Made by a program: the position numbers and the translations under genes | Part shown: positions 1 through 64,000 of the stretch, one piece after another | Position numbering within the stretch: the first letter of the stretch is position 1 | Layout of the letters: each line of letters begins with the position of its first letter | Origin: Bacteroidaceae bacterium | Lineage (GTDB): Bacteria; Bacteroidota; Bacteroidia; Bacteroidales; Bacteroidaceae | NCBI GenBank assembly: GCA_024398435.1 | Contig: JAKSJD010000009.1 | Location: 1 to 64,000, forward strand | DNA length: 64,000 nucleotides | Reading direction: 5' to 3' | The notes under the pieces: generated by a model | Database searches by the model: none | Told to the model about the DNA's origin: nothing | What the model saw: only the letters and a program-made list of their open reading frames with translations

Positions 1-191
1 CCTTTGGCTCTGCATCCTCAGCTACTGGCTCTTCAGCAACTGTCTCTGGCTGTTCTTCCGCTAGTTGTTGAGGTTCTTCAACCACCACTTCTGGCTGTTC
101 AACCTCAGCTTCCTTTGGCTCTGCATCCTCAGCTACTGGCTCTTCAGCAACTGTCTCTGGCTGTTCAGCAACTGGGTGTTGAGGTTCTTCG
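1..191 (-). repeat. 111-bp tandem repeat encoding the acidic HU tail
   Basis: The segment 1-80 recurs at 112-191. The first 55 bases of each copy are identical and the last 13 match again. The period is 111 bp, exactly 37 codons, so the repeat keeps frame. It continues to the window edge, so the copy number is unknown. Confidence 0.85.
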
Positions 192-517
192 ACAGCACTG
201 TTTGCCAACATATTCTCGCGCTCTTCCTCACTTGCATTGAGAGCCGCATTCAACGATTTATCAGCTGTGAACGAAAGTTTCTTGTAACCAGGAATCACGA
301 TTCGCTCCCCAGTATTCACATCAACACTCTCACGATCTGCAACATTTGTTATCTTAAAAGAGCCAAGCCCATTGACTTTGACAACTTCATCTTCGTTCAA
401 GCCACCAAGAAGTGTTTCGGAAAGGGCTTTAAGAAAAGTCGAAGCCTCTTTTCGAGTTACGTTTCCAGCTTTACTCAACTGCGAAATAACTTCCTCTTTA
501 GTCAATTTCTTATCCAT
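1..517 (-). CDS. HU-family DNA-binding protein with repetitive acidic tail (C-terminus outside window)
   Basis: The start codon is at 517 and the frame stays open to the left edge, so about 172 residues are visible. Residues 1-95 look like an HU/IHF domain: a helical N-terminus followed by the beta-arm region with VNGLGSF and an RIVIPGYKKLSF end. From about residue 105 the chain turns into an Ala/Glu/Pro/Val tail with repeated blocks such as AEEPVAEDAEP. HU proteins bend and compact DNA. The acidic tail is not part of classical HU and may affect DNA affinity or protein contacts (inference). It is followed upstream in transcription order by a second HU-like gene 16 bp away, suggesting co-transcription. 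Confidence 0.85.
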   Translation of the reverse strand, partial: MDKKLTKEEVISQLSKAGNVTRKEASTFLKALSETLLGGLNEDEVVKVNGLGSFKITNVADRESVDVNTGERIVIPGYKKLSFTADKSLNAALNASEEERENMLANSAVEEPQHPVAEQPETVAEEPVAEDAEPKEAEVEQPEVVVEEPQQLAEEQPETVAEEPVAEDAEPK

Positions 518-533
518 AATCCTTCCTCACACT

Positions 534-809
534 TTACTTGTTCAAAAAATTCTTTAACGAAGAATTAGGCTTAAAAGTCATCGACTTGCTTGCAGGAATC
601 GTCTTATATTCCTGTGTAATAGGATTGAACATCTTCTTTTCGGCCTTGTTCTTTACTTCAAAATATCCAAAATCAACAAGCGGAAACGATTGCTGATTAC
701 ACATATCTGCTGTCAAAACACCAATATAATTCTTCAGCAACGACTCTGCCTCACGTGTAGTCATTCCGGCATTCTTGGCTAATGATGCAATAAATTTCTT
801 GTAAGTCAC
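534..809 (-). CDS. HU-like DNA-binding protein, 91 aa
   Basis: A small basic protein of normal HU length. The N-terminal helices carry TYKKFIASLAKNAGM, the centre has the turn FPLVDFGYFEVKNK, and the end is the typical MTFKPNSSLKNFLN. The start is GTG at 809, because the next Met is residue 15, inside the first helix. It lies 26 bp after the rimO stop and 16 bp before the tailed HU gene, all on the minus strand, so the four genes ftsY-rimO-HU-HU probably form one transcript. It may pair with the tailed HU as a heterodimer (inference). Confidence 0.85.
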   Translation of the reverse strand: MTYKKFIASLAKNAGMTTREAESLLKNYIGVLTADMCNQQSFPLVDFGYFEVKNKAEKKMFNPITQEYKTIPASKSMTFKPNSSLKNFLNK

Positions 810-835
810 TTTATTTCTTTTTAGTAATTCTTAAT

Positions 836-2158
836 CTATTTCTGAACCTTTCCGTATAAGTCGAAGTCTTCTGAATCGACGATAAGCACATTGTAGAAGC
901 ATCCTCTTCTCAAAGTGCCTTCGCTCGCTGGAATCAACACTTCCGGATCTACCTCTGGCGAGTCAAATTCAGTGCGGCCTATATAATAATCACCTTCCCT
1001 TCTGTCGATAATCACTTTCATCACCTGTCCCACTTTCTTTGCCTGAACCTCTGCGGAAATACCTTGCTGAATATCCATGAGTTCGTCCAATCTCGATTGC
1101 TTCACAACCTCAGGCACTTCATCCTTGAAATGTCGGGCAGCATAAGTTCCGTCTTCCTCACAATAGGCAAATGCACCCATTCGCTCGAACTTGGCTTCGC
1201 GTACAAACTCTTTCAACTCCTCAAACTCAGCTTCTCCCTCACCTGGAAAACCAACCATCAAGGTCGTGCGCAAATGTATTCCGGGAACAGCTTCGCGAAT
1301 CTGGCGAATCAGTTCGTATGTTTGTTCCTTATCCACATGGCGTCTCATGTTGGCAAGAACAGAAGTACTAACGTGTTGAAGCGCAATATCCAAGTACTTG
1401 CACACATTCTTGTTCTTCCTCATCACATCAAGCAAATCCATTGGGAACTGATGTGGATAGGCATAATGAAGGCGAATCCACTTCACTCCCTTCACATGAG
1501 CAATGCGGTCAACAAGTTCTGCAATCGTGCGTTTCTTATAAAGGTCAAGGCCGTAATAAGTAAGTTCCTGTGCAATAACCTGAAACTCCTTTACCCCCTG
1601 ACTGACGAGATATTCCACCTCAGCAATAACCTCCTCCATTGGACGGCTTTGATGTTTACCTGTCATTATCGGTATTGCACAATAAGCACAATTGCGATTG
1701 CACCCTTCGGAAATCTTCAAATAGGCATAATGAGAAGGTGTGGTAACCATCCTTTCAACTGAACATGCATCCTCTTCCTCATTATTTTGCGCTTCAGCCA
1801 ATGCAGGAAGTTCGTCAACAAGTTCTGCCCAATTGAACTTTCCGTAAAACTTATCTACATGAGGAATCTCCTTACCAAGTTCTTTCCAATAGCGTTCTGA
1901 CAGGCAACCCATAACAAACAACTGCTTGAGCCGTCCTTCTTCCTTTGCCTGACAAAACTCCAATATCATATTGATAGACTCTTCCTTTGCATCACCGATA
2001 AAGCCACAAGTGTTGATAACAGCAATTTCGCCTTGAGGTTTTGGTGAATCGTGAGTCACGACATAACCTTTCTTCTCAAGTTTTGCAATAAGTCGCTCCG
2101 AATCCACAAGATTCTTCGAGCAACCCAAAGTAATTATGTCTATCGTATTCTTTCTCAT
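836..2158 (-). CDS. rimO: Ribosomal protein S12 methylthiotransferase RimO
   Basis: A 440-aa radical-SAM methylthiotransferase that adds a methylthio group to the conserved aspartate of ribosomal protein S12. The N-terminal UPF0004 domain has cluster cysteines at 13, 51 and 85. The radical-SAM motif is CNRNCAYC with Cys153, 157 and 160. A C-terminal TRAM-like segment begins near residue 375. Full length. The ATG at 2158 lies 3 bp after the ftsY stop, so translation is probably coupled. The ftsY-rimO pairing is common in Bacteroidetes. Confidence 0.96.
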   Translation of the reverse strand: MRKNTIDIITLGCSKNLVDSERLIAKLEKKGYVVTHDSPKPQGEIAVINTCGFIGDAKEESINMILEFCQAKEEGRLKQLFVMGCLSERYWKELGKEIPHVDKFYGKFNWAELVDELPALAEAQNNEEEDACSVERMVTTPSHYAYLKISEGCNRNCAYCAIPIMTGKHQSRPMEEVIAEVEYLVSQGVKEFQVIAQELTYYGLDLYKKRTIAELVDRIAHVKGVKWIRLHYAYPHQFPMDLLDVMRKNKNVCKYLDIALQHVSTSVLANMRRHVDKEQTYELIRQIREAVPGIHLRTTLMVGFPGEGEAEFEELKEFVREAKFERMGAFAYCEEDGTYAARHFKDEVPEVVKQSRLDELMDIQQGISAEVQAKKVGQVMKVIIDRREGDYYIGRTEFDSPEVDPEVLIPASEGTLRRGCFYNVLIVDSEDFDLYGKVQK

Positions 2159-2161
2159 TCG

Positions 2162-3115
2162 CTAATCCTGCTTAAACAAAGAATCCACAAACTCCCTTCT
2201 GTTAAAGAGCTGAAGATCTTCCATTCCTTCACCTAAACCTATATATTTAACAGGAATCTTAAACTGGTCGGAAATACCAATTACCACTCCACCCTTTGCT
2301 GTTCCATCAAGTTTTGTGATGGCTATTGCAGTAACTTCAGTAGCGGCAATGAACTGACGAGCCTGTTCAAAGGCATTCTGTCCAGTAGAACCATCAAGAA
2401 CCAAAAGAACCTCATCTGGAGCTGTTGGCAACAATTTCTTAACGACATTACGAATCTTCGACAATTCGTTCATAAGGCCAACCTTATTGTGCAAACGGCC
2501 GGCAGTATCAATCAAGACAACATCGGCCTTGTTGGCGATGGCAGAACTAACTGTATCGTATGCCACTGATGCAGGGTCGCTTCCCATCTGTTGCTTTATC
2601 ACAGGCACTCCAACCCTTTCTCCCCAGATACTCAACTGCTCAACTGCTGCTGCACGGAATGTATCGGCTGCACCAAGATATACATTCAAGCCCTGCTGCT
2701 TAAACTGATAAGCCAACTTGCCGATTGTCGTTGTCTTGCCAACTCCATTTACTCCTACCACCAAAATCACAATTGGATGGTCGGTTGGCTTTATCATCAT
2801 TTCCGTATCTTCAGTGTTGTTCTCTGCGAGCAAATCGGCAATTTCCTCCCGCAAAATCTGATTGAGTTCGGAAGTGTTTACATACTTATCCCTGGCAACT
2901 CTTGCCTCAATCTTCTCAATGATACGAAGAGTTGTCTCCACACCAACATCAGAAGTGACAAGCACTTCCTCAAGGTTGTCGAGAACCTCATCATCAACCT
3001 TCGACTTACCTGCTACTGCACGGGCTATCTTATCGAACACACTTTCCTTAGTTTTAGCCAAACCATTATCGAGTGTTTCTTTCTTTTGTTTGTTGAAAAG
3101 GCCAAAGAATCCCAT
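2162..3115 (-). CDS. ftsY: Signal recognition particle receptor FtsY
   Basis: A 317-aa SRP GTPase that docks SRP-ribosome complexes at the inner membrane. It has a short basic N-terminus and the four-helix N domain, then the NG GTPase domain: P-loop GVNGVGKTTT at 121-130, DTAGRL at 203-208 and TKLD at 267-270, followed by GTAKGG. The long acidic A domain of E. coli FtsY is absent, as is usual outside Proteobacteria. It is first in the ftsY-rimO-HU-HU transcript, behind a good promoter at 3224-3255. Confidence 0.97.
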   Translation of the reverse strand: MGFFGLFNKQKKETLDNGLAKTKESVFDKIARAVAGKSKVDDEVLDNLEEVLVTSDVGVETTLRIIEKIEARVARDKYVNTSELNQILREEIADLLAENNTEDTEMMIKPTDHPIVILVVGVNGVGKTTTIGKLAYQFKQQGLNVYLGAADTFRAAAVEQLSIWGERVGVPVIKQQMGSDPASVAYDTVSSAIANKADVVLIDTAGRLHNKVGLMNELSKIRNVVKKLLPTAPDEVLLVLDGSTGQNAFEQARQFIAATEVTAIAITKLDGTAKGGVVIGISDQFKIPVKYIGLGEGMEDLQLFNRREFVDSLFKQD

Positions 3116-3223
3116 ATAAGTTAGAGTTTGTAATTAATGTCTATTCGTTTCTTGTCGAAAGTAGTTTACACCTTTGGCAAGGCATATCAGCTTTCAGCCG
3201 AACATAATTCTGCAATTTCATTG

Positions 3224-3255
3224 CAAAGATAGTATTTTTTCGTTTAACTACCAAA
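3224..3255 (-). promoter_or_regulatory. Bacteroidetes-type promoter for ftsY
   Basis: On the minus strand TTTG (3252-3255) is followed after 20 bp by TATCTTTG (3224-3231). This is an exact match to the Bacteroidetes primary sigma consensus, about 110 bp upstream of the ftsY ATG. Confidence 0.8.
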
Positions 3256-3302
3256 CTATCTTTCCGAATTTAGAAGTTTTGATTGACACAAGACAAATAA
3301 AA

Positions 3303-3341
3303 TAAGAAAAGATGAGTGTCTATCTTTCGACGACACTCATC
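3303..3341 (-). terminator. Rho-independent terminator after the rpmB-rpmG-DUF4295 operon
   Basis: On the minus strand GATGAGTGT (3341-3333) pairs perfectly with ACACTCATC (3319-3311), followed by TTTTCTTATTTT. It lies 40 bp downstream of the DUF4295 stop codon. Confidence 0.85.
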
Positions 3342-3381
3342 ATTATCTTGTTTTTCGAAACATCTAATGTTGCGTTGATGT

Positions 3382-3534
3382 TTAGCTGTTAGCGTAAGCC
3401 TTAGCGTCTTCGTTAAGAAGAACCTTTTCTTCGAACATGTAAGCGCCAGTCTTTGGAGACTTACACATCTTAATTACCTTTGTGTATGCGCGACCATCAC
3501 CAGTGTGAAGAGTTGCAACCGCTTTTTTTGCCAT
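3382..3534 (-). CDS. DUF4295 small basic protein, 50 aa
   Basis: The ORF starts MAKKAVATLHTGDGRAYTK and ends EDAKAYANS. It matches my memory of the short DUF4295 proteins found in Bacteroidetes directly after rpmG. It is lysine-rich with one cysteine (MCKSPKTGAYMFEEK). The start is 12 bp from the rpmG stop. Family function is unknown; the fixed position behind L28 and L33 suggests a ribosome-associated role (inference). Confidence 0.85.
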   Translation of the reverse strand: MAKKAVATLHTGDGRAYTKVIKMCKSPKTGAYMFEEKVLLNEDAKAYANS

Positions 3535-3546
3535 ATTCTATTACGT

Positions 3547-3735
3547 TTATTTAATTTCCTTATGAATAGTCATCTTCTTAAGGATAGGGTTATACTTCTT
3601 GAGTTCCAGACGGTCTGGAGTATTCTTACGGTTCTTTGTTGTGATGTAGCGTGAAGTTCCTGGAAGTCCACTTTCCTTCATCTCAGTGCATTCGAGAATC
3701 ACCTGGATTCTGTTGCCTTTAGCTTTCTTTGCCAT
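3547..3735 (-). CDS. rpmG: 50S ribosomal protein L33
   Basis: A 62-aa basic protein with the L33 features: [18 protein letters not shown] at the start, [22 protein letters not shown] in two parts through the middle, and a lysine-rich end. The zinc-binding CxxC pairs of some L33 proteins are missing, so this is the zinc-independent form. Middle gene of rpmB-rpmG-DUF4295. Confidence 0.96.
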
Positions 3736-3757
3736 AATTCTTTTCTCCTTACTTTAA

Positions 3758-4018
3758 TTATGCAATTACCTGGATATCTTTCCACTGGCAATAGCCCTTA
3801 GCTACAGCCTGCTTGAGAGCTGCATCAAGGCCAATACGGTTAATAATGCGAAGACCATTTGCACTGACCTTCAAAACAATCCAACAATCTTCTTCTACAT
3901 AGTAGAATTTCTTTGTAAACAAATTAACGCTGAAACGTCTCTTTGTTCTGCGCAGTGAGTGAGAAACATTGTTTCCGATTACTGCCTTCTTACCTGTGAT
4001 TTGACAAATGTTTGACAT
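3758..4018 (-). CDS. rpmB: 50S ribosomal protein L28
   Basis: An 86-aa protein with the L28 N-terminus ([17 protein letters not shown]), the basic segment [12 protein letters not shown] and the C-terminal [16 protein letters not shown]-like region. Normal length. First gene of the operon, with a promoter about 60 bp upstream. Confidence 0.96.
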
Positions 4019-4074
4019 ATCTATTTCCTTTTATTTTCTGCTTCAATTCTTGTCGGGATTTTCTAAACAGCGTG

Positions 4075-4082
4075 CAAAGTTA
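4075..4082 (-). promoter_or_regulatory. Promoter -7 box for rpmB operon
   Basis: The minus strand reads TAACTTTG followed by CAC, matching TANNTTTG. The upstream half is only a weak TTGG about 18 bp away. Confidence 0.6.
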
Positions 4083-4213
4083 CAAAAATTTTTTATTCCG
4101 CCAACATTTATAGTATAATTTTTTCCGTCTTTTCTTTGTTTTTTATCCTCCGACACCTATTTATATACATCCAGAAGTCAATCGAAAGGCTGTTTTACAC
4201 ATTTTGGCCTATA

Positions 4214-4819
4214 TCAATCCGTTACCTCTGCACCCATCATTTTCTTCCATTTCAAATAGCCGAACACAGCGATAATGGCATAGACGATAGATATGGCTGA
4301 ATAGAAATACAATTCCTTATAGAAATACAATCCTATGCAAATAATATCATATACAATCCAAAGCCACCATTGCTCAACGTATTTTCTGGCACACATCCAC
4401 ATTCCCATGATGCAAAGAGCCATATTGAGCGAATCAACCCACACAACGTTGCTATCCGTAAATGTCAGCAAAAATGCAATTGAGCCATACAAGGCGAGAA
4501 GCACTCCTATTATCACTGGCCACAACTTTCTTGGAGTATTCGTGATTGGAAGATTCTTAGCCGATGTCTCTCCTTCTGATACCCGTTTGGTGCTGAATTT
4601 CCATTTCCACAAACCATAGGAGGCTATGAAAATATAGTAAATCTGCAAGGAAAATATCGCATATATTCCCGTTTGGAAATATACGAAAAGATTGATTATC
4701 GGCATTACGATTCCTACAATCCACATCCACGCATTAGCTCGATATTGGAGTACCATATAGATGATACCGAGCAAAGCACCTATTATTTCTATATAATTAT
4801 GTTGAATATAAGATGACAC
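4214..4819 (-). CDS. PnuC-family vitamin transporter, possibly thiamin-specific (PnuT-like)
   Basis: A 201-aa integral membrane protein with about seven hydrophobic segments. It has PnuC-type aromatic motifs (YRANAWMWIVGIVMP, YGLWKWK, WWLWIVYDI). PnuC proteins carry nicotinamide riboside; some relatives inside thiamin operons carry thiamin (PnuT). It is the last gene of the riboswitch-controlled thi operon, 85 bp after thiD, so thiamin or a precursor is the likelier substrate (inference). The start is GTG at 4819, preceded by AAGGA at a good distance; the next Met is residue 22, inside the first membrane helix. Confidence 0.85.
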   Translation of the reverse strand: MSSYIQHNYIEIIGALLGIIYMVLQYRANAWMWIVGIVMPIINLFVYFQTGIYAIFSLQIYYIFIASYGLWKWKFSTKRVSEGETSAKNLPITNTPRKLWPVIIGVLLALYGSIAFLLTFTDSNVVWVDSLNMALCIMGMWMCARKYVEQWWLWIVYDIICIGLYFYKELYFYSAISIVYAIIAVFGYLKWKKMMGAEVTD

Positions 4820-4903
4820 CTGTTCCTTCGAATGATCTTATGAGAATGTGATTCAATTTGCAGAGAAGAAAAATCTTATTCTTTGATAAACAAAAGGCTA
4901 TTC

Positions 4904-5728
4904 TTATTGTTCCTTTTCATTATTTACCAGATTATAAAAATGGCAAACAGGCCCATGCCCATGTCCTATTTCATATTCTGAACCTGCAAGGATTGCCCCT
5001 GTGATGTAGGACTTTGCAGCCTTTGCCGCGTCATTTAGAGAATATCCCTGAGCGAGAAATGAAGCAAAAGCAGAAGATAGCGTGCAACCCGTTCCATGAG
5101 TATTTTTGGTATTCATTCTATGTGACGGAAGTTCTATGAACGAGTCTTCTTCGGCATTGTAGAACACATCAACCAGATTGCTGTCGGTCAAATGACCTGC
5201 TTTCATCAGCACTGAGACTTTTCCATTCTGAGACAAAACACGTGCCACATCAGGAAAATCACTTTGTTTGCTTATCTTTCTGCCAATCAGGATTTCGGCT
5301 TCTGGGACATTTGGAGTGATGACTCTTGCCCGAGGTATGAGTTCGGCGACCAAAGTATCTATTGCCGATTCCTCTATGAGCCGATGCCCCGATGTTGAAA
5401 CCATGACTGGATCGAGCACGATGTTACTCATATTATATTTATCCAGAGAAGTTCGGATGGCCCTTATCACATCGCCACTATGTAGCATACCTATCTTCAC
5501 TGCATCAGCACCAATATCGCTCAACACCGATTCTATCTGTTCTGAGATGATCGAAGGTGGCACTGGAAATACATCTTCCACTCCCAAAGTATTCTGTACC
5601 GTAATGGCTGTAATGGCAGAAGCCGCATAACTGCCAGTTGCCGAGATCGCCTTTATGTCGGCTTGAATGCCTGCTCCACCTCCCGAATCGCTTCCTGCGA
5701 TGGTGAGAACTCGAGGATATTTTTTCAT
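4904..5728 (-). CDS. thiD: Hydroxymethylpyrimidine (phosphate) kinase ThiD
   Basis: A 274-aa ribokinase-fold enzyme that phosphorylates HMP and HMP-P to HMP-PP for thiamin synthesis. The start carries the substrate loop TIAGSDSGGGAGIQAD (residues 9-24). The anion-hole motif THGTGCTLSSA holds Cys215. Full length. Its ATG overlaps the stop of the thiE-tenA gene by 4 bp (ATGA), so the two are translationally coupled. Confidence 0.96.
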   Translation of the reverse strand: MKKYPRVLTIAGSDSGGGAGIQADIKAISATGSYAASAITAITVQNTLGVEDVFPVPPSIISEQIESVLSDIGADAVKIGMLHSGDVIRAIRTSLDKYNMSNIVLDPVMVSTSGHRLIEESAIDTLVAELIPRARVITPNVPEAEILIGRKISKQSDFPDVARVLSQNGKVSVLMKAGHLTDSNLVDVFYNAEEDSFIELPSHRMNTKNTHGTGCTLSSAFASFLAQGYSLNDAAKAAKSYITGAILAGSEYEIGHGHGPVCHFYNLVNNEKEQ

Positions 5729-7032
5729 CGCTTCACTCCTCCCTGTATTTTATCAAGTTCGTAATCCTTTCCGTCGCCATTATATCCGTAATCCCAGAAG
5801 GCATACTCCAACCATGCGGCCTCTGTATAGGCTTTTGACATCCAAGCCTTCGTGGTTTCGTCAGCCTTTTCCGCCCATTCGTCTATGAGTTTGAGAATGG
5901 AATTGACACCTTCGGTGAATTCCTCGTTGCCATATTCCAGAATCCATTCCTTGTAAGGATTGTCCTCCATCTTTGCATGTTCGAGGATATGGAGACCTAC
6001 TCGGTTGTAGATCCACATGCATGGCAACATTGCCGCGATTGCAATTTCCTTGCTTCCCGAATCCAATGCCCTTTGTGTATGGGAATTGTAGGTTGAAGTC
6101 ACAACAGAGGCTCTGACATCTGTATCGATGCTGAAACGGTCGATGAGGAGTTGATGCATCGCTTTCTCGCCATCAATACCCGATTGCGCAAATATGCGAA
6201 ACATATTCCTTTGCTCTTCATCGTAAATCATGTCGGCCAGCAGGAACATCTGTCGGCCATAGTTGCCTATATATATTTCATCCTGTGCCAGATATCGCGC
6301 GAACTTATCTTTCTGGAGTGTACCATCAACGAGTTCGAGAATGAATGGCTGTTCGGTTATCAATTTGAATATATGTTCAGTCTGTTGCCAGATTTGCTTT
6401 GTCCATGATTTCACAGTCAGCCTTTTTAATAGTCTTGCTGATTCCTGAGGGGTTTCAGAGGCCATTATGGCACTTACGACTGCCACTCCATCGGCTCCGC
6501 AGAGCATCACATCGCCTATTGTCTCGGCATTCATTCCACCGATTCCCACTGTTGGATGGACGGAGAGGGTGACTGCACGACGTAATCCTTCCAATCCGAA
6601 AGGCTGGGATGTATCGGTTTTTGTCGGAGTGGAAAAGACTGGAGAGATGCCTATATAGTCAACATCAAGATGGTTTGCTTCGGCTATTTGCTCCATATTC
6701 TCAACAGAAAGACCAATGATTTTGTCTTTTCCAAGCAATTTCCGTGCTGTGGAATACTCCATATCGTTTTGCCCGATGTGGACTCCGTCGGCATCTGAGG
6801 CCAATGCAACATCGATTCGGTCGTTTATGATAAGAGGAACTCCATAGGGCTTCAACATCTTTTTCAGTTCTATGGCTTTTTCAACGAAACTCCTTGTATC
6901 GAGGTCTTTTTCCCTTAGCTGAACCATCGTGACTCCTCCCTTTACAGCTTCCTGAACCACATCAACGAGTCTTCGCCCATTCAGGAACCTTCGGTCGGTA
7001 ACGAGATAAAGTTTCAAATCTGACTTTTCCAT
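5725..7032 (-). CDS. Bifunctional thiamin-phosphate synthase / TenA aminopyrimidine hydrolase fusion
   Basis: A 435-aa two-domain fusion. Residues 1-205 are ThiE: YLVTDRR, VQLREKD (37-43), the diphosphate-binding stretch INDRIDVALASDADGVHIGQ, and IGIGG near 163. It joins HMP-PP with THZ-P. Residues 208-432 are TenA (thiaminase II): the LPCMWIY motif with Cys338 and Tyr342, and Glu370/371 in YGNEEF. TenA hydrolyses degraded thiamin to salvage HMP. The linker is very short. No frameshift or internal start is needed; the join is continuous. It lies 4 bp after thiM. Confidence 0.94.
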   Translation of the reverse strand: MEKSDLKLYLVTDRRFLNGRRLVDVVQEAVKGGVTMVQLREKDLDTRSFVEKAIELKKMLKPYGVPLIINDRIDVALASDADGVHIGQNDMEYSTARKLLGKDKIIGLSVENMEQIAEANHLDVDYIGISPVFSTPTKTDTSQPFGLEGLRRAVTLSVHPTVGIGGMNAETIGDVMLCGADGVAVVSAIMASETPQESARLLKRLTVKSWTKQIWQQTEHIFKLITEQPFILELVDGTLQKDKFARYLAQDEIYIGNYGRQMFLLADMIYDEEQRNMFRIFAQSGIDGEKAMHQLLIDRFSIDTDVRASVVTSTYNSHTQRALDSGSKEIAIAAMLPCMWIYNRVGLHILEHAKMEDNPYKEWILEYGNEEFTEGVNSILKLIDEWAEKADETTKAWMSKAYTEAAWLEYAFWDYGYNGDGKDYELDKIQGGVKR

Positions 7033-7036
7033 ATTA

Positions 7037-7801
7037 TCATCCTTTCAGGTTATACAATTCATCAATAAACGCAGAACTGAACGAACCGCTTCCCTCAGAT
7101 TTCCCGGCAGCCCTTTCACCTGCTACGCCCATAAGGAGCATTGCATCCCTTGCTGCCATCAAAGGGTTTTCTTCAACTGAAACGAATGCAGCGATTATGG
7201 CCGACGCCGTACAACCCATTCCTGTTACGGATTTCATCATTGGATGGCCGTTCCTGACCATTTCCACATTTGTGCCATCGGTTATGTAATCCGTTTCTCC
7301 GCTTATTACAACTACGCTTCCGATTTCTCGTGCCAAGGTTTTTGCTGCCTCAAGAGCTTCTTCGCTTTTGATTGAAGAATCGATTTTGCCTTGTTTCATC
7401 TCTGCATTGGCAAGGCATAGAATCTCGGTTGCGTTACCCCTGACAACGGTTGGGCTATATATTTCTATCAGTTGCTTGCAAATCCGATTGCGAATTTGGC
7501 TCATTCCTACCCCAACAGGATCGAGTACCCATTTCTTGCCAAAAAGCTTTGCTGCCTTTACAGCGGCCTCCATTCCTTCAATCTGATTGTCATCGAGGCA
7601 ACCGATGTTGACCATCAAAGCGCCACACTTGCTTACTACTTCACTCATCTCATTGGCATAGAATGTCATCAATGGTGACGCACCAATAGCCAGCAATGAA
7701 TTGGCGCTCATATTCATTGCCACATAATTGGTTATGCAATGGACCAGTGGATTATGTTCGCGAACTGCCTTGCAGCCGCATTCTATATGTTTTTCCTTCA
7801 T
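7037..7801 (-). CDS. thiM: Hydroxyethylthiazole kinase ThiM
   Basis: A 254-aa enzyme that phosphorylates the thiazole THZ for salvage. It shows the family pattern HCITNYVAMNMSANSLLAIGASP near residue 21 (in two parts), VLDPVGVG, and MGCTASAIIAAF with the catalytic cysteine. Normal length. First gene of the thi operon; its ATG is 9 bp after the 3' edge of the TPP riboswitch. With ThiE-TenA and ThiD it gives a salvage pathway; no de novo thiC, thiG or thiH is in view. Confidence 0.96.
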   Translation of the reverse strand: MKEKHIECGCKAVREHNPLVHCITNYVAMNMSANSLLAIGASPLMTFYANEMSEVVSKCGALMVNIGCLDDNQIEGMEAAVKAAKLFGKKWVLDPVGVGMSQIRNRICKQLIEIYSPTVVRGNATEILCLANAEMKQGKIDSSIKSEEALEAAKTLAREIGSVVVISGETDYITDGTNVEMVRNGHPMMKSVTGMGCTASAIIAAFVSVEENPLMAARDAMLLMGVAGERAAGKSEGSGSFSSAFIDELYNLKG

Positions 7802-7809
7802 GTTTTGTT

Positions 7810-7893
7810 TCCTCCGCCAGCATTACCTGGATCAGGTTCTAAGGGTTTCATCTCAGCCCCATCCTTTCTTAATGGATGGAACACCCCTGTTGG
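7810..7893 (-). promoter_or_regulatory. TPP riboswitch (THI element)
   Basis: The minus strand contains all the fixed parts in order: GGGGTG, a small hairpin (CCATCC..GGATGG), GCTGAGATGAAACCC, then GAACCTGATCCAGGTAATG and GCGGAGGAAA. These match the thiamin pyrophosphate aptamer. The last part includes GGAGG, the only good ribosome-binding sequence before the thiM ATG at 7801, so ligand binding would hide the site (inference). Confidence 0.96.
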
Positions 7894-7903
7894 TTGTTTT
7901 CTT

Positions 7904-7941
7904 AAATAAAAGCCGATTTCCCGTTGTTGCAGGAAACCGAC
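7904..7941 (-). terminator. Second of two tandem hairpins after rpmA; likely rho-independent terminator
   Basis: On the minus strand GTCGGTTTCC (7941-7932) pairs with GGGAAATCGGC (7922-7912), followed by TTTTATTT. It sits 35 bp past the rpmA stop and just before the TPP riboswitch. Confidence 0.75.
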
Positions 7942-7951
7942 TTATCTTGTA

Positions 7952-7974
7952 CCGATTCCTATTGCAGGAAGTCG
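7952..7974 (-). terminator. First tandem hairpin directly after rpmA stop
   Basis: On the minus strand CGACTTCC pairs with GGAATCGG around a TGCAATA loop, starting 2 bp after the rpmA stop. The arms closely resemble those of the next hairpin, so it looks like a duplicated terminator, but it has no T tract of its own. Confidence 0.55.
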
Positions 7975-7975
7975 A

Positions 7976-8242
7976 TTAAGCTTCAGCTTGTACTGGAGTA
8001 ACGGAAATAGTAGAGCGGTTCTTGTAACCTTTCTTGAAGGATACGATTCCGTCAACAAGTGCGTACAATGTGTCGTCCTTGCCGATACCTACGTTCTTTC
8101 CTGGATAGTGTACTGTGCCACGCTGACGAACGAGGATGTTACCAGCCTTAGCATACTGACCACCAAACAACTTAACGCCGAGTCTTTTGCTGTGTGACTC
8201 ACGGCCGTTCTTTGAACTACCTACACCTTTTTTATGTGCCAT
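7976..8242 (-). CDS. rpmA: 50S ribosomal protein L27
   Basis: An 88-aa basic protein with [20 protein letters not shown] and [19 protein letters not shown], diagnostic of L27. The N-terminus starts directly with the mature sequence, with no cleavable extension. It lies 30 bp after rplU in the usual rplU-rpmA pair. Confidence 0.97.
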
Positions 8243-8272
8243 ACTACGTTTCTGTTTTTTAAATGGTTAAAC

Positions 8273-8590
8273 TTAAGCGACAACACTCTTGATTGTCAAT
8301 TCTGTGAACTGCTGACGATGGCCGTTGAGCTTCTTGTAGCCCTTGCGACGACGCTTGTGGAACACGAGCACCTTGTCGCCCTTTACGAGTGGAGTAACCA
8401 CTTCGCAAACTACCTTTGCACCTTCGACTGTAGGTGTGCCTACTGTGACTGCACCTTCATTGTCAACCAATAATACCTTCTCGAACTCAACTGTTTGCTG
8501 AGCTTCAGCGTTCTTGATGTGGTGAACGAAGAGCTTCTTGCCTTCTTCTGCCTTGAACTGCTGACCGTTAATTTCTACGATTACGTACAT
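8273..8590 (-). CDS. rplU: 50S ribosomal protein L21
   Basis: A 105-aa protein starting [19 protein letters not shown], with [11 protein letters not shown] and the basic C-terminal [21 protein letters not shown]. An upstream in-frame ATG at 8656 would add 22 residues not found in L21, so the ATG at 8590 is preferred. The mRNA leader from the promoter near 8692 is about 95 nt. Confidence 0.96.
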
Positions 8591-8691
8591 TTGTTTTGTT
8601 TCGTTTAAACGGGTTTTGACCGTGGGGCGGAGTGTATCTTCAATGTGGTTCAACACCCACTTATTCGAGCCTCTGCGGCATAAATCGGGTG

Positions 8692-8699
8692 CAAAGGTA
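8692..8699 (-). promoter_or_regulatory. Promoter -7 box for rplU-rpmA
   Basis: The minus strand reads TACCTTTG followed by CACCCG. The box fits TANNTTTG; no clear TTTG lies 19-21 bp upstream. The same TACCTTTGCACCCG string precedes valS and rpsP. Confidence 0.65.
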
Positions 8700-8852
8700 A
8701 GAATAATTTAGGAATCAGCAATGTTTTTCATGCAATTATTTTCGATTTATCCCCTATTTTGTTGCATTCAAGGCCAAAAACGCAAGGGTAGATTTACATT
8801 TCTTCCATCTACTTGGTCAACTTCGGCCGATTTTTACAACTTGGTGAACCTT

Positions 8853-8880
8853 CGCGCGCATATAATATAAATAATGTGTA
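8853..8880 (+). promoter_or_regulatory. Dispersed CGCGCG / AATAATGTGTA element, copy 1
   Basis: CGCGCGC, then A/T-only sequence, then AATAATGTGTA, pointing toward the giant surface-protein gene at 9313. The ATG inside (8874) opens a 29-codon ORF beginning Met-Cys that ends at 8963, 3 bp before repeat array A1. It lies about 320 bp upstream of the recognised promoter for 9313, so it is not that promoter. Function unknown. Confidence 0.55.
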
Positions 8881-8965
8881 TGCATCAATATTCAATTGAT
8901 TTTTTCCAGAGTTTACAGTGTTCGTTTATTGCCCTCATATCAATTTTCTATTGCTTCGTCTGAAA

Positions 8966-9050
8966 TACGATCATGGTCGTAAGGCCATACGATCATGTTC
9001 GTAAGGCCATACGATCGTGTTCGTATCGGAAAAACCTCTATAGAAATTTC
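8966..9050 (+). repeat. 22-bp tandem repeat array A1 with conserved tail
   Basis: Units start at 8966, 8988 and 9010, exactly 22 bp apart. Each has an imperfect palindrome (TACGATCATGGTCGTA) plus AGGCCA. A tail with CCTCTATAGAAATTTC follows (to 9050). The unit order and tail are nearly identical to array A2 at 44349. It lies in the 722-bp divergent gap 8591-9312, which otherwise holds the rplU promoter, the element at 8853 and the promoter at 9204. Confidence 0.9.
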
Positions 9051-9203
9051 TGCAACATCTCAAAAGAAGCGTTTGCCGAAGCTGTAAATAGAAGTCAACA
9101 TCATTTGTACTTTTATTATTGCATAATAAATATTTGATTGCAAGGTCAAATATCTCCAAATCACAATTATTTTAACTGTTTTTAACTTTTTTCTACAATA
9201 ATC

Positions 9204-9235
9204 TTTGATTATTCAAGAAAAATAACATATATTTG
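9204..9235 (+). promoter_or_regulatory. Promoter for giant surface-protein gene
   Basis: TTTG (9204-9207), 20 bp, TATATTTG (9228-9235): an exact Bacteroidetes-type promoter, giving a leader of about 70 nt before the ATG at 9313. Confidence 0.8.
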
Positions 9236-9312
9236 CAATCTAAATGCCAATCAGTACTAACAAAGAATTATTTAATAAACCTATTGTATAACAACTAAAA
9301 AATCAAAGCTAC

Positions 9313-12300
9313 ATGAGAAAAAGAAATGTAATTCTCGCTGTATTGTTTGCTTTGCTGACCGCAGGAGTTGCAAACGCTGCTCTGCCTAAGAAGGTTTCAG
9401 GTTGGTATGGCTACAATGCTGTTGCTACATCTACTGTCACCACTTCAGTGTGGTACGCTGCTCCCGAGAGCGACCCAGTGGATGTGACTGACAAAATCGT
9501 CAACCCTAACTTCAACAACGGAAAGGATGGTTGGGAAGGCAACTTCGGCAACGGAGCTGTTAAGGCAACTTCTGTCAACCCACTCATCACAAGTTTCGGT
9601 GGCGGTTTTGATGTTCATCAAACAATCACAGGCCTAACACCTGGTTGCTACACTCTCAAGGTTCAGGCATTCGCACGCGAAAAGTCAAATGCTGATATCA
9701 TCAATGCAGTTGCTGCAGGTACTGAGACTTACGACGTTCAGGCTTACATCTATGCTGGAAATGCAGAGGTGAAGGTTCTCCACATCGCTTACAACGGCAC
9801 AGATGGCATGCCAGACAGCTCTGGCGATGCTGCCAATGTGTTCAATGCAGGCAGCTACGACCAGTCACTCGACTTCGTAGTTGGTTCTAACGGTACTACC
9901 ACAATCGGTATCAAGAACCTCAGTTCAAACAGTGTTTCTTATGTTGGATACGATAACTTCCGTCTTTACTACACTGGTGAATTCGAAGGTGGAATCGAAG
10001 ACATTGCCGACCTTGGCGACCTTCCACTTCTCACTACAGACGAAAGCAACCCTATCCTCTATCGCATCAACAACACTCGCCGCACTGCTCAGGGCAAGGC
10101 AAACTGGTGGGACAGCTTCAACGGTATAACAACAAACAAGGACGATGCCGCTTTAGTTTACTTCACTGGTAAGTATGTTGGCGACAACTTGAAGGTTAAG
10201 ATTCACCTCAACGAAAGCACATACACTCTTGCAGGCGACTTCACTTGGGCTGTTGAAGGTATCGACTGGTACATCAAGGAGTTCACAAGCGCACAAGGTG
10301 GTCCTTACAAGGGAGTCATCATCAGTAACTCTCCAGACTTCCCTAATGCTTATGGCGATGTAACAAATGCCGATGGTACTGGATGCTGGTATGTTGGTTC
10401 AAGCAATGCTTCTCCATGGATGTATGGTGGTCAGTGGGATGGTTCCATCTTCACTTGCGAAATCAACGACCCTTCACAGATCGACTATGTTGCTGCTCTC
10501 ATTTCAAAGGTTCCAGAAGGCAAGATGAACGCAGATGTTCAGGCTGAACTTGACAATGCAATTGCTGCTCTTCAGGCTGATGCAACAGTGAAGAACTATG
10601 AAGCTCTTCAGGCATTAATCGCTGATGCAAAAGCAAGCATTGCTGCTTACGACCTCGTTAAGTCTACCCTCAATGGTGCTGACGCACTCAACGAAACCGC
10701 AAAGGCTATATTCAACGAAAAAGCTGCTGACATCATCGCTGCATACAACAACGGAACTCTCACTACTGACGTTGCTGATACAGTTGCTGCTATCAAGGCT
10801 GCAATCGCTGAAGCTGCAAAGGCTGGCATTCAGGAAGGAGACGACATTTCAAGCCTCATCATCAACGGCACATTCGATGTCAAGGGTGACGAAACTGGTT
10901 GGAAGGTTGAACGCTACGACGGCAACAACCCTGCCGACTTCAAGAATGGTGTTGTTACAGGTCGTGGATTCTACAGATTGACTCAGACAATCGAAGGTCT
11001 CCCTGCTGGTACATATACACTCTCTGCACAGGCATTCACTCGTCCAATGGACAACGGTCCTCTCGCAGAAGCTATTGCTGCTGGTCAAGACATCGTTAAC
11101 GAAGCATACATATTCGCTAATGGCGACTCAGTAAAGGTTCACCTCATCACAGATGTTCCTGAAGGTCATGCAGTTCCAAACGGAAGCGGCGAGGTTGCTA
11201 CTGCATTCGCAGACGGATGCTATCCTGTAAGCGTAACAGTTGAAGTAGGCGAAGACGGAGTTCTCACATTCGGTTTCGTAAACTGGAACAATGTATGGGA
11301 CAACTATGCTGGCGTTGACAACTTCACTCTCACATTCGACAAGGCTGCAGAACCAACTCCACAGCCAAACGTAGAAGGCAACCTCCTCAGCGAAGAATCA
11401 TACAACTTCGAAGGTGGTACAACAGGCAACTGGGCAATGACATACAACAACAACGGTGGCAATGCTACTGCTACAGTTGTAGAACCAGGCTATGAAGGCA
11501 GTGCATTCGCAATGCAGCTCAACAACACTGCAAAGGCAGACAACGCTTATAATGCGCAGCTCCCAATCAACCTCGGCGGCAACTTCGTTGGCAAGTATGA
11601 ACTCTCATTCTATGCTAAGGCTTCTGAAGAAGGTGCAGAAATCCAGTTCGGTGCTCAGCACACTCCATGGTCAGCCGACAATAAGGAATGGTTCGCTCCT
11701 GTTACAACCCTCACAACTGATTGGCAGAAGTACACTTACGAAGTTCTCCTCGGCGAAGACTTCGAAGCTCAGGGCGGTGTAAACACTCTCTACATCAACT
11801 TCGGTAATGTAGTCGGTACAGTTCAACTCGACCGTATCGCATTGGTTCCAGTTCCAGAACCAGAGCCAAATCCTTACGACTACACATTCGAAAGCTATGT
11901 AGGCAACTCATACGAGGAATATCAGGCTAATGTCGACATGGCAGGCATCCTTGCCGACCTCGGTGCTGAATCACTCAACGAAGTTAATATCTTCGCTGTT
12001 CTCGGTGACGGAACTCTCGACCCTAACTATCAGGTAGGTAACACAGACGGTTGGAGAAATGCCGACGGTATGTGGCAAAGCTGGGGTGCAGATGCACGCT
12101 ATTGCGTAAAGGCTGACTTCACACTCCCTGAAAATCAGATTTACTATGTAGGCGGTATGTACGAGCAGACTAAGGAACCAGCAACTTACACTGCAACATT
12201 CGCATTCGTAAAGAAGCCATACGTTCCAGCTCCAACACGTGAGGAAATCGCACAAGACCAGGGTACTCAGTACGACACATTCACCCGTGCAACAGTTGAA

Positions 12301-13386
12301 TACGGAGACGGATACACTGAGTACACAGTAACAGGAGACCTCCATGTAGCAATCAAGAACAAGGGCGAAGACGGCAACGGAATCGACGTAACTAATTGTG
12401 AAAAGGTTGTCATCGAATTCGCAGAACCAGTTCCAGCAGGTTGGAAGGTATCATACTCAGGCGTTCAGAGTCCTGATGCATGGCTCGATGTTCCAGAGGG
12501 TGCAACATCATACACAGTCCAGATTGCAGGTACTGAATATGCTGAAACAGGCATTCTTCCTGAATTCACTCTCATGGTAGGTTGGTCAGGCGCAACCAAA
12601 GAAAAGCCACTCTCATGCAAGGTTGTAGGCATCTACAAGTACTTCATTCCAGTTGGCGGAGGAGAAGAAGGCAATACCGACGGAATCACTCCTACACTTC
12701 CTGAAATCCCTGTAGTGACAAACGACGGAGAAGTAGAAGAAGAAGTATGCGATACAGTTTATGTAAATGTAACACTCAAGTATGTAGAGCGTCCAGACAT
12801 CACTCTCAATATCGTAGGTGAAGAAGATGCCAACTTCACAGTTGAAACATTTGCAAATGGCTACAACTTGCCATTCGAAGGCTCAATCGACCTTGCAGCA
12901 GGTCTTGAAGCAATCGGTTGCGATGCAAACAAGGCTGAAGCATATGCATACTACACCGACGAAGAAGGCAACCCTGTATTCGTAGCAGGTGCAATGGACA
13001 CTTACGATGGTTGGTTCTATCTCGACGGAACTCCAAAGACATGGGGTGACATCAATGCAAGCGAAGACGACAGAGGTATCTATGTCAAGTTCGACCCATC
13101 TGCAGCAAATGCCGTAACTGAAATCGGTACATTCCCATCAGTTACATGTGGTTACGACTCAACTTCTTACACAGTTCAGTGGGTTATCGCTAATCCAGAG
13201 ACAGGCAAGGCATATTGCTACAACATCACTGTAACAGGTGAGGCAGAGGCAGTTGCTATCAACAGTCTCAAGAACGCTAAGCAGGTTGACTGGAACAGTG
13301 CTTACGACCTCACAGGCCGCAAGGTAGCTACTCCAGTTAAGGGCAACATCTACATCGTAAACGGCAAGAAGGTTCTCTTCAAGTAA
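9313..13386 (+). CDS. Giant secreted multidomain surface protein with carbohydrate-binding-like modules (1357 aa)
   Basis: A signal peptide covers residues 1-22 (ending GVANA). Two related jelly-roll-like modules at about 60-220 and 510-680 share the pattern: INxxFD..GW, then GLPAGxYTLxxQAF, then YDNF. A third module at 695-850 resembles CBM4/9 (TLTTDWQKYTYEV). A helical FIVAR-like spacer lies at about 395-505. Two segments near 860-1000 and 1150-1310 resemble DUF4859. The last 45 residues (YDLTGRKV..IYIVNGKKVLFK) look like a type IX secretion sorting tail. No catalytic domain was recognised. Probably a glycan-binding or cell-surface protein. Its final module style is shared with the gene at 60163. 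Confidence 0.8.
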   Translation: MRKRNVILAVLFALLTAGVANAALPKKVSGWYGYNAVATSTVTTSVWYAAPESDPVDVTDKIVNPNFNNGKDGWEGNFGNGAVKATSVNPLITSFGGGFDVHQTITGLTPGCYTLKVQAFAREKSNADIINAVAAGTETYDVQAYIYAGNAEVKVLHIAYNGTDGMPDSSGDAANVFNAGSYDQSLDFVVGSNGTTTIGIKNLSSNSVSYVGYDNFRLYYTGEFEGGIEDIADLGDLPLLTTDESNPILYRINNTRRTAQGKANWWDSFNGITTNKDDAALVYFTGKYVGDNLKVKIHLNESTYTLAGDFTWAVEGIDWYIKEFTSAQGGPYKGVIISNSPDFPNAYGDVTNADGTGCWYVGSSNASPWMYGGQWDGSIFTCEINDPSQIDYVAALISKVPEGKMNADVQAELDNAIAALQADATVKNYEALQALIADAKASIAAYDLVKSTLNGADALNETAKAIFNEKAADIIAAYNNGTLTTDVADTVAAIKAAIAEAAKAGIQEGDDISSLIINGTFDVKGDETGWKVERYDGNNPADFKNGVVTGRGFYRLTQTIEGLPAGTYTLSAQAFTRPMDNGPLAEAIAAGQDIVNEAYIFANGDSVKVHLITDVPEGHAVPNGSGEVATAFADGCYPVSVTVEVGEDGVLTFGFVNWNNVWDNYAGVDNFTLTFDKAAEPTPQPNVEGNLLSEESYNFEGGTTGNWAMTYNNNGGNATATVVEPGYEGSAFAMQLNNTAKADNAYNAQLPINLGGNFVGKYELSFYAKASEEGAEIQFGAQHTPWSADNKEWFAPVTTLTTDWQKYTYEVLLGEDFEAQGGVNTLYINFGNVVGTVQLDRIALVPVPEPEPNPYDYTFESYVGNSYEEYQANVDMAGILADLGAESLNEVNIFAVLGDGTLDPNYQVGNTDGWRNADGMWQSWGADARYCVKADFTLPENQIYYVGGMYEQTKEPATYTATFAFVKKPYVPAPTREEIAQDQGTQYDTFTRATVEYGDGYTEYTVTGDLHVAIKNKGEDGNGIDVTNCEKVVIEFAEPVPAGWKVSYSGVQSPDAWLDVPEGATSYTVQIAGTEYAETGILPEFTLMVGWSGATKEKPLSCKVVGIYKYFIPVGGGEEGNTDGITPTLPEIPVVTNDGEVEEEVCDTVYVNVTLKYVERPDITLNIVGEEDANFTVETFANGYNLPFEGSIDLAAGLEAIGCDANKAEAYAYYTDEEGNPVFVAGAMDTYDGWFYLDGTPKTWGDINASEDDRGIYVKFDPSAANAVTEIGTFPSVTCGYDSTSYTVQWVIANPETGKAYCYNITVTGEAEAVAINSLKNAKQVDWNSAYDLTGRKVATPVKGNIYIVNGKKVLFK

Positions 13387-13412
13387 TACAGATTAGACCT
13401 ATCCTAATGATT

Positions 13413-13445
13413 GATGCCTGGGCAGCAATGCTCGGGCATCTTTTT
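13413..13445 (+). terminator. Rho-independent terminator after giant surface-protein gene
   Basis: GATGCC pairs with GGCATC, extended inside by GGGCA with TGCTC, and is followed by TTTTT (13441-13445). It lies 26 bp after the stop codon. Confidence 0.9.
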
Positions 13446-13470
13446 GTGTGTGGCTATGACATGACATCTA

Positions 13471-13500
13471 TGACATCGCCATATATATAGGCGATTGTCA
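13471..13500. repeat. Inverted repeat with ATATATATA loop
   Basis: TGACATCGCC (13471-13480) faces GGCGATTGTCA (13490-13500) across a nine-base A/T loop. The arms pair except for one extra T. TGACAT is repeated at 13457, 13462 and 13471. Confidence 0.75.
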
Positions 13501-13598
13501 AAGATGTCCAATGTCACTACATAAGCCTAAGCTTTGATGTCAATAAGTTAATCATTGCCAAAAACTTTCATTCTTTGCACTCGATTCTTTGCACCCCT

Positions 13599-13630
13599 GC
13601 ACTCTCATACATATATATATGAGAGAGTGC
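13599..13630. repeat. Second inverted repeat with alternating A/T loop
   Basis: GCACTCTCATA (13599-13609) pairs with TATGAGAGAGTGC (13618-13630), with a two-base bulge, around an alternating A/T loop. Outside the arms, TTTGCAC and GTGCATGCAAA extend the symmetry. Confidence 0.75.
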
Positions 13631-13734
13631 AAGAGTGCATGCAAATCTTATCGAGCCACTGAAATCACGATACTTTTTTGCACTATCAGTTGCTATGCGT
13701 AATATCGCCTTGATGGAAAATCGGGAAATGGACC

Positions 13735-13822
13735 GCGGTTCGAAGCCTCACGGAGCGCGGTGTTTTGACCTGTGAAGCTATGCTTCGTGATGCCATGAAG
13801 CGCGCTTCATTTTGACATGTCG
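13735..13822 (+). repeat. Degenerate 22-bp array B4
   Basis: GCGGTTCG at 13735 and GCGGTGTT at 13757 are 22 bp apart, as are GCTTC at 13782 and 13804. The segment also contains the perfect palindrome ATGAAGCGCGCTTCAT. The start matches family B elsewhere in the window, but the later units have drifted. Confidence 0.55.
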
Positions 13823-13843
13823 CAAGAATACTCGAATTGAGTT

Positions 13844-13954
13844 TTAGCTACTAAAACATTATAAAAAAATGACCTCAAGTCTTATATGGAACGTAGGTAT
13901 TTCTTATAAGAAAAGAGGTCTAACATTATAAGGAATGAAGACGCTTATTATAAG
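13844..13954 (-). repeat. 22-bp tandem repeat array C1 (five units)
   Basis: Read on the minus strand, TTATAA-type unit starts lie at 13954, 13932, 13910 and 13888, exactly 22 bp apart, with a fifth at 13865 (23 bp, a T-run indel). Units begin CTTATAAT or CTTATAAG and include GAGGTCATTT. The array ends 20 bp before the stop of the GH2 gene. The 588-bp convergent gap 13387-13974 holds the terminator, two A/T-loop inverted repeats, B4 and C1, but no gene. Confidence 0.88.
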
Positions 13955-13974
13955 TAATTACCGCGATCTCAACC

Positions 13975-16506
13975 CTACTCTGCCCTTACTGTTATCTTGG
14001 CATCGGCCATGCCTTCTGACGAAACTGTAACTTCTGCATTGCCTTTGCGTCCATTCGACTGGATACCAACGACTAACTGACCATGGAACAATTTCATCTG
14101 TGGACGGGTGAACACTTCGAATGATGTGGCATCACCATTGCACATGCCCTTGAACTGAGCCGCACCATCAACACTTACCTTCACGCTGTTGTCGGCATCT
14201 GGCACGAGATTGCCGTCCTTGTCCTTCATACTAACCACGAAGAAGAGCATATCATCGCCATCGGCCTTGAGACTTGCAGGACTGCTGTATTCATCAAGTT
14301 GTTCGAGCTGAATATCGAGTTGTGCAGGAGCACTGGCTGTCTTCATGAGCTGCTCGCCCTTCTTGGCTCCGTTGGCATCATAAACAACGACTTTCACCTC
14401 TCCTGGCTCGTATTTCACTTCATTCCAACGAAGGCGGTAACGGTCAACACGGTCTCCGTCTTTTGTCTTGGTACGCACACCCTGACTCTTTCCGTTGACG
14501 AAGAGCTCAGCCTTAGGATAGTTGGTATAGACAAACACAGGAGTCACTTCGCCTTCACGTCCTGGCCATGTCCAATGAGGCAGGATATGTATGGTTTCCT
14601 TTTCTGCATTCCAACGACTGCGATAGAGCCAATAACGGTCCTTTGGCAGACCAGCAAGGTCGAAAATACCGAAGTAGCTGCTTCGTGCATTCAAGCGGTC
14701 GTCGTATGGTGTTGGCTCACCGAGATAATCAAATCCTGTCCACACGAACTCACCTGTCACCCAATCATTATCATCCTGAAGCACCCAATCATCCTCTGGT
14801 ATATTGCTCCACGAACAGCATCCAAGGTCGTAGCCAGAGCACTGGCCATCACGATTCTGCTCGTTCTTGGTTTCCTTAACAGGGAAATGATAAACTCCGC
14901 GGCTACTGATTGTGGAAGCAGTCTCCGTACCAAGCACGAAGCCCTGAGGCAGACTCTCGTGAGCATACTGATAGCGGTGAGTACGATAGTTGAGTCCTGG
15001 AATATCTATAACGGCCGCAAAGCCCGAATGAACGCAGGCATCCCAACGGTCCATACCAGTGGTACATAGACGGGAAGAATCAAGTCGGTGCATCAAGTCC
15101 TGTATCTGCTGAAGCATCTGAGCACCGTCCTTCCCTCCCTGCTCAGGAATCTCATTGCCCACACTCCACATCACGATGGAAGGATGAAGTCGGTTGGCAA
15201 GCACGAGATTGGTCAAGTCCCTACTCCACCAATCCTTGAAGAAACGATTATAGCCGTTCTTGCACTTTGGATAAGCCCACATGTCAAACGACTCGGCCAT
15301 TACCATCAATCCAAGCGAATCGCAAAGGTCCATCTGCATCTGCGAAGGCATGTTGTGGGAAGTGCGGATTGCATCGCATCCCATCGTCTTGAGAAGCAAG
15401 AGCTGACGCGTCATAGCTGCCTTATTGACGGCTGTGCCTATCATTCCAAGGTCGTGGTGGAGGCATACTCCACGGAACTTACGGGTAACACCATTGAGTT
15501 GGAAGCCATTCTCTGCCGTAAAACTGACAGTACGGAATCCCACTTTTCGCTCTATCTTATCAAGCAAAACCTTCTTCTTGCCCTTCACTTCATAAAGTCC
15601 AACTACCAACTTATAAAGCGCAGGATTCTCTGGCGACCATAGCTTCACATTCGCTATCTTGGCCGTCATTTCCGTCTTTCCACTTGCTGAAACAGCATAT
15701 TCGCGTTGGAACACTGCATCAACACTGCGGCTCTTCATCTCTACAGGCATCAATTCGGTCAGGAGAACAAGATTACGACCTAACGTATTGCCTGCCAAAT
15801 CCACACTTACACGGAAATCAGCCGCATTGCCCACTACTCCCAGTGTCTCGAAGTTCACGCCCCACTCTTCAATGGCAACGTTTTGAGTCTGAATGAGCTT
15901 TACAGGACGATAAATACCTGCACCTGGATACCAACGGCTACTCTCAGGAACATTCAGCAGACGAACTGCCAACACATTGTCCTTTCCGCGCTTCACAGCC
16001 GAAGTCACATCCACATTGAAGGCATTGTATCCAATCTTCCATTCTCCGCATTTCACTCCGTTCACAAACACTTCTGGCTCAGCCATCGCTCCGTCGAAGT
16101 TCAGGATAACTCTACCTGCCTTCTTATCTACCTTGAAATGAGTACGATACCAACCTATGCCTGTCCACGGAAGACTTCCTGTTCGGCCTGTCTTCTCCGA
16201 GGCAATAGTCTCTCCATTCTGGGCAATGGCTACTGTCTGCTTATCGTTGTTATTGTCAAACGGACCACTAATAGCCCAATCATGAGGCACTCGGACACTC
16301 TCCCACTGGCTGTCGTCGAAAGCCACTGATGAATTAGCAGCCGCATCCTGATGGCAGAACTTCCATCCATCAGATAAGTTCTTCTCTATTCTTCCAGTTT
16401 GAGCATACATTGATGCGCAAACCACAGAAGCTAACAATACAGAAAACGCCTTGCACAGACAGTCCTTCTGAAACAATCTAAATGAATTCCATTTCATACA
16501 TTTCAT
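13975..16506 (-). CDS. Secreted GH2 beta-galactosidase
   Basis: An 843-aa glycoside hydrolase family 2 enzyme. A signal peptide ends near residue 35 (SMYAQ). It is followed by the sugar-binding jelly roll, an immunoglobulin-like domain, and the TIM barrel with MGCDAIRTSHNMPS, the acid/base motif WSVGNEIPEQ and the nucleophile region GTETASTISSRG. A C-terminal DUF4982-like segment and a last beta domain follow. It should cleave terminal beta-galactosides in the periplasm or outside. Two close in-frame Mets (1 and 4) make the exact start uncertain. Confidence 0.93.
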   Translation of the reverse strand: MKCMKWNSFRLFQKDCLCKAFSVLLASVVCASMYAQTGRIEKNLSDGWKFCHQDAAANSSVAFDDSQWESVRVPHDWAISGPFDNNNDKQTVAIAQNGETIASEKTGRTGSLPWTGIGWYRTHFKVDKKAGRVILNFDGAMAEPEVFVNGVKCGEWKIGYNAFNVDVTSAVKRGKDNVLAVRLLNVPESSRWYPGAGIYRPVKLIQTQNVAIEEWGVNFETLGVVGNAADFRVSVDLAGNTLGRNLVLLTELMPVEMKSRSVDAVFQREYAVSASGKTEMTAKIANVKLWSPENPALYKLVVGLYEVKGKKKVLLDKIERKVGFRTVSFTAENGFQLNGVTRKFRGVCLHHDLGMIGTAVNKAAMTRQLLLLKTMGCDAIRTSHNMPSQMQMDLCDSLGLMVMAESFDMWAYPKCKNGYNRFFKDWWSRDLTNLVLANRLHPSIVMWSVGNEIPEQGGKDGAQMLQQIQDLMHRLDSSRLCTTGMDRWDACVHSGFAAVIDIPGLNYRTHRYQYAHESLPQGFVLGTETASTISSRGVYHFPVKETKNEQNRDGQCSGYDLGCCSWSNIPEDDWVLQDDNDWVTGEFVWTGFDYLGEPTPYDDRLNARSSYFGIFDLAGLPKDRYWLYRSRWNAEKETIHILPHWTWPGREGEVTPVFVYTNYPKAELFVNGKSQGVRTKTKDGDRVDRYRLRWNEVKYEPGEVKVVVYDANGAKKGEQLMKTASAPAQLDIQLEQLDEYSSPASLKADGDDMLFFVVSMKDKDGNLVPDADNSVKVSVDGAAQFKGMCNGDATSFEVFTRPQMKLFHGQLVVGIQSNGRKGNAEVTVSSEGMADAKITVRAE

Positions 16507-16540
16507 GGATAATTAAGTTTAGTTTAACGAACTTTCGCCA

Positions 16541-16572
16541 CAAAGATACACAAAAATGGCGTTCCAACCAAA
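16541..16572 (-). promoter_or_regulatory. Promoter for GH2 beta-galactosidase
   Basis: On the minus strand TTTG (16572-16569), 20 bp, TATCTTTG (16548-16541). Perfect Bacteroidetes-type spacing, about 35 bp upstream of the ATG. Confidence 0.82.
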
Positions 16573-16631
16573 TGAAACGCCATCTTTTCTATTCAAATTG
16601 TCTTTGTGTTAATTCTTTTCTGTAAAGTAGC

Positions 16632-16709
16632 TTATTTCATAATTGAAATATTACTTGTAAGTGCTGCAATAACTACTATTGCCAAAGCTAAAATTTCTAA
16701 TGCTTCCAT
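16632..16709 (-). CDS. Possible 25-aa single-span membrane microprotein
   Basis: The ORF encodes 25 residues: a short acidic start (MEALEI), a hydrophobic run (LALAIVVIAAL) and a short polar end (TSNISIMK). AAGAAAGGATTATT just before the ATG is one of the better ribosome-binding sequences in the window. A promoter-like TACCTTTG lies 230 bp upstream (16938). I do not recognise a family. Support is the RBS, the hydrophobic run and the isolated position between two larger genes. Confidence 0.45.
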   Translation of the reverse strand: MEALEILALAIVVIAALTSNISIMK

Positions 16710-17082
16710 AATAATCCTTTCTTTAATAAAACAATCTTAATGTTTGTGTTCACATCTGCTCTCAGTGGCATTAAGCCACTTCGAGACATTCTTCATACTT
16801 ATTTAATAATTCTATCTATGTATAACAGTTACTTCTATGATATCTACCGTCACCCTTATTGTGTTCGTGCAAGAGTTATCTCCGCTCATTCAGTCGTTTG
16901 TGCCGCCGCACCGTGTTTTATTTTCTGTTTGCGAGTGCAAAGGTAGGCATTCTTTCATATATACACTCAAGAATATCGGTAATATCTAGTAAAAATAGGT
17001 GTATTATTGATTCTCATCAATCGTTGTTTACGGACACACCACAAAACAAGGCATAAAAAGACCGAAATTGGATATTTGGCTA
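16710..17082 (-). other. Long leader upstream of the microprotein, with hairpin
   Basis: No conventional gene is seen here. On the minus strand a transcript from about 16930 would contain a GTGGC/GCCAC hairpin (near 16765-16785) flanked by CTC and GAG, and a 19-codon ORF at about 16799 before the microprotein. It could be a regulatory leader or a small RNA; I cannot match it to a known RNA family. Confidence 0.35.
16938..16945 (-). promoter_or_regulatory. Promoter -7 box upstream of microprotein region
   Basis: The minus strand reads TACCTTTG followed by CACTCG. Only a CTTG at 22 bp could serve as the upstream half. Confidence 0.5.
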
Positions 17083-18243
17083 CTACTGGTTTCCGAGAAC
17101 CATTTCACCCGTAATAATACATTTTGTAATGGAAGAATAAGTCGCTATTCTCGGAGGATGAGAAGCAGAACGATTGCGAGACTCCAAATCGGCAAGAATC
17201 TCCTTGAACGAGAAAACATCAGTGTCGTAAAGCACATAATCATACTTTTCAGCACAGTTCTCAACCGTATCATACGAAAGGCCGTAATGCTCACACAAAG
17301 ACACTATGGCTTCGGTATTGGCATTGGCACTCTTTATCAGGAAACGATTAGCCTGCATATAATAGATATCAGGCCGATCCTTCGAGAACAGCCCCTTTGT
17401 CTTTCTTGCCAAATACTCGAAAACGCCCTTCAAATAAATCGCACTCTTAATAGGAATTGAAAGCAACAGCCCATAGTGACCAAAATGCTTCTTGAAGAAT
17501 ATGAACATTGCCTGATAGAACACATACACATAACGGTAGGTATTCTTGTGCGTACTCTCGCCCTTATAATGGAGAATCGGAGTTGGCAGATAATAGTTTT
17601 GCTTACCTGTCTTCAGCATTCGGTACGACAAATCAATGTCCTCGCCATACATAAAGAACTGCTCATCCAACAAGCCACATTCGTCAAGCACTGAACGGCG
17701 AATAAACATACAAGCTCCAGAAATAATATCTATCGGATTCTGTTCATCGGCATCAAGAAAGCCCATGTGGTATCTTCCGAATACACGGCTTTTAGGGAAC
17801 GCTTTGCACAAACCACTCATCTTACAGAAGGCAGTGAAAGGAGTCGGAACTCCTCGGCGAGATTCAGGGGCAAAGCTTCCGTCTTGGTTCAGCATCCGAA
17901 CTCCAGTGGCTCCTATTTCTGCATTGGAATCGAGCAAATGAATACAATCGCGGAAGAAATCCTCACCAACAATCGTATCTGGATTCAGCAATACTACGTA
18001 TTCGCCTTCAGACATTCCTATCGCCTTATTATTGGCTTTGGCAAAACCAACATTCTCTTTGTTTTCGATAAACTTGACATCAGGATAGAGCCCCCTTAAA
18101 TAGGCAACGCTCCCATCGCTGCTATCATTATCTACCACGAGCACTTCGCCTTCAATTCCAGAGAGCGACCTCTCTACAGACCGAAGACATTGCTCAAGAT
18201 AATACTTGACGTTGTAGTTGACTATGACAACAGAGACCTTCAT
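17083..18243 (-). CDS. Family 2 glycosyltransferase (rhamnosyltransferase-like)
   Basis: A 386-aa GT-A enzyme. It shows SVVIVNYNVKYYLEQCLRS at the start, VVDNDSSDGS (nucleotide binding), LLNPDT as the metal-binding motif, and GACMFIRRSVLDECGLLDEQ before the acceptor part. A basic hydrophobic stretch near 265-285 may bind the membrane. It probably transfers a sugar to a lipid-linked or cell-wall glycan in the cytoplasm; donor and acceptor cannot be read from sequence. Last gene of recR-membrane protein-GT2. Confidence 0.9.
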   Translation of the reverse strand: MKVSVVIVNYNVKYYLEQCLRSVERSLSGIEGEVLVVDNDSSDGSVAYLRGLYPDVKFIENKENVGFAKANNKAIGMSEGEYVVLLNPDTIVGEDFFRDCIHLLDSNAEIGATGVRMLNQDGSFAPESRRGVPTPFTAFCKMSGLCKAFPKSRVFGRYHMGFLDADEQNPIDIISGACMFIRRSVLDECGLLDEQFFMYGEDIDLSYRMLKTGKQNYYLPTPILHYKGESTHKNTYRYVYVFYQAMFIFFKKHFGHYGLLLSIPIKSAIYLKGVFEYLARKTKGLFSKDRPDIYYMQANRFLIKSANANTEAIVSLCEHYGLSYDTVENCAEKYDYVLYDTDVFSFKEILADLESRNRSASHPPRIATYSSITKCIITGEMVLGNQ

Positions 18244-18254
18244 TATCAGCTATT

Positions 18255-18755
18255 CTATGAGTTCAACGAGTCATTGGAAGGGATATCCGTTTCTGGTTGC
18301 TCTTCATCTCTCATTTCGAGATAGTTCATGATCTTATCTTCTGATGGAAGGCAGAAGAATGAGGCAACCAAGGCAATGCATGCGCAAAGCAAACCAGTGG
18401 AATCCATTAGCAAGAAATAAGCAACAATACCATACGCAATGCACAAAAGAAGGATTGCCAATCGCAACAAGCTCCAGGTATGATACGAATTCAAAGCCTC
18501 ATCCTGATTCATCCGTCGAAGGCCAAAACGAGTGTTGAGAGCAAACAACTTCAATGCCAAAGGCACACAAACAATCACCAGCAACACGTTCACTACATTC
18601 ATGCAATACTCAGTATTGGAATAGTTTTCGGTCACCAACAACCCATTTGGAATTACATTTGTCTCACCTAAGACAAACAATATAATTGCAATAAGCCATA
18701 GTGAGCAAAACTCAACTATGAGAAATCGCAATAGTTTTTTTATTCTAGCATTCAT
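18255..18755 (-). CDS. Membrane protein of unknown function, 166 aa
   Basis: Four hydrophobic segments are visible, at about 10-30, 50-75, 95-120 and 120-140, with a polar acidic tail rich in Glu, Asp and Ser. No known domain was recognised. A longer reading from GTG at 18791 is possible, but the ATG at 18755 has AAGG upstream. It also overlaps the stop of a 13-codon Met-Cys ORF (18793-18754), which suggests coupled translation. It sits between recR and the GT2 gene, as in other Bacteroidales as far as I recall. Confidence 0.75.
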   Translation of the reverse strand: MNARIKKLLRFLIVEFCSLWLIAIILFVLGETNVIPNGLLVTENYSNTEYCMNVVNVLLVIVCVPLALKLFALNTRFGLRRMNQDEALNSYHTWSLLRLAILLLCIAYGIVAYFLLMDSTGLLCACIALVASFFCLPSEDKIMNYLEMRDEEQPETDIPSNDSLNS

Positions 18756-18786
18756 AAATACCTTACTGTCAAGTGCGCAAAATTCG

Positions 18787-18815
18787 CACACATTATTTAT
18801 TTATTATTATATATA
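18787..18815 (-). promoter_or_regulatory. Dispersed AATAATGTGT element, copy 6 (no CGCGCG part)
   Basis: The minus strand reads an A/T-only stretch ending AATAATGTGTG. The ATG (18793) opens a 13-codon Met-Cys ORF whose TGA overlaps the ATG of the membrane-protein gene. Confidence 0.5.
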
Positions 18816-18827
18816 GGAAATGATTTT

Positions 18828-19451
18828 CTACCTCGGTCCCGCATCAAAAAGCACTCGGTTTGCTATCGAGCGACCAAGTGTCACCTCATCCGTATATTGC
18901 AACTCATCATTCACCGACAAGCCTCTGGCAAGAACCGTAAGCTTTAGGTTACTGAATCCAGAGAGTTTCCGATAAATATAGAAATTGGTAGTGTCGCCTT
19001 CCATTGTCGAGCTCAAAGCAAGGATAACCTCACCGACATGCCCTTCAGCAACTCTATCCACCAAGCTCTGTATTTCAAGGTCAGAAGGACCTATGCCATC
19101 AAGAGGACTTATCACACCACCGAGAACATGATAAAGTCCATGAAACTGAGTAGTAGCCTCAATAGCCATCACATCCTGAATATTCTCTACCACACAAATT
19201 TGAGACGCGTCCCTTTCTGGGTTAGCACATATATCACACACTTCCGAGTCGGAAATATTGTGGCAAACCCTACAATAGCGGACATTATGTCTGAGGTCGC
19301 TAAGAGCACTGCACAACGAATCCACATTCTGCACATCCAAGCGCAATTGATGAAGCACCAATCGCAATGCCGTTTTGCGACCGATACCAGGCAACTTAGA
19401 AAACTCATCTACTGCCCTTTCAAACAACTGCGATGAAAAACGCTGATCCAT
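18828..19451 (-). CDS. recR: Recombination mediator RecR
   Basis: A 207-aa protein starting [28 protein letters not shown], which has the helix-hairpin-helix. The zinc finger follows ([16 protein letters not shown]), then the Toprim domain ([14 protein letters not shown]) and the Walker-like C-terminus. It loads RecA at gaps with RecF and RecO. A longer reading from 19490 is rejected because the promoter box at 19478-19485 lies inside it. Confidence 0.95.
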
Positions 19452-19477
19452 ATCAGTACTCACTTTGTAATACGTGG

Positions 19478-19485
19478 CAAAGATA
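19478..19485 (-). promoter_or_regulatory. Promoter -7 box for recR
   Basis: The minus strand reads TATCTTTG, 27 bp upstream of the preferred ATG. No good upstream half was seen. The rest of the 467-bp divergent gap 19452-19918 is A/T-rich, with the HU promoter and leader hairpin at its right end. Confidence 0.6.
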
Positions 19486-19731
19486 GTCATTTTTCACAAA
19501 CTACGAAAATTAACACACGAATAAAACGCAAAACTAACTTATCTCCGACATAATATCATCTAAAACGACACTGTCAAATTAAAATTATCACACATAGTAA
19601 CGGAATAGACAACTCTAAAGGAACAATGCAGAAAAAACACTTTACAAATATAAAATCCGACGCTAAAACATAGTAAATCAGGCACAAAACAATAAAAAAT
19701 CTAATAAAAACATCATTTTTTCGCAAAAAAA

Positions 19732-19764
19732 TTTGGAGCGTATTATAAAAACTTACTATCTTTG
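19732..19764 (+). promoter_or_regulatory. Promoter for HU-like gene at 19919
   Basis: TTTG (19732-19735), 21 bp, TATCTTTG (19757-19764). Transcription should begin near 19771, leaving a leader of about 150 nt. Confidence 0.82.
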
Positions 19765-19766
19765 CA

Positions 19767-19836
19767 CTACACCTTTAGAAAAAAAGCTCTAGAAAATAAA
19801 AAAATTATATCTAGAGAAAAAATAAAAAAGGTGTAG
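19767..19836 (+). promoter_or_regulatory. Nested hairpin at the 5' end of the HU mRNA
   Basis: CTACACCTTT (19767-19776) pairs with AAAGGTGTAG (19827-19836), and inside it CTCTAGA (19787-19793) pairs with TCTAGAG (19810-19816). The unpaired parts are almost all A. The outer arm begins at or next to the expected transcription start. Confidence 0.7.
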
Positions 19837-19918
19837 ATGAAAATAAAATAAAAGTGTAGAAGAAAAAGAATGAAGATGTACAAGCAATTGCAAGTTCTTC
19901 GTTCAAAGTCAGGAAATA

Positions 19919-20299
19919 ATGAGTATACGCTATAGATTGACCCAACTTAAAGACAACATCAGTTCGAAGCCAAAGAAAGGATATTACGCACAAGTTGTCA
20001 CAAAAGGCACAGTTGACACAGAGACTTTGTGTCAGCACATTGCTTCAAGTTGTTCACTCACAAGTGCAGACATGGGTGCTGCACTTATTGCGTTATCTCA
20101 GCACATCCAAGGATATCTTCTCGACGGATACAACGTTCATCTCGATGGTATTGGAACTTTCTCTCTTTCGGCCGAATCACGAATCGTTGACAAAGAGGAA
20201 GACATACACGCTCAGTCAGTGGCAGTGAAGAGCATCAATTTCCGCTCTTCCGTTCAACTGAAGAAAGCTATGAAGAAAGCAAAGTTCACAAGAGCTTAA
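19919..20299 (+). CDS. HU-related DNA-binding protein, 126 aa
   Basis: This belongs to the longer HU-related class common in Bacteroides. The N-terminal extension (YRLTQLKDNISSKPKKGYYAQ) precedes the HU-like core with helices around residues 35-65 and YNVHLDGIGTFSLS. The basic C-terminus ends FRSSVQLKKAMKKAKF. It binds DNA without strong sequence preference in known relatives. AGGAAATA lies just before the ATG. It has its own promoter and a long structured leader, so its level is probably controlled after transcription starts (inference). Confidence 0.88.
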   Translation: MSIRYRLTQLKDNISSKPKKGYYAQVVTKGTVDTETLCQHIASSCSLTSADMGAALIALSQHIQGYLLDGYNVHLDGIGTFSLSAESRIVDKEEDIHAQSVAVKSINFRSSVQLKKAMKKAKFTRA

Positions 20300-20431
20300 T
20301 CAAGTTCAAGTGGAAAAAAGCAATTAAGTACTCACCAATATCAAAAAGACGTTTACCTAACAAACAGATAATTCAAACAATAACAAGCAGATAATTCAAA
20401 AAGTATTAACTAAATAATTGAAACATTAAGT

Positions 20432-20920
20432 ATGAAAAGAAATCTTATTCTCGGCTTAGCAATCGTTTCAGCACTTGCATTCGTTTCATGTAAGTCAACA
20501 GAAAGCAGCTACAAGAAAGCTTATGAAAAGGCAAAAGCACAGGAGCAGACTCAGCAGCAGACTGCAGAACCTATCCAGGTAACTCCTGTTGTCACTCCAG
20601 TACAGACAGTTACTCCAGTTCAGGCAGCACCTGCTGAAGATAATTCAGGTCTTCGTTCAGAACGTCTTACAGCCATGAATGGTGGCGCAATCAAGGCATA
20701 CAACGTTGTTTGCGGTTCATTCAAGAGCCTCGACAATGCCAACAATCTCTGCAGCACACTCAAGAACAAGGGTTATGCAGCTGTTGTTGCCCAAAATCCA
20801 GAAACAGGTATGTATCGCGTTATTGCAACCTCTTCAGATACAAAGTCAGATGCAGTTTCAACTCGCGACAAGCTTCGCGGAACTTATCCTGACGCATGGT
20901 TGCTTTATCGCGCACAGTAA
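20432..20920 (+). CDS. SPOR-domain lipoprotein, 162 aa
   Basis: A lipoprotein signal ends with the lipobox VSC (Cys20). A Gln/Pro/Val/Thr-rich linker (about 35-72) follows, with repeated VTPV. The last 75 residues form a SPOR domain (YNVVCGSFKSLDNANNLCSTLKN in two parts, and YRVIATSS). SPOR domains bind denuded glycan strands of septal peptidoglycan, so it likely acts at the cell envelope during division. It lies 130 bp after the HU-like gene, and the gap contains a 23-bp-spaced duplication of CAGATAATTCAAA. Confidence 0.88.
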   Translation: MKRNLILGLAIVSALAFVSCKSTESSYKKAYEKAKAQEQTQQQTAEPIQVTPVVTPVQTVTPVQAAPAEDNSGLRSERLTAMNGGAIKAYNVVCGSFKSLDNANNLCSTLKNKGYAAVVAQNPETGMYRVIATSSDTKSDAVSTRDKLRGTYPDAWLLYRAQ

Positions 20921-20933
20921 GAAAAGAAATAGT

Positions 20934-20955
20934 GTTCTGCCAATTGTGGCAGAAC
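20934..20955 (+). terminator. Hairpin after SPOR lipoprotein gene
   Basis: GTTCTGCC and GGCAGAAC form an 8-bp perfect stem with a six-base loop 14 bp past the stop. There is no T tract, so it may stabilise the mRNA end rather than terminate. Confidence 0.5.
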
Positions 20956-21042
20956 GTCTAATGTTGTGTTTTCAATCAGCTTAGTTTAAGCACATTTTAA
21001 TTTCTTTTTGGTAAGTGAGAATAATGTAAGAATTATCTCAGG

Positions 21043-21079
21043 CGGTCGCCAGTTGTGAAACTCGCGACCGTATTTTTTT
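21043..21079 (+). terminator. Rho-independent terminator
   Basis: CGGTCGC (21043-21049) pairs with GCGACCG (21064-21070), followed by TATTTTTTT. It ends the HU / SPOR lipoprotein transcript; 20921-21257 holds no gene. Confidence 0.82.
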
Positions 21080-21222
21080 GACCGATTTTTCGAATCGAGC
21101 TTACTAATATATTCTTTTTAAAAACAGTTCCCTAAAATAAAAAACGGCTGAAAACACACACGCCAATGGCCGCAAACAAACAAATTTAGTTAAATTCTTG
21201 CTTTTTTGCCAAAAATTTTTTA

Positions 21223-21230
21223 TATCTTTG
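21223..21230 (+). promoter_or_regulatory. Promoter -7 box for the starch-synthase-like gene
   Basis: TATCTTTG followed by CATATT, 28 bp before the ATG at 21258. A CTTG lies 22 bp upstream. Confidence 0.65.
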
Positions 21231-21257
21231 CATATTAAATTCTTTAAAGATACATAA

Positions 21258-22070
21258 ATGAAAGCGAAGAAAGTATTGTTCATCACTTCCGAAATGGTAC
21301 CATTCGTACCAGAGTCTCCACGTTCATTGCGCGGCAGATTCATGCCTCAGGCTATCCAAGAGCTTGGTCATGAAATACGTACATTCTCTCCAAAATGGGG
21401 AATCATCAATGAGCGCAGAAATCAACTTCACGAAGTGATACGCCTTTCCGGTATGAATCTCATCATCGACGACACCGATCACCCTCTGATCATCAAGGTT
21501 GCATCGATTCTGTCGGCTCGCATGCAGATTTATTTCATTGACAACGACGAGTTCTTCCTCCACAAAGGATTGCTTGCAGACGAAAACGGCAACGAATATC
21601 CAGAAAATGGAGAAAGAGCCATCTTCTATGCAAGAGGCGTTCTCGAAACTATGAAGAAGCTAAGATGGGTGCCTGACGTGATTCATTGTCATGGTTGGGC
21701 TACAGCTTTAGCTCCTCTCTACATCAAGAAAGCCTATCAAGACGAACCTTCATTCTGCGATGCAAAAGTCGTGTTCTCTGTATCTGAAAAGGAATTTGAG
21801 GCTGACCTGGGCAAACATTTGCTCGATATCATTCCGTTCAAGGGTATCAAGACAAAGGACTATTCCGACATTTGCACAGACAAGTGTACATTCGAAGACC
21901 TTTCCAAGATTGCCATCAAGTTCTCCGACGGAGTAATCGTCGACAACAAGGAAGTTCCAGAATGTCTGATTGAATATGCAAAATCAACAAATAAGCCAAT
22001 CCTTGAGCCTATTGATGAAGAAGCAATTCCACAAGCATACAGCGACTTCTACGACTCATTGATGGAATGA
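21258..22070 (+). CDS. Glycogen/starch synthase N-terminal-domain protein, 270 aa
   Basis: It resembles the N-terminal half of GT5 glycogen synthase (VLFITSEMVPF at residues 6-16, then a conserved HCHGWATALAPLYIKKAY region near 145). The C-terminal nucleotide-sugar half is absent: the protein is 270 aa against roughly 470 for GlgA. The KVGGLADV-type ADP-glucose loop is not present near the start. It may be a non-catalytic or divergent protein. As I recall, short versions next to DUF4270 are frequent in Bacteroidales. The real glycogen synthase in the window is the GT3 gene at 26403. Confidence 0.8.
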   Translation: MKAKKVLFITSEMVPFVPESPRSLRGRFMPQAIQELGHEIRTFSPKWGIINERRNQLHEVIRLSGMNLIIDDTDHPLIIKVASILSARMQIYFIDNDEFFLHKGLLADENGNEYPENGERAIFYARGVLETMKKLRWVPDVIHCHGWATALAPLYIKKAYQDEPSFCDAKVVFSVSEKEFEADLGKHLLDIIPFKGIKTKDYSDICTDKCTFEDLSKIAIKFSDGVIVDNKEVPECLIEYAKSTNKPILEPIDEEAIPQAYSDFYDSLME

Positions 22071-22127
22071 TTGAACAGCAAAGTTTGTAACTGACAGAAT
22101 TGTTCTAATAAAGTTGACAAATTCGAC

Positions 22128-23516
22128 ATGAAAATGCAAACAAATATAAAATTCTTTATTGCCTCGATGCTTTGCATGGCAGCAGTAGTGACGGCATGCG
22201 ATGATGACACAAACACTCTGGGAAGCGCAATGATGCCTATCACCGACTTGGTAAGCAAGGAAAGCAAAATATACTATGTTGATACAGAATCCTATTCAGC
22301 TGGTGATTCCGTATTGGCACGCACTACAATGTCGTACCTCGGCCGATTTACCGACCCTGAAACCGGCACAATCATCAAGTCCGACTTCTTGGCACAGTTC
22401 CATTGCATAGAGGACTTTGCATTCCCTGATTCTGTATTGAACAACAATATCACATCAGCCGAGATTCGCCTCTATGTAAACAATTTCATCGGCGACTCAC
22501 TCACCTCATTCAAGCTCAACGTATATCCATTGAATAAGGTAATGAATCCTGATCAGGACTACTATACCAACATCAATCCTCTGCAATATTGCGATGTAAA
22601 TGCAGCACCAATTGCCGAGAAGTGGTACACTCTGTCCGACCGAACTATTCAGGACGAATCAAGATGGAAATCCGATTATTACAACAACATCCACATACCT
22701 CTCCCACGCGAAATCGGTCAGGCCATCTACGATCTCTATCGCAAATCTCCTGAAACATTCAGCAATTCAGAGACATGGATCAACAGCGGCCTCGTAGGTT
22801 CAAAAGGATTCTATTTCAAGCTTGAAAGCGGAGATGGAGCTTTGGCTTATATAGATATCGCCCAGTTCATCCTCAATTTCCGCTACTATGACCAAGAACT
22901 TGAGAAAGACACAGCAGGTACTTGCCAATTTGCAGCTACAGAGGAAGTAATTCAGGCTACACGATTCGAGAACTCAAATCTCGACAAGCTCCTTGCCGAT
23001 AAGAGCGCAACATACCTCAAGAGTCCTGCAGGCATCTTCACACTTGCAACATTACCAGCAGATCAATTGAGCAAGAGCGACACAATCAACACTGCAAAGA
23101 TCATGTTCACAAGATACAATGATGTTGTAGAAAGCGGATTCAAGCTCAGCATTCCAAAGAGTCTGCTTATGGTTCGCCTCGACGACTATCTCAACGGCTA
23201 CTTTGAGAAATACAAGGTGTGTGACAACTACACTTCTTATCTTGCATCATTCAACAGTAAAACGAACACATACGAGTTCAACAACATTGCCCACATACTC
23301 AATATCATGATGGAAGAGAAGAAGAACGGAACTGCCAGTGAAAACTACAACAAGGTGCTTCTCATTCCTGTTGAACCTACATACGATTCAAACACAGCTA
23401 TAACCGGCAATCTTGTAAAACTCTGTCACGACTTCTCAATGACAAGTGCTCGTCTCGTAGGTGGAGAAAGCGACAAGGTGAAACTCGAAATCATCTACAG
23501 TAAGTTCAACAAGTAA
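22128..23516 (+). CDS. DUF4270 outer-membrane lipoprotein
   Basis: A 462-aa lipoprotein: signal with lipobox TAC at residue 24 (VVTACDDD), then the DUF4270 pattern (LGSAMMP, IYYVDTESYSAGDSVLART, and SYLGRFTDPETGTIIKSDFL in part). The rest is beta-rich with YVNNFIGDSLTSFKLNVYPL. Function of the family is unknown. It follows the GT5-like gene by 57 bp and ends at a terminator. Confidence 0.88.
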   Translation: MKMQTNIKFFIASMLCMAAVVTACDDDTNTLGSAMMPITDLVSKESKIYYVDTESYSAGDSVLARTTMSYLGRFTDPETGTIIKSDFLAQFHCIEDFAFPDSVLNNNITSAEIRLYVNNFIGDSLTSFKLNVYPLNKVMNPDQDYYTNINPLQYCDVNAAPIAEKWYTLSDRTIQDESRWKSDYYNNIHIPLPREIGQAIYDLYRKSPETFSNSETWINSGLVGSKGFYFKLESGDGALAYIDIAQFILNFRYYDQELEKDTAGTCQFAATEEVIQATRFENSNLDKLLADKSATYLKSPAGIFTLATLPADQLSKSDTINTAKIMFTRYNDVVESGFKLSIPKSLLMVRLDDYLNGYFEKYKVCDNYTSYLASFNSKTNTYEFNNIAHILNIMMEEKKNGTASENYNKVLLIPVEPTYDSNTAITGNLVKLCHDFSMTSARLVGGESDKVKLEIIYSKFNK

Positions 23517-23544
23517 TAGCGACCATATAATCCATTCAACATAC

Positions 23545-23578
23545 AAAGGAAGAATTTCATGAGAGTTCTTCCTTTTTT
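23545..23578 (+). terminator. Rho-independent terminator after DUF4270 gene
   Basis: AAAGGAAGAA (23545-23554) pairs perfectly with TTCTTCCTTT (23566-23575), followed by TTT. It is 30 bp past the stop. Confidence 0.88.
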
Positions 23579-23622
23579 CATTTTATATAAAAACAGAATG
23601 GATAGTTACAATGAAAAACATC

Positions 23623-23710
23623 GCGGTTCTCGGCTCAATTATTAGCGGTTCATGAGGTCATTTCCCGCGGTTCGTGACCCAATTATTAGCGGTTCGTGAG
23701 GTCATTTCTA
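23623..23710 (+). repeat. 22-bp tandem repeat array B1 (four units)
   Basis: GCGGTTC begins at 23623, 23645, 23667 and 23689, exactly 22 bp apart. Units 1 and 3 end in CAATTATTA; units 2 and 4 contain GAGGTCATTTC, so two unit types alternate. It lies in the 304-bp convergent gap between the DUF4270 gene and glgP. Confidence 0.93.
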
Positions 23711-23740
23711 TATAGTAATTGAAAGGTGCACAAATACAAT

Positions 23741-23771
23741 AATGGCAACACTCGGAATGAATGCTGCCATT
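23741..23771 (-). terminator. Likely terminator after glycogen phosphorylase gene
   Basis: On the minus strand AATGGCA (23771-23765) pairs with TGCCATT (23747-23741), followed by ATTGTATTTG. The T tract is weak. Confidence 0.45.
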
Positions 23772-23820
23772 ATCACGATTTATGTAGTATGACGCTTATA
23801 GCGCCAAATACCAATACGAA

Positions 23821-26388
23821 TTAGTTGAACCACTTAACATAGCAGAAGTCCTGACGATGAGGAAGGTCTGCATTCTTTGGATACATACGGTAAGCCACCT
23901 TGAAATCGCCTGCAGTTGGAGTTGAGTGAGTTCCTTCGAATGTATAGAGATTGCCTTCACGAGCAACTACATTGAGAGGTTCTACCTGACAAACGTGTAC
24001 CTTACCTTCATCATCTGCCTGAAGTGTAACGATTTCAAGTCCGACAGCATCGTCGAGACCTTGCTCATCGATCACATAGCGAACCTTATATTCCTTACCA
24101 CTTTCAACATTACCTGCAACCAAGTCAGGGTCCTTCTCTACACTTACTACATTGATTGCATCCCAACGTTCTGCAACAAGTTCCTTCCAACGAGCAATTT
24201 CGCGAACCTTCTGGAAATTGTCTGCCTGGAGCCATTTGCTTCGTTCTGCAAGTTTTCCATAGAACTTGCTGTAATAGTCGTCGAGCTGGCGCTTCATAGT
24301 GTAATGAGGAGCAATCTGAGCAATTGAGTTCTTCACTGTACGAATCCAACCTTCGCTATATCCCTTCTCATTCTGTCCATAGTAGAGAGGAAGAATTTCG
24401 TTTTCGAGAAGATAATAGATAGTAGCAGCATCGAGTTGGTCTTGCTGATCCTGATTCTGATAAGTTCTCTTCTCTGTAAGAGCCCAACCAGCACCTTCGC
24501 GATAGCCTTCGAGCCACCAACCATCAAGTACAGAAAGATTGACAACACCATTCATCAAAGCCTTTTCGCCTGAAGTACCAGAAGCTTCAAGAGGACGAGT
24601 TGGAGTGTTCATCCAGATATCAACACCTGATACCAATCGACGGGCAAGCTTCATGTCATAGTTCTCAAGGAAGATAATCTTGCCAAGGAATTCTGGGCGA
24701 CGGCTGATTTCGTAGATCTTCTTAATCAAGCCTTGTCCGCCACCATCGTGTGGGTGAGCCTTTCCTGCAAAGAGGAACTGAACAGGATACTTAGGATTGT
24801 TGACAATCTTTGCCAAACGATCGAGGTCGCTGAAGAGAAGATGAGCTCTCTTGTATGTAGCAAAACGACGTGCAAAACCGATAGTCAAAGCATCTGGAGA
24901 AATCTTATTGAGAATGCTTACGATGCGTGATGGGTCGCCTTGATTCTTAATCCAATCCTCACGGAATGCCTGCTTAATATAGTTAATAAGCTTTACCTTG
25001 AGTTCCTTACGAGTCTTCCAGATTTCCTCATCTGGCACATTGTAGATACTCTCCCAAAGCTTTGCATTGCTCTGGTCGTGATAGTACGACTTATCGAAAT
25101 ACTTTCCGTAGAGTTCTTTCCATTCTGTTGCACTCCAAGTTGGGAAGTGAACACCATTTGTTACATAACCTACATTGTCAAGTTCCTCTGGGAAGTAGCC
25201 CTTCCAAATACCAGCGAACATATCCTTGGAAACCTTTCCGTGGAGCCAACTTACACCATTTACCCATGAGCAAGTATTGCAAGCAAATGTTGACATACAG
25301 AAACGTTCGCCCTTATCTTCTGGATTGACGCGTCCCATTCCCATGAATTCGTCCCATGTGATGCCGAGCTGCTGAGGATAGCTACTCATATACTTGCCGA
25401 AGAGACCTTCGTCGAAATAGTCGTGACCTGCTGGCACTGGAGTGTGAACTGTATAGAGAGAAGAAGAACGGACAATTTCCACTGCCTCAACAAATGAGAA
25501 GCCCTGCTTTACATAATCAACGAGACGCTGAACGTTGCAAAGAGCTGCATGACCTTCGTTGCAGTGGTAGATATCTTTCTTGATACCGAGTTTCTGCAAT
25601 GTGAGCACACCACCGATACCAAGAAGTATTTCCTGCTTCAAACGGTTTTCCCAGTCACCACCATAGAGTGAGTGTGTGATTGAACGATCCCATTCAGAGT
25701 TGAGTTCATTGTCTGTATCGAGAAGGTAAAGCTTCACGCGACCTACGTTCACTCTCCAAACGAATGCATGAACAGTATAGTTGTTGTAAGGAACATCAAC
25801 TACAACTGGAACGCCATTCTCATCAACCTCACGAACGATAGGAAGCTGTGCAAAGTTCTGTGCTTCATAGTTAGCCACCTGCTGACCGTCCATTGAAAGT
25901 GTCTGAGTGAAATATCCGAAACGATAAAGGAAACCAACTGCACACATATCTACGTTTGAGTCGGATGCTTCCTTAATATAGTCGCCTGCAAGGATGCCGA
26001 GACCACCTGAATAAATCTTCAGTACATGGTTCAAGCCATATTCCATACAAAGGTAAGCCACAGAAGGACGAGAAGTGTCAGGCTTAACGTCCATATACTC
26101 GCGGAATTCCTTATAAACGGCATTCATCTGAGCCATGAAAGCCTCATCCTTTGCCTTTTGTTCGAGTTTCTTATAGTTGATTCGTGAAAGAAGCAGCACT
26201 GGGTTCTGATTTGTTGACTTCCAAAGTCCTTCGTCCAATGCCTTGTAGAGTTCCTTAGCTTCATGACTCCAAGCCCACCACATATTGTGTGCCATCTCAT
26301 CGAGCGGCTGAAGTGGTGCAGGAATTGCCGTGTTTACTGTAACATCTCTCCAATTGGGAGTGTTAGCATTACATGCTTTTAACATCAT
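23821..26388 (-). CDS. glgP: Alpha-glucan (glycogen) phosphorylase, GT35
   Basis: An 855-aa phosphorylase of the shorter bacterial type, releasing glucose-1-phosphate from glycogen or maltodextrin. It shows [25 protein letters not shown] in parts near residue 100, HCNEGHAA, a conserved [12 protein letters not shown] stretch, and the C-terminal [17 protein letters not shown] segment that binds the cofactor phosphate. Its start is 14 bp after the glycogen synthase stop, so synthesis and breakdown genes are co-transcribed. Confidence 0.94.
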
Positions 26389-26402
26389 AATTACAATCTT
26401 TT

Positions 26403-28067
26403 TTACAATCTTTTATTTCTATTATTGAGAGCTATATTATATGCTTTGTAGTAGTTGACGATGAAGTGCTGCCAAAGAGCCTTTTCAGCAATCGATGCAG
26501 CATTCTTTCTTACCTTCGTAACCGTCTTCTTGTCCATAGCAGCAAAATCAAGAACTGTCTGCTTGATACATTCTGCCACTTCCACGAAGTTGTTATCAGT
26601 ACGATGAACTGTCTTCACGCCATCGATGAGTTCGCTATTACCACCCTTCACCTTATTTGCCCAAAGGCCGAAACCAGCAAGGTCGGTCGTGATGCAAGGC
26701 ACATGGAAAGCAACACTTTCCGTTGGAGTGTAGCCCCAAGGCTCATAGTAAGAAGGATAGATATTGAGGTCGTTTCCGATGAGAAGGTCGTAATAATGCA
26801 TATTGAATATTCCGTCCTTTCCATCAAGATAGCAAGGCACGAACACAACCTTCACCTTGTCCTCTGCCCTATTATGCATATCGAGCCAATCCATTTGGTT
26901 CATCACCTTGTCCTGGTCCTTATTGTAGAGGTCGTGAGTAAGACGAGTGTCGCCCATTGGCATCTGAGGTTCGTCCGTTACAGTTGTAAGACGCTTCTGC
27001 AAGTCAGCACGAGGACCCTTCTGCCAAGCTGGTACGTTGATAAACACGAGAACATTCTTCTGAAGAGAAGTATCATGACGAAGTCGGTTGATAGAATCCA
27101 CGAGAAGGTCGATTCCCTTATTCTTGAATTCGTATCTTCCGCCAATACCTATTATGATAGTTTCATCATCGAGTTGCTGTCCAAGCAAAGTACTTGCAAC
27201 GGTAAGCATTACCTTGCGAGCTTTCTTTCTTGCATTGTTAAATGGATTGCCTGCAAACGGAACGAAATCATTCTCAAAACCATTTGTGAGAACTGCATCC
27301 ACCTCTCTATCAAGCAAAGCCTTACACTCGGTTGCGGTAATATCACTTACAGTTGTGAAGCAATCCACATGATGAGCTGTCTGCTTTTCGATTGAGTGCT
27401 TCGACTGCATATTGAGTTCCTCTGCCATTTGGTCGCCATTGTATGCCCAAAGATAGTCATACAGAGGTTTGTTGTTGCCGGCAATGCTTCGGCCAATGCT
27501 TGTAGCATGAGTTGTGAATATTGAAGCAATCTCTGGCACTGCCTTCTGAAGATATAGAGCACCTAAACAGGTCATCCATTCATGTGCCTGATAGACCACA
27601 TTATCTTCCTTCTTTAGGTTGAAGAACTTGTAATAGCTTTCTACCACCTTTGCTGCAGCCCATGCGAACATGCTTGCTTCGTCATAGTCACCATAAGCAT
27701 GAAGTGAATCAACACGGAAATTGTCCCATGCCCATCCATAGATTTCGTTCTTCTGTGGGAAGAAAGGAGTGAAATCTACAAGCACTGCAACTGGTTCGCC
27801 TGGAATGAGCCAACGGCCTACCCTTATCTTGAGACCTTCTTCCGTTGCAGCCTTTCTCCATCGAGCGAGGAGTTGGTGGTTTTCGCGGAAGAGAGGATTT
27901 TCCTTTTCTGCCCAGAAGTCGGGACCGATAAACACAACCTTATTGCCATATTTCTCCACAAGTGTCTTTGCACGGGTTGAGAGAACCGTATAGATTCCCC
28001 CTACCTTATTGCAGACTTCCCATGAAGACTCAAATATGTATTTTGGTGTTAACTGTTGCTCTTGCAT
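26403..28067 (-). CDS. Glycogen synthase of the eukaryote-like GT3 type
   Basis: A 554-aa enzyme. It begins with [23 protein letters not shown], split here as [18 protein letters not shown] and TRA, the GT3 signature for UDP-glucose-dependent synthases. The C-terminal domain carries [14 protein letters not shown] and the two catalytic-region glutamates. Bacterial GlgA is GT5; Bacteroidetes commonly use GT3. It elongates glycogen in the cytoplasm. It begins 3 bp after the valS stop, so translation is coupled to valS. Confidence 0.92.
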
Positions 28068-28070
28068 AAA

Positions 28071-30779
28071 TTATTTCTTAAATGCAGCAATACCTTCCTT
28101 GAGTGCTGCAATCTTTGTTTCGGCATCTGCCTGTTTCTTCTTCTCGAGTTCTACCACCTGTGCAGGTGCGTTCTGAACAAACTTCTCGTTTGAGAGTTTC
28201 TTCTGGATACCCATCAAGAAACCTTCAAGGCGCTTGATTTCGGCTTCCATCTTCTGAATTTCAGCTTCTGCATCGATGAGGTTGCCAAGTGGAACTGCAT
28301 ATTCTGTTGTGCCAACAAGGAATGAAGAAGTACCTTCGCCCTTCTGGTCAACGATATTGATTTCTGAAAGGTTTGCCATCTTCTCGACGAGAGAACCAAG
28401 ACCATTGAGAGCAGCATCCGACTGAGCCACGACTTCGAGAGCGAGCTTCTCCTTTGGAGCAATGTTCTTCTGATTGCGAACAGCACGAACACCTGCTACC
28501 ACTTGCTTCATTTCTTCAATCTGAGCAAGGAGTTTGAAGTCGTCAGCAGTTGGAGCATCGAGTTTCAGACATTGAGACATGATGCTGTCGCCTTCCTTGC
28601 GCTCATAGATGTGTTGCCAGAGTTCTTCTGTGATGAATGGCATGAATGGATGAAGGACCTTGAGGAGAATCTCGAAGAAATTGAGAGTTGCCTCATAAGT
28701 TGCCTTATCTATTGGAGCCTGATATGCAGGCTTTATCATTTCAAGATACCAACCAGAGAATTCGTCAGTAAAGAGCTTGAACACCAACATGAGTGCCTCG
28801 CTGAGACGATACTTTGAATAGAGGTCGTTGAGTTCTACTACAGAATTCTTCACCTGTGCATTGAACCAGTCGATTGCCTTCTTTGAAGATTCTGGCTGAG
28901 CGATGGTTTCGTCAACCTGCCATCCCTGTACAAGACGGAATGCATTCCAAATCTTATTGCAGAATGCTGAACCTTGCTGGCAGAGAGCCTCATCGAAGAG
29001 GATATCATTTCCAGCAGGAGCACTGAGGAGCATACCCATACGAACACCATCGGCTCCAAACTTATCGATAAGAAGCAATGGGTCAGGTGAGTTGCCAAGG
29101 CTCTTCGACATCTTGCGGCCAAGCTTGTCACGTACAATACCTGTGAAGTAAACATTACGGAAAGGAATGTCCTTCATGTATTCCTCGCCTGCCATAATCA
29201 TGCGGGCAACCCAGAAGAAGATGATATCCGGACCTGTTACGAGGTCACAAGTTGGATAATAGTATTTGATTTCCTCATTGTCGGGATTGATTATTCCATC
29301 GAAGAGTGAGATTGGCCAAAGCCATGAAGAGAACCATGTATCAAGTGCATCTTCATCTCTACGGAGTTGGTCGATTGTGATATTCTCATATCCAGGGATT
29401 GCCTTTGCCTTTGCAAGAGCATCTTCTGGAGTGAGGGCTACAACGAACTTCTCATCCTCTTCATTCTCTGAAGGAAGGAAGTAAGCAGGAATACGATGTC
29501 CCCACCAGAGCTGTCGACTGATACACCAATCTTGGATGTTCTCAAGCCAATTTCTGTATGTTGTCACATACTTTGTTGGATAGAACTTGAGCTGTCCGTT
29601 GAGTACTGGTGGAAGAGCAATGTCAGCAAAGTGCTGCATTGAAAGGAACCACTGCTTGCAAAGACGAGGTTCAACGGCTGTGTCTGGATTTCTTTCGCTA
29701 TAGCCAACCTTATTGTCATAGTCTTCAATCTTCTCGAGCAAACCTGCATCACCGAGGTCGATTGCAATCTGCTTACGAACATCAAAGCGATCCTGACCCA
29801 CATACATGCCTGCAGCCTCAGAAAGAGTTCCGTCAGGATTGAAGATATCGATTGTCTCGAGGTTGTGAGTCTTACCGAGCATATAGTCGTTTGCATCGTG
29901 AGCTGGAGTTACCTTCAAGCAACCAGTACCGAATTCAACATCTACATAGCGGTCTTCGATTACAGGAATCACTCTGCCTACGAGCGGAACAATCACCTTA
30001 TGCCCCTTCAACCACTGGTTCTTTGGGTCTTTTGGATTGATACACATTGCTGTATCACCCATGATTGTCTCTGGGCGAGTGGTTGCAACTACTGCATAGT
30101 AGCCTTTTTCATCCTTATGTATGATTTCACCTTCTTCGCCAGTTGGCTGTATTGCTTCCTGATCGGCTACATAATATTTCAGATAATAGAGTTTCGACTT
30201 CTCCTCCTTGAACACGACTTCCTCTCCTGAAAGCACTGTCTGTGCCTTTGGATCCCAGTTGACCATACGAAGGCCACGATAGATAAGGCCTTTGTCGTAG
30301 AGGTCGACGAATACTCGAATAACGCTTTCGCTTCGCTTTTCATCCATTGTGAAGGCTGTACGATCCCAATCACAACTTGCACCAAGTTTGCGAAGTTGCT
30401 TGAGGATGATGCCTCCGTGTTCTTCTGTCCAAGCCCAAGCATGCTCGAGGAACTGCTCGCGTGTAAGGTCGCGCTTGCGGATTCCTTCCTTAGCGAGTTT
30501 GCCAACGACCTTTGCTTCTGTTGCAATTGAAGCATGGTCGGTTCCTGGTACCCAACATGCGTTCTTTCCATCCATGCGGGCCTTGCGGATAAGAATGTCC
30601 TGTATAGTATTGTTGAGCATGTGGCCCATATGGAGCACACCTGTCACATTTGGTGGCGGAATAACAATTGTATAAGGTTCACGACCATCGGGTTTTGAAC
30701 TGAAGAGCTTGTTATCTTCCCAATACTGATACCATTTTCCTTCTACCTCTGAAGGATTGTACTTAGATGCTAATTCCAT
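28071..30779 (-). CDS. valS: Valyl-tRNA synthetase
   Basis: A 902-aa class I synthetase. The HIGH-type motif is [16 protein letters not shown] near residue 42 and [12 protein letters not shown] is the second signature. The editing domain lies between. A C-terminal coiled coil (about 835-900) is rich in Lys and Glu, typical of ValS. First gene of valS-glycogen synthase-glgP. Confidence 0.97.
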
Positions 30780-30835
30780 CTTATCAATACTTTGTTTATG
30801 TTGTTTGAATTAATTTGCTTTTACTAAAACGGGTG

Positions 30836-30843
30836 CAAAGGTA
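30836..30843 (-). promoter_or_regulatory. Promoter -7 box for valS operon
   Basis: The minus strand reads TACCTTTGCACCCG, sharing all 14 bases with the rplU and rpsP promoters. About 55 nt of leader. Confidence 0.65.
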
Positions 30844-30872
30844 CAAAAATATTTCCATTCGGCAACCTCTTA

Positions 30873-30898
30873 CGCGCGATAAATTATAATAATGTGTA
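30873..30898 (+). promoter_or_regulatory. Dispersed CGCGCG / AATAATGTGTA element, copy 2
   Basis: CGCGCG, A/T-only sequence, then AATAATGTGTA, pointing to the MecI-type gene at 31127. The ATG at 30892 opens a 35-codon Met-Cys ORF ending at 30999. Hairpins AGGGCG/CGCCCT and CTCTCC/GGGAGAG lie inside it (30930-30975). The 347-bp divergent gap 30780-31126 holds nothing else recognised. Confidence 0.55.
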
Positions 30899-31126
30899 GC
30901 TTTATATCTTTTTGGCCTTCCAAACAAGTAGGGCGGATTGCAATCGCCCTCTCCTATCTGGCATTGGGAGAGGAGGGGAAATCGCCTCATTTCGATTAAT
31001 AAACGTTGTATTTCTAATAATAAATGTTAAAAACGAATGTATTTCGTAAGTTTTCGAATTCTAAATATTTCGAAATACAATTTATTTCATTTACTTTGCA
31101 AGCAGAAAACAAAAAACTCGAATAAT

Positions 31127-31525
31127 ATGAAGCGAAAAGACAACACTTTGACACGGATTGAGTTTCAGGTAATGTCAATCCTCTGGGACATCAACAGTCC
31201 TGCCTGTGGACATGATATTCTTGAACGTTATGACGAACCAAAACCTTCCTACACCACTATTGCCACCTATATGCGCATTCTTTACGAAAAGGGATTTGTG
31301 GATTATTTCAAGAAAGAAGGTGGAGGCAAAACTCAATGGTATATTGCAAAGATAACCCGTGCAGAATACACGAGAATGACAATGGAAACCGTGAAGAAGA
31401 ATTTCTTCGACGGCAATCTAAAGTCGATGTTCAGCTATTTCCTGGAAGAGGAGAATCTTTCGATTGAGGAGATGAAGGAATTGCTCGACAAGCTGGAAGA
31501 CGAGAACAACGATGTAGAACTATAA
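31127..31525 (+). CDS. MecI/BlaI-type winged-helix repressor
   Basis: A 132-aa regulator starting MKRKDNTLTRIEFQVMSILWD, with the winged-helix PSYTTIATYMRILYEKGFVDYFKKEGGGK in parts and a C-terminal dimerisation helix. The in-frame ATG at 31037 would add 30 unrelated residues, so 31127 is preferred. These repressors are inactivated by proteolysis controlled by an M56 partner, which is the next gene, 13 bp downstream. Confidence 0.9.
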   Translation: MKRKDNTLTRIEFQVMSILWDINSPACGHDILERYDEPKPSYTTIATYMRILYEKGFVDYFKKEGGGKTQWYIAKITRAEYTRMTMETVKKNFFDGNLKSMFSYFLEEENLSIEEMKELLDKLEDENNDVEL

Positions 31526-31538
31526 AACCTATCGACCT

Positions 31539-33359
31539 ATGAGTGATTTCCTTTTATATGCAATCAAGTCGGCATTCGTACTTTCGATACTTTATGTGCC
31601 TTACATGCTGATGCTGAGAAACGAGAAGTTCTTCCGTTTCAACCGAATGACTATCATCAGTATTCTGTTACTTTCCGTCTTGTTGCCTCTTTGCAACCTT
31701 CCTTTCCTTTCGCTCGACCAGCAACCAGTGGTACAGGCAGCTCAGCAACAAATTATAGAGATTGGCATTCCCATCAAGACGAATTATGTGGTTGTAGCGA
31801 CCGAAAAGTCGCATTCCATCTCATGGTTCCAAGTTGTGAGCATCATCTATTTGATAGGAATGGCAGTTGTTTTGCTTATTCGTTCCATCCAGTTCTGCCG
31901 AATGGGAATGGTGATTCGAGGTGGAACATTGTGGAAGGAGAAGCAGGATGGAATCAACATTTATTGTCATGCTGATGAAGTTGCGCCTTTCAGTTGGCTC
32001 AACAACATTGTGATTGGCAAGAACGATTATGACAGTAATGGCCATGAAATCATACTTCATGAGAAGGGGCACATCCTATGCCGCCACTCGCTCGACATAA
32101 TTTTCCTCACACTCGTCCAGATGCTCCAATGGTGGAATCCGTTGGTTTACATCCTTGGCATGAGCCTTCGGGATGTCCACGAATATGAAGCAGATGATTA
32201 TGTACTTCGTGAAGGTGTAAGCCTCAATGGCTATCAAAAGATACTAATAACAAAGGCAATCGAATCAAGTAGCTACACTTTTGCCAACAATTTCAACCAT
32301 AGTTTAATCAAAAAAAGAATTTTCATGATGAGCAAGAAGAATTCAAATCCATGGCGAAGAAGTAAAGCTTTGTACTTCATCCCAATGGTGGCAATTGCCT
32401 TGAGTGCGTTCGCCACTCCAAAGTTTATCGCTCCCATCGAAGAGGCAGTGGAAAACCTCAACGATAATCCTGTAATGGTAGAACCCGTAGATACCTGCAA
32501 TGCCGAAATCAATCCTGATGACTACACTATCCTTATAGACGGAAAAATGTCAACATCTGAAGAATTGAAGAATCTCGACAAATCCATGATTGCCCATGCC
32601 ACCATCATCGACGATGTAGATAAAGTAAAGCAGCAGTTTGGCAATCAAATGACGAAACCTGCCATTGTCATTCAAACTATGACAGAGAAGGATGATAATG
32701 TGGCAAAGGGAAAGGCCAAATATGTTCGGGTAATGAAAGACGAACACAATCGAATCATCGGTTTCAAGCCTACGAATGAAAGCATTGGCAATCCTGTTGC
32801 CGGTCAAATCAATGAGGTTCCAGTCGATCATGTATACATTTTCAATGGCACCGAAGGCGGAAATGTCTATGATGTCACACTCGACCAATGCCGACAAGCC
32901 ACAGAAGATGAAGTTGCCAATATAGAGAAACTGCATTACAATCAGTATTTACTGACTACCAGTCCTGATGGTTCTGCTAAGTTCAACAATAAGGACAAGG
33001 GAGGCCTCTTGATTCTAAGCATAATATCCGAATCAGAACTTAAAGCCAAGCTAGAAGAATCTGCAAGTGCTTCTCCATCCATTATTGAAGTCAAACAAGA
33101 TAATGGTGTGAATAGCAAGAGCATCAAAATCGAAATCAAGGAGAATGGCGACGTTCTCTTCGGTGAAGATGGAAAGAAAATGAGAGTGGTTTCGGATGAG
33201 GAACTAAAGCAGGAAATTCGCAACTTGAGCAACACTACATTGCAAGCAAAGGTAACTACCGATATGAATGCAGCACAGGAACAGCTTGATACAGTGAGGG
33301 ACATCTTTAGAATTGCAGAAAAAGTCCAAGTGACATACAAAATGGAAAAAGAGAAATAG
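31539..33359 (+). CDS. M56 (BlaR1/MecR1-like) membrane metallopeptidase, 606 aa
   Basis: N-terminal hydrophobic segments lie at about 5-25, 37-55 and 90-110. The zinc site is HEKGH (residue about 177) with a following EADDYVLREG glutamate, and another membrane span lies near 285-305. The 300-residue C-terminal part is outside the membrane and has no penicillin-binding motifs, unlike BlaR1. It has the usual Bacteroidetes layout with a repressor partner. The signal sensed is unknown. Confidence 0.88.
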   Translation: MSDFLLYAIKSAFVLSILYVPYMLMLRNEKFFRFNRMTIISILLLSVLLPLCNLPFLSLDQQPVVQAAQQQIIEIGIPIKTNYVVVATEKSHSISWFQVVSIIYLIGMAVVLLIRSIQFCRMGMVIRGGTLWKEKQDGINIYCHADEVAPFSWLNNIVIGKNDYDSNGHEIILHEKGHILCRHSLDIIFLTLVQMLQWWNPLVYILGMSLRDVHEYEADDYVLREGVSLNGYQKILITKAIESSSYTFANNFNHSLIKKRIFMMSKKNSNPWRRSKALYFIPMVAIALSAFATPKFIAPIEEAVENLNDNPVMVEPVDTCNAEINPDDYTILIDGKMSTSEELKNLDKSMIAHATIIDDVDKVKQQFGNQMTKPAIVIQTMTEKDDNVAKGKAKYVRVMKDEHNRIIGFKPTNESIGNPVAGQINEVPVDHVYIFNGTEGGNVYDVTLDQCRQATEDEVANIEKLHYNQYLLTTSPDGSAKFNNKDKGGLLILSIISESELKAKLEESASASPSIIEVKQDNGVNSKSIKIEIKENGDVLFGEDGKKMRVVSDEELKQEIRNLSNTTLQAKVTTDMNAAQEQLDTVRDIFRIAEKVQVTYKMEKEK

Positions 33360-33446
33360 CAATAGACATAAGGTTAATTTAGCCTCTAAAAGTTAAACAA
33401 AGCAAAGAAAGTAAAACAGTAATCAATTAATCAAATGCAATTGCTC

Positions 33447-33482
33447 AATCGCACTGAACTGCGAAGTTCGGTGCGATTTTTT
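33447..33482 (+). terminator. Rho-independent terminator after M56 gene
   Basis: AATCGCACTGAACT (33447-33460) pairs with AGTTCGGTGCGATT (33465-33478) around GCGA, with one G-T pair, followed by TTTT. Confidence 0.92.
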
Positions 33483-33671
33483 CTTTTCCTCGAATCACAA
33501 TACTCTGAAAAATCATTCCTCCACTTTTACTTATGCCTTCTCGCCTTTCACTTTCGTTTCGGGACCTTTCTATTTAATCCCATTCAAGCTTCCAAAGCAC
33601 TCCACTTATATTTCCTCAAACATTTTCTTTCATTTCCACAAGCATTTTCCGACATTTTCCCTAACATTTCC
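33483..33671. other. Gene-free pyrimidine-rich stretch
   Basis: About 190 bp whose plus strand is mostly C and T, with repeated CATTTTC-like words near the right end. No gene, promoter or hairpin was recognised. It separates the M56 terminator from the promoter at 33672. Confidence 0.6.
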
Positions 33672-33702
33672 TTTGTCAATCAAAAATAAAGTACTATCTT
33701 TG
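33672..33702 (+). promoter_or_regulatory. Promoter for HU-like gene at 33890
   Basis: TTTG (33672-33675), 19 bp, TATCTTTG (33695-33702). Transcription should begin near 33709, directly before array D. Confidence 0.82.
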
Positions 33703-33718
33703 CAGCGAAAAAGTTAGA

Positions 33719-33805
33719 GTCATAAGTTATGACTTCAACGTCATAAGGTTATGTCTCACAAATCATAATGTTACGACTTCAGAGTCATAAGTTATGACTT
33801 GCAAA
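33719..33805 (-). repeat. 22-bp tandem repeat array D inside an mRNA leader (four units)
   Basis: Unit starts on the plus strand are 33719, 33740, 33762 and 33784 (spacing 21, 22, 22). Units carry the palindrome GTCATAAGTTATGAC or variants. On the minus strand they read TGAAGTCAT then AACTTATGACTC, close to family C. It lies between the promoter and the HU-like gene, so it is transcribed, and each unit can form a small hairpin. Confidence 0.9.
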
Positions 33806-33889
33806 ATGAAGCAAGGAATTTTGACGAATGCAAAACGGAAAAGGCAGATTATCAAGTAAATAAAATATAAAACTAAAACAAACATTATC

Positions 33890-34510
33890 ATGAAGTACAT
33901 CAAACAGGAATTTGCGGATTTCCATGCCAAGGGCACTCCTCAGCACTACATCCGCCCTCAAATCGAGGCTCACATCCATTGGAAGGAACTCATTAGCCGA
34001 ATGCGCTACCATAACCAAAGTCTTTCGGAAGGCGAAATCGTGACCGTCATGGAACAACTCGAAAAGACGGTGAGCGAACTCTTGGCTCAGGGATTTGCAG
34101 TGGAAATCGGCAATCTCGGCTACCTCTCCCCTTCTCTCGGCCTTAAGAAAGGCAAGGAAATGGATTCGCTCGAAGGCAATGACCCTAAGCGAAATGCCCA
34201 AAGCATCAAGGTGGACGGAATCGATGTGAGCATCAACCGAAAGTTCGTGGAAAAGGTGGACAAGATGGCTCATATAGAATATGGAGGCACAGTTCGTTTG
34301 CGTCAAAAGGTGTACACCAAAACGCAACGACTCGAGAAAGCAAAGGAACACATCCAGAGATACGGTTTTATCCGCATTTTCGACTACATGAACCTCGTAA
34401 ATATCTCTCACACTCAGGCAGTTGTCGAACTTCGCGAATTCGCAAACGACCCAGAAACCCACATTACTCGTCAAGGCAAGAAGGCTTCGCTCATGTACGT
34501 CTTAAAATAA
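33890..34510 (+). CDS. HU-related DNA-binding protein with C-terminal extension, 206 aa
   Basis: Residues 20-125 match the longer HU-related class (HIHWKELISRM, FAVEIGNLGYLSPSLGLKKGKEM). Residues 130-206 form an added basic domain with RIFDYMNLVNISHTQAVVELREF, which could be a helix-turn-helix, although I do not recognise its family. The gene has its own promoter and a 180-nt leader with array D. A transcribed repeat array ahead of a DNA-binding protein suggests autoregulation (inference). Confidence 0.82.
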   Translation: MKYIKQEFADFHAKGTPQHYIRPQIEAHIHWKELISRMRYHNQSLSEGEIVTVMEQLEKTVSELLAQGFAVEIGNLGYLSPSLGLKKGKEMDSLEGNDPKRNAQSIKVDGIDVSINRKFVEKVDKMAHIEYGGTVRLRQKVYTKTQRLEKAKEHIQRYGFIRIFDYMNLVNISHTQAVVELREFANDPETHITRQGKKASLMYVLK

Positions 34511-34627
34511 TACACTTTCCTTCGCTTTCGCACTCCCTTTATGTTGAAAAGTCGGAAAGAATAGAATATTTATCTGCCGAAGGACAAGATTTCGGCCCTT
34601 CGGCTTGGAATATTCGGTAATTTGTCG

Positions 34628-34635
34628 TATCTTTG
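34628..34635 (+). promoter_or_regulatory. Promoter -7 box for amidase gene
   Basis: TATCTTTG followed by CATTG, with CTTG 18 bp upstream. The leader contains a GTTGC/GCAAC hairpin near 34650-34664. Confidence 0.65.
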
Positions 34636-34685
34636 CATTGAATATTGCACGTTGCATAGCAACATGCAAGTGAAGAACGTTTACA

Positions 34686-36125
34686 ATGATCAAGAAAACA
34701 ATTCATACCATACTCGTCCTCTGCTTGGCCCTCGCCTTGCCTCTCACGGCCATGGGACAAAACGACAAGTTCATCGTCGTTCTCGATGCCGGACACGGAG
34801 GCCATGATGCAGGTGCAGTAGGACGACCAACCACCAACCGCGAGAAAGACATCAACCTCGCAATCACACTGAAAGTCGGCCAGTTGCTGAAGAAAAACTG
34901 TCCCGATGTGCAGGTGCTCTACACTCGCGACACTGACGTTTTCGTCACTCTCGACGGCCGAGCAAACATTGCCAACAAGGCAAAGGCAAACCTCTTCGTC
35001 AGCATCCACACCAACGCAATCGAGCGCTCGCCTTCGCGTCAGCCAGTGGGTGTACAATCCTACACATTGAGCCTCAAGACGGTAGGTACAAACCTCGAAG
35101 TGGAAAAGCGCGAGAACTCGGTCATCCAGTTTGAAGCCGACGGAGAGCAGAAATACAGTTTTGCCAATCCAAACTCCAGCGAATCGGACATTATCTTCGA
35201 ACTCATGCAAGACCAGGACATGCAGGAAAGTGTGAACTTCGCCAAGCTTGCCCAGGAAGAAATGGTAAGAAGCGGTGGACGAAACGATATGGGAGTGCTC
35301 CAAGCCAATTTGGCCGTACTCCGACTCACCTACATGCCTTCAGTGCTTCTTGAGGTAGGATTCATCTCAACCCCAGCCGAAGAAACATTTCTCATGTCGG
35401 ACGAAGGACGAACAGTAATGGCTCAGTGTATCTACAACGCCATTTCAAGATACAAAACCCAACATACGGGTCGAATGTCAAACCTTGAAAAGATTGACAC
35501 AAAGGCAGCTAACAAAATCGTTGAGGAACGAGAGGCAGAACGCCTGAAACAGGAAGCCGCCCAAGCCGAAGCCGATGCGAAGAAAGCAGAAGATGAAAGA
35601 AAAGCAGATGAAGCACGTGCAGCTCAAGCTGCTGAAGCACAAGCCAAAGCACAGGAAGCTCGCGAAATAGCTGAACGAGACAATGCCGAAGCTAAGCAAG
35701 CCACTGCTAACCGAAAGGCCGCAGAAGCACAACTCAAACAAGCTGACGATGCTCTCAAGAAGGCAGAAAACGAACTCAAACTGGCTCAGGCAGCGACTCA
35801 AAACCCTGCCCTACTATCGAAAATTCCGACTTCTTCAAATTCAAAGACAACTCAACCAACTGCCGGAATCGTGTTCAAAGTTCAGCTCTTTGCCTCACAA
35901 AGAGAAATCAAGAAAGGCAGTGCCGAAATGAAAGGACTTGATGCTGATTCGTTCAAGGAAGGCGACCTCTACAAATACACTTATGGAGCAACAACCGACT
36001 ACAACGAGATTCTTCGCATCAAGAAGGAAATCGCAAGCAAGTTCCCCGACACATTCATCGTTGCCTTCAAGGATGGAGTCAAGATGAACACAAACGAAGC
36101 CATCAAACAATGGAGGGCTAAATAA
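34686..36125 (+). CDS. N-acetylmuramoyl-L-alanine amidase (AmiC-like) with SPOR domain
   Basis: A 479-aa exported enzyme. The signal peptide ends near residue 24 (TAMGQ). The Amidase_3 domain has zinc residues in DAGHGGHDAG, the EKD motif and SIHTNA, and a conserved LLEVGFISTPAEE near 220. A long Ala/Glu/Lys coiled coil spans about 265-370. The SPOR domain is the last 80 residues. It cuts stem peptides from septal murein during division. The Bacteroidales amidase is typically followed by an MCE gene, as here, 78 bp on. Confidence 0.93.
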   Translation: MIKKTIHTILVLCLALALPLTAMGQNDKFIVVLDAGHGGHDAGAVGRPTTNREKDINLAITLKVGQLLKKNCPDVQVLYTRDTDVFVTLDGRANIANKAKANLFVSIHTNAIERSPSRQPVGVQSYTLSLKTVGTNLEVEKRENSVIQFEADGEQKYSFANPNSSESDIIFELMQDQDMQESVNFAKLAQEEMVRSGGRNDMGVLQANLAVLRLTYMPSVLLEVGFISTPAEETFLMSDEGRTVMAQCIYNAISRYKTQHTGRMSNLEKIDTKAANKIVEEREAERLKQEAAQAEADAKKAEDERKADEARAAQAAEAQAKAQEAREIAERDNAEAKQATANRKAAEAQLKQADDALKKAENELKLAQAATQNPALLSKIPTSSNSKTTQPTAGIVFKVQLFASQREIKKGSAEMKGLDADSFKEGDLYKYTYGATTDYNEILRIKKEIASKFPDTFIVAFKDGVKMNTNEAIKQWRAK

Positions 36126-36149
36126 CAAGAAAAAAGAAACAGACGCTCA

Positions 36150-36178
36150 CGCGCATATATAATATATAATAATGTGTA
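36150..36178 (+). promoter_or_regulatory. Dispersed CGCGC / AATAATGTGTA element, copy 3
   Basis: CGCGC, A/T-only sequence, then AATAATGTGTA, directly ahead of the MCE gene. The ATG at 36172 opens a nine-codon Met-Cys ORF that stops at 36201, 2 bp before the MCE start at 36204. Confidence 0.6.
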
Positions 36179-36203
36179 ACCAAACTACATACAAGTTCTA
36201 AGG

Positions 36204-37118
36204 ATGAAATCGAAGGAAATAAAAATAGCAATCATAGCAATCATAGCAGTCGTCATAGTTTATCTCGGCATAATCTTCCTAAAGGGCCTCAAGCTCTTCA
36301 GCACTGATAACGTCTACTATGTAGAAATGGCCAACGTAGGAGGACTTGCAAAGTCGGCTGAAGTAACTGCAAGCGGTATGAACATCGGACAAGTAAAGGA
36401 CATCACCTACAATGCCGCAAGCCAAATGCTCACAGTGGCTGTAGAACTGAAAGAGGGAATGTCACTCACCAAAGGCAGTCACGCCAACATCACAAAAGAA
36501 CTCCTCGGAGCTCCTAAACTCAATATCGTACTCGGCACAAACCCAAGTGCAACACTCGCAAAGGGTGATACAATCTTCGGTGAAGCAGGTTCCGACCTCA
36601 TGGCAGCCGCAGGAAACATGATTCCACAGATAGAGCAAATGATGCCAAAACTCGATTCAATCCTCACTGCTCTGTCTGCCCTCACCTCCGACCCAGCTCT
36701 CATGCAGTCGCTCCACAACCTTGAAGACATTACAAGCAACCTCAAGACAACAACCACAGACATCAACTCAATGCTCGGGAAAGACATTCCTCAACTCATG
36801 ACAAAAGCAAACAACATCTGTGGAAACCTTGAGACAACAACTAGTAAACTCAACCGAATCGACATAGAAGGAATTGCAAACAATGCCAACAACACACTCA
36901 ATTCGGCCAACAAGACAATGAACGAGCTCCAACTCTTCACTGGCAAGCTCAACAATCCCAACTCATCACTCGGCAAGCTCCTCAACGACGCAAGCGTCTA
37001 CAACAATCTCGACGCAACAATGGAAAATGCATCCAAGCTGCTCGAGGATATGAGGGAACACCCTTCACGCTATGTACACTTCTCCGTATTCGGCAAGAAG
37101 GACAAGCCACAGGAATAA
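36204..37118 (+). CDS. MCE-domain lipid-transport protein (MlaD-like)
   Basis: A 304-aa protein anchored by one N-terminal membrane helix (residues 7-28). The MCE domain follows (VYYVEMANVGGLAKSAEV, then GMNIGQVKDI) up to about residue 115. The C-terminal region is helical and rich in Asn, Thr and Leu, with heptad-like repeats around 150-290. MCE proteins form hexameric channels that move phospholipids between membranes. Neither the ATPase nor the permease partner is adjacent. Confidence 0.9.
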   Translation: MKSKEIKIAIIAIIAVVIVYLGIIFLKGLKLFSTDNVYYVEMANVGGLAKSAEVTASGMNIGQVKDITYNAASQMLTVAVELKEGMSLTKGSHANITKELLGAPKLNIVLGTNPSATLAKGDTIFGEAGSDLMAAAGNMIPQIEQMMPKLDSILTALSALTSDPALMQSLHNLEDITSNLKTTTTDINSMLGKDIPQLMTKANNICGNLETTTSKLNRIDIEGIANNANNTLNSANKTMNELQLFTGKLNNPNSSLGKLLNDASVYNNLDATMENASKLLEDMREHPSRYVHFSVFGKKDKPQE

Positions 37119-37125
37119 GCCACTA

Positions 37126-37147
37126 CCCCACACCTCCGTGGGGTTTG
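37126..37147 (+). terminator. Possible terminator after MCE gene
   Basis: CCCCAC (37126-37131) pairs with GTGGGG (37138-37143), followed by TTTG only, so it is a weak terminator. Confidence 0.5.
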
Positions 37148-37400
37148 TGCTTTAAATAATTGCCTTCAAAAACGCAAAAACGAATACAAAGCCACGCAAA
37201 TAGAGAATTGTCTTATTTAAATTTCATACAAATAAAACATTCTCAACAAGCAAAATTGGCAAATAAACGTAAAGTGCTGATTTTTCAGCAATATAGAGAT
37301 GCTTTTACAAGATGAAAAAATAAGCATTTCATAAGTTAAAAAATGATAAACCGCTGAATAGCAAAGGTATGATAAAATACGCTTTAAAATGTGCAAAAAC

Positions 37401-37418
37401 CTTATACAATTGTGTAAG
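37401..37418. promoter_or_regulatory. Near-perfect palindrome upstream of dnaA
   Basis: CTTATACAATTGTGTAAG is an 18-bp palindrome with one mismatched pair, 58 bp before the -33 half of the dnaA promoter. Each half resembles a weak DnaA box (TTATACAAT). The 443-bp gap 37119-37561 is A/T-rich with no gene. Confidence 0.4.
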
Positions 37419-37475
37419 TTGCTGAAACAAAAACAATTAAGCATAAAAACCTTAAAACTACACAACAAAACACAT

Positions 37476-37506
37476 TTTGCCATTCCAAAAAGAAGTTGTA
37501 CCTTTG
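37476..37506 (+). promoter_or_regulatory. Promoter for dnaA
   Basis: TTTG (37476-37479), 19 bp, TACCTTTG (37499-37506), then CAGCG. About 50 nt of leader. Confidence 0.82.
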
Positions 37507-37561
37507 CAGCGTAGGAATTAAAATGGTAAGCTAAACGCAAGCTAAATTCGAAATCAAAGAG

Positions 37562-38965
37562 ATGAACAAAGAGTTGAAAGAAATGTGGAATGCGTGCGTT
37601 GAGATCATCAAAGACAACATAACTCCTAGCCAATTCGACACATGGTTTTCATGCATTGAGCCAAAATCCTATGACGGACAACAGCTCATTATTACAGTGC
37701 CAAGCCATTTTGTGTACGAGCAACTGGAAGCTAACTACTGCGACTTATTAGCTAAAGTAATAGCCAGAGTGTATGGCAAAGGCACAAAACTCGCCTATAG
37801 CATACAGGAGATACAACATAAGTCTGAAATCAACAAACCATCTACAGCCAACCATAACATAACCAAGCAAGGGAAGGCATCATCTGCAGTGACCAACACT
37901 CCAGATGCTGCAATACAGTCCACTTCTGCAGAAGATCTGGATTCCCAGCTGAAGGAAAACTACACCTTCGACAACTTTATCGAAGGCGATAGCAACCGCT
38001 TGGCTCGAAGCGTTGGCGAAGCCATTGCCAAAAATCCGGCAAAGACTTTCAACCCAATGTTCATTTACGGACCTTCTGGATGTGGAAAAACCCACCTCAT
38101 CAATGCTATCGGATGGAGCCTCAAAGAGCAACACCCAAGCATGAGAGTACTCTACATATCTGCCCACCTCTTCCAAGTGCAGTACACAGAAGCCGTAAGA
38201 CAAAACAAGACAAACGACTTCATAAACTTCTATCAAACAATAGATGCTCTCTTGATTGATGACGTTCACGAACTGTCAGGTCAGACAAAGACACAGAACA
38301 CGTTCTTCCACATCTTCAACCATCTGCACCTCAACAACAAGCAAATCATTCTTACAGCCGACAGACCTCCTATCGACATCATCGGATTGGAAGACAGATT
38401 GCTCACACGTTTCAAATGGGGACTTCAGGCAGAAATTGAAAAGCCAACAAAAGCACTTTGCAGAGCTATTATCAATCATAGAGTAAAACAGCAAAACCTC
38501 CAAATCCCAGTCAATGTAATCAACTACATTGCAGAAAAGGTAAATGGAAGCGTGAGAGATATCGAAGGAATCATCAATTCCATGCTCGCATATTCGGTAG
38601 TATATAAGAGCGATATCACAATGAAGTTGGCCGACCTTGTGTTGCCAAGATACATAAAGGTAGATACCACTCCAATCAATATCGACGATATCAAGAAACT
38701 GGTTTGCAAGCACTACCACATTACGGAAACCGAACTCTGTTCACAATCCCGTCGCCAGCCAATCAACCTCATCAGGCAGACAACAGCATATCTGGCAAGC
38801 AAGCTCACAGAGATGTCGAACTCACAGATAGGTCAGAACCTGGGCGGAAGAACTCATGCAACCATACTCCACTCTATCAAACACGTTCAGGAATTGGCAG
38901 AAGTCGACGACAACTTCAGGAATGATGTCGAAGAACTTACCAACGAAATCAAACGAAGTAAATAA
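37562..38965 (+). CDS. dnaA: Chromosomal replication initiator DnaA
   Basis: A 467-aa protein with all four regions. Domain I has WNACVEIIKDNITPSQFDTWF in part; a variable linker spans about 85-125. The AAA+ domain has GPSGCGKTHL (Walker A, near residue 169) and LLIDDVHEL (Walker B). Domain IV has the DnaA signature NLGGRTHATILHSIKHV in part. It binds the origin and opens it with ATP. Terminator at 39009. Confidence 0.97.
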   Translation: MNKELKEMWNACVEIIKDNITPSQFDTWFSCIEPKSYDGQQLIITVPSHFVYEQLEANYCDLLAKVIARVYGKGTKLAYSIQEIQHKSEINKPSTANHNITKQGKASSAVTNTPDAAIQSTSAEDLDSQLKENYTFDNFIEGDSNRLARSVGEAIAKNPAKTFNPMFIYGPSGCGKTHLINAIGWSLKEQHPSMRVLYISAHLFQVQYTEAVRQNKTNDFINFYQTIDALLIDDVHELSGQTKTQNTFFHIFNHLHLNNKQIILTADRPPIDIIGLEDRLLTRFKWGLQAEIEKPTKALCRAIINHRVKQQNLQIPVNVINYIAEKVNGSVRDIEGIINSMLAYSVVYKSDITMKLADLVLPRYIKVDTTPINIDDIKKLVCKHYHITETELCSQSRRQPINLIRQTTAYLASKLTEMSNSQIGQNLGGRTHATILHSIKHVQELAEVDDNFRNDVEELTNEIKRSK

Positions 38966-39008
38966 AAAGTCTATTCAAGTTCACTAAAAACATAATGAAA
39001 TCTTCTTT

Positions 39009-39040
39009 GGGGTTGCAGCAATGCAATCCCATTATTTTTT
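39009..39040 (+). terminator. Rho-independent terminator after dnaA
   Basis: GGGGTTGC (39009-39016) pairs with GCAATCCC (39023-39030) with one G-T pair, followed by ATTATTTTTT. Confidence 0.82.
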
Positions 39041-39445
39041 ACTTTGGATTAACATCCGAAACAAAACATTTACCAAAAGGAATAACATTTTCATAATCAT
39101 TCTCCTAAAAACATCCAATAAAAAAGATAACACAATGGCATTGAAGAATATCCAAATGACACAATTATCACAAACAAAATCACAATTCACGCACACAAAA
39201 CTTACATTATGTCAAACATTACAATAATGCAAAAACAAATACTTAACAAAAGCAATTGCCAACACCGATTTTACACCTTTTGCAGATAAAACAATGTAAA
39301 CCATTCTAAACACCTCATTATCAGCGGAATTTTCCGTTTTGGAAAACTTTTCGCATAACTAAAATTTTTATTTCGTTAAAAATCAGTCATTTAACGATTC
39401 AAAATGGAAAACTTTTAACTTTTATTAAAAATTTTTCTAAAAACA
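39041..39445. other. Gene-free, G-poor A/T-rich region between dnaA and nrdJ
   Basis: The plus strand is rich in A and C and very poor in G up to about 39300. TGGAAAACTTTT occurs twice (near 39337 and 39407). A 30-codon ORF at 39135 has no ribosome-binding support. No clear DnaA boxes or riboswitch parts were seen, so neither an origin nor a cobalamin riboswitch can be claimed. Confidence 0.5.
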
Positions 39446-39477
39446 TTTGGTAAATTCAAATAAGTGTTGTAGCTTTG
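39446..39477 (+). promoter_or_regulatory. Promoter for nrdJ-folB
   Basis: TTTG (39446-39449), 20 bp, TAGCTTTG (39470-39477), leaving about 155 nt of leader. Confidence 0.8.
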
Positions 39478-39638
39478 CAAGCGATTTCGATTTAGCAATG
39501 TGAGAAGATTACCAAAATGTATCATTGGCGAATGATATTTGTTCCTTAAACAAGAAAACCAACAAACCAACAATTTTATTTTTTAAGGAAACTAATCAAT
39601 TCATCTGTACACAAAAATAAATAAGAAATATAAAAGAA

Positions 39639-42206
39639 ATGGAAACAAAAAAGACGTACAGTTACGATGAGGCATTTGATGCTTCATTGAAGTATTTCGA
39701 CGGCGATGAACTTGCTGCACGTGTGTGGGTCAACAAGTATGCTGTCAAAGATTCATTCGGCAACATCTATGAGCAATCACCAGAAGATATGCACTGGAGA
39801 ATTGCCAACGAGATTGCCAGAGTGGAAAATAAGTACAACAACCCAATGTCGGCACAGGAAGTGTTCGACCTCTTGGATCACTTCCGCTACATTGTACCAG
39901 CTGGAAGTCCTATGACTGGTATTGGCAACAACTATCAGGTTGCATCACTTAGCAATTGCTTTGTGATTGGTCTTGATGGTTCTGCCGACAGCTATGGTGC
40001 TATCATCAAGATTGATGAAGAGCAGGTACAACTCATGAAGCGTAGAGGTGGTGTTGGACACGACCTTTCTCACATTCGTCCAAAAGGCACTCCTGTCAAG
40101 AACTCCGCATTGACTTCTACAGGTCTTGTTCCTTTCATGGAGAGATACAGCAATTCCACTCGTGAAGTTGCTCAAGACGGTCGTCGTGGAGCTTTGATGC
40201 TTTCCGTTTCTATCAAGCATCCAGATTCAGAGTCATTCATCGATGCAAAGATGACAGAAGGTAAGGTAACTGGAGCCAACGTCAGTGTCCGTATCACAGA
40301 CGACTTCATGAATGCAGCCATCAACGGACAGAAATTCATTCAACAATACCCTATTGATGCAGCTGTTCCTTCTGTAAGCAAGGAAATCGAAGCAAGCGAA
40401 TTGTGGAAGAAGATTGTACACAATGCATGGAAGAGTGCAGAACCTGGAGTATTGTTCTGGGATACAATCATCCGCGAAAGTGTACCTGATTGCTATGCTG
40501 ACCTTGGTTACAAGACAATCAGTACAAACCCTTGCGGAGAAATTCCTCTTTGTCCTTATGACAGTTGCCGTTTGCTTGCAATCAACCTTTATTCTTATGT
40601 TGACAATCCATTCACAAAGGATGCCAAGTTCAACTTTGATAAGTTCAGAAATCACGTTAGGGCAGCTCAACGCATCATGGATGACATCATCGACCTCGAA
40701 CTTGAGAAGATTGAACTCATCCAAAAGAAGGTTGAAAGCGATCCTGAAAGCGAAGAAGTGAAAGGCAGCGAACGCCACCTTTGGGAAAAGATATATAAGA
40801 AGAGTAAGCAAGGCCGTCGTACAGGTGTTGGTATTACTGCAGAAGGCGATATGCTTGCAGCTCTCGGCTTGACATACGGAACTCCTGAAGCATCATACTT
40901 CTCAACAGAGGTTCACAAGACTGTTGCTGTGGAAGCTTACCGCAGTTCGGTTCAGATGGCAAAGGAAAGAGGAGCATTCGATGTTTACGATTCAGAAAGA
41001 GAAAAGAACAATCCATTCGTTAACCGCATCAAGAGTGTTGACCCTCAGCTCTATGAAGAGATGGTTAAGTACGGACGTAGAAATATTGCCTGTCTTACTA
41101 TTGCTCCAACTGGAACAACAAGCCTCATGACCCAGACGACATCAGGTATCGAGCCTGTATTCATGCCAGTTTACAAGCGTAGAAGAAAAGTCAATCCAAA
41201 TGATACTAACGTTCACGTTGACTATACTGATGAAACAGGCGACTCATTCGAGGAATACATCGTTTACCATCCAAAGTTCCTCACATGGATGAAGGTCAAT
41301 GGTCTTGACACAACAAAAAGATATACTCAGGCAGAAATTGATGAACTCGTTCAGAAGTCTCCATATTTCAAGGCAACAGCAAATGATGTCAACTGGCTTG
41401 AAAAGGTAAGAATGCAGGGAGCAATCCAGAAGTGGGTTGACCATTCAATCTCTGTAACCATCAACCTCCCAAGTGATGTTTCAGAAGAACTTGTAAACCA
41501 ACTCTACATCGAAGCATGGAAGTGTGGCTGTAAGGGATGTACGGTTTATCGCGACGGAAGCCGCAGCGGTGTGCTTATCTCTACAAAGGGTGATGGCGAA
41601 AACAAGAAGAAAGCAGAAGGACAGGAAGAAGAACCTTGCAACTGCCCACCACCAGTAGTGACTGAAGTTCGTCCAAGAAGTCTTGAATGTGATGTTGTCC
41701 GTTTCCAGAACAATAAGGAAAGATGGGTTGCATTCGTAGGTCTTCTCAATGGTTATCCATACGAAATCTTCACCGGTGTGCTTGACGACGAAGATGGTAT
41801 TGCATTGCCAAAGACAGTTGTAAAGGGTCACATCATCAAGAACTATGATGACGAAGGCAACAAGAGATACGACTTCCAGTTCGAGAACCGCAGAGGATAC
41901 AAGACAACAATCGAAGGTCTGTCAGAAAAGTTCAATAAGGAATACTGGAACTATGCAAAGCTTATCAGTGGAGTGCTTCGCTATCGTATGCCACTGACAA
42001 ATGCCATCAAGCTCGTTGCTTCACTTCAACTCGAGAGCGAAAGCATCAACACTTGGAAGAATGGTGTAGAAAGAGCCCTCAAGAAATACGTTCAGGATGG
42101 AGAAAAGGCAACTGGACAGAAGTGTCCAAACTGTGGACAGGAAACCCTCGTTTATCAGGAAGGTTGCTTGATTTGCACTAACTGTGGTCATTCAAGATGT
42201 GGATAG
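39639..42206 (+). CDS. nrdJ: Adenosylcobalamin-dependent (class II) ribonucleotide reductase
   Basis: An 855-aa enzyme. The active-site parts are SLSNCFV (first redox cysteine), NPCGEIPLCPYDSC with the radical-transfer Cys and Glu, and APTGTTSLM. A TSCxxxE-like region near 625 (KCGCKGCTVYRDGSR) follows. The C-terminal zinc ribbon is CPNCGQETLVYQEGCLICTNCG in two CxxC pairs. It makes deoxynucleotides with B12 and needs no oxygen, fitting an anaerobe. The 3' end overlaps folB by 10 bp. Confidence 0.94.
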   Translation: METKKTYSYDEAFDASLKYFDGDELAARVWVNKYAVKDSFGNIYEQSPEDMHWRIANEIARVENKYNNPMSAQEVFDLLDHFRYIVPAGSPMTGIGNNYQVASLSNCFVIGLDGSADSYGAIIKIDEEQVQLMKRRGGVGHDLSHIRPKGTPVKNSALTSTGLVPFMERYSNSTREVAQDGRRGALMLSVSIKHPDSESFIDAKMTEGKVTGANVSVRITDDFMNAAINGQKFIQQYPIDAAVPSVSKEIEASELWKKIVHNAWKSAEPGVLFWDTIIRESVPDCYADLGYKTISTNPCGEIPLCPYDSCRLLAINLYSYVDNPFTKDAKFNFDKFRNHVRAAQRIMDDIIDLELEKIELIQKKVESDPESEEVKGSERHLWEKIYKKSKQGRRTGVGITAEGDMLAALGLTYGTPEASYFSTEVHKTVAVEAYRSSVQMAKERGAFDVYDSEREKNNPFVNRIKSVDPQLYEEMVKYGRRNIACLTIAPTGTTSLMTQTTSGIEPVFMPVYKRRRKVNPNDTNVHVDYTDETGDSFEEYIVYHPKFLTWMKVNGLDTTKRYTQAEIDELVQKSPYFKATANDVNWLEKVRMQGAIQKWVDHSISVTINLPSDVSEELVNQLYIEAWKCGCKGCTVYRDGSRSGVLISTKGDGENKKKAEGQEEEPCNCPPPVVTEVRPRSLECDVVRFQNNKERWVAFVGLLNGYPYEIFTGVLDDEDGIALPKTVVKGHIIKNYDDEGNKRYDFQFENRRGYKTTIEGLSEKFNKEYWNYAKLISGVLRYRMPLTNAIKLVASLQLESESINTWKNGVERALKKYVQDGEKATGQKCPNCGQETLVYQEGCLICTNCGHSRCG

Positions 42207-42592
42207 TACTGAACAACCTTAGGTTCTACTCCTATCATGGAGTGCTGCCTCAAGAATCAATAGTCGGAGGTTACTACACGGTAAACCTCCGACTTGGTAT
42301 CAGCAGCAATGAAGCCTTGCACAAAGACGACATCGACTGCACGGTAAACTATGCAGAAGTCTTTGAGGCAGTCAAGGCAGAAATGCAGATTCCGTCAAAG
42401 CTGATTGAGCGCGTTTGCGGCCGAATCATCAGTCGTCTTTTCGCTTCGTTCCCTTTAATCGACTGCATCGAACTGTCAGTCGTCAAGGAAAATCCGCCGA
42501 TGGGAGCAGAAACTTCAGGATGCGGAGTTGAGGTAAGTATTAGCCGAAGCAATTGGGAAAATGAATGCTTTGTCAATGAAAAGGAAGAATAA
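42197..42592 (+). CDS. folB: Dihydroneopterin aldolase
   Basis: A 131-aa folate-synthesis enzyme with FYSYHGVLPQE at the start, a central DCTVNYAEVFEAVK helix, the IERVCGRIISRLF region and KENPPMGAE near the end. It converts dihydroneopterin to hydroxymethyl-dihydropterin in the cytoplasm. It starts inside the last codons of nrdJ, so the two are translationally coupled. Confidence 0.92.
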   Translation: MWIVLNNLRFYSYHGVLPQESIVGGYYTVNLRLGISSNEALHKDDIDCTVNYAEVFEAVKAEMQIPSKLIERVCGRIISRLFASFPLIDCIELSVVKENPPMGAETSGCGVEVSISRSNWENECFVNEKEE

Positions 42593-42598
42593 ATAAGG

Positions 42599-42619
42599 TT
42601 AATATATAATAAAATGTGC
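42599..42619 (+). promoter_or_regulatory. Dispersed A/T plus ATGTG element, copy 7 (degenerate)
   Basis: An A/T-only stretch ends AAAATGTGC, without CGCGCG. The ATG at 42614 opens a 16-codon Met-Cys ORF ending at 42664, 41 bp ahead of the MFS start. Confidence 0.35.
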
Positions 42620-42649
42620 TTTGTAGGTTGTACATTGCACATTTTTTAT

Positions 42650-42657
42650 TATCTTTG
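42650..42657 (+). promoter_or_regulatory. Promoter -7 box for MFS gene
   Basis: TATCTTTG with GTTG 19 bp upstream (42627-42630). About 45 nt of leader. Confidence 0.7.
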
Positions 42658-42705
42658 CAAATGAAATCCTATAATACCGATATTAATTAATCAATTCAAT
42701 AAACT

Positions 42706-44181
42706 ATGGTACAAACCGAATCTACACAGCAAAAGTTGATGACAAACTGGAGATGGTGGCTTTGCTCACTCCTCTTTGTTGCAACTACAGTCAACTATCT
42801 CGACCGTCAGGTGCTTAGTTTGACTTACGAAGAATTCATCAAGCCAGAGTTCCACTGGAGTGATGCCGACTATGGAACAATCACATCGTTCTTCTCTATT
42901 TTCTATGCAATCGCATGCCTCTTCGCAGGTAAGTTCGTCGATTGGATGGGAACTAAGAAGGGTTACATCATCAGCATCTTTGTTTGGAGCCTTGGTGCCT
43001 GTCTGCATGCAGCATGTGGTTGGGCTACAACAAGCATTGTCGGAGCCGACCTCATTGGTCCTCAGGGACTTCAAGCACTCGAAGCCGGAAGCAATGTCAC
43101 CTTGGCTGTAGCTACTACTTCCGTCTATCTGTTCCTCCTCTGCCGCGGTATTCTCGCTCTTGGTGAAGCAGGAAACTTCCCTGCAGCCATCAAGGTTGTA
43201 GCTGAATACTATCCAAAGAAAGACCGCGCATTCGCAACAAGTATCTTCAATGCCGGTGCTTCAGTAGGTGCACTTGCAGCTCCTCTCTGCATTCCTGTAT
43301 TGGCAAAGAACTACGGATGGGAAATGGCATTCATCATCATTGGTGCTCTCGGATTCATCTGGATATTCTTCTGGCAGTTCATGTATGAAAAGCCTGAGAA
43401 CAGCAAGCATGTAAATGCAGCCGAACTCGAATACATCCACCTTGACGACAATGCAGAAGGCGAAGAAGTGAAGGCTGAACCTGCAAAGGAAGAAAAGGCT
43501 ATTCCTTTCCTCCAGTGCTTCAAGTACAAGCAGACATGGTCGTTCATCACTGGTAAGTTCTTCACTGATGGTGTTTGGTGGTTCTTCCTCTTCTGGGCAC
43601 CTTCTTACTTCGACAATCAGTTCGGAGCAAAGGCATCAAGTCCACTTGGTCAGGGCCTTATCTTCACACTTTATGCAATCGTGACTGTAGTCAGCATTGG
43701 TGGTGGTTATCTTCCAAAGGTATTTGTCGACAAGAAGGGTATGGAGCCTTACAGCGGACGAATGCTCGCAATGCTCATCTTTGCATTCTTCCCAATTGCA
43801 GCCCTCTTTGCTCAGCCACTCGGCATCAAGCTCGACACTCCTTGGTGGCCAGCAATTCTCATCGGTATTGCAGCAGCCGGACACCAGGCATGGTCGGCTA
43901 ACCTGTTCTCAACTATCGGCGACATGTTCCCAAAGAGCACAATTGCCAGCATCACAGGTATTGGTGCAACAGCCGGAGGTATTGGTTCAATGATTATCCA
44001 GAAGGCAGCCGGCAACCTCTTCACTTATGCTGAAGAACAAGGAAGTGCATTCCAATTCTTCGGATTCGAAGGCAAGCCAGCTGGTTATTTCATCGTGTTC
44101 TGCTTCTGCGGAATCGCTTACCTTCTCGCATGGGTTATCATGAAGGGCCTCGTACCAAAGTATAAGCCAATCAAGGCATAA
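42706..44181 (+). CDS. MFS transporter of the hexuronate (ExuT) type
   Basis: A 491-aa permease with about 12 membrane segments. It carries NYLDRQVLSL in the first span, and GKFVDWMGTKKGY is the MFS loop 2-3 motif. LGEAGNFPAAIKVVAEYYPKKDRA marks the anion:cation symporter group that includes ExuT and GudP. The protein is longer than E. coli ExuT because of a loop near residues 95-140 and a charged central loop (about 235-265). Likely substrates are galacturonate or glucuronate (inference from family). Confidence 0.87.
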   Translation: MVQTESTQQKLMTNWRWWLCSLLFVATTVNYLDRQVLSLTYEEFIKPEFHWSDADYGTITSFFSIFYAIACLFAGKFVDWMGTKKGYIISIFVWSLGACLHAACGWATTSIVGADLIGPQGLQALEAGSNVTLAVATTSVYLFLLCRGILALGEAGNFPAAIKVVAEYYPKKDRAFATSIFNAGASVGALAAPLCIPVLAKNYGWEMAFIIIGALGFIWIFFWQFMYEKPENSKHVNAAELEYIHLDDNAEGEEVKAEPAKEEKAIPFLQCFKYKQTWSFITGKFFTDGVWWFFLFWAPSYFDNQFGAKASSPLGQGLIFTLYAIVTVVSIGGGYLPKVFVDKKGMEPYSGRMLAMLIFAFFPIAALFAQPLGIKLDTPWWPAILIGIAAAGHQAWSANLFSTIGDMFPKSTIASITGIGATAGGIGSMIIQKAAGNLFTYAEEQGSAFQFFGFEGKPAGYFIVFCFCGIAYLLAWVIMKGLVPKYKPIKA

Positions 44182-44220
44182 GCCTCAAAGACTCGACTTT
44201 TCTGATTCATCGGAAAATTC

Positions 44221-44330
44221 ATTATAAGGTTTGACCTCATTTCTTATTAGAAGTGAGGTCATTTCTTATAAGACTCACGCCTATTTCTTATAATGTTTCG
44301 GATGTTTTCTTATAATGTTTTCTAGAAAGC
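44221..44330 (+). repeat. 22-bp tandem repeat array C2 (five units)
   Basis: Unit starts are 44221, 44243, 44265, 44287 and 44309, exactly 22 bp apart. Units start ATTATAAG, CTTATTAG or CTTATAA and share the same frame as C1 13-14 kb from the left edge. Unit 2 contains GTGAGGTCATTT, the same 12 bases found in family B. Confidence 0.93.
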
Positions 44331-44348
44331 ATATTGCTTCGCAAATCA

Positions 44349-44432
44349 TACGATCATGGTCGTAAGGCCATACGATCATGTTCGTAAGGCGATACGATCG
44401 TGATCGTATCGATAAAACTCCTATAGAAATTT
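44349..44432 (+). repeat. 22-bp tandem repeat array A2 with conserved tail
   Basis: Units start at 44349, 44371 and 44393. The third contains ATACGATC-GT-GATCGTAT, two 8-base perfect arms. The tail CTCCTATAGAAATTT nearly repeats that of A1. With C2 it fills the 285-bp convergent gap between the MFS gene and the GH26 gene. Confidence 0.92.
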
Positions 44433-44466
44433 ACGAATGAAGCAAGAATAGGAAAAATATGGAGCT

Positions 44467-45894
44467 TTAATTATTGGAAATGTTTTCCAAAGTGATGACA
44501 CGGGAATCTTCCATACATTTGTGCCATTCCTCATTGCTTGTCTTGCTGACAAACCGACCATTCCACGTCTGATACCAAGGCATCCACCACGACCAAACGG
44601 CCTCATCGTCGAATTCGCTCTGAATATCAGGTATCGGGCCATTCTCTGACAGAGCTATTATCTTCTTTCCCTTAGTAAGCGTCTTCAGTAAATCGAATGT
44701 CGTGTAACTGCTCGAGTAGTCAAAATTACCATTATAAATATCGGCTGAAACCACATCATAATACTCGTTTCCAGGATTCCAAGGGGCATCATCCACACCG
44801 GCATTCCATACCCAAATCACATTGTGGACACCTTTCACCTTGACCATTTCATCGAATATCAACTTATAAAGTTGGCGGAAGGCAGATGAACCTTCCCTTC
44901 CCCACCAAAACCATCCACCACTGGCCTCGTGCAAAGGACGGAAAATGCAAGCGATTCCTTCCTCTTGAAGTTGAAGCAAGCAATCGGCCACACGGTCAAT
45001 ATCTTTCAAGACGTACTTATAAAGTTGGGATGAAGTATTCCAACTGCCGTCTGGATTCAGGGCATTCGAGATCTTCATATCCGACTTTTCGGTGTAGAAT
45101 TCTTCTGTTTTCCGACTTGGATCTCTCCAATGCCAAGTGAAAGCAGGTATTCCTCCCTTGCGATAAATATCTTTCGCCAAAGCCATTGTCTTTCGGGAAT
45201 AATCACTCATTCCGTTGGAATCTTCGCTTCTTCCCGTTGTGTTCATAAAGTCGAAGCCGACAAGTGCCGGATATTTCCCAGAAGCATTATAGACAGCAAC
45301 CATATCTGCATGCTGACAGACATTGCCGTTTGCCGAACTCATATCGCCGGTCATTATACCAGAGATTGTTTTCTTTCCGAAGTTGTCGAGAAGGAATGAA
45401 TACAACTTTCGGGCAGCATCCGTTGCCTCAGGGTCAACCGGAACAGGAGAAATATCAAATTTCAGAGTCGTTTTGCTTCTTTCTATTCGGATGTAGTCAA
45501 TGTCAAACCATGTCCAACTTGGTTTTATCACGATTTCGTTTGTTCCTTTCTTCATGATGAAAGTTCCGACTTCCACTTCTCCATAGCTATTAAGCTTGAA
45601 TGTGGAAGTGTTGCCTCTAACCGAACAATTCACGTGTTTCTCCCCTCCTACACCTGAACCAGTAACATACACTTTATACTTACCTTGTTTCCCAGCCTTA
45701 AATGAAAAACTTATGCTGCCATTGCCTTCCGTGATTCTTACAGCTTTGCCTTTGGAGAATTGACTATCGCTAACAACACTGCTATGCAAACATTTGGCTT
45801 TTTCCGCCTCCAACTTAGTTGCTGCAGTAATATTATGCCAAGCCAAGCCGCACAATAATATGCAGAAAAGAAATAATCGTCTAAACATACTCAT
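44467..45894 (-). CDS. Secreted GH26 beta-mannanase with N-terminal CBM35-like module
   Basis: A 475-aa enzyme. The signal peptide ends near residue 24 (NITAA). Residues 27-140 form a CBM35-like domain (EAEKAKC at its start, WTWFDIDYIRI at its end). The GH26 barrel follows, with ISGIMTGDMSS, FTWHWRDPS, the acid/base RPLHEASGGWFWWG, WVWNAG and the nucleophile ALSENGP. It should cleave beta-1,4-mannan outside the cell. It starts 31 bp after the EFR1 gene on the same strand. Confidence 0.93.
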   Translation of the reverse strand: MSMFRRLFLFCILLCGLAWHNITAATKLEAEKAKCLHSSVVSDSQFSKGKAVRITEGNGSISFSFKAGKQGKYKVYVTGSGVGGEKHVNCSVRGNTSTFKLNSYGEVEVGTFIMKKGTNEIVIKPSWTWFDIDYIRIERSKTTLKFDISPVPVDPEATDAARKLYSFLLDNFGKKTISGIMTGDMSSANGNVCQHADMVAVYNASGKYPALVGFDFMNTTGRSEDSNGMSDYSRKTMALAKDIYRKGGIPAFTWHWRDPSRKTEEFYTEKSDMKISNALNPDGSWNTSSQLYKYVLKDIDRVADCLLQLQEEGIACIFRPLHEASGGWFWWGREGSSAFRQLYKLIFDEMVKVKGVHNVIWVWNAGVDDAPWNPGNEYYDVVSADIYNGNFDYSSSYTTFDLLKTLTKGKKIIALSENGPIPDIQSEFDDEAVWSWWMPWYQTWNGRFVSKTSNEEWHKCMEDSRVITLENISNN

Positions 45895-45925
45895 TAATAA
45901 GATTTTTGATTGGTATTATCTTTAT

Positions 45926-46690
45926 CTACTTTGCGTTCTTGAATAAGTATTGACCTTTATTCTTCGTGAACACTCCCCATTCTATTGCATGGGATTCGCA
46001 ACTATGATAGCATCGCATGCACTGGACACATTCCTTGCCCCACTCAGGCAACTTATCGCCATCAAGAGTTATATTGTGGTAAGGACAAACTTTCACGCAT
46101 TTACCACATTTGCGGCAATTGTCATTAGTCTTGAAATGCTTTGAAGTGATGAGGAAACGATTGAAAAACGGACGGATAATATTACTCTTTGCCCACTTGA
46201 ATCCACCAGGAATAGTGTCGAACAATTCTCGCTTATCTATAATATCATCGACAATCTGCTCAAGGCGAACCTGAGCATTGCGAAGCTTCATCTGTTCCTT
46301 ATCCTCTGGATCCACATCGAAACCTGGCAGACACACATAAGATTCCGGCATCTGGACAGCATAACCGAGGTCACACTTCCAACCTTTTTTTTCCACATCC
46401 TTGCAGAATATTTCCGCTGTCTTGCCCGTATCATCTCCACAAGTTGTAACGAAATAGACATACGAAGGCGTACTTTCAAGTTGCATTCGCTCGATAAACT
46501 GCTCCACAAACACTGGCACTCCCCAACCATAGCAAGGGAAAATGAAGCCAAGACGCTCTTCTGGTCTCAACTTATAGTGCATGTTGCCAGCAAACTCATC
46601 AGGGATGAACTTCAGTTCGTCCCCGATTTCCTGAGCTACATATTCTGCAACCCATCCGCTGTTTCCCGTTCCTGTGAAATAGAATATCAT
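45926..46690 (-). CDS. EFR1-family flavodoxin-ferredoxin protein
   Basis: A 254-aa protein starting MIFYFTGTGNSGWVAEYVA, a flavodoxin-like FMN loop. The last 75 residues hold two 4Fe-4S motifs (CRKCGKCVKVCP and CVQCMRCYHSC). The TTG at 46696 was not used as start because ATG at 46690 is two codons on. It probably carries electrons in an anaerobic redox step; the partner is unknown. It lies between corA and the GH26 gene, with no obvious link to either. Confidence 0.9.
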   Translation of the reverse strand: MIFYFTGTGNSGWVAEYVAQEIGDELKFIPDEFAGNMHYKLRPEERLGFIFPCYGWGVPVFVEQFIERMQLESTPSYVYFVTTCGDDTGKTAEIFCKDVEKKGWKCDLGYAVQMPESYVCLPGFDVDPEDKEQMKLRNAQVRLEQIVDDIIDKRELFDTIPGGFKWAKSNIIRPFFNRFLITSKHFKTNDNCRKCGKCVKVCPYHNITLDGDKLPEWGKECVQCMRCYHSCESHAIEWGVFTKNKGQYLFKNAK

Positions 46691-46740
46691 GGGCAATTAG
46701 GATTTTTCAATTGCGATTATGCTTTATTTCCTTCGAATGA

Positions 46741-47667
46741 TTACAACCACTGCTTCCTGCGGAAATACCACCAACCTATAACCGTAATGATGATGCTTAT
46801 GATGATTGCAACGATGAATCCCCACGAACTCTTCTCCATACCATTGATAAGGTTCATACCGAAGAGACTTGCAACGAGGGTTGGCAACATGATAATCATG
46901 TTAAGACTCGTGAGCAGACGCATCACACGGTTCATATTGTTGTTGATAAGATTGGCATAAGTATCCATCGTACTGTCAAGGATGTTCGTATAGATAGCGG
47001 TCATTTCCCTGGCCTGCTGCATCTCAATATTCACATCTTCGATAAGTTCGGCATCAAGGTCATCGACCGGAAGACGGAACTTCAGTTTTGAAAGGAGTGT
47101 CTCATTGCCTCGGATACTTGTAGCGAAATATGTCAAGCTATCCTGAAGACGGGAAAGACTAGTAAGGTCCTTATTATCAATATTTCTGTCGAGATTGCGC
47201 TTTGCCTTTTCAATCAATCCGTTCACCTGCTTCAGGTACTTCAGATACCAAACACTGGCACTGAGAAAGAGGCGGAACACAAGGTCGGTTGCATCTATGA
47301 ATCCTTCTGCCCTACGCATCTGATGACTGATGAAGTCGACCATCATCTTGGTTTCCTGATGGCAAATCGTGATAATCTTATCATCCTTCACCAATATACC
47401 AAGAGGGATTGTGGTGTAAGGACTTCGGCTCGTGATATTCTTAAGATGCGGAATACGAAGGATAATCATCAACCATCCTTCATCATAGTCGTAACGGGCA
47501 CGCTCATCGGTATCGGAAATGTCTTCTACGAAATAATCTGGAATCTGCAATTCATCTACCAGATACTTCACGTCTTCCTCTACCGGACAAGTAACTTGAA
47601 TCCAACATCCCGACTGCCACTGGTCAAGATGCTTTATGCCCTTATTAAAGTTCCAATAAGTACGCAT
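46741..47667 (-). CDS. corA: CorA-family magnesium transporter
   Basis: A 308-aa protein with a large cytoplasmic N-terminal part and two C-terminal membrane helices. The selectivity motif GMN is present (FGMNLINGMEKSSWG, near residue 263). It ends with the basic RRKQW anchor. It forms a pentameric channel for Mg2+ and other divalent ions. It is preceded by an unusually long leader of about 220 nt that carries two 17-codon ORFs. Confidence 0.95.
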   Translation of the reverse strand: MRTYWNFNKGIKHLDQWQSGCWIQVTCPVEEDVKYLVDELQIPDYFVEDISDTDERARYDYDEGWLMIILRIPHLKNITSRSPYTTIPLGILVKDDKIITICHQETKMMVDFISHQMRRAEGFIDATDLVFRLFLSASVWYLKYLKQVNGLIEKAKRNLDRNIDNKDLTSLSRLQDSLTYFATSIRGNETLLSKLKFRLPVDDLDAELIEDVNIEMQQAREMTAIYTNILDSTMDTYANLINNNMNRVMRLLTSLNMIIMLPTLVASLFGMNLINGMEKSSWGFIVAIIISIIITVIGWWYFRRKQWL

Positions 47668-47699
47668 AGTTTAAACTCTTCTAAGTTAGTATTAATGTT

Positions 47700-47867
47700 T
47701 TATAACCTCAAAAGTTCAGATAAAGTCTTTGTGATGCAACTAATCATTGCCATAAAGTCCACAAACTGCTGAACTTTGTGTTGGGGGAAGAGTCTAAACC
47801 TACTATTCTTCTGTTAAGACCCTACCCTGCTTTTAGTTAAATTATTCGCCGGATAACTGTCGTCCAT
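47700..47867 (-). other. Two short ORFs in the corA leader
   Basis: ORF 1 runs 47867 to 47814 (MDDSYPANNLTKSRVGS). ORF 2 runs 47753 to 47700 (MAMISCITKTLSELLRL), ending 33 bp before the corA ATG. Both lie between the promoter at 47894 and corA. Neither has a strong ribosome-binding sequence. They could be leader peptides controlling corA, as in the corA leader of Salmonella, but this is only inference. Confidence 0.35.
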
Positions 47868-47893
47868 AATGAATTTTAATTTGTTTTCGGCTG

Positions 47894-47923
47894 CAAAGAT
47901 ACAAAAAAAAGCATAAAGCCAAA
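47894..47923 (-). promoter_or_regulatory. Promoter for corA, merged with upstream terminator
   Basis: On the minus strand TTTG (47923-47920), 18 bp, TATCTTTG (47901-47894). The TTTG lies in the loop of the terminator hairpin at 47911-47933. Confidence 0.75.
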
Positions 47924-47933
47924 CGCCTTATGC
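47903..47933 (-). terminator. Rho-independent terminator after BadF-type kinase gene
   Basis: On the minus strand GCATAAGGC pairs with GCTTTATGC (one mismatch) around GTTTG, followed by eight T residues. The corA -7 box starts one base after the T tract. Confidence 0.88.
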
Positions 47934-47963
47934 CTAATAATTTGCTATTTATTTGCTTCTTTT

Positions 47964-48797
47964 TTACATTTTTCGATGAAAATCTATCAATCCTTGCATT
48001 GGCGAACGCACAATCTTACCAATTTGATAGCCAAGCGAAGAGGCTGTTGCCTTCAGTTCATCTTCATAAGCCCATGCTATCGAACCAACAAACGAAACTG
48101 GCAATTCAGGATGACTGTAATTGGCTATATTACGATTGAAGAACTCTCCGAAACAATCCAAAAGGAACTGATGCATCTCTTCTTCATCGCGATGATGATG
48201 GCAGAACTGGGAAACCTGACCAAGGAACCTGTTTGGAAGAGGCTGACGATACACATTATTTATTATATTGGCAGCATCAAGTTCGGTTTCCTTAAAGAAC
48301 TTATAGCACAATCCATCCGAGAACTGATGCTTCAGAACATTGCCAATCAAGCGCTTACCAATGTATGCCCCACTTCCCTCATCTCCGAGAATATAGCCAA
48401 GAGGAGGAATGTTTTGCATGATGACCGAACCATCATAGTAGCAAGAATTTGAACCAGTACCAAGAATACATGCAATGCCCGGTTCGTGGCCAAGCAAAGC
48501 ACGAGCTGCCCCAAGCATATCGCTGCCTACCGACACATTGCAGCCAACCACCTCCTGAAGATATAGTTTCATCAAAGGAACGGCTGCGGGAGTGCAACCG
48601 GCACCATAGAAATAAACGTCAGACACTTCCTTGCCTTCAAGTTGGGGCAGCAATTCGTTACGAAGCAAGCCACAAACTTGCTCACGCGACTGATGAACGG
48701 GATTGATTCCCTGAGTTGGTTTCAATTGCTCCACTTGAGAAGCATCCACCAAGGTCCAATCCGTCTTCGTTGACCCACTATCGGCTATAAGTATCAT
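47964..48797 (-). CDS. BadF/BadG-family sugar kinase (N-acetylglucosamine kinase-like)
   Basis: A 277-aa ASKHA-fold protein: phosphate-1 motif DSGSTKTDWTLVD (residues 6-18), GTGSNSCYYDG, and GDEGSGAYIGKRLI. Similar proteins phosphorylate N-acetylglucosamine or related amino sugars for re-use from cell-wall or host glycans; the exact sugar is not decided by sequence. It starts 28 bp after the stop of the mannose-1-phosphate guanylyltransferase gene and probably shares its transcript. Confidence 0.87.
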   Translation of the reverse strand: MILIADSGSTKTDWTLVDASQVEQLKPTQGINPVHQSREQVCGLLRNELLPQLEGKEVSDVYFYGAGCTPAAVPLMKLYLQEVVGCNVSVGSDMLGAARALLGHEPGIACILGTGSNSCYYDGSVIMQNIPPLGYILGDEGSGAYIGKRLIGNVLKHQFSDGLCYKFFKETELDAANIINNVYRQPLPNRFLGQVSQFCHHHRDEEEMHQFLLDCFGEFFNRNIANYSHPELPVSFVGSIAWAYEDELKATASSLGYQIGKIVRSPMQGLIDFHRKM

Positions 48798-48825
48798 TAT
48801 TCGAATGCTTGTTGTATTGGTTGTG

Positions 48826-49890
48826 TCAATCCTGACTGAATTCCTTTATTCTCTGTTCTTCCGAAAGCTTGCAAATGAGCAAGGTATCGTCTTTCTCTGC
48901 AATGATGTAGCCATCAAGACCTTGAACAACCACTCGTTTTTCCTCGCTCGTATGAACAATACAATTCTTGGAATCGTGCAATTCGATGCGATTGCCTATC
49001 TTTGCATTGCCGTCAGAATCCTTATCAACAAGTGTAATGAGCGAACCCCAAGTTCCTACATCACTCCAACCGAAATCGGCTGGGAACACAAAGATTTCCT
49101 CTGCTTTTTCCATAACTGCATAGTCGATGGAAATGCTTGGACACTGTGGGAAACGTTCGTCAATCATCTTCTGCTCATTCTCAGTTGCGAGATAAGGCAT
49201 AAGTTCCTCAAACACTTGAGCGATGTCGCTTTGATAGATTCTAAGGGCATTCACGATGGTTTCAACGTTCCATACGAAGATTCCTGAATTCCAGAAAAAC
49301 TCTGAATGCTTAACATATTCCTTTGCTGTTGCCAAATCTGGTTTCTCACGGAACTTGTCAACGCGATAAATTGATTTGTGGCGAAGGGAAGGAGTAGTTA
49401 AATCCGCCTGAATGTATCCATATCCCGTCTCTGGGCGAGTTGGTTTCATACCAAGCGTGACAATAGCATCTGAATCTGCAGTGAAGTCGAGTGCTTCTGT
49501 GATTACACGGCGGAACTCGTCCTGGTCGACTACCATGTGGTCGCTTGGAGTGACAACAAGGTTGGCACGAGGGTTTTTCTTCTTGATTCGCCAACATACA
49601 TAGGCGATGCAAGGAGCGGTGTTGCGTCGGCAAGGTTCGAGAAGAATGTTCTCCTCTGGCACTTCTGGCAATTGTTGTTTTACTATCTCTGCATACTTTG
49701 CAGATGTGACCACCCACACATTCTCTGCTGGAACTATCCCCTTGAAACGGTCCATCGTGAGTTGGATGAAAGTGCGTCCGCATCCCATCACGTCGATGAA
49801 TTGCTTTGGGCATTCAGGGGTGCTCATTGGCCAGAAGCGGCTTCCCACTCCACCTGCCATAATGACCAAATGATTGTTGTTTCTGTTCAT
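48826..49890 (-). CDS. manC: Mannose-1-phosphate guanylyltransferase
   Basis: A 354-aa nucleotidyltransferase that makes GDP-mannose. The signature is MAGGVGSRFWPMSTPECPKQF in parts at residues 11-31; later motifs are EPCRRNTAPCIAY, TPSDHMV and FGWSDVGTWGS. It lacks the C-terminal isomerase cupin of the two-domain enzymes. GDP-mannose feeds surface glycans and fucosylation. It has its own promoter overlapping the rpsP terminator. Confidence 0.93.
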   Translation of the reverse strand: MNRNNNHLVIMAGGVGSRFWPMSTPECPKQFIDVMGCGRTFIQLTMDRFKGIVPAENVWVVTSAKYAEIVKQQLPEVPEENILLEPCRRNTAPCIAYVCWRIKKKNPRANLVVTPSDHMVVDQDEFRRVITEALDFTADSDAIVTLGMKPTRPETGYGYIQADLTTPSLRHKSIYRVDKFREKPDLATAKEYVKHSEFFWNSGIFVWNVETIVNALRIYQSDIAQVFEELMPYLATENEQKMIDERFPQCPSISIDYAVMEKAEEIFVFPADFGWSDVGTWGSLITLVDKDSDGNAKIGNRIELHDSKNCIVHTSEEKRVVVQGLDGYIIAEKDDTLLICKLSEEQRIKEFSQD

Positions 49891-49930
49891 GATTGCTATC
49901 GTTTATCTTTTATGCTTGCCTTACAGAGTG

Positions 49931-49961
49931 CAAATATACAAAAAAGACGGTTAACTGCAAT
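49931..49961 (-). promoter_or_regulatory. Promoter for manC, merged with rpsP terminator
   Basis: On the minus strand ATTG (49961-49958), 19 bp, TATATTTG (49938-49931). The ATTG half lies in the loop of the terminator hairpin. Confidence 0.7.
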
Positions 49962-49973
49962 AGAGTTAACCGT
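49941..49973 (-). terminator. Rho-independent terminator after rpsP
   Basis: ACGGTTAACT (49947-49956) pairs perfectly with AGTTAACCGT (49964-49973). On the minus strand it is followed by a T tract (49945-49941); the plus side also has T residues, so it could work both ways. Confidence 0.9.
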
Positions 49974-50025
49974 TTTTCTTTTGAATTTCTCAAAAAGTCC
50001 TGCTTGCGCAGGAGCAAAGATGCCA

Positions 50026-50565
50026 TTAAGCCTCTGCAGGAGCTTCTTCTGTAGCTGGTTCTTCAGCTGGAGCTTCTTCTGCTGCAGGTTCAGCAGCTGC
50101 GAGAGCAGCAGCCTTCTTTTCTGCAACCTTCTGAGCGATAGCATCGTTGACTTTCTTTTCAGCAGCAAGGCGAGCTTCGTAAGCAGCCTTCTTTGCTGAA
50201 GCCTTCTTAGCCTCGAGAGCAGTGAGCTTGTTATCCTTCTCTGCCTTCCAAGCATCAAACTTAGCCTGAGCAGCAGCTTCGTCGAAAGCGCCCTTCTTAA
50301 CACCACCGAGGAGGTGCTTCATCATGTAAACGCCTTCCTTTGAAAGGATATTGCGAACTGTGTCTGTAGGCTGAGCACCTACTTGTACCCAATAAAGAGC
50401 ACGTTCGAAGTTCAAATCAATTGTTGAAGGATTGGTGTTAGGGTTGTAAGTACCAATCTTTTCTACGAAGCGACCATCACGTGGTGCATCGGCATGTGCG
50501 ATAACGATTGAGAAGAATGCATAGTTCTTTCTACCGTGACGCTGTAATCTAATTTTAACTGCCAT
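50026..50565 (-). CDS. rpsP: 30S ribosomal protein S16 with long Ala/Glu/Lys tail
   Basis: A 179-aa protein. Residues 1-85 are S16 ([20 protein letters not shown], then [12 protein letters not shown] and [15 protein letters not shown]). The remaining 90 residues form a predicted helix rich in Ala and Lys followed by an Ala/Glu/Pro end ([18 protein letters not shown]). E. coli S16 is 82 aa, so the protein is more than doubled. The tail resembles that of the HU protein at 1-517 in composition. It is monocistronic, with its own promoter and terminator. Confidence 0.95.
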
Positions 50566-50625
50566 TTGTTTGTTTTTTATTGATTAATATGATTTGAATA
50601 TGCCACTAACTCGTAATGGCGGGTG

Positions 50626-50633
50626 CAAAGGTA
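50626..50633 (-). promoter_or_regulatory. Promoter -7 box for rpsP
   Basis: The minus strand reads TACCTTTGCACCCG, identical over 14 bases to the rplU and valS promoters; about 55 nt of leader. Confidence 0.65.
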
Positions 50634-50763
50634 GGAATTTATTGAGAATAAATCGTTAAGAATCGGCAATTATTTTACTTCATTGGGTGTTTTTTCATTG
50701 TTTTTGCCCGATTTCTTGCTGTTCAGAGAGCAAAGGCTTGCCAATAATGAGGTTGTGTTTAGC

Positions 50764-50851
50764 AAAAAATTACCTCTCGAACCGCAAACAATTGGCCTTC
50801 GAACCGCGAACAATTGGCCTTCGAACCGCGAATAATTGACCTTCGAACCGC
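50764..50851 (-). repeat. 22-bp tandem repeat array B2 (four units)
   Basis: On the minus strand GCGGTTCG units begin at 50851, 50829, 50807 and 50785, exactly 22 bp apart. Three units carry AAGGYCAATTRTT; the last ends in AGGTAATTTTTT. It lies in the 337-bp gap 50566-50902, upstream of rpsP and downstream of the GH43-GH8 gene; the gap holds no gene. Confidence 0.93.
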
Positions 50852-50860
50852 GATGTTTTT

Positions 50861-50895
50861 TCAAGAAAGAAATAGGGCAACTTGCGTCGCCCTAT
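50861..50895 (-). terminator. Terminator after the GH43-GH8 gene
   Basis: On the minus strand ATAGGGC (50895-50889) pairs with GCCCTAT (50878-50872), followed by TTCTTTCTTG. It lies 8 bp past the stop codon. Confidence 0.75.
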
Positions 50896-50902
50896 CCTAT
50901 TG

Positions 50903-53413
50903 TTATTCTCCGAAGTTCTGATACTGTCCACTGAGATGGAGAAGTGCGAAGATATAGAGAAGGCCATCATAATATACATCATAGTAGCCATCCTCGTATG
51001 GTTCGAGTTTCATGTCCCAGAGATGACGAACAAAGTCCTTGCTGTACTGGTTGTCGGTCATAAGACTTGCAGCAGCTGTTGTACCAACAAGACCGATTGA
51101 GTGGCGAAGAGTACGATAACCACCTGCTCCCATAACGAATGCAGGCTTGCCTCCATTGAGTGCAAACTGGTCAGGGAATGTAGTGATGCCGCCCTTTGCC
51201 ATTGTTGCCTGGAACTTGTCTGCATATTCCTTCTGCCATTCAGCATCCTTATTGTACCAGCAGAAGTCCATTGCAATGTTCATTGGAACGCGCCAAGAGT
51301 CGTAGTGGAATTCTGAACCACGAGTTGGAGTTCCATCAAACTGACTCTGGTCAGGATTGATACCTGTTACAGGGTCTGTTGCCTTATGGAGATACTGGCG
51401 AGCATTGTCGGCAAGTTCGCGATAGAGGGCTTCGCGTCCGTCGTTTGCTGTCTCTGCCCAGATTTCATAGAATGCAGGAAGATGATATGAAGGGTCTGTC
51501 CATTCGTTTGAACGAGAATCTGGACAGAAGTTTATCAACTTATGTTCCATATTGATGATGTTTGTAACACCATTTGAACCATCCTTTGAGAAGAGGTCGT
51601 TGAGCAATGTCTGAGCTTCCTTCAAGTAGTTGATTTCGCCATTGTTGCCCCAACGACGGCTTGCAAGGAGAAGGTCGGTTACGAAATAGAGTTCACCATC
51701 ACTTGCGGAACCGCGAGCACGGCGTGAAACTCCATCAGGAGAGATTGACCAATCGAACAAACCTTTGCGAGGACCTTCCTTCACTTGCATATTCTTCTTT
51801 GACCAACGCCAAATGCGGTTGAAGATGTCTTGCTTGTCCAACTGAACTGCAACCATCATTCCGTATGACTGTCCTTCAGTGCGGACATCATGATTTTTCA
51901 CGTCTGATACGTATCCGAGTGTGTCGCCAACTGCCTTGTAAGCTGCTCTTTCGCTTTCGAACACTTCATAAAAAGCATCGGCAATCTTCTTATCGATTTC
52001 AGCCTGAGAGTAACCTAATTCGCGAAAGTAGTTGCGATAAATGGGAGTCTTTGGAGTCATAATGCCTGTTTCCTTTGCTGAAGAGAATGAAACCCAGTCA
52101 ATTTCTACATTATTGTCAGTTGCAGAAGCCACTGTAATGTCTGCAACGCCCTTTGGCATCTTGCACTTTGCAGCAAATTCTGTCATCTTTGCCAATGCAG
52201 GAACCTTTACGGTTGCGATTGTCTTGCCCTTGATTCCGCCTTGCTTGATAAGGAGAGTTGCACCCTTTTCGGCCTTAACCATGAGGTGAACAGTCTTCAA
52301 ACTGCCAGTCTTGCCGAAGTCAACCTTATTGTACTTAACCCAACCTTGCTTTGAAGTGAAGATTGTCTTCCAACCCTTGAATGTGTTTTCAGGATTGTTG
52401 AAAGCGATTTCAGCACCTTCAGCAGAAATTTCACTGTAGCGGTCGATCTGTACCTTACCTTCTGCACGGCTGATACCGACGCCACGCTTTGTTGGAGTTA
52501 CTTGCTGGATTGTTCCGTCTTCGTTGAAGAAGATAGAATCGGCACATACTGAACGGTTCTTATCAAACTCAGGAGAGAGGTCGTTGCGGTGGTAGAAGAG
52601 GTACCACTGACCATTGTATTCAACCAATGAATGGTGGTTTGTCCAGCATCCAGTCTCTTCCATAATTACACCCTGATACTTGAATGGGCCGAGAGGATTA
52701 TCGCTGGTACAGTAAACGAGTGCTTCCTGTACATCGCGTGCCCAAGGGAATGTGAGGTAGTAGATGCCATTGCGCTTGAATACGAAAGGACCTTCTTTCA
52801 AACCTTTAGCAGGGAGATCACCGTCAAGCTTGACCGACTTGCCTACAAGTGCAGTCATTGAGTCGTTGAGTTCTGCTCCGGCAATACCGTTCATACCCCA
52901 ATAAATATACATCTTGCCATCATCGTCCTGAAGAATGCAAGGGTCGATACCCATAAGGCCCTTGATTGGTTCGGTACGAGGAGTGAATGGTCCATGAGGA
53001 GTTGGTGCTGTAGCAATTCCCACTGCAAAACCTCTGAAACCACCCTTTCCATTAGCTGGGAAGAAGAAATAGTAAGTTCCATCGCGCTTTATACAGTCAG
53101 GAGCCCACATAGAATAGGATGTATTGTTCACCCATTCCACATTGTTCTGGTCGACAATCACACCATGATCGGTCCAATCAGTAAGATTTTCAGAAGAGAA
53201 AACATGATAGTCCTTCATCTTGAACCATGCATTCTTGTTAGTCACATCTGGATTCTTCTCATCGTGAGAAGGATAAACATAAATCTTACCATCGAATACG
53301 CGTGCTGTAGGGTCAGCAGAGAACTGATCCGTGATGATTGGGTTTTGAGCCATTGCTGCAGTTCCCACCATCAATGCGAATGCCATGATAATAGACCTCT
53401 TAATACTTTTCAT
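50903..53413 (-). CDS. Secreted GH43 - CBM6-like - GH8 xylan-degrading fusion enzyme
   Basis: An 836-aa protein with a signal peptide (1-22, AAMAQ). Residues 25-320 are a five-bladed GH43 domain: base Asp34 in SADPTARVF, IDPCILQDDDG, and acid Glu in LKEGPFVFKRNGIYYL. Residues about 325-460 look like CBM6 (EIAFNN, VEIDWVSF). Residues about 475-836 are GH8, with acid TEGQSYGMMVAVQ and SDGELYFVTDLLLASRRW. The GH8 part resembles reducing-end xylose-releasing exo-oligoxylanases, while GH43 would remove xylose or arabinose, so one chain could attack both ends of xylo-oligosaccharides (inference). Confidence 0.9.
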   Translation of the reverse strand: MKSIKRSIIMAFALMVGTAAMAQNPIITDQFSADPTARVFDGKIYVYPSHDEKNPDVTNKNAWFKMKDYHVFSSENLTDWTDHGVIVDQNNVEWVNNTSYSMWAPDCIKRDGTYYFFFPANGKGGFRGFAVGIATAPTPHGPFTPRTEPIKGLMGIDPCILQDDDGKMYIYWGMNGIAGAELNDSMTALVGKSVKLDGDLPAKGLKEGPFVFKRNGIYYLTFPWARDVQEALVYCTSDNPLGPFKYQGVIMEETGCWTNHHSLVEYNGQWYLFYHRNDLSPEFDKNRSVCADSIFFNEDGTIQQVTPTKRGVGISRAEGKVQIDRYSEISAEGAEIAFNNPENTFKGWKTIFTSKQGWVKYNKVDFGKTGSLKTVHLMVKAEKGATLLIKQGGIKGKTIATVKVPALAKMTEFAAKCKMPKGVADITVASATDNNVEIDWVSFSSAKETGIMTPKTPIYRNYFRELGYSQAEIDKKIADAFYEVFESERAAYKAVGDTLGYVSDVKNHDVRTEGQSYGMMVAVQLDKQDIFNRIWRWSKKNMQVKEGPRKGLFDWSISPDGVSRRARGSASDGELYFVTDLLLASRRWGNNGEINYLKEAQTLLNDLFSKDGSNGVTNIINMEHKLINFCPDSRSNEWTDPSYHLPAFYEIWAETANDGREALYRELADNARQYLHKATDPVTGINPDQSQFDGTPTRGSEFHYDSWRVPMNIAMDFCWYNKDAEWQKEYADKFQATMAKGGITTFPDQFALNGGKPAFVMGAGGYRTLRHSIGLVGTTAAASLMTDNQYSKDFVRHLWDMKLEPYEDGYYDVYYDGLLYIFALLHLSGQYQNFGE

Positions 53414-53462
53414 TTTAATTCTTTGATTTGATTATTTTGACTGTTAATATTTATTTCGATTG

Positions 53463-53493
53463 CAAAGATACACAATAAATGGCAATTGTCAAA
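53463..53493 (-). promoter_or_regulatory. Promoter for GH43-GH8 gene
   Basis: On the minus strand TTTG (53493-53490), 19 bp, TATCTTTG (53470-53463). About 45 nt of leader. Confidence 0.83.
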
Positions 53494-53653
53494 GCAGAAC
53501 CACGATTTATTTCATGATTATGCATTCTTTTACGTTTTTCATCTAAAAGATTTCTCGAATTGCCATCCGAGCCATACAATGTTTCGCCCGAGACAACTAT
53601 CAAGCCACAACAGAAATCTCCATTTTTCAACGCACAGTTTACACTTTTATTGC

Positions 53654-53681
53654 CACACATATTTATATAATATTGCGCGCG
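53654..53681 (-). promoter_or_regulatory. Dispersed CGCGCG / ATGTGTG element, copy 5
   Basis: On the minus strand CGCGCGC, A/T-only sequence, then AAATATGTGTG. The ATG at 53660 opens a 69-codon Met-Cys ORF ending at 53451, 37 bp before the GH43-GH8 start. The promoter at 53463 lies inside that ORF. The 409-bp divergent gap 53414-53822 holds no other recognised gene. Confidence 0.5.
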
Positions 53682-53781
53682 AGAGTCACGAAGGGAATAT
53701 AATGAAAGCAGAAAAGAGGAAAAAAATCTGCCAAAAGCAAAATAATCACGGTCAGGAGATTCAAAATTGTGAATATTTTAT

Positions 53782-53789
53782 TATCTTTG
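53782..53789 (+). promoter_or_regulatory. Promoter -7 box for the Rnf operon
   Basis: TATCTTTG followed by CACTG, 34 bp before the first ATG. No good TTTG lies at the expected distance. Confidence 0.65.
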
Positions 53790-53822
53790 CACTGACTTTA
53801 CACTATACCCAACGGATTCATA

Positions 53823-54239
53823 ATGGCAGAGAAGATTGAACACAGAGGCATCGTCGAACGGATTGAGGGCAATCTGGTCAGTGTACGCATCTCTCAATCC
53901 ACCGCTTGCAGCGGCTGCCAAGCCCGTCATCTCTGCAACAGCAGCGAAAGTCAGGAGAAAATCGTCTCGGCTCAAACCACTGAAACAGACTTGAAAATAG
54001 GCGAAGAAGTGAATGTCATTGCCGCCGAATCGATGGGAAAGAAAGCTGTTGCTCTGGCATTCGTCGTACCACTCGTTATTCTGGTTTTACTGACGTTTGC
54101 GGCAGTTCTTCTATTGCGTTGGAGCGAAGGTATGGCCATAGTGACTGCATTGGTGGTGGTAGCCGCATATTACGGAGTGCTTGCCATCAACAGGAAAAAG
54201 CTGAATAAGGAGTTCAACTTCTGGGTGGAACGACTTTAA
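53823..54239 (+). CDS. RseC/MucC-family protein, first gene of the Rnf operon
   Basis: A 138-aa protein. The N-terminal half has four cysteines (STACSGCQARHLC, plus Cys in the first loop region) that could bind metal. Two membrane helices lie at about 78-98 and 102-122. RseC-type proteins are often encoded with rnf genes and help reduce SoxR or mature the Rnf complex. It lies 65 bp ahead of rnfB. Confidence 0.88.
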   Translation: MAEKIEHRGIVERIEGNLVSVRISQSTACSGCQARHLCNSSESQEKIVSAQTTETDLKIGEEVNVIAAESMGKKAVALAFVVPLVILVLLTFAAVLLLRWSEGMAIVTALVVVAAYYGVLAINRKKLNKEFNFWVERL

Positions 54240-54304
54240 AAGGGAACGCCCAAATGAGGATGGAAAAAGAAAGAACGTGTTAAAATTTAATAAATAAAAA
54301 TGTT

Positions 54305-55426
54305 ATGGTAAATGTAATTCTTATCGCTGTACTTGTTCTTGGTGCCGTAGGACTTATATCAGCATTGATATTGTTCTTCGTGGCTAAGAAATTTGCAGTA
54401 AAGGAAGATCCACGCATTGCACAGGTTTCTGAGGTTTTGCCTCAAGCCAACTGTGGCGGTTGCGGTTTCCCAGGATGCTCCGGAATGGCAGCTGCTTGTG
54501 TGAAAGCTGCTGATAAAGGTTCGCTCGAAGGACTCAGCTGCCCTGTTGGAGGACAGGAATGCATGGACAAGGTAGCAGCCATCCTTGGAATGGAAGCTGC
54601 AAAAACCGCTCCAAAGATTGCAGTCGTTCGTTGCAACGGCTCATGCGAGAATCGCCCTAAAGTGGTTCATTACGATGGTGTGAAGAGTTGCCGAGTTGCC
54701 AATGCTACAAGCAGAGGCGAAACTCTCTGCCAGTATGGTTGCCTCGGTTGCGGCGATTGCGTCAGTGCTTGTCAGTTCGGAGCAATCAAGATGAATGAGG
54801 AAACTGGTCTTCCAGAAGTGGACGCAACAAAATGTACTGCTTGTGGAGCTTGTGCAAAGGCTTGTCCTCGCGCCATCATCGAGATTCGCCAAGTAGACGA
54901 AGCAAAGACAGGAATGGTGGTTGAGTGCGTCAACAAGGACAAGGGTGCCGTTGCACAGAAAGCATGTGCAGTGGCTTGTATCGGTTGCGGCAAGTGTGTT
55001 CAGGTTTGTGGTTCGGAAGCAATCACACTCGAAAACAACCTCGCCTACATCGATGCAGCGAAGTGTACGATGTGTCGCTCTTGCGAAGAAGCTTGTCCAA
55101 AGGGAAGCATCCTTGCAATCGGTCTTGAACCTCATCCAAACAAGGCAAAACCAAAAGCAAAGAAGGAAGCAGCTCCAGCTACTCAAGCAGCTGCCGCTCA
55201 AGGCGAGACAAAGGCAGTGAAGAACACCAACACCCGCCCTTATGCAGAGCCAATCGAAGTGAAATTCGACGCTCCATTGCTCCCTTCACAGCAATACATG
55301 CTTGCAGGAACAGTCGACCTCGTTGCTGCCGAGCAGAAACAATCAGAACAGACAGAGCAGGCAGAACATTCATACGATGCTCCGCTCCTGCCTTCACAGC
55401 AAATATTATTGGGCATTAAAAAGTAG
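54305..55426 (+). CDS. rnfB: Rnf complex subunit B with extended tail
   Basis: A 373-aa iron-sulfur protein. An N-terminal membrane helix (3-25) is followed by the NCGGCGFPGC cluster near residue 57. Four ferredoxin-type CxxCxxCxxxC motifs come next (CLGCGDCVSAC, CTACGACAKAC, CIGCGKCVQVC, CTMCRSCEEAC). The last 90 residues are a low-complexity tail containing DAPLLPSQQ twice (322-330 and 358-366). RnfB takes electrons from ferredoxin. It is longer than usual because of the tail. Confidence 0.95.
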   Translation: MVNVILIAVLVLGAVGLISALILFFVAKKFAVKEDPRIAQVSEVLPQANCGGCGFPGCSGMAAACVKAADKGSLEGLSCPVGGQECMDKVAAILGMEAAKTAPKIAVVRCNGSCENRPKVVHYDGVKSCRVANATSRGETLCQYGCLGCGDCVSACQFGAIKMNEETGLPEVDATKCTACGACAKACPRAIIEIRQVDEAKTGMVVECVNKDKGAVAQKACAVACIGCGKCVQVCGSEAITLENNLAYIDAAKCTMCRSCEEACPKGSILAIGLEPHPNKAKPKAKKEAAPATQAAAAQGETKAVKNTNTRPYAEPIEVKFDAPLLPSQQYMLAGTVDLVAAEQKQSEQTEQAEHSYDAPLLPSQQILLGIKK

Positions 55427-55432
55427 AAGAGC

Positions 55433-56776
55433 ATGAAGACATTTAAGATAGGCGGAGTACATCCAGCAGAAAATAAATTGTCAGCAGCACAGCCAATAAA
55501 GGTTGCTGAACTTCCAAAGATTGCAGTTTTCCCAATGGGACAGCACATCGGTGCTCCTGCCAAGCCAATCGTTCAGAAGGGCGATAAGGTGAAGGTAGGT
55601 CAGAAGATAGCTGAGGCAGGCGGATTCGTCAGTGCCCCTATCCACTCTTCCGTATCGGGAACAGTACTTAAAGTAGATACAATAGTAGAGGCAAGCGGCT
55701 ATGCAAAGCCAGCAGTTTACATAACAGTCGAAGGCGACGAATGGGAAGAAGGCATTGACCGTTCCGACACTCTCGTCACACTCAACGACCGTCCTGAACT
55801 CACAGACAAGGACATAATCAGCAAGATTCAGAATGCAGGTGTCGTAGGAATGGGTGGAGCATGTTTCCCTTGCCACGTAAAGCTCATGCCTCCTTCAGGC
55901 AGCAAACCTGAATGGGTTATCATCAATGCAGTGGAATGCGAACCTTACCTCACTGCCGACCATCGCCTGATGCTCGAACATGCTGACGAAATCCTCGTGG
56001 GAGTCACTCTTCTCATGAAGGCAGTCAACGTGAACAAGGGCTTCATTGCCATTGAAAAGAACAAGCCAGATGCAATTGCTCTCCTTACAGAGAAGGCAAA
56101 GGCTTATCCTGAGATTGAGGTTGTTCCACTCAACGTGAAATATCCACAAGGTGGCGAAAAGCAACTTATCGATGCAGTGGTTGGCCGTCAGGTGCCAGCT
56201 CCTCCTGCACTTCCAGTAAGCGTTGGTGCTATTATTCAGAATGTAGGTACTGCATTTGCCGTTTATCAGGCAGTAATGAAGAACAAGCCTCTCTTTGAGC
56301 GCATCATCACTGTCACGGGCAAGAGCCTTGCCAACCCAAGCAACTTCCTTGCAAGAATGGGTACTCCAATGGCTCAGCTCATCGATGCTTGCGGCGGACT
56401 TCCAGAAGACACTGGCAAGGTTATCGGTGGCGGACCTATGATGGGAAAGGCATTGCTCAATACTGACGTTCCTGTATGCAAGGGTTCGTCGGGCATTCTC
56501 ATAATGAACGAAAAGGAATCACTTCGAGGCGAGGTACAGAACTGTATCCGATGCGCAAAGTGTGTGGGTGCCTGCCCTATGGGCCTCGAACCTTATCTCC
56601 TCAGTGCATGTGCCGAACAGCAAATGTGGGATAAGCTCGAGAAGGAAGACATCACATCATGCATCGAATGTGGCTGTTGCCAGTTCACATGTCCTTCCAA
56701 CCGTCCTCTGCTCGACCTCGTTCGCATGGGTAAGTCGACCGTAATGGGAATCATCAAAAGCAGAAACGCTAAATAA
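55433..56776 (+). CDS. rnfC: Rnf complex subunit C
   Basis: A 447-aa peripheral subunit. It has an N-terminal barrel-sandwich region, the FMN/NADH-binding fold with GMGGACFPCHVKL near residue 140 and NAVECEPYLTADHRLM, and two 4Fe-4S motifs near the end (CIRCAKCVGACP, CIECGCCQFTCP). It passes electrons to NAD. It begins 6 bp after rnfB. Confidence 0.96.
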   Translation: MKTFKIGGVHPAENKLSAAQPIKVAELPKIAVFPMGQHIGAPAKPIVQKGDKVKVGQKIAEAGGFVSAPIHSSVSGTVLKVDTIVEASGYAKPAVYITVEGDEWEEGIDRSDTLVTLNDRPELTDKDIISKIQNAGVVGMGGACFPCHVKLMPPSGSKPEWVIINAVECEPYLTADHRLMLEHADEILVGVTLLMKAVNVNKGFIAIEKNKPDAIALLTEKAKAYPEIEVVPLNVKYPQGGEKQLIDAVVGRQVPAPPALPVSVGAIIQNVGTAFAVYQAVMKNKPLFERIITVTGKSLANPSNFLARMGTPMAQLIDACGGLPEDTGKVIGGGPMMGKALLNTDVPVCKGSSGILIMNEKESLRGEVQNCIRCAKCVGACPMGLEPYLLSACAEQQMWDKLEKEDITSCIECGCCQFTCPSNRPLLDLVRMGKSTVMGIIKSRNAK

Positions 56777-56798
56777 GTAATCGTTAAGAACAAGAAAC

Positions 56799-57785
56799 AT
56801 GAAACAATTAACAATATCACTTTCACCACATGTCCATGCAAACGACTCGGTGAAGAAGAACATGTACGGTGTGTGCATTGCACTCATCCCTGCCCTTCTT
56901 TGCTCTTTCGTATTCTTCGGCATTGGTGCGATTGCGGTAACTGCTGTATCAGTTGCCTCTTGCGTATTCTTTGAGTGGGCAATCAACAAATACCTTCTGA
57001 AGAACGATAAGCCAACCGTTACCGACGGTTCGGCTATCCTCACTGGTATTCTCCTTGCATTCAACCTCCCATCAAATCTTCCTCTTTGGATTGTAATCAT
57101 CGGAGCCTTGTTTGCTATTGGAGTTGTTAAGATGACATTCGGCGGACTTGGTTGCAATCTCTTCAACCCTGCCCTTGCCGGCCGTGCATTCCTGCTCATC
57201 TCCTTCCCTGTTCAGATGACCACATGGCCAGAACCTCTTCAGGGATTCATGACACTCGACGGCACTACAGGAGCCACTCCTCTTTCAATTATGAAGGCTG
57301 CCATCAAGGGAAATGATGCAAGTTTGCTCAATAACCTTCCTGACGGCATACACATGTTGACAGGACAGACAGGCGGTTGCCTTGGCGAAGTTTGTGCTCT
57401 CGCCATTCTCATCGGCCTTGTCTACCTTCTCGTTAAGAAGATTATCACATGGCACATTCCTGTAGCCATTCTTGCTACAGTATTTGTATTCTCAGGTCTT
57501 ATGCACCTTGCCAACCCTATCTATGCCGACCCAGTGGCAGAACTCCTCAGTGGTGGACTTCTTCTCGGTGCGGTGTTCATGGCAACAGATTATGTCACTT
57601 CTCCAATGACGAAGAAGGGTCAGTTGATTTATGGTGTGGCAATCGGTTTCCTCACAGTGGTTATCCGTACATGGGGAGCTTATCCAGAAGGAATGTCGTT
57701 CGCAATCCTCATCATGAATGCATTCACACCTCTTATTAATAACTATTGTAAACCAAAGCGATTCGGGGAGGTAGTCAAGAAATGA
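56799..57785 (+). CDS. rnfD: Rnf complex subunit D
   Basis: A 328-aa integral membrane subunit with about nine helices. The covalent FMN site is in DGTTGATPLSIM near residue 155, with LGCNLFNPALAGRAFLL upstream. It forms part of the ion-pumping core. Its last codons overlap rnfG by 4 bp. Confidence 0.95.
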   Translation: MKQLTISLSPHVHANDSVKKNMYGVCIALIPALLCSFVFFGIGAIAVTAVSVASCVFFEWAINKYLLKNDKPTVTDGSAILTGILLAFNLPSNLPLWIVIIGALFAIGVVKMTFGGLGCNLFNPALAGRAFLLISFPVQMTTWPEPLQGFMTLDGTTGATPLSIMKAAIKGNDASLLNNLPDGIHMLTGQTGGCLGEVCALAILIGLVYLLVKKIITWHIPVAILATVFVFSGLMHLANPIYADPVAELLSGGLLLGAVFMATDYVTSPMTKKGQLIYGVAIGFLTVVIRTWGAYPEGMSFAILIMNAFTPLINNYCKPKRFGEVVKK

Positions 57786-58369
57786 AAAAGCTAAAGTCAT
57801 CATTATTGAACATGGTGTTGGTGCTCACACTCATCACCATCATAGCTGGAGCTGCACTTGCTGCCGTCAACGACGTTACTTCAGTGCAGATTGAGAAAAT
57901 CAATGCCGAGAATCTTGCTAAGGGAATCAAGCAAGTGATGGGCGTAGATGCCAACTCAAACTTTGAATATACCGAAGACGAAGTCGAAGGTTTCACATTC
58001 TATAAGTCGGAACTCGGAACAGCCGTAAAGACTACATCCAATGGTTTCGGTGGTCCTCTCGAAGTGCTTGTAGGTTTCGACAACGAAGGCACAATCATGG
58101 GTTATACAATCCTTTCACATTCTGAAACTCCAGGACTCGGAGCAAAGGCTCAGGAATGGTTCCAGAAGGGCCAGAAGGGCGACATTGTCGGAAAGAACCC
58201 AGGTCAGTGTAACTTCACAGTAAGCAAGGACGGCGGCGATGTTGATGCTATCACTGCATCTACAATCACATCACGCGCATTCCTTCTTGCCGTACAGAAC
58301 GCTTACGATAAAGTCTATAACAATCAAGACGGCACAACAAGTGCTACACAGAAAGGAGGCCAGCAATGA
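57782..58369 (+). CDS. rnfG: Rnf complex subunit G
   Basis: A 195-aa protein with one N-terminal membrane helix (9-29) and a periplasmic FMN domain. GYTILSHSETPGLGAKA is conserved, and ITASTITSRAF carries the Thr that binds FMN covalently. The last 20 residues are Gln/Thr/Gly-rich. Overlaps rnfD and rnfE by 4 bp each. Confidence 0.95.
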   Translation: MKKLKSSLLNMVLVLTLITIIAGAALAAVNDVTSVQIEKINAENLAKGIKQVMGVDANSNFEYTEDEVEGFTFYKSELGTAVKTTSNGFGGPLEVLVGFDNEGTIMGYTILSHSETPGLGAKAQEWFQKGQKGDIVGKNPGQCNFTVSKDGGDVDAITASTITSRAFLLAVQNAYDKVYNNQDGTTSATQKGGQQ

Positions 58370-58950
58370 ATAATTTCAAGGTTTTAATCAACGGAATCGT
58401 TAAGGAGAACCCTACATTCGTACTCCTTCTCGGTATGTGCCCTACTCTCGGTACAACTTCAAGCGCAATCAACGGAATGTCGATGGGATTGGCCACTACC
58501 TTCGTGCTCATCCTCTCCAATTTCCTCATCTCTGCCATCAAAAATCTCATTCCTGATGCAGTGCGCATTCCTTCCTACATCGTTGTGATTGCATCATTGG
58601 TGACAATCCTTCAGATGGTGATGCAGGCCTATGTGCCAACTATCTATGCAACTCTCGGATTGTTCATTCCGCTCATTGTGGTCAACTGTATCATCCTCGG
58701 CCGAGCTGAGGCATTTGCAGCAAAGAACGGCCCTATCGCCAGCATCTTCGACGGAATCGGTATCGGTATTGGTTTCACCCTCGCACTCACACTCCTCGGA
58801 GCCGTTCGTGAGTTCCTCGGCACTGGAGCCATCTTCGGATTCTCTCTCCAAGGCGAACAATACGGAATGCTCATGTTCGTTCTCGCACCAGGTGCATTCA
58901 TCGTACTTGGCTATCTTATCGCAATCGTTAACAAAATAAGAAAGGCTTGA
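58366..58950 (+). CDS. rnfE: Rnf complex subunit E
   Basis: A 194-aa membrane subunit with six helices, homologous to RnfA. The family motifs are NPTFVLLLGMCPTLGTTSSAINGMSMG in parts at the N-terminus and VNCIILGRAEAFA near residue 105, each with a cysteine that binds the shared membrane 2Fe-2S cluster. It overlaps rnfG by 4 bp. Confidence 0.95.
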   Translation: MNNFKVLINGIVKENPTFVLLLGMCPTLGTTSSAINGMSMGLATTFVLILSNFLISAIKNLIPDAVRIPSYIVVIASLVTILQMVMQAYVPTIYATLGLFIPLIVVNCIILGRAEAFAAKNGPIASIFDGIGIGIGFTLALTLLGAVREFLGTGAIFGFSLQGEQYGMLMFVLAPGAFIVLGYLIAIVNKIRKA

Positions 58951-58952
58951 TT

Positions 58953-59555
58953 ATGGAATATGTATTGATATTTATCACCGCTATATTTGTCAACAATATA
59001 GTTCTTTCACAGTTCCTCGGCATCTGTCCGTTCCTCGGAGTGTCGAAGAAAATCAGCACAGCATCCGGAATGGGAGCTGCCGTTACATTCGTGCTTACAC
59101 TTGCCACTATCGTAACATACGGCATTCAGAAACTCGTGCTCGACCCTAACGGACTTGGCTACCTCCAGACGATTGCATTCATCCTCGTCATCGCTGCCCT
59201 CGTGCAGATGGTGGAAATCATTCTCAAGAAGGTGTCTCCATCTCTCTATCAGGCTCTCGGAGTGTTCCTCCCTCTCATCACCACCAACTGCTGCATCCTC
59301 GGTGTGGCAATCCTCGTGATTCAGAAGGACTACTCATTGCTTCAGGGCATCGTATTCGCCATCTCAACAGCTCTCGGCTTTGCCCTTGCAATGATTATCT
59401 TTGCAGGCCTCCGCGAGCAACTTCAGTTCTCACGCGTACCAAAGGCAGTACAGGGAATGCCTATAGCTCTCATCACAGCAGGACTCCTTGCAATGGCTTT
59501 CATGGGCTTCAGCGGAGTGGACGGAGGTCTCAAGGTTTTGTTCGGATTGGAATAA
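58953..59555 (+). CDS. rnfA: Rnf complex subunit A
   Basis: A 200-aa membrane subunit with six helices. It has IFVNNIVLSQFLGICPFLGVS at the start in parts and TTNCCILGVAIL near 110, the inverted partner of RnfE. A TTG at 58947 is in frame, but ATG at 58953 gives the usual MEYVLIF start. Last gene of the operon; terminator 60 bp on. Confidence 0.95.
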   Translation: MEYVLIFITAIFVNNIVLSQFLGICPFLGVSKKISTASGMGAAVTFVLTLATIVTYGIQKLVLDPNGLGYLQTIAFILVIAALVQMVEIILKKVSPSLYQALGVFLPLITTNCCILGVAILVIQKDYSLLQGIVFAISTALGFALAMIIFAGLREQLQFSRVPKAVQGMPIALITAGLLAMAFMGFSGVDGGLKVLFGLE

Positions 59556-59615
59556 TCACAATCGTTTAGCTAAAACAAGTTCTGACACACACTGAACTCT
59601 CTCATACACAAACGA

Positions 59616-59648
59616 GGGGACAATCACACGATGGTTGTTCCCTTTTTT
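59616..59648 (+). terminator. Rho-independent terminator after the Rnf operon
   Basis: GGGGACAA (59616-59623) pairs with TTGTTCCC (59635-59642), one G-T pair, followed by TTTTTT. Confidence 0.88.
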
Positions 59649-59655
59649 ATTGTCA

Positions 59656-59991
59656 AAGCGTTGCGCGTTGCAGCGTTGCAGTCGATTTTGTCATGTATGC
59701 AGTTCTTTCTTTTCCTAAGATTTTCCAGGATTCTTATTATTAATTATAATTATAATATTAATAATATATAATAATATAATATAATATATACACTATATCT
59801 ATACTACTATACTATTACTATATTATTATTACTTATTATTACTATACTATATTCTTATATACTATATATATAAAATATAATAATATATAAATATAATATA
59901 TATAATATATTGATATATAGATAGTTAGGTGAGAAAGTGGAAAAATGCAGGTATTACAAAAACAGCTGCAACGCTGCAACGCGCAACGCTT
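59656..59991. repeat. 26-bp perfect inverted repeat around a 284-bp A/T-rich loop
   Basis: The left arm (59656-59681) starts AAGCGTTGCG; the right arm (59966-59991) is its exact reverse complement. Each arm contains three GCGTTGC words. Between them, 59731-59933 is almost only A and T, with many TATAAT and ATATA words. No ORF of note lies inside. It begins 8 bp after the Rnf terminator. Both arms are G/C-rich against an A/T loop, like the smaller repeats at 13471 and 13599. Confidence 0.93.
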
Positions 59992-60006
59992 GTGGGATAA
60001 TTTCTC

Positions 60007-60072
60007 GCGGTTCATGAGGTCATTTCTCGCGGTTCGGGAGGTGATTTCTTGCGGTTCGGAGAGTCATTGTCA
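60007..60072 (+). repeat. 22-bp tandem repeat array B3 (three units)
   Basis: GCGGTTC begins at 60007, 60029 and 60051, exactly 22 bp apart, with GAGGTCATTTC, GAGGTGATTTC and GAGAGTCATTG. It lies 15 bp right of the inverted repeat. The 607-bp convergent gap 59556-60162 holds the terminators, the inverted repeat and B3, but no gene. Confidence 0.92.
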
Positions 60073-60078
60073 GCTAAA

Positions 60079-60118
60079 CAAAAACAAAGAATGCCCGGAC
60101 GCGATTGTCCGAGCATTC
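60079..60118 (-). terminator. Rho-independent terminator after the second giant surface-protein gene
   Basis: On the minus strand GAATGCTCGGAC pairs with GTCCGGGCATTC, followed by TTTGTTTTTG. It is 45 bp past the stop. Confidence 0.9.
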
Positions 60119-60162
60119 CTTTATTTATTCCCCCATTGAAGGGAGATAGGTTCGTAAGTTGA

Positions 60163-63100
60163 TTACTTGATGAAACGCTTTGAAACCTTTCCGTCTTCGC
60201 TTACGATGATGTTCATACCCCTCTGGAGGCTGTTAACCTTAGCACCGCTGAGAGTGTAGATACCAGCAGCCTTGATAGTTGTAGCCTTCTTAACTGTGTT
60301 GATTGCATCTGGGAGATCATTTTCTCCGTAGCCAACCTTCATAGAGAGAACTGTAGTGTTAACCCAGTTAGCACCCTTGACAGCGTGGAGGTGGCAGTAG
60401 CCGTATTCAGCTACGATGCGAGCGATATCAACAACGTAAGTCTTTGAACCGTCACCATTGTCTGTGATTGTCCAGTAGTCAGCATCGCGTGGAACTTCTA
60501 CCTGAACTGTACCACCGTCTGTGATACGGTTGAAGAGGCAACGAGGCTGTCCTTCTGTAGCAACGATTGTAAGGCGGTTAGCGTTAGAAAGGTCTGCGAA
60601 GTTGAGGTAGTAAACATTACCGTCGCCATAAGGCATACCAGTTGAAATACCTACATCATAAGCACAACCTGCCTGACCGATCTTAACAGCACCAGCTTCT
60701 GGCTGATCCCAAGAGCAGAAGTCTTCTGGGAGAAGGTCAACATCGTAGATAACTGGCATGAGACCCTTAGCACAGTCGTTCATCTTCTGAACGAGTTCAG
60801 CGAGTTCTTCGTTAGTGTTGTTGAGGCTTGCCATTGCTTCTTCAGCGTCAGCGAGAGCTTCGTTAGCTGCGAGGATTGCATCGTCGTGAGCTGTTTCACC
60901 CCACTTAATCAAAGCATCGTTAAGGTCGTTGTAAGCCTTTTCAACTGCTGCATAAGCTTCAACTGAAGCCTTTGCATATGCGAGAGCGTCTGTACCTTCC
61001 TTGATTGCGTCAACACACTTAGTAACATCACCGCTTGCGAGAGCTGCGAGAAGAGAAGTGATAGCTGCGTCAACCTTTGCCTGAGCTGCTGAACTTGCGA
61101 TTACATCTTCTGGAAGAGCGTTCTGGAGGTTAGCTACGAGGTCGTTGATAGCGTCTTTATAAGCTTCTGCATCAGCACCATTGTAAACGAGGTTGAAGTT
61201 ATCGAAGATTACCCAGCTGTTAGTGTGAGCGTTCTTAAGACCGATTGTGATGTCCTGACCAGCTTCAGCGAGTGTGAAGTTAACCTTTACCTGATAAGTT
61301 TCAGGAGAGATGTTGAAGAAGAAGTTAGCACCTGTCATTGAGTTAGGGAGATAACCACCAACTACTTCATTGTAGATATCTGATTCCCAGCTTTCGTTAG
61401 AGCTGTGGAATACTTCTTCTTCCTGTGCACCTGCTGCGAAGTTGCAAATCTTAGATTCGAATTCGTTAGCATAGAGAACTGCTGTGATACCTTCTTCAGG
61501 ACCTACGAAATAGTCAGATACCCAACGATCATTATCCTGGTTACGCTGGAATGCCTGGCAAGTAAGAGTGAAGCTACCCTTTGGCATGTTCTTGATTGTC
61601 TGGAACATATCGAATGCAGCGCAATAAACTTCTGCGTTTCCGCTTTCGAGAACTTCGATGTCGCCGAGAGTGTTTGTACCGTTACCTGCCTTACCACCGA
61701 ATGCAGGACGGTTACCAGTATTTGACCAAGAGTCGAAGCCATCCTTGAAGTCAGGGTTCTTGATAAGTGGAGTTACGAAGTCACCTGGCTGGAGGTTAGC
61801 TGAGATGTAGTCAGCGATGATCTGTTCAACAGTTTCACGAGCATTGTTGCAAAGTTCGCTTTCTGCAGTTCCGTCTTCATACATCTGGTTCCATCCTTCT
61901 TCTGAGAGTCCATCAACACCAAACTCGAGGAGGTCGGCGATGAGTTCAGAAAGGTCTGGCCATGTATCTTCGAATTCAAGACGGCGGTTGTCTGCATATT
62001 CCATTGCAGAATAGAACTTCTGATAGTCAGCGATTGATGCATCTACTGAAGCTGCAAGTTCTTCGAGGAGAGCCTTTTCTTCCTTGAAGCCGTCAGTAGC
62101 ATCCTTAGCCTTTTCGATTTCGTCGAGGAGAGCCTGCTTAACTTCTGCGTTCAAGAATTCATCGTCGATGCCAGCATACTTTTCTTCGAGTACTGCGATA
62201 TAGTCGTTGAGGATTTCCTGGTTAGGATCGCCTTGGAATTCACCGTAGAACCAGAGTTCCCAATCGTCAACTGCAACCCAGTTAGCAGTTGTTCCTTCGA
62301 GAACGCGGAGACCGATTTCAACATCGCCACCATCGCTTACGAAATTGAATTCGAAACGTTCAGGAGCATTGTTGCCAGTAGCAATCTTAAGTGCAGTTTC
62401 AATTGTACCACCGATAGCGAAGAGTTCAACGCCAGTTGTAGGGTCGCCATTGCGCTGGTTGACTGCGATTGCAGTAACAGCGATAGAATACTTACCAGCA
62501 GGGAGCTTAGGCAATACCTGGCTAATCTTACCTGGAGAAAGAGCAGCACCATTCTTCCATGTCTGACCGAATGTATTGATAGTTACATCACCATTAGTGT
62601 AATGGTCTGCCTGGCGACCGCGTGCTGAAGAGTTAGGAATTGTGAATGTCCAACCTTCATCAGTTGTGTCGAAGCTTGGGTTCTTGATGAGTTGTGTACC
62701 ATCGCGAGGGTCGTCTTGTGATGCGCCTTCGAGAATGATATTAACTTCTTCATAATATCTTTCGAGGTCAGCAGCAGCCTTACCTTCGTTGAGGTTTGTC
62801 ATAGCTGAATCAAGTTCTTCCATTGTAGAAGATGTGTTAGCAAATACGCCTTCCGCAAATGTGAAGTCGATTTCCGTGTCTGCGTATTCAGACTTAAGTT
62901 CATCAAGGAGTTCCAGGAGCTGCATAGCACGATTGTAGAGAGCGAATTCTTCTGAAAGGTTCTCATAGCTTGCAGCTTCAACGAGTGACCAATCCATTGC
63001 ATAAGCACCTTCGTATGGTTCGTTCCATGGTTCGAGAGTTGCGCTTACTACTGTATTGCCTTCAACTGAAAGGTCAACACCCATACGAACTTCATTGTCG

Positions 63101-63579
63101 GTAAATCTTACATTGAAAACAGATGGAGCAATCTGGAATGAGAATACTTCATCATCGTTTTCGAAGATTTCCCACATTTCGCCCTGGAAGTTGTTCTGGT
63201 CAGAAGGAAGACCGTCACAATAACCAGCTGCATTACCATCCAAGAAAGTAGTCATCCAGCTTGACTTACTTGGTACAGAGTCGCGAAGAATGTAGTGAGG
63301 GAATTCAGCCCATTCTGCTTCGTTCTCTTCATCAACGAAATTCTTCTGGAAGTAGATCTTGATTGGGTTAGCACTAATACTCATCTGGGTACCCCATGCG
63401 TTACCAGCACAGAAGAAAGCCTGAGCTTCAACATTGTAGAGGTAGAAATAAGTACCAGATGTTTCAAAATCCTCGACTGTCTGGAAAGGAACAAACTTCA
63501 AAGCAGGCTGTACCCACTGAGCCATTGCTCCAACAGTCATCAGCATTGCGATGCTGAGTGAAAGTAATTTTTTCATCAT
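60163..63579 (-). CDS. Second giant secreted multidomain surface protein (1138 aa)
   Basis: The signal peptide is MMKKLLSLSIAMLMTVGAMAQ in two parts; an ATG at 63606 is in frame, but the signal starts at 63579, so that start is preferred. Two jelly-roll-like modules lie at about 305-455 and 640-830 (LIKNPSFDTTDEGWTF, then LPAGKYSIAVTAIA). They match the module type of the gene at 9313. Helical FIVAR-like spacers lie at about 460-560 and 835-950. The end (AAGIYTLSGAKVNSLQRGMNIIV, in parts) resembles a type IX sorting tail. No catalytic motif was seen. Likely a surface glycan-binding or matrix protein. Confidence 0.8.
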   Translation of the reverse strand: MMKKLLSLSIAMLMTVGAMAQWVQPALKFVPFQTVEDFETSGTYFYLYNVEAQAFFCAGNAWGTQMSISANPIKIYFQKNFVDEENEAEWAEFPHYILRDSVPSKSSWMTTFLDGNAAGYCDGLPSDQNNFQGEMWEIFENDDEVFSFQIAPSVFNVRFTDNEVRMGVDLSVEGNTVVSATLEPWNEPYEGAYAMDWSLVEAASYENLSEEFALYNRAMQLLELLDELKSEYADTEIDFTFAEGVFANTSSTMEELDSAMTNLNEGKAAADLERYYEEVNIILEGASQDDPRDGTQLIKNPSFDTTDEGWTFTIPNSSARGRQADHYTNGDVTINTFGQTWKNGAALSPGKISQVLPKLPAGKYSIAVTAIAVNQRNGDPTTGVELFAIGGTIETALKIATGNNAPERFEFNFVSDGGDVEIGLRVLEGTTANWVAVDDWELWFYGEFQGDPNQEILNDYIAVLEEKYAGIDDEFLNAEVKQALLDEIEKAKDATDGFKEEKALLEELAASVDASIADYQKFYSAMEYADNRRLEFEDTWPDLSELIADLLEFGVDGLSEEGWNQMYEDGTAESELCNNARETVEQIIADYISANLQPGDFVTPLIKNPDFKDGFDSWSNTGNRPAFGGKAGNGTNTLGDIEVLESGNAEVYCAAFDMFQTIKNMPKGSFTLTCQAFQRNQDNDRWVSDYFVGPEEGITAVLYANEFESKICNFAAGAQEEEVFHSSNESWESDIYNEVVGGYLPNSMTGANFFFNISPETYQVKVNFTLAEAGQDITIGLKNAHTNSWVIFDNFNLVYNGADAEAYKDAINDLVANLQNALPEDVIASSAAQAKVDAAITSLLAALASGDVTKCVDAIKEGTDALAYAKASVEAYAAVEKAYNDLNDALIKWGETAHDDAILAANEALADAEEAMASLNNTNEELAELVQKMNDCAKGLMPVIYDVDLLPEDFCSWDQPEAGAVKIGQAGCAYDVGISTGMPYGDGNVYYLNFADLSNANRLTIVATEGQPRCLFNRITDGGTVQVEVPRDADYWTITDNGDGSKTYVVDIARIVAEYGYCHLHAVKGANWVNTTVLSMKVGYGENDLPDAINTVKKATTIKAAGIYTLSGAKVNSLQRGMNIIVSEDGKVSKRFIK

Positions 63580-63747
63580 AATTGTTGATAATTGAAAGTT
63601 AAACATATAGTTATTTAAAAAAATTTCTTTGTGTCTCGGTTAAGTATGGAATATTCCCTGTGCCTATTTCAGCAGTAAGGCGGTTGTGTATTCTTTTCTA
63701 TATTTGTTCTGCAAATTAAACACTTTTTCACTGAATGACCAAACAAT

Positions 63748-63775
63748 TACACATTATTTTTATCATATACGCGCG
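63748..63775 (-). promoter_or_regulatory. Dispersed CGCGCG / AATAATGTGTA element, copy 4
   Basis: On the minus strand CGCGCG, A/T-rich sequence, then AATAATGTGTA, pointing to the gene ending at 60163. The ATG at 63754 opens an eight-codon Met-Cys ORF ending at 63728. Nothing else was recognised between 63580 and 63885. Confidence 0.55.
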
Positions 63776-63885
63776 AATAAAGCAAAAACATGTACGATTT
63801 TTCCGTATACTTTTCTTTTTTGGGGATTATTTTCAAAGAAGATAACGACATTTTATGGATTATTGTATCCGTATGGAGGAAAAGG

Positions 63886-63920
63886 AAACAAAAAAGAGCT
63901 TACTGAAGGGAAGCAAGCTC
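63886..63920 (-). terminator. Rho-independent terminator of a gene beyond the right edge
   Basis: On the minus strand GAGCTTGCT (63920-63912) pairs with AGTAAGCTC (63904-63896), one G-T pair, followed by TTTTTTG. The minus-strand gene it serves lies mostly or wholly outside the window; 63921-64000 has no recognisable gene. Confidence 0.75.
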
Positions 63921-64000
63921 TGTGAAATGATTGAAAAGGTGGGTTATTTGGTTGAGTTGTGAGAAATCTACGAAGCGAAACATTCCGTAAAGCAGGAATA

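What the first reader, a model, noticed from the sequence alone, without database searches (positions are those of the whole stretch)
8966..60072. Nine intergenic arrays with a common 22-bp period and a shared half-unit
Arrays A1 (8966), B4 (13735), C1 (13844), B1 (23623), D (33719), C2 (44221), A2 (44349), B2 (50764) and B3 (60007) all repeat every 22 bp (once 21, once 23). When aligned, each unit is a nine-base core TRARGYCAT plus a 13-base part specific to the family: ACGATCATGTTCG (A), TTCCCGCGGTTCG (B), TTCTTATAAGACT (C), and the 12-base AACTTATGACTC (D, minus strand). A and B share GTTCGTRAGGYCAT; B and C share GTGAGGTCATTT; C and D share GTCATWWCTTATRA. So the four families look like one superfamily built from a fixed and a changing half. 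I know no described element of this form. About two helical turns per unit would suit a repeated protein-binding site. The function is unknown.
Basis: seen in the sequence. Interest (0 to 1): 0.88.

Follow-up and report, generated by a model that had tools for sequence, protein, structure and literature searches.

The report
Intergenic repeat arrays, 22-bp grid
Between the genes of this bacterium lie many small blocks of repeated DNA with quite different sequences but the same 22-base spacing, and sampled relatives carry blocks of that spacing with yet other sequences, which may point to an unknown two-helical-turn machinery rather than a shared sequence.

Summary
Partly confirmed and widened. 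Eight of the nine arrays have a clear 22-bp period; B4 is weak. The period is real: 22 lag-22 arrays in 46.8 kb of sampled intergenic DNA, 0 in 410 kb of coding DNA. The four named families are a fraction of what is there; by eye at least six more repeat every 21-22 bp. B and C are mosaics of one another and D may be akin to C; A is not related to C or D in sequence. What unites them is spacing. Unrelated motifs often share one register: 202 of 215 CCWWGG dyads in a horse-faeces Bacteroidaceae MAG, 11 of 15 motif pairs here, and C2 with A2. Same-family genomes carry 22-bp arrays of other sequences (18 of 357 junctions) against 0 of 234 in other families of the order. The E element has a conserved 78-bp core with flanks that decay to noise while keeping register. 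Against: palindrome-spacing peaks were not seen in the family sample. Best reading, moderate confidence: dispersed, locally homogenised elements whose pitch is set by a protein or complex with a two-turn footprint. Function is inferred, not shown.

The parts
8944..9048 (.). A1 element: three 16-bp palindromes TACGATCRTGNTCGTA at 22-bp spacing (8966-9025), with CTATTG (8948-8953) and CTATAG (9038-9043) centred 23 bp outside the first and last
   Evidence: in 10 aligned A copies a CTATWG dyad lies exactly 23 bp downstream in 8 and upstream in 5
13735..13800 (+). B4: degenerate stretch with CGCGGTTCG and GAAGCGC motifs; weak 22-bp periodicity
   Evidence: 16/30 at lag 22
13844..13967 (-). C1: C-type units TTTCTTATAA...; 22-bp register
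19764..19880 (.). additional AT-rich stretch (CTAGA...) with 22-23 bp period, not in the finding
23622..23708 (+). B1: four B-type units, 22 bp, alternate units more alike (44 bp)
33596..33675 (+). additional 22-bp periodic stretch (ATTTCC..CAAACATTTTC), not in the finding
33718..33805 (.). D: four units of the palindrome AGTCATAASTTATGACT, period 22 with small indels
   Evidence: fold z -6.3 / -5.0
44221..44320 (+). C2: C-type units, dyads at 44247, 44269, 44291, 44313
44347..44426 (+). A2: three A palindromes (44349-44408) plus CTATAG at 44421-44426; in the same 22-bp register as C2 (CTATAG one base off)
50764..50853 (-). B2: about four B-type units, 22 bp
60000..60072 (+). B3: three B-type units TTTCTCGCGGTTCRTGAGGTCA

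Best explanation
These are dispersed, non-coding intergenic elements made of short units held on a 22-bp grid, many units centred on a short palindrome. I think the grid is imposed by a DNA-binding protein or complex that occupies two helical turns per step, neighbouring sites lying on the same face of the helix. Sequence is free to diverge and is locally homogenised by gain and loss of whole units and by exchange between copies, while spacing is kept. In the best resolved element (E) a conserved core would be the nucleating site and the flanks a zone of weaker, spreading contact. Shown: the period, intergenic position, shared register of unrelated motifs in many cases, spread of the period in the family samples, core-to-flank decay without loss of register, one case of a one-unit length change between sister species. 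Inferred: the protein, spreading, exchange between copies, any benefit to the cell, and how copies disperse.
For: Lag-22 arrays 22 intergenic vs 0 coding; 21 junctions at lag 22 vs 0-7 at other lags 15-33. Palindrome centre spacing in own intergenic DNA peaks at 11, 22, 33, 44 (19, 19, 9, 4) and in the horse MAG (10, 16, 10, 4); other-phylum loci give 0 and 2 at 11 and 22. CCWWGG vs TTTCTNNNNAGAAA dyads within 220 bp: 202 of 215 within one base of the 22-bp register, nearest on each side 27 of 27; at 600-3000 bp 7 of 146. Own genome within one base mod 11: CTATAG-TGTACA 16/17, CTATAG-A 12/12, CTATAG-CGCG 25/27, A-TTATAA 15/15. C2/A2 on one grid. Same family 18/357 junctions vs other families 0/234, Fisher p=1.1e-4. 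E: core 93% mean pairwise identity; outward 22-bp blocks fall 75, 69, 52, 35% and 63, 63, 46, 33% to about 27%, best offset 0 in 16-19 of 19 copies through the third block each side, 11 and 8 of 19 in the fourth. Orthologous array in G086/G120 differs by 22 bp in all, neighbouring genes 94-96% identical. Flank models built from E also score on three H elements and on one G element.
Against: No binding protein found. Between dissimilar palindromes (at most 9 of 14 bases alike) the 22-bp peak falls from 19 to 3 here and from 16 to 0 in the horse MAG, while 11 and 33 remain. Palindrome-spacing peaks are faint in the genus sample (1, 2, 1, 3 at 11, 22, 33, 44) and not seen in 20 family stretches (0, 1, 2, 0). 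4 of 15 motif pairs are at or below chance register (TTATAA-CGCG 44/145, TTATAA-GAAGCGC 7/27, CGCG-CTATTG 6/20, TGTACA-TTATAA 1/9), and pairs within one array are not independent. Register could be inherited by duplication then divergence. Unit palindromy beats shuffles (p<=0.05) in only 14 of 60 arrays; in A the two variable pairs match less often than expected (9 vs 13.3 and 19 vs 22.2 of 34). B pattern and E core are absent from all 16 genus mates, so no single sequence is long constrained. Other phyla also gave 2 of 82 junctions at lag 22 and 5 at lag 21.
Confidence: 0.37

Rival explanations
1. Selfish interspersed repeats (MITE-like or of unknown mobility) with no cellular role; the 22-bp grid is inherited from repeat-built ancestors and kept by unit-wise slippage and gene conversion.
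For: Species-specific sequences: 28 distinct E places, 12 A and 13 G places in one genome (overlapping matches merged by me) and no E in 16 genus mates. CTATWG dyads beside three-unit A arrays. Whole-unit length change in one orthologous array. No lag-22 array in coding DNA.
Against: Does not by itself explain why sequence families that look unrelated, in one genome and across a taxonomic family, share 22 bp, nor kept register at about 50% identity. In eight aligned E copies I saw by eye no sharp ends and no clear target duplication.
Confidence: 0.35
2. RNA-level hairpins: bidirectional terminators or 3'-end stabilisers made of tandem palindromes.
For: One example each of A, C2/A2, D, G and H folds better than shuffles on both strands (z -2.1 to -10); 44 B/C arrays have A5 on the left in 17 and T5 on the right in 20 (both in 10) against 0.11 and 0.07 background.
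Against: Over 24 arrays the median z is -1.6 (46% below -2) vs -1.4 (33%) for 88 control stretches; of nine B or B/C stretches folded three pass -2 on one strand (L008, L047, B3) and none on both; E gives -1.5 and -1.3. Arrays are as common between divergent genes (9/31) as convergent ones (8/27). By eye both genes around B1 have hairpin-like stretches outside the array.
Confidence: 0.1
3. Phased curvature or supercoil-related sites: A/T-tracts and dyads placed at about 11 bp to bend DNA or attract gyrase or bridging nucleoid proteins.
For: 11-bp harmonics of palindrome spacing; T- and A-runs at regular steps in E flanks, read by eye; published link of 10-11 bp A-tract periodicity with nucleoid structure (PMC3940949, passages).
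Against: GC-rich arrays (CGCG, GTGCGCACTC, CCTTGG) keep the same pitch; outside arrays the lag-22 signal falls from z 5.8 to 2.0, though lag 21 stays at 3.4. Curvature was not computed.
Confidence: 0.1
4. REP/BIME-type palindromes mobilised by a RAYT (Y1) transposase.
For: Short palindromes in clusters between genes.
Against: No PF01797 match in the host genome (78% complete assembly); 28 of 61 genomes searched lack one.
Confidence: 0.03

Closest known systems
[quoted passage not shown]
   Same: Intergenic, many copies (177 and 184), confined to a small species group, no terminal inverted repeats, probably no coding capacity, function unknown; length close to 8.5 units of 22 bp
   Different: Its consensus is only in a figure, so a 22-bp period could not be tested; described as one repeat of one group, not as a spacing shared by unrelated sequences
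BrickBuilt, 23-nt minisatellite within a MITE of Porphyromonas gingivalis (PMC4596501: abstract, section 5, part 1 of section 7 and passages seen)
   Same: Tandem units of about two helical turns without spacers, intergenic, 19 loci, lineage-specific
   Different: 23 nt, one sequence family, 1 to 22.8 copies, leader and tail with IS5-type terminal inverted repeats; another bacterial family (recalled)
REP/BIME palindromes (PMC3733652, passages seen)
   Same: Short intergenic palindromes, clustered
   Different: No Y1 transposase match in this genome; fixed 22-bp pitch; the GTAG/CGTC tag was not sought
22-bp transposase sites of Mu and Tn7 ends (recalled, no call)
   Same: Same site length, several sites in a row
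   Different: Those ends belong to one large transposon with its own transposase; no such transposon was sought here

Membership tests
BrickBuilt-type minisatellite MITE | about 23-nt tandem units without spacers, intergenic | tested here: inconclusive
   22 bp, intergenic; length differs by one
BrickBuilt-type minisatellite MITE | leader and tail with IS5-like terminal inverted repeats GAGACC... | not tested
   the published ends were not searched for; A has CTATWG dyads beside it, E has no sharp ends, B/C often end in A/T runs
PINSR | 188-bp consensus, no TIR, intergenic, high copy | not testable with these tools
   consensus letters are not in the text held
REP/RAYT | cognate Y1 transposase (PF01797) in the genome | tested here: not met
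   0 matches in G000, a 78% complete assembly
REP/RAYT | GTAG or CGTC tag next to hairpin | not tested
   not scanned
Intrinsic bidirectional terminator | stable stem followed by T run | tested here: inconclusive
   T5 in 20 of 44 B/C arrays; of nine B or B/C stretches folded three have z below -2 on one strand, none on both
Intrinsic bidirectional terminator | placed at gene 3' ends | tested here: not met
   divergent 9/31 vs convergent 8/27 junctions
CRISPR array | near-identical repeats separated by unique spacers | tested here: not met
   contiguous 22-bp units without spacers; 2-6 internal units in 44 B/C arrays
MITE | terminal inverted repeats, target duplication, matching transposase ends | tested here: inconclusive
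   CTATWG beside A copies; no clear target duplication in 8 aligned E copies, by eye; transposase ends not sought
Known structured RNA (Rfam 15) | match to a family at gathering score | tested here: not met
   window and eight loci searched: only TPP, tRNA and Bacteroidales-1, away from the arrays

The most novel reading that the evidence does not exclude
A repeat class defined by pitch, not sequence: across one bacterial family an unknown machinery with a two-turn (22-bp) step writes or occupies grid-locked elements between genes, a bacterial counterpart of satellite DNA whose monomer length is fixed by a chromatin-like complex while its sequence turns over with every species.
Probability: 0.3. 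Interest if true: 0.93.

Novelty: new variant of a known kind. Interest (0 to 1): 0.73.

Why it matters
Bacterial interspersed repeats are catalogued by sequence. If spacing is the conserved trait, sequence-based annotation misses a whole class, and the conserved 22-bp step points to a protein that could be fished out with array DNA. It would tie intergenic repeats to chromosome structure in a large family of gut bacteria and give a test of why repeat monomer length can outlive repeat sequence.

Tried and rejected
Terminator, REP/RAYT and CRISPR readings were tested (see rivals and membership). Plasmid or phage origin: no match of C2/A2 in plasmids, no exact C-type pattern in viral contigs. 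Empty-site search at B1: 14 of 16 genus mates have the neighbouring phosphorylase gene, but the downstream sequence is not shared, so no empty site could be read. Compensatory changes in A palindromes were sought and not found. In TTTC-framed units palindromic cores were in excess, 51 of 206 vs 17.7 expected, at most 30 in 2000 shuffles, but these follow family membership. That all convergent junctions carry arrays (4 of 4 in the window) was dropped after the wider sample gave 8 of 27.

Limits: genes are simple ORF calls of 90 aa or more. Arrays are called at 26 or 27 matches in 40 bases (25). Families E to J and motif lists for the register test were chosen by eye. The 24 other-phylum and 21 horse loci were picked by an AT-rich 22-bp pattern. 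L247 was dropped from the E block analysis (20 to 19). 6 of 16 A loci were dropped (two at contig ends, four reverse hits of the same places). The shuffles keep base composition only; there three segments without E, H or G also score above the shuffled maximum (1.9 is H again; 2.1 and 5.5 are not). PINSR's period could not be tested.

Print: (searches of openly licensed PMC papers) listed no paper whose title or abstract start describes a shared 22-bp pitch in this group. Papers opened: PMC4596501, PMC3733652, PMC4755523, PMC3940949, in the parts named.

Full report
CHECK OF THE OBSERVATION. The window is part of contig C32 of an unnamed draft genome G000 (2.3 Mb, 78% complete). Eight of nine arrays repeat clearly at 22 bp; B4 is weak. 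At 27 of 40 matches, 9 lag-22 stretches occur in the window's intergenic DNA and 13 in that of 400 kb of further stretches chosen without regard to arrays, against none in 410 kb of coding DNA; summed over both, other lags from 15 to 33 give 0 to 7. In 168 junctions of at least 60 bp the count is 21 for lag 22, 7 for lag 21, and 0 to 4 for the other lags from 15 to 33; some lag-21 cases are simple repeats by eye.

FAMILIES. B and C share modules. Genome hits show units of the form TTTCT, a tetramer such as CGCG, TATA or TGCT, an arm such as GTTCG, AAACTC or ATGTTT, and an inner part such as GAGGTCA or GACCCTA, combined in many ways. The B pattern with up to 3 mismatches has 26 places and 0 in the reversed control; the general frame has 141 against 11. 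A is unrelated to C and D in sequence; C and D are weakly alike. By eye I separate further families with 21-22 bp period: E (GTACATAATTA), F (CTATAGGAA), G (GTACCAAACCCTAAGTACGATT), H (GCGACGTAATTTAGGTAAACA), I (GAAGCGCG) and J (CATCGCGTTCCATGAGGTAAAA). E has 28 distinct places, A 12 and G 13 in the genome.

REGISTER. In own intergenic DNA imperfect palindromes are 11, 22, 33 or 44 bp apart 19, 19, 9 and 4 times; 8, 9 and 10 bp have 8 to 10, the remaining distances 0 to 5; coding DNA has at most 3 anywhere. The horse MAG shows 10, 16, 10 and 4 (plus 5 at 45); loci of other phyla 0, 2, 3 and 6. Between dissimilar palindromes the 22 peak drops to 3 and 0, leaving 11 and 33. The genus sample is too thin (1, 2, 1, 3) and 20 family stretches show no such peaks (0, 1, 2, 0), so dyad spacing is not shown to be general. 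A fully palindromic unit with an even period gives the 11-bp dyad automatically, so 11 and 22 are not independent. The stronger test uses different motifs. In the horse-faeces MAG (JAKSLJ01, found) 21 loci have two to four TTTCTNNNNAGAAA units (four in 14) and, where I laid out six of them, runs of other units on both sides in step with them. 202 of 215 CCWWGG dyads within 220 bp are in register within one base, 27 of 27 nearest ones, against 7 of 146 at 600-3000 bp. In the own genome 11 of 15 motif pairs with enough data have 0.59 to 1.00 of pairs within one base mod 11 (chance 0.27), and 4 have 0.11 to 0.30. In the window C2 and A2 share one grid, with TTCTAGAA between them at the half step and CTATAG one base off. 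Common descent of units could also keep register, so this is strong but not final evidence of a spacing constraint.

ELEMENT ANATOMY. The ten A copies aligned have three palindromes (one reads on into a fourth), with a CTATWG dyad 23 bp downstream in 8 and upstream in 5. E elements have a 78-bp core at 93% mean pairwise identity; identity falls step by step on both sides over about four units to background, while the best alignment offset is 0 in 16-19 of 19 copies through the third block and in 11 and 8 of 19 in the fourth. Flank models built from E score above the shuffled maximum on all three H elements of the sample (one or both sides) and clearly on one of three G elements: like flanks, different cores. 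B/C arrays often end in outward A and T runs (17 and 20 of 44).

SPREAD. None of 16 same-genus genomes has the B pattern or the E core, yet lag-22 arrays of other sequences occur in the genus (6 of 96 junctions) and in other genera of the family (12 of 261), together 18 of 357, against 0 of 234 in 40 stretches from other families of the order (Fisher p=1.1e-4) and 2 of 82 in other phyla, which also have 5 at lag 21. A best lag of 21-23 was seen in 5 of 16 genus, 12 of 40 family, 0 of 40 other-family and 4 of 24 other-phylum samples. Examples are AGTGCGCACTCGCGGGGCCG and GGTCCCATACTGGGACT in the genus and CTCACGAGCGTACACC in a family member picked for its hits. In two sister species with about 94% identical shared DNA one orthologous array differs by 22 bp in all.

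MECHANISM. A shared pitch in unrelated sequences, often in register between families, asks for something that counts 22 bp. I favour a DNA-binding protein or complex with a two-turn footprint. RNA hairpins would suit A, C2/A2, D, G and H (z -2.1 to -10, one example each), but B arrays mostly do not fold better than shuffles, E does not pass -2, and over 24 arrays the median z hardly differs from control (-1.6 vs -1.4). Terminators are not favoured: divergent junctions carry arrays as often as convergent ones, and by eye both genes next to B1 have hairpins of their own. No Y1 transposase was found in the 78% complete genome. Selfish dispersal is compatible with much of the data and is the main rival; the two may both hold.

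KNOWN. PINSR (PMC4755523) and BrickBuilt (PMC4596501) are the nearest described elements that I found; each is one sequence family. The parts of those papers that I saw do not describe a pitch shared by unrelated sequences. I call the finding a new variant of known intergenic repeats, with a bolder reading kept in the novel case.

Noticed in passing
window 7792-7898 (-): TPP riboswitch above Rfam gathering score
   Followed up: no
window 59738-59923: 186-bp TA-rich microsatellite-like tract between an rnfA-type gene and array B3
   Followed up: no
G000 C1:232485, C2:82943, C4:60383 (L127, L129): TTTCTTGCTAGAAATAGGCCTCTTTCTTGCTA occurs on three contigs, the C2 copy within 1 kb of a contig end; may be part of a longer dispersed repeat
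   Followed up: no
JAKSLJ01 loci such as L066:4606-4890, L096:1806-2090: Horse-faeces MAG elements of about 12-14 units with central TTATAA-type units between CCWWGG-type units on one 22-bp grid
   Followed up: partly
window 10-237 and 50039-50100: Repeats with periods divisible by three (15, 21, 30, 111 bp); the second lies in an ORF, coding status of the first not checked
   Followed up: no
window 31539-33359 (+): 606-aa protein with weak BlaR1-type sensor similarity, ending before array D
   Followed up: no
L170:6560, L171:7578-7675 and L171:19447-19540: In sister species G086/G120 some arrays lie in segments that do not align with the other genome's stretch, so arrays may also come and go with larger rearrangements
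   Followed up: partly
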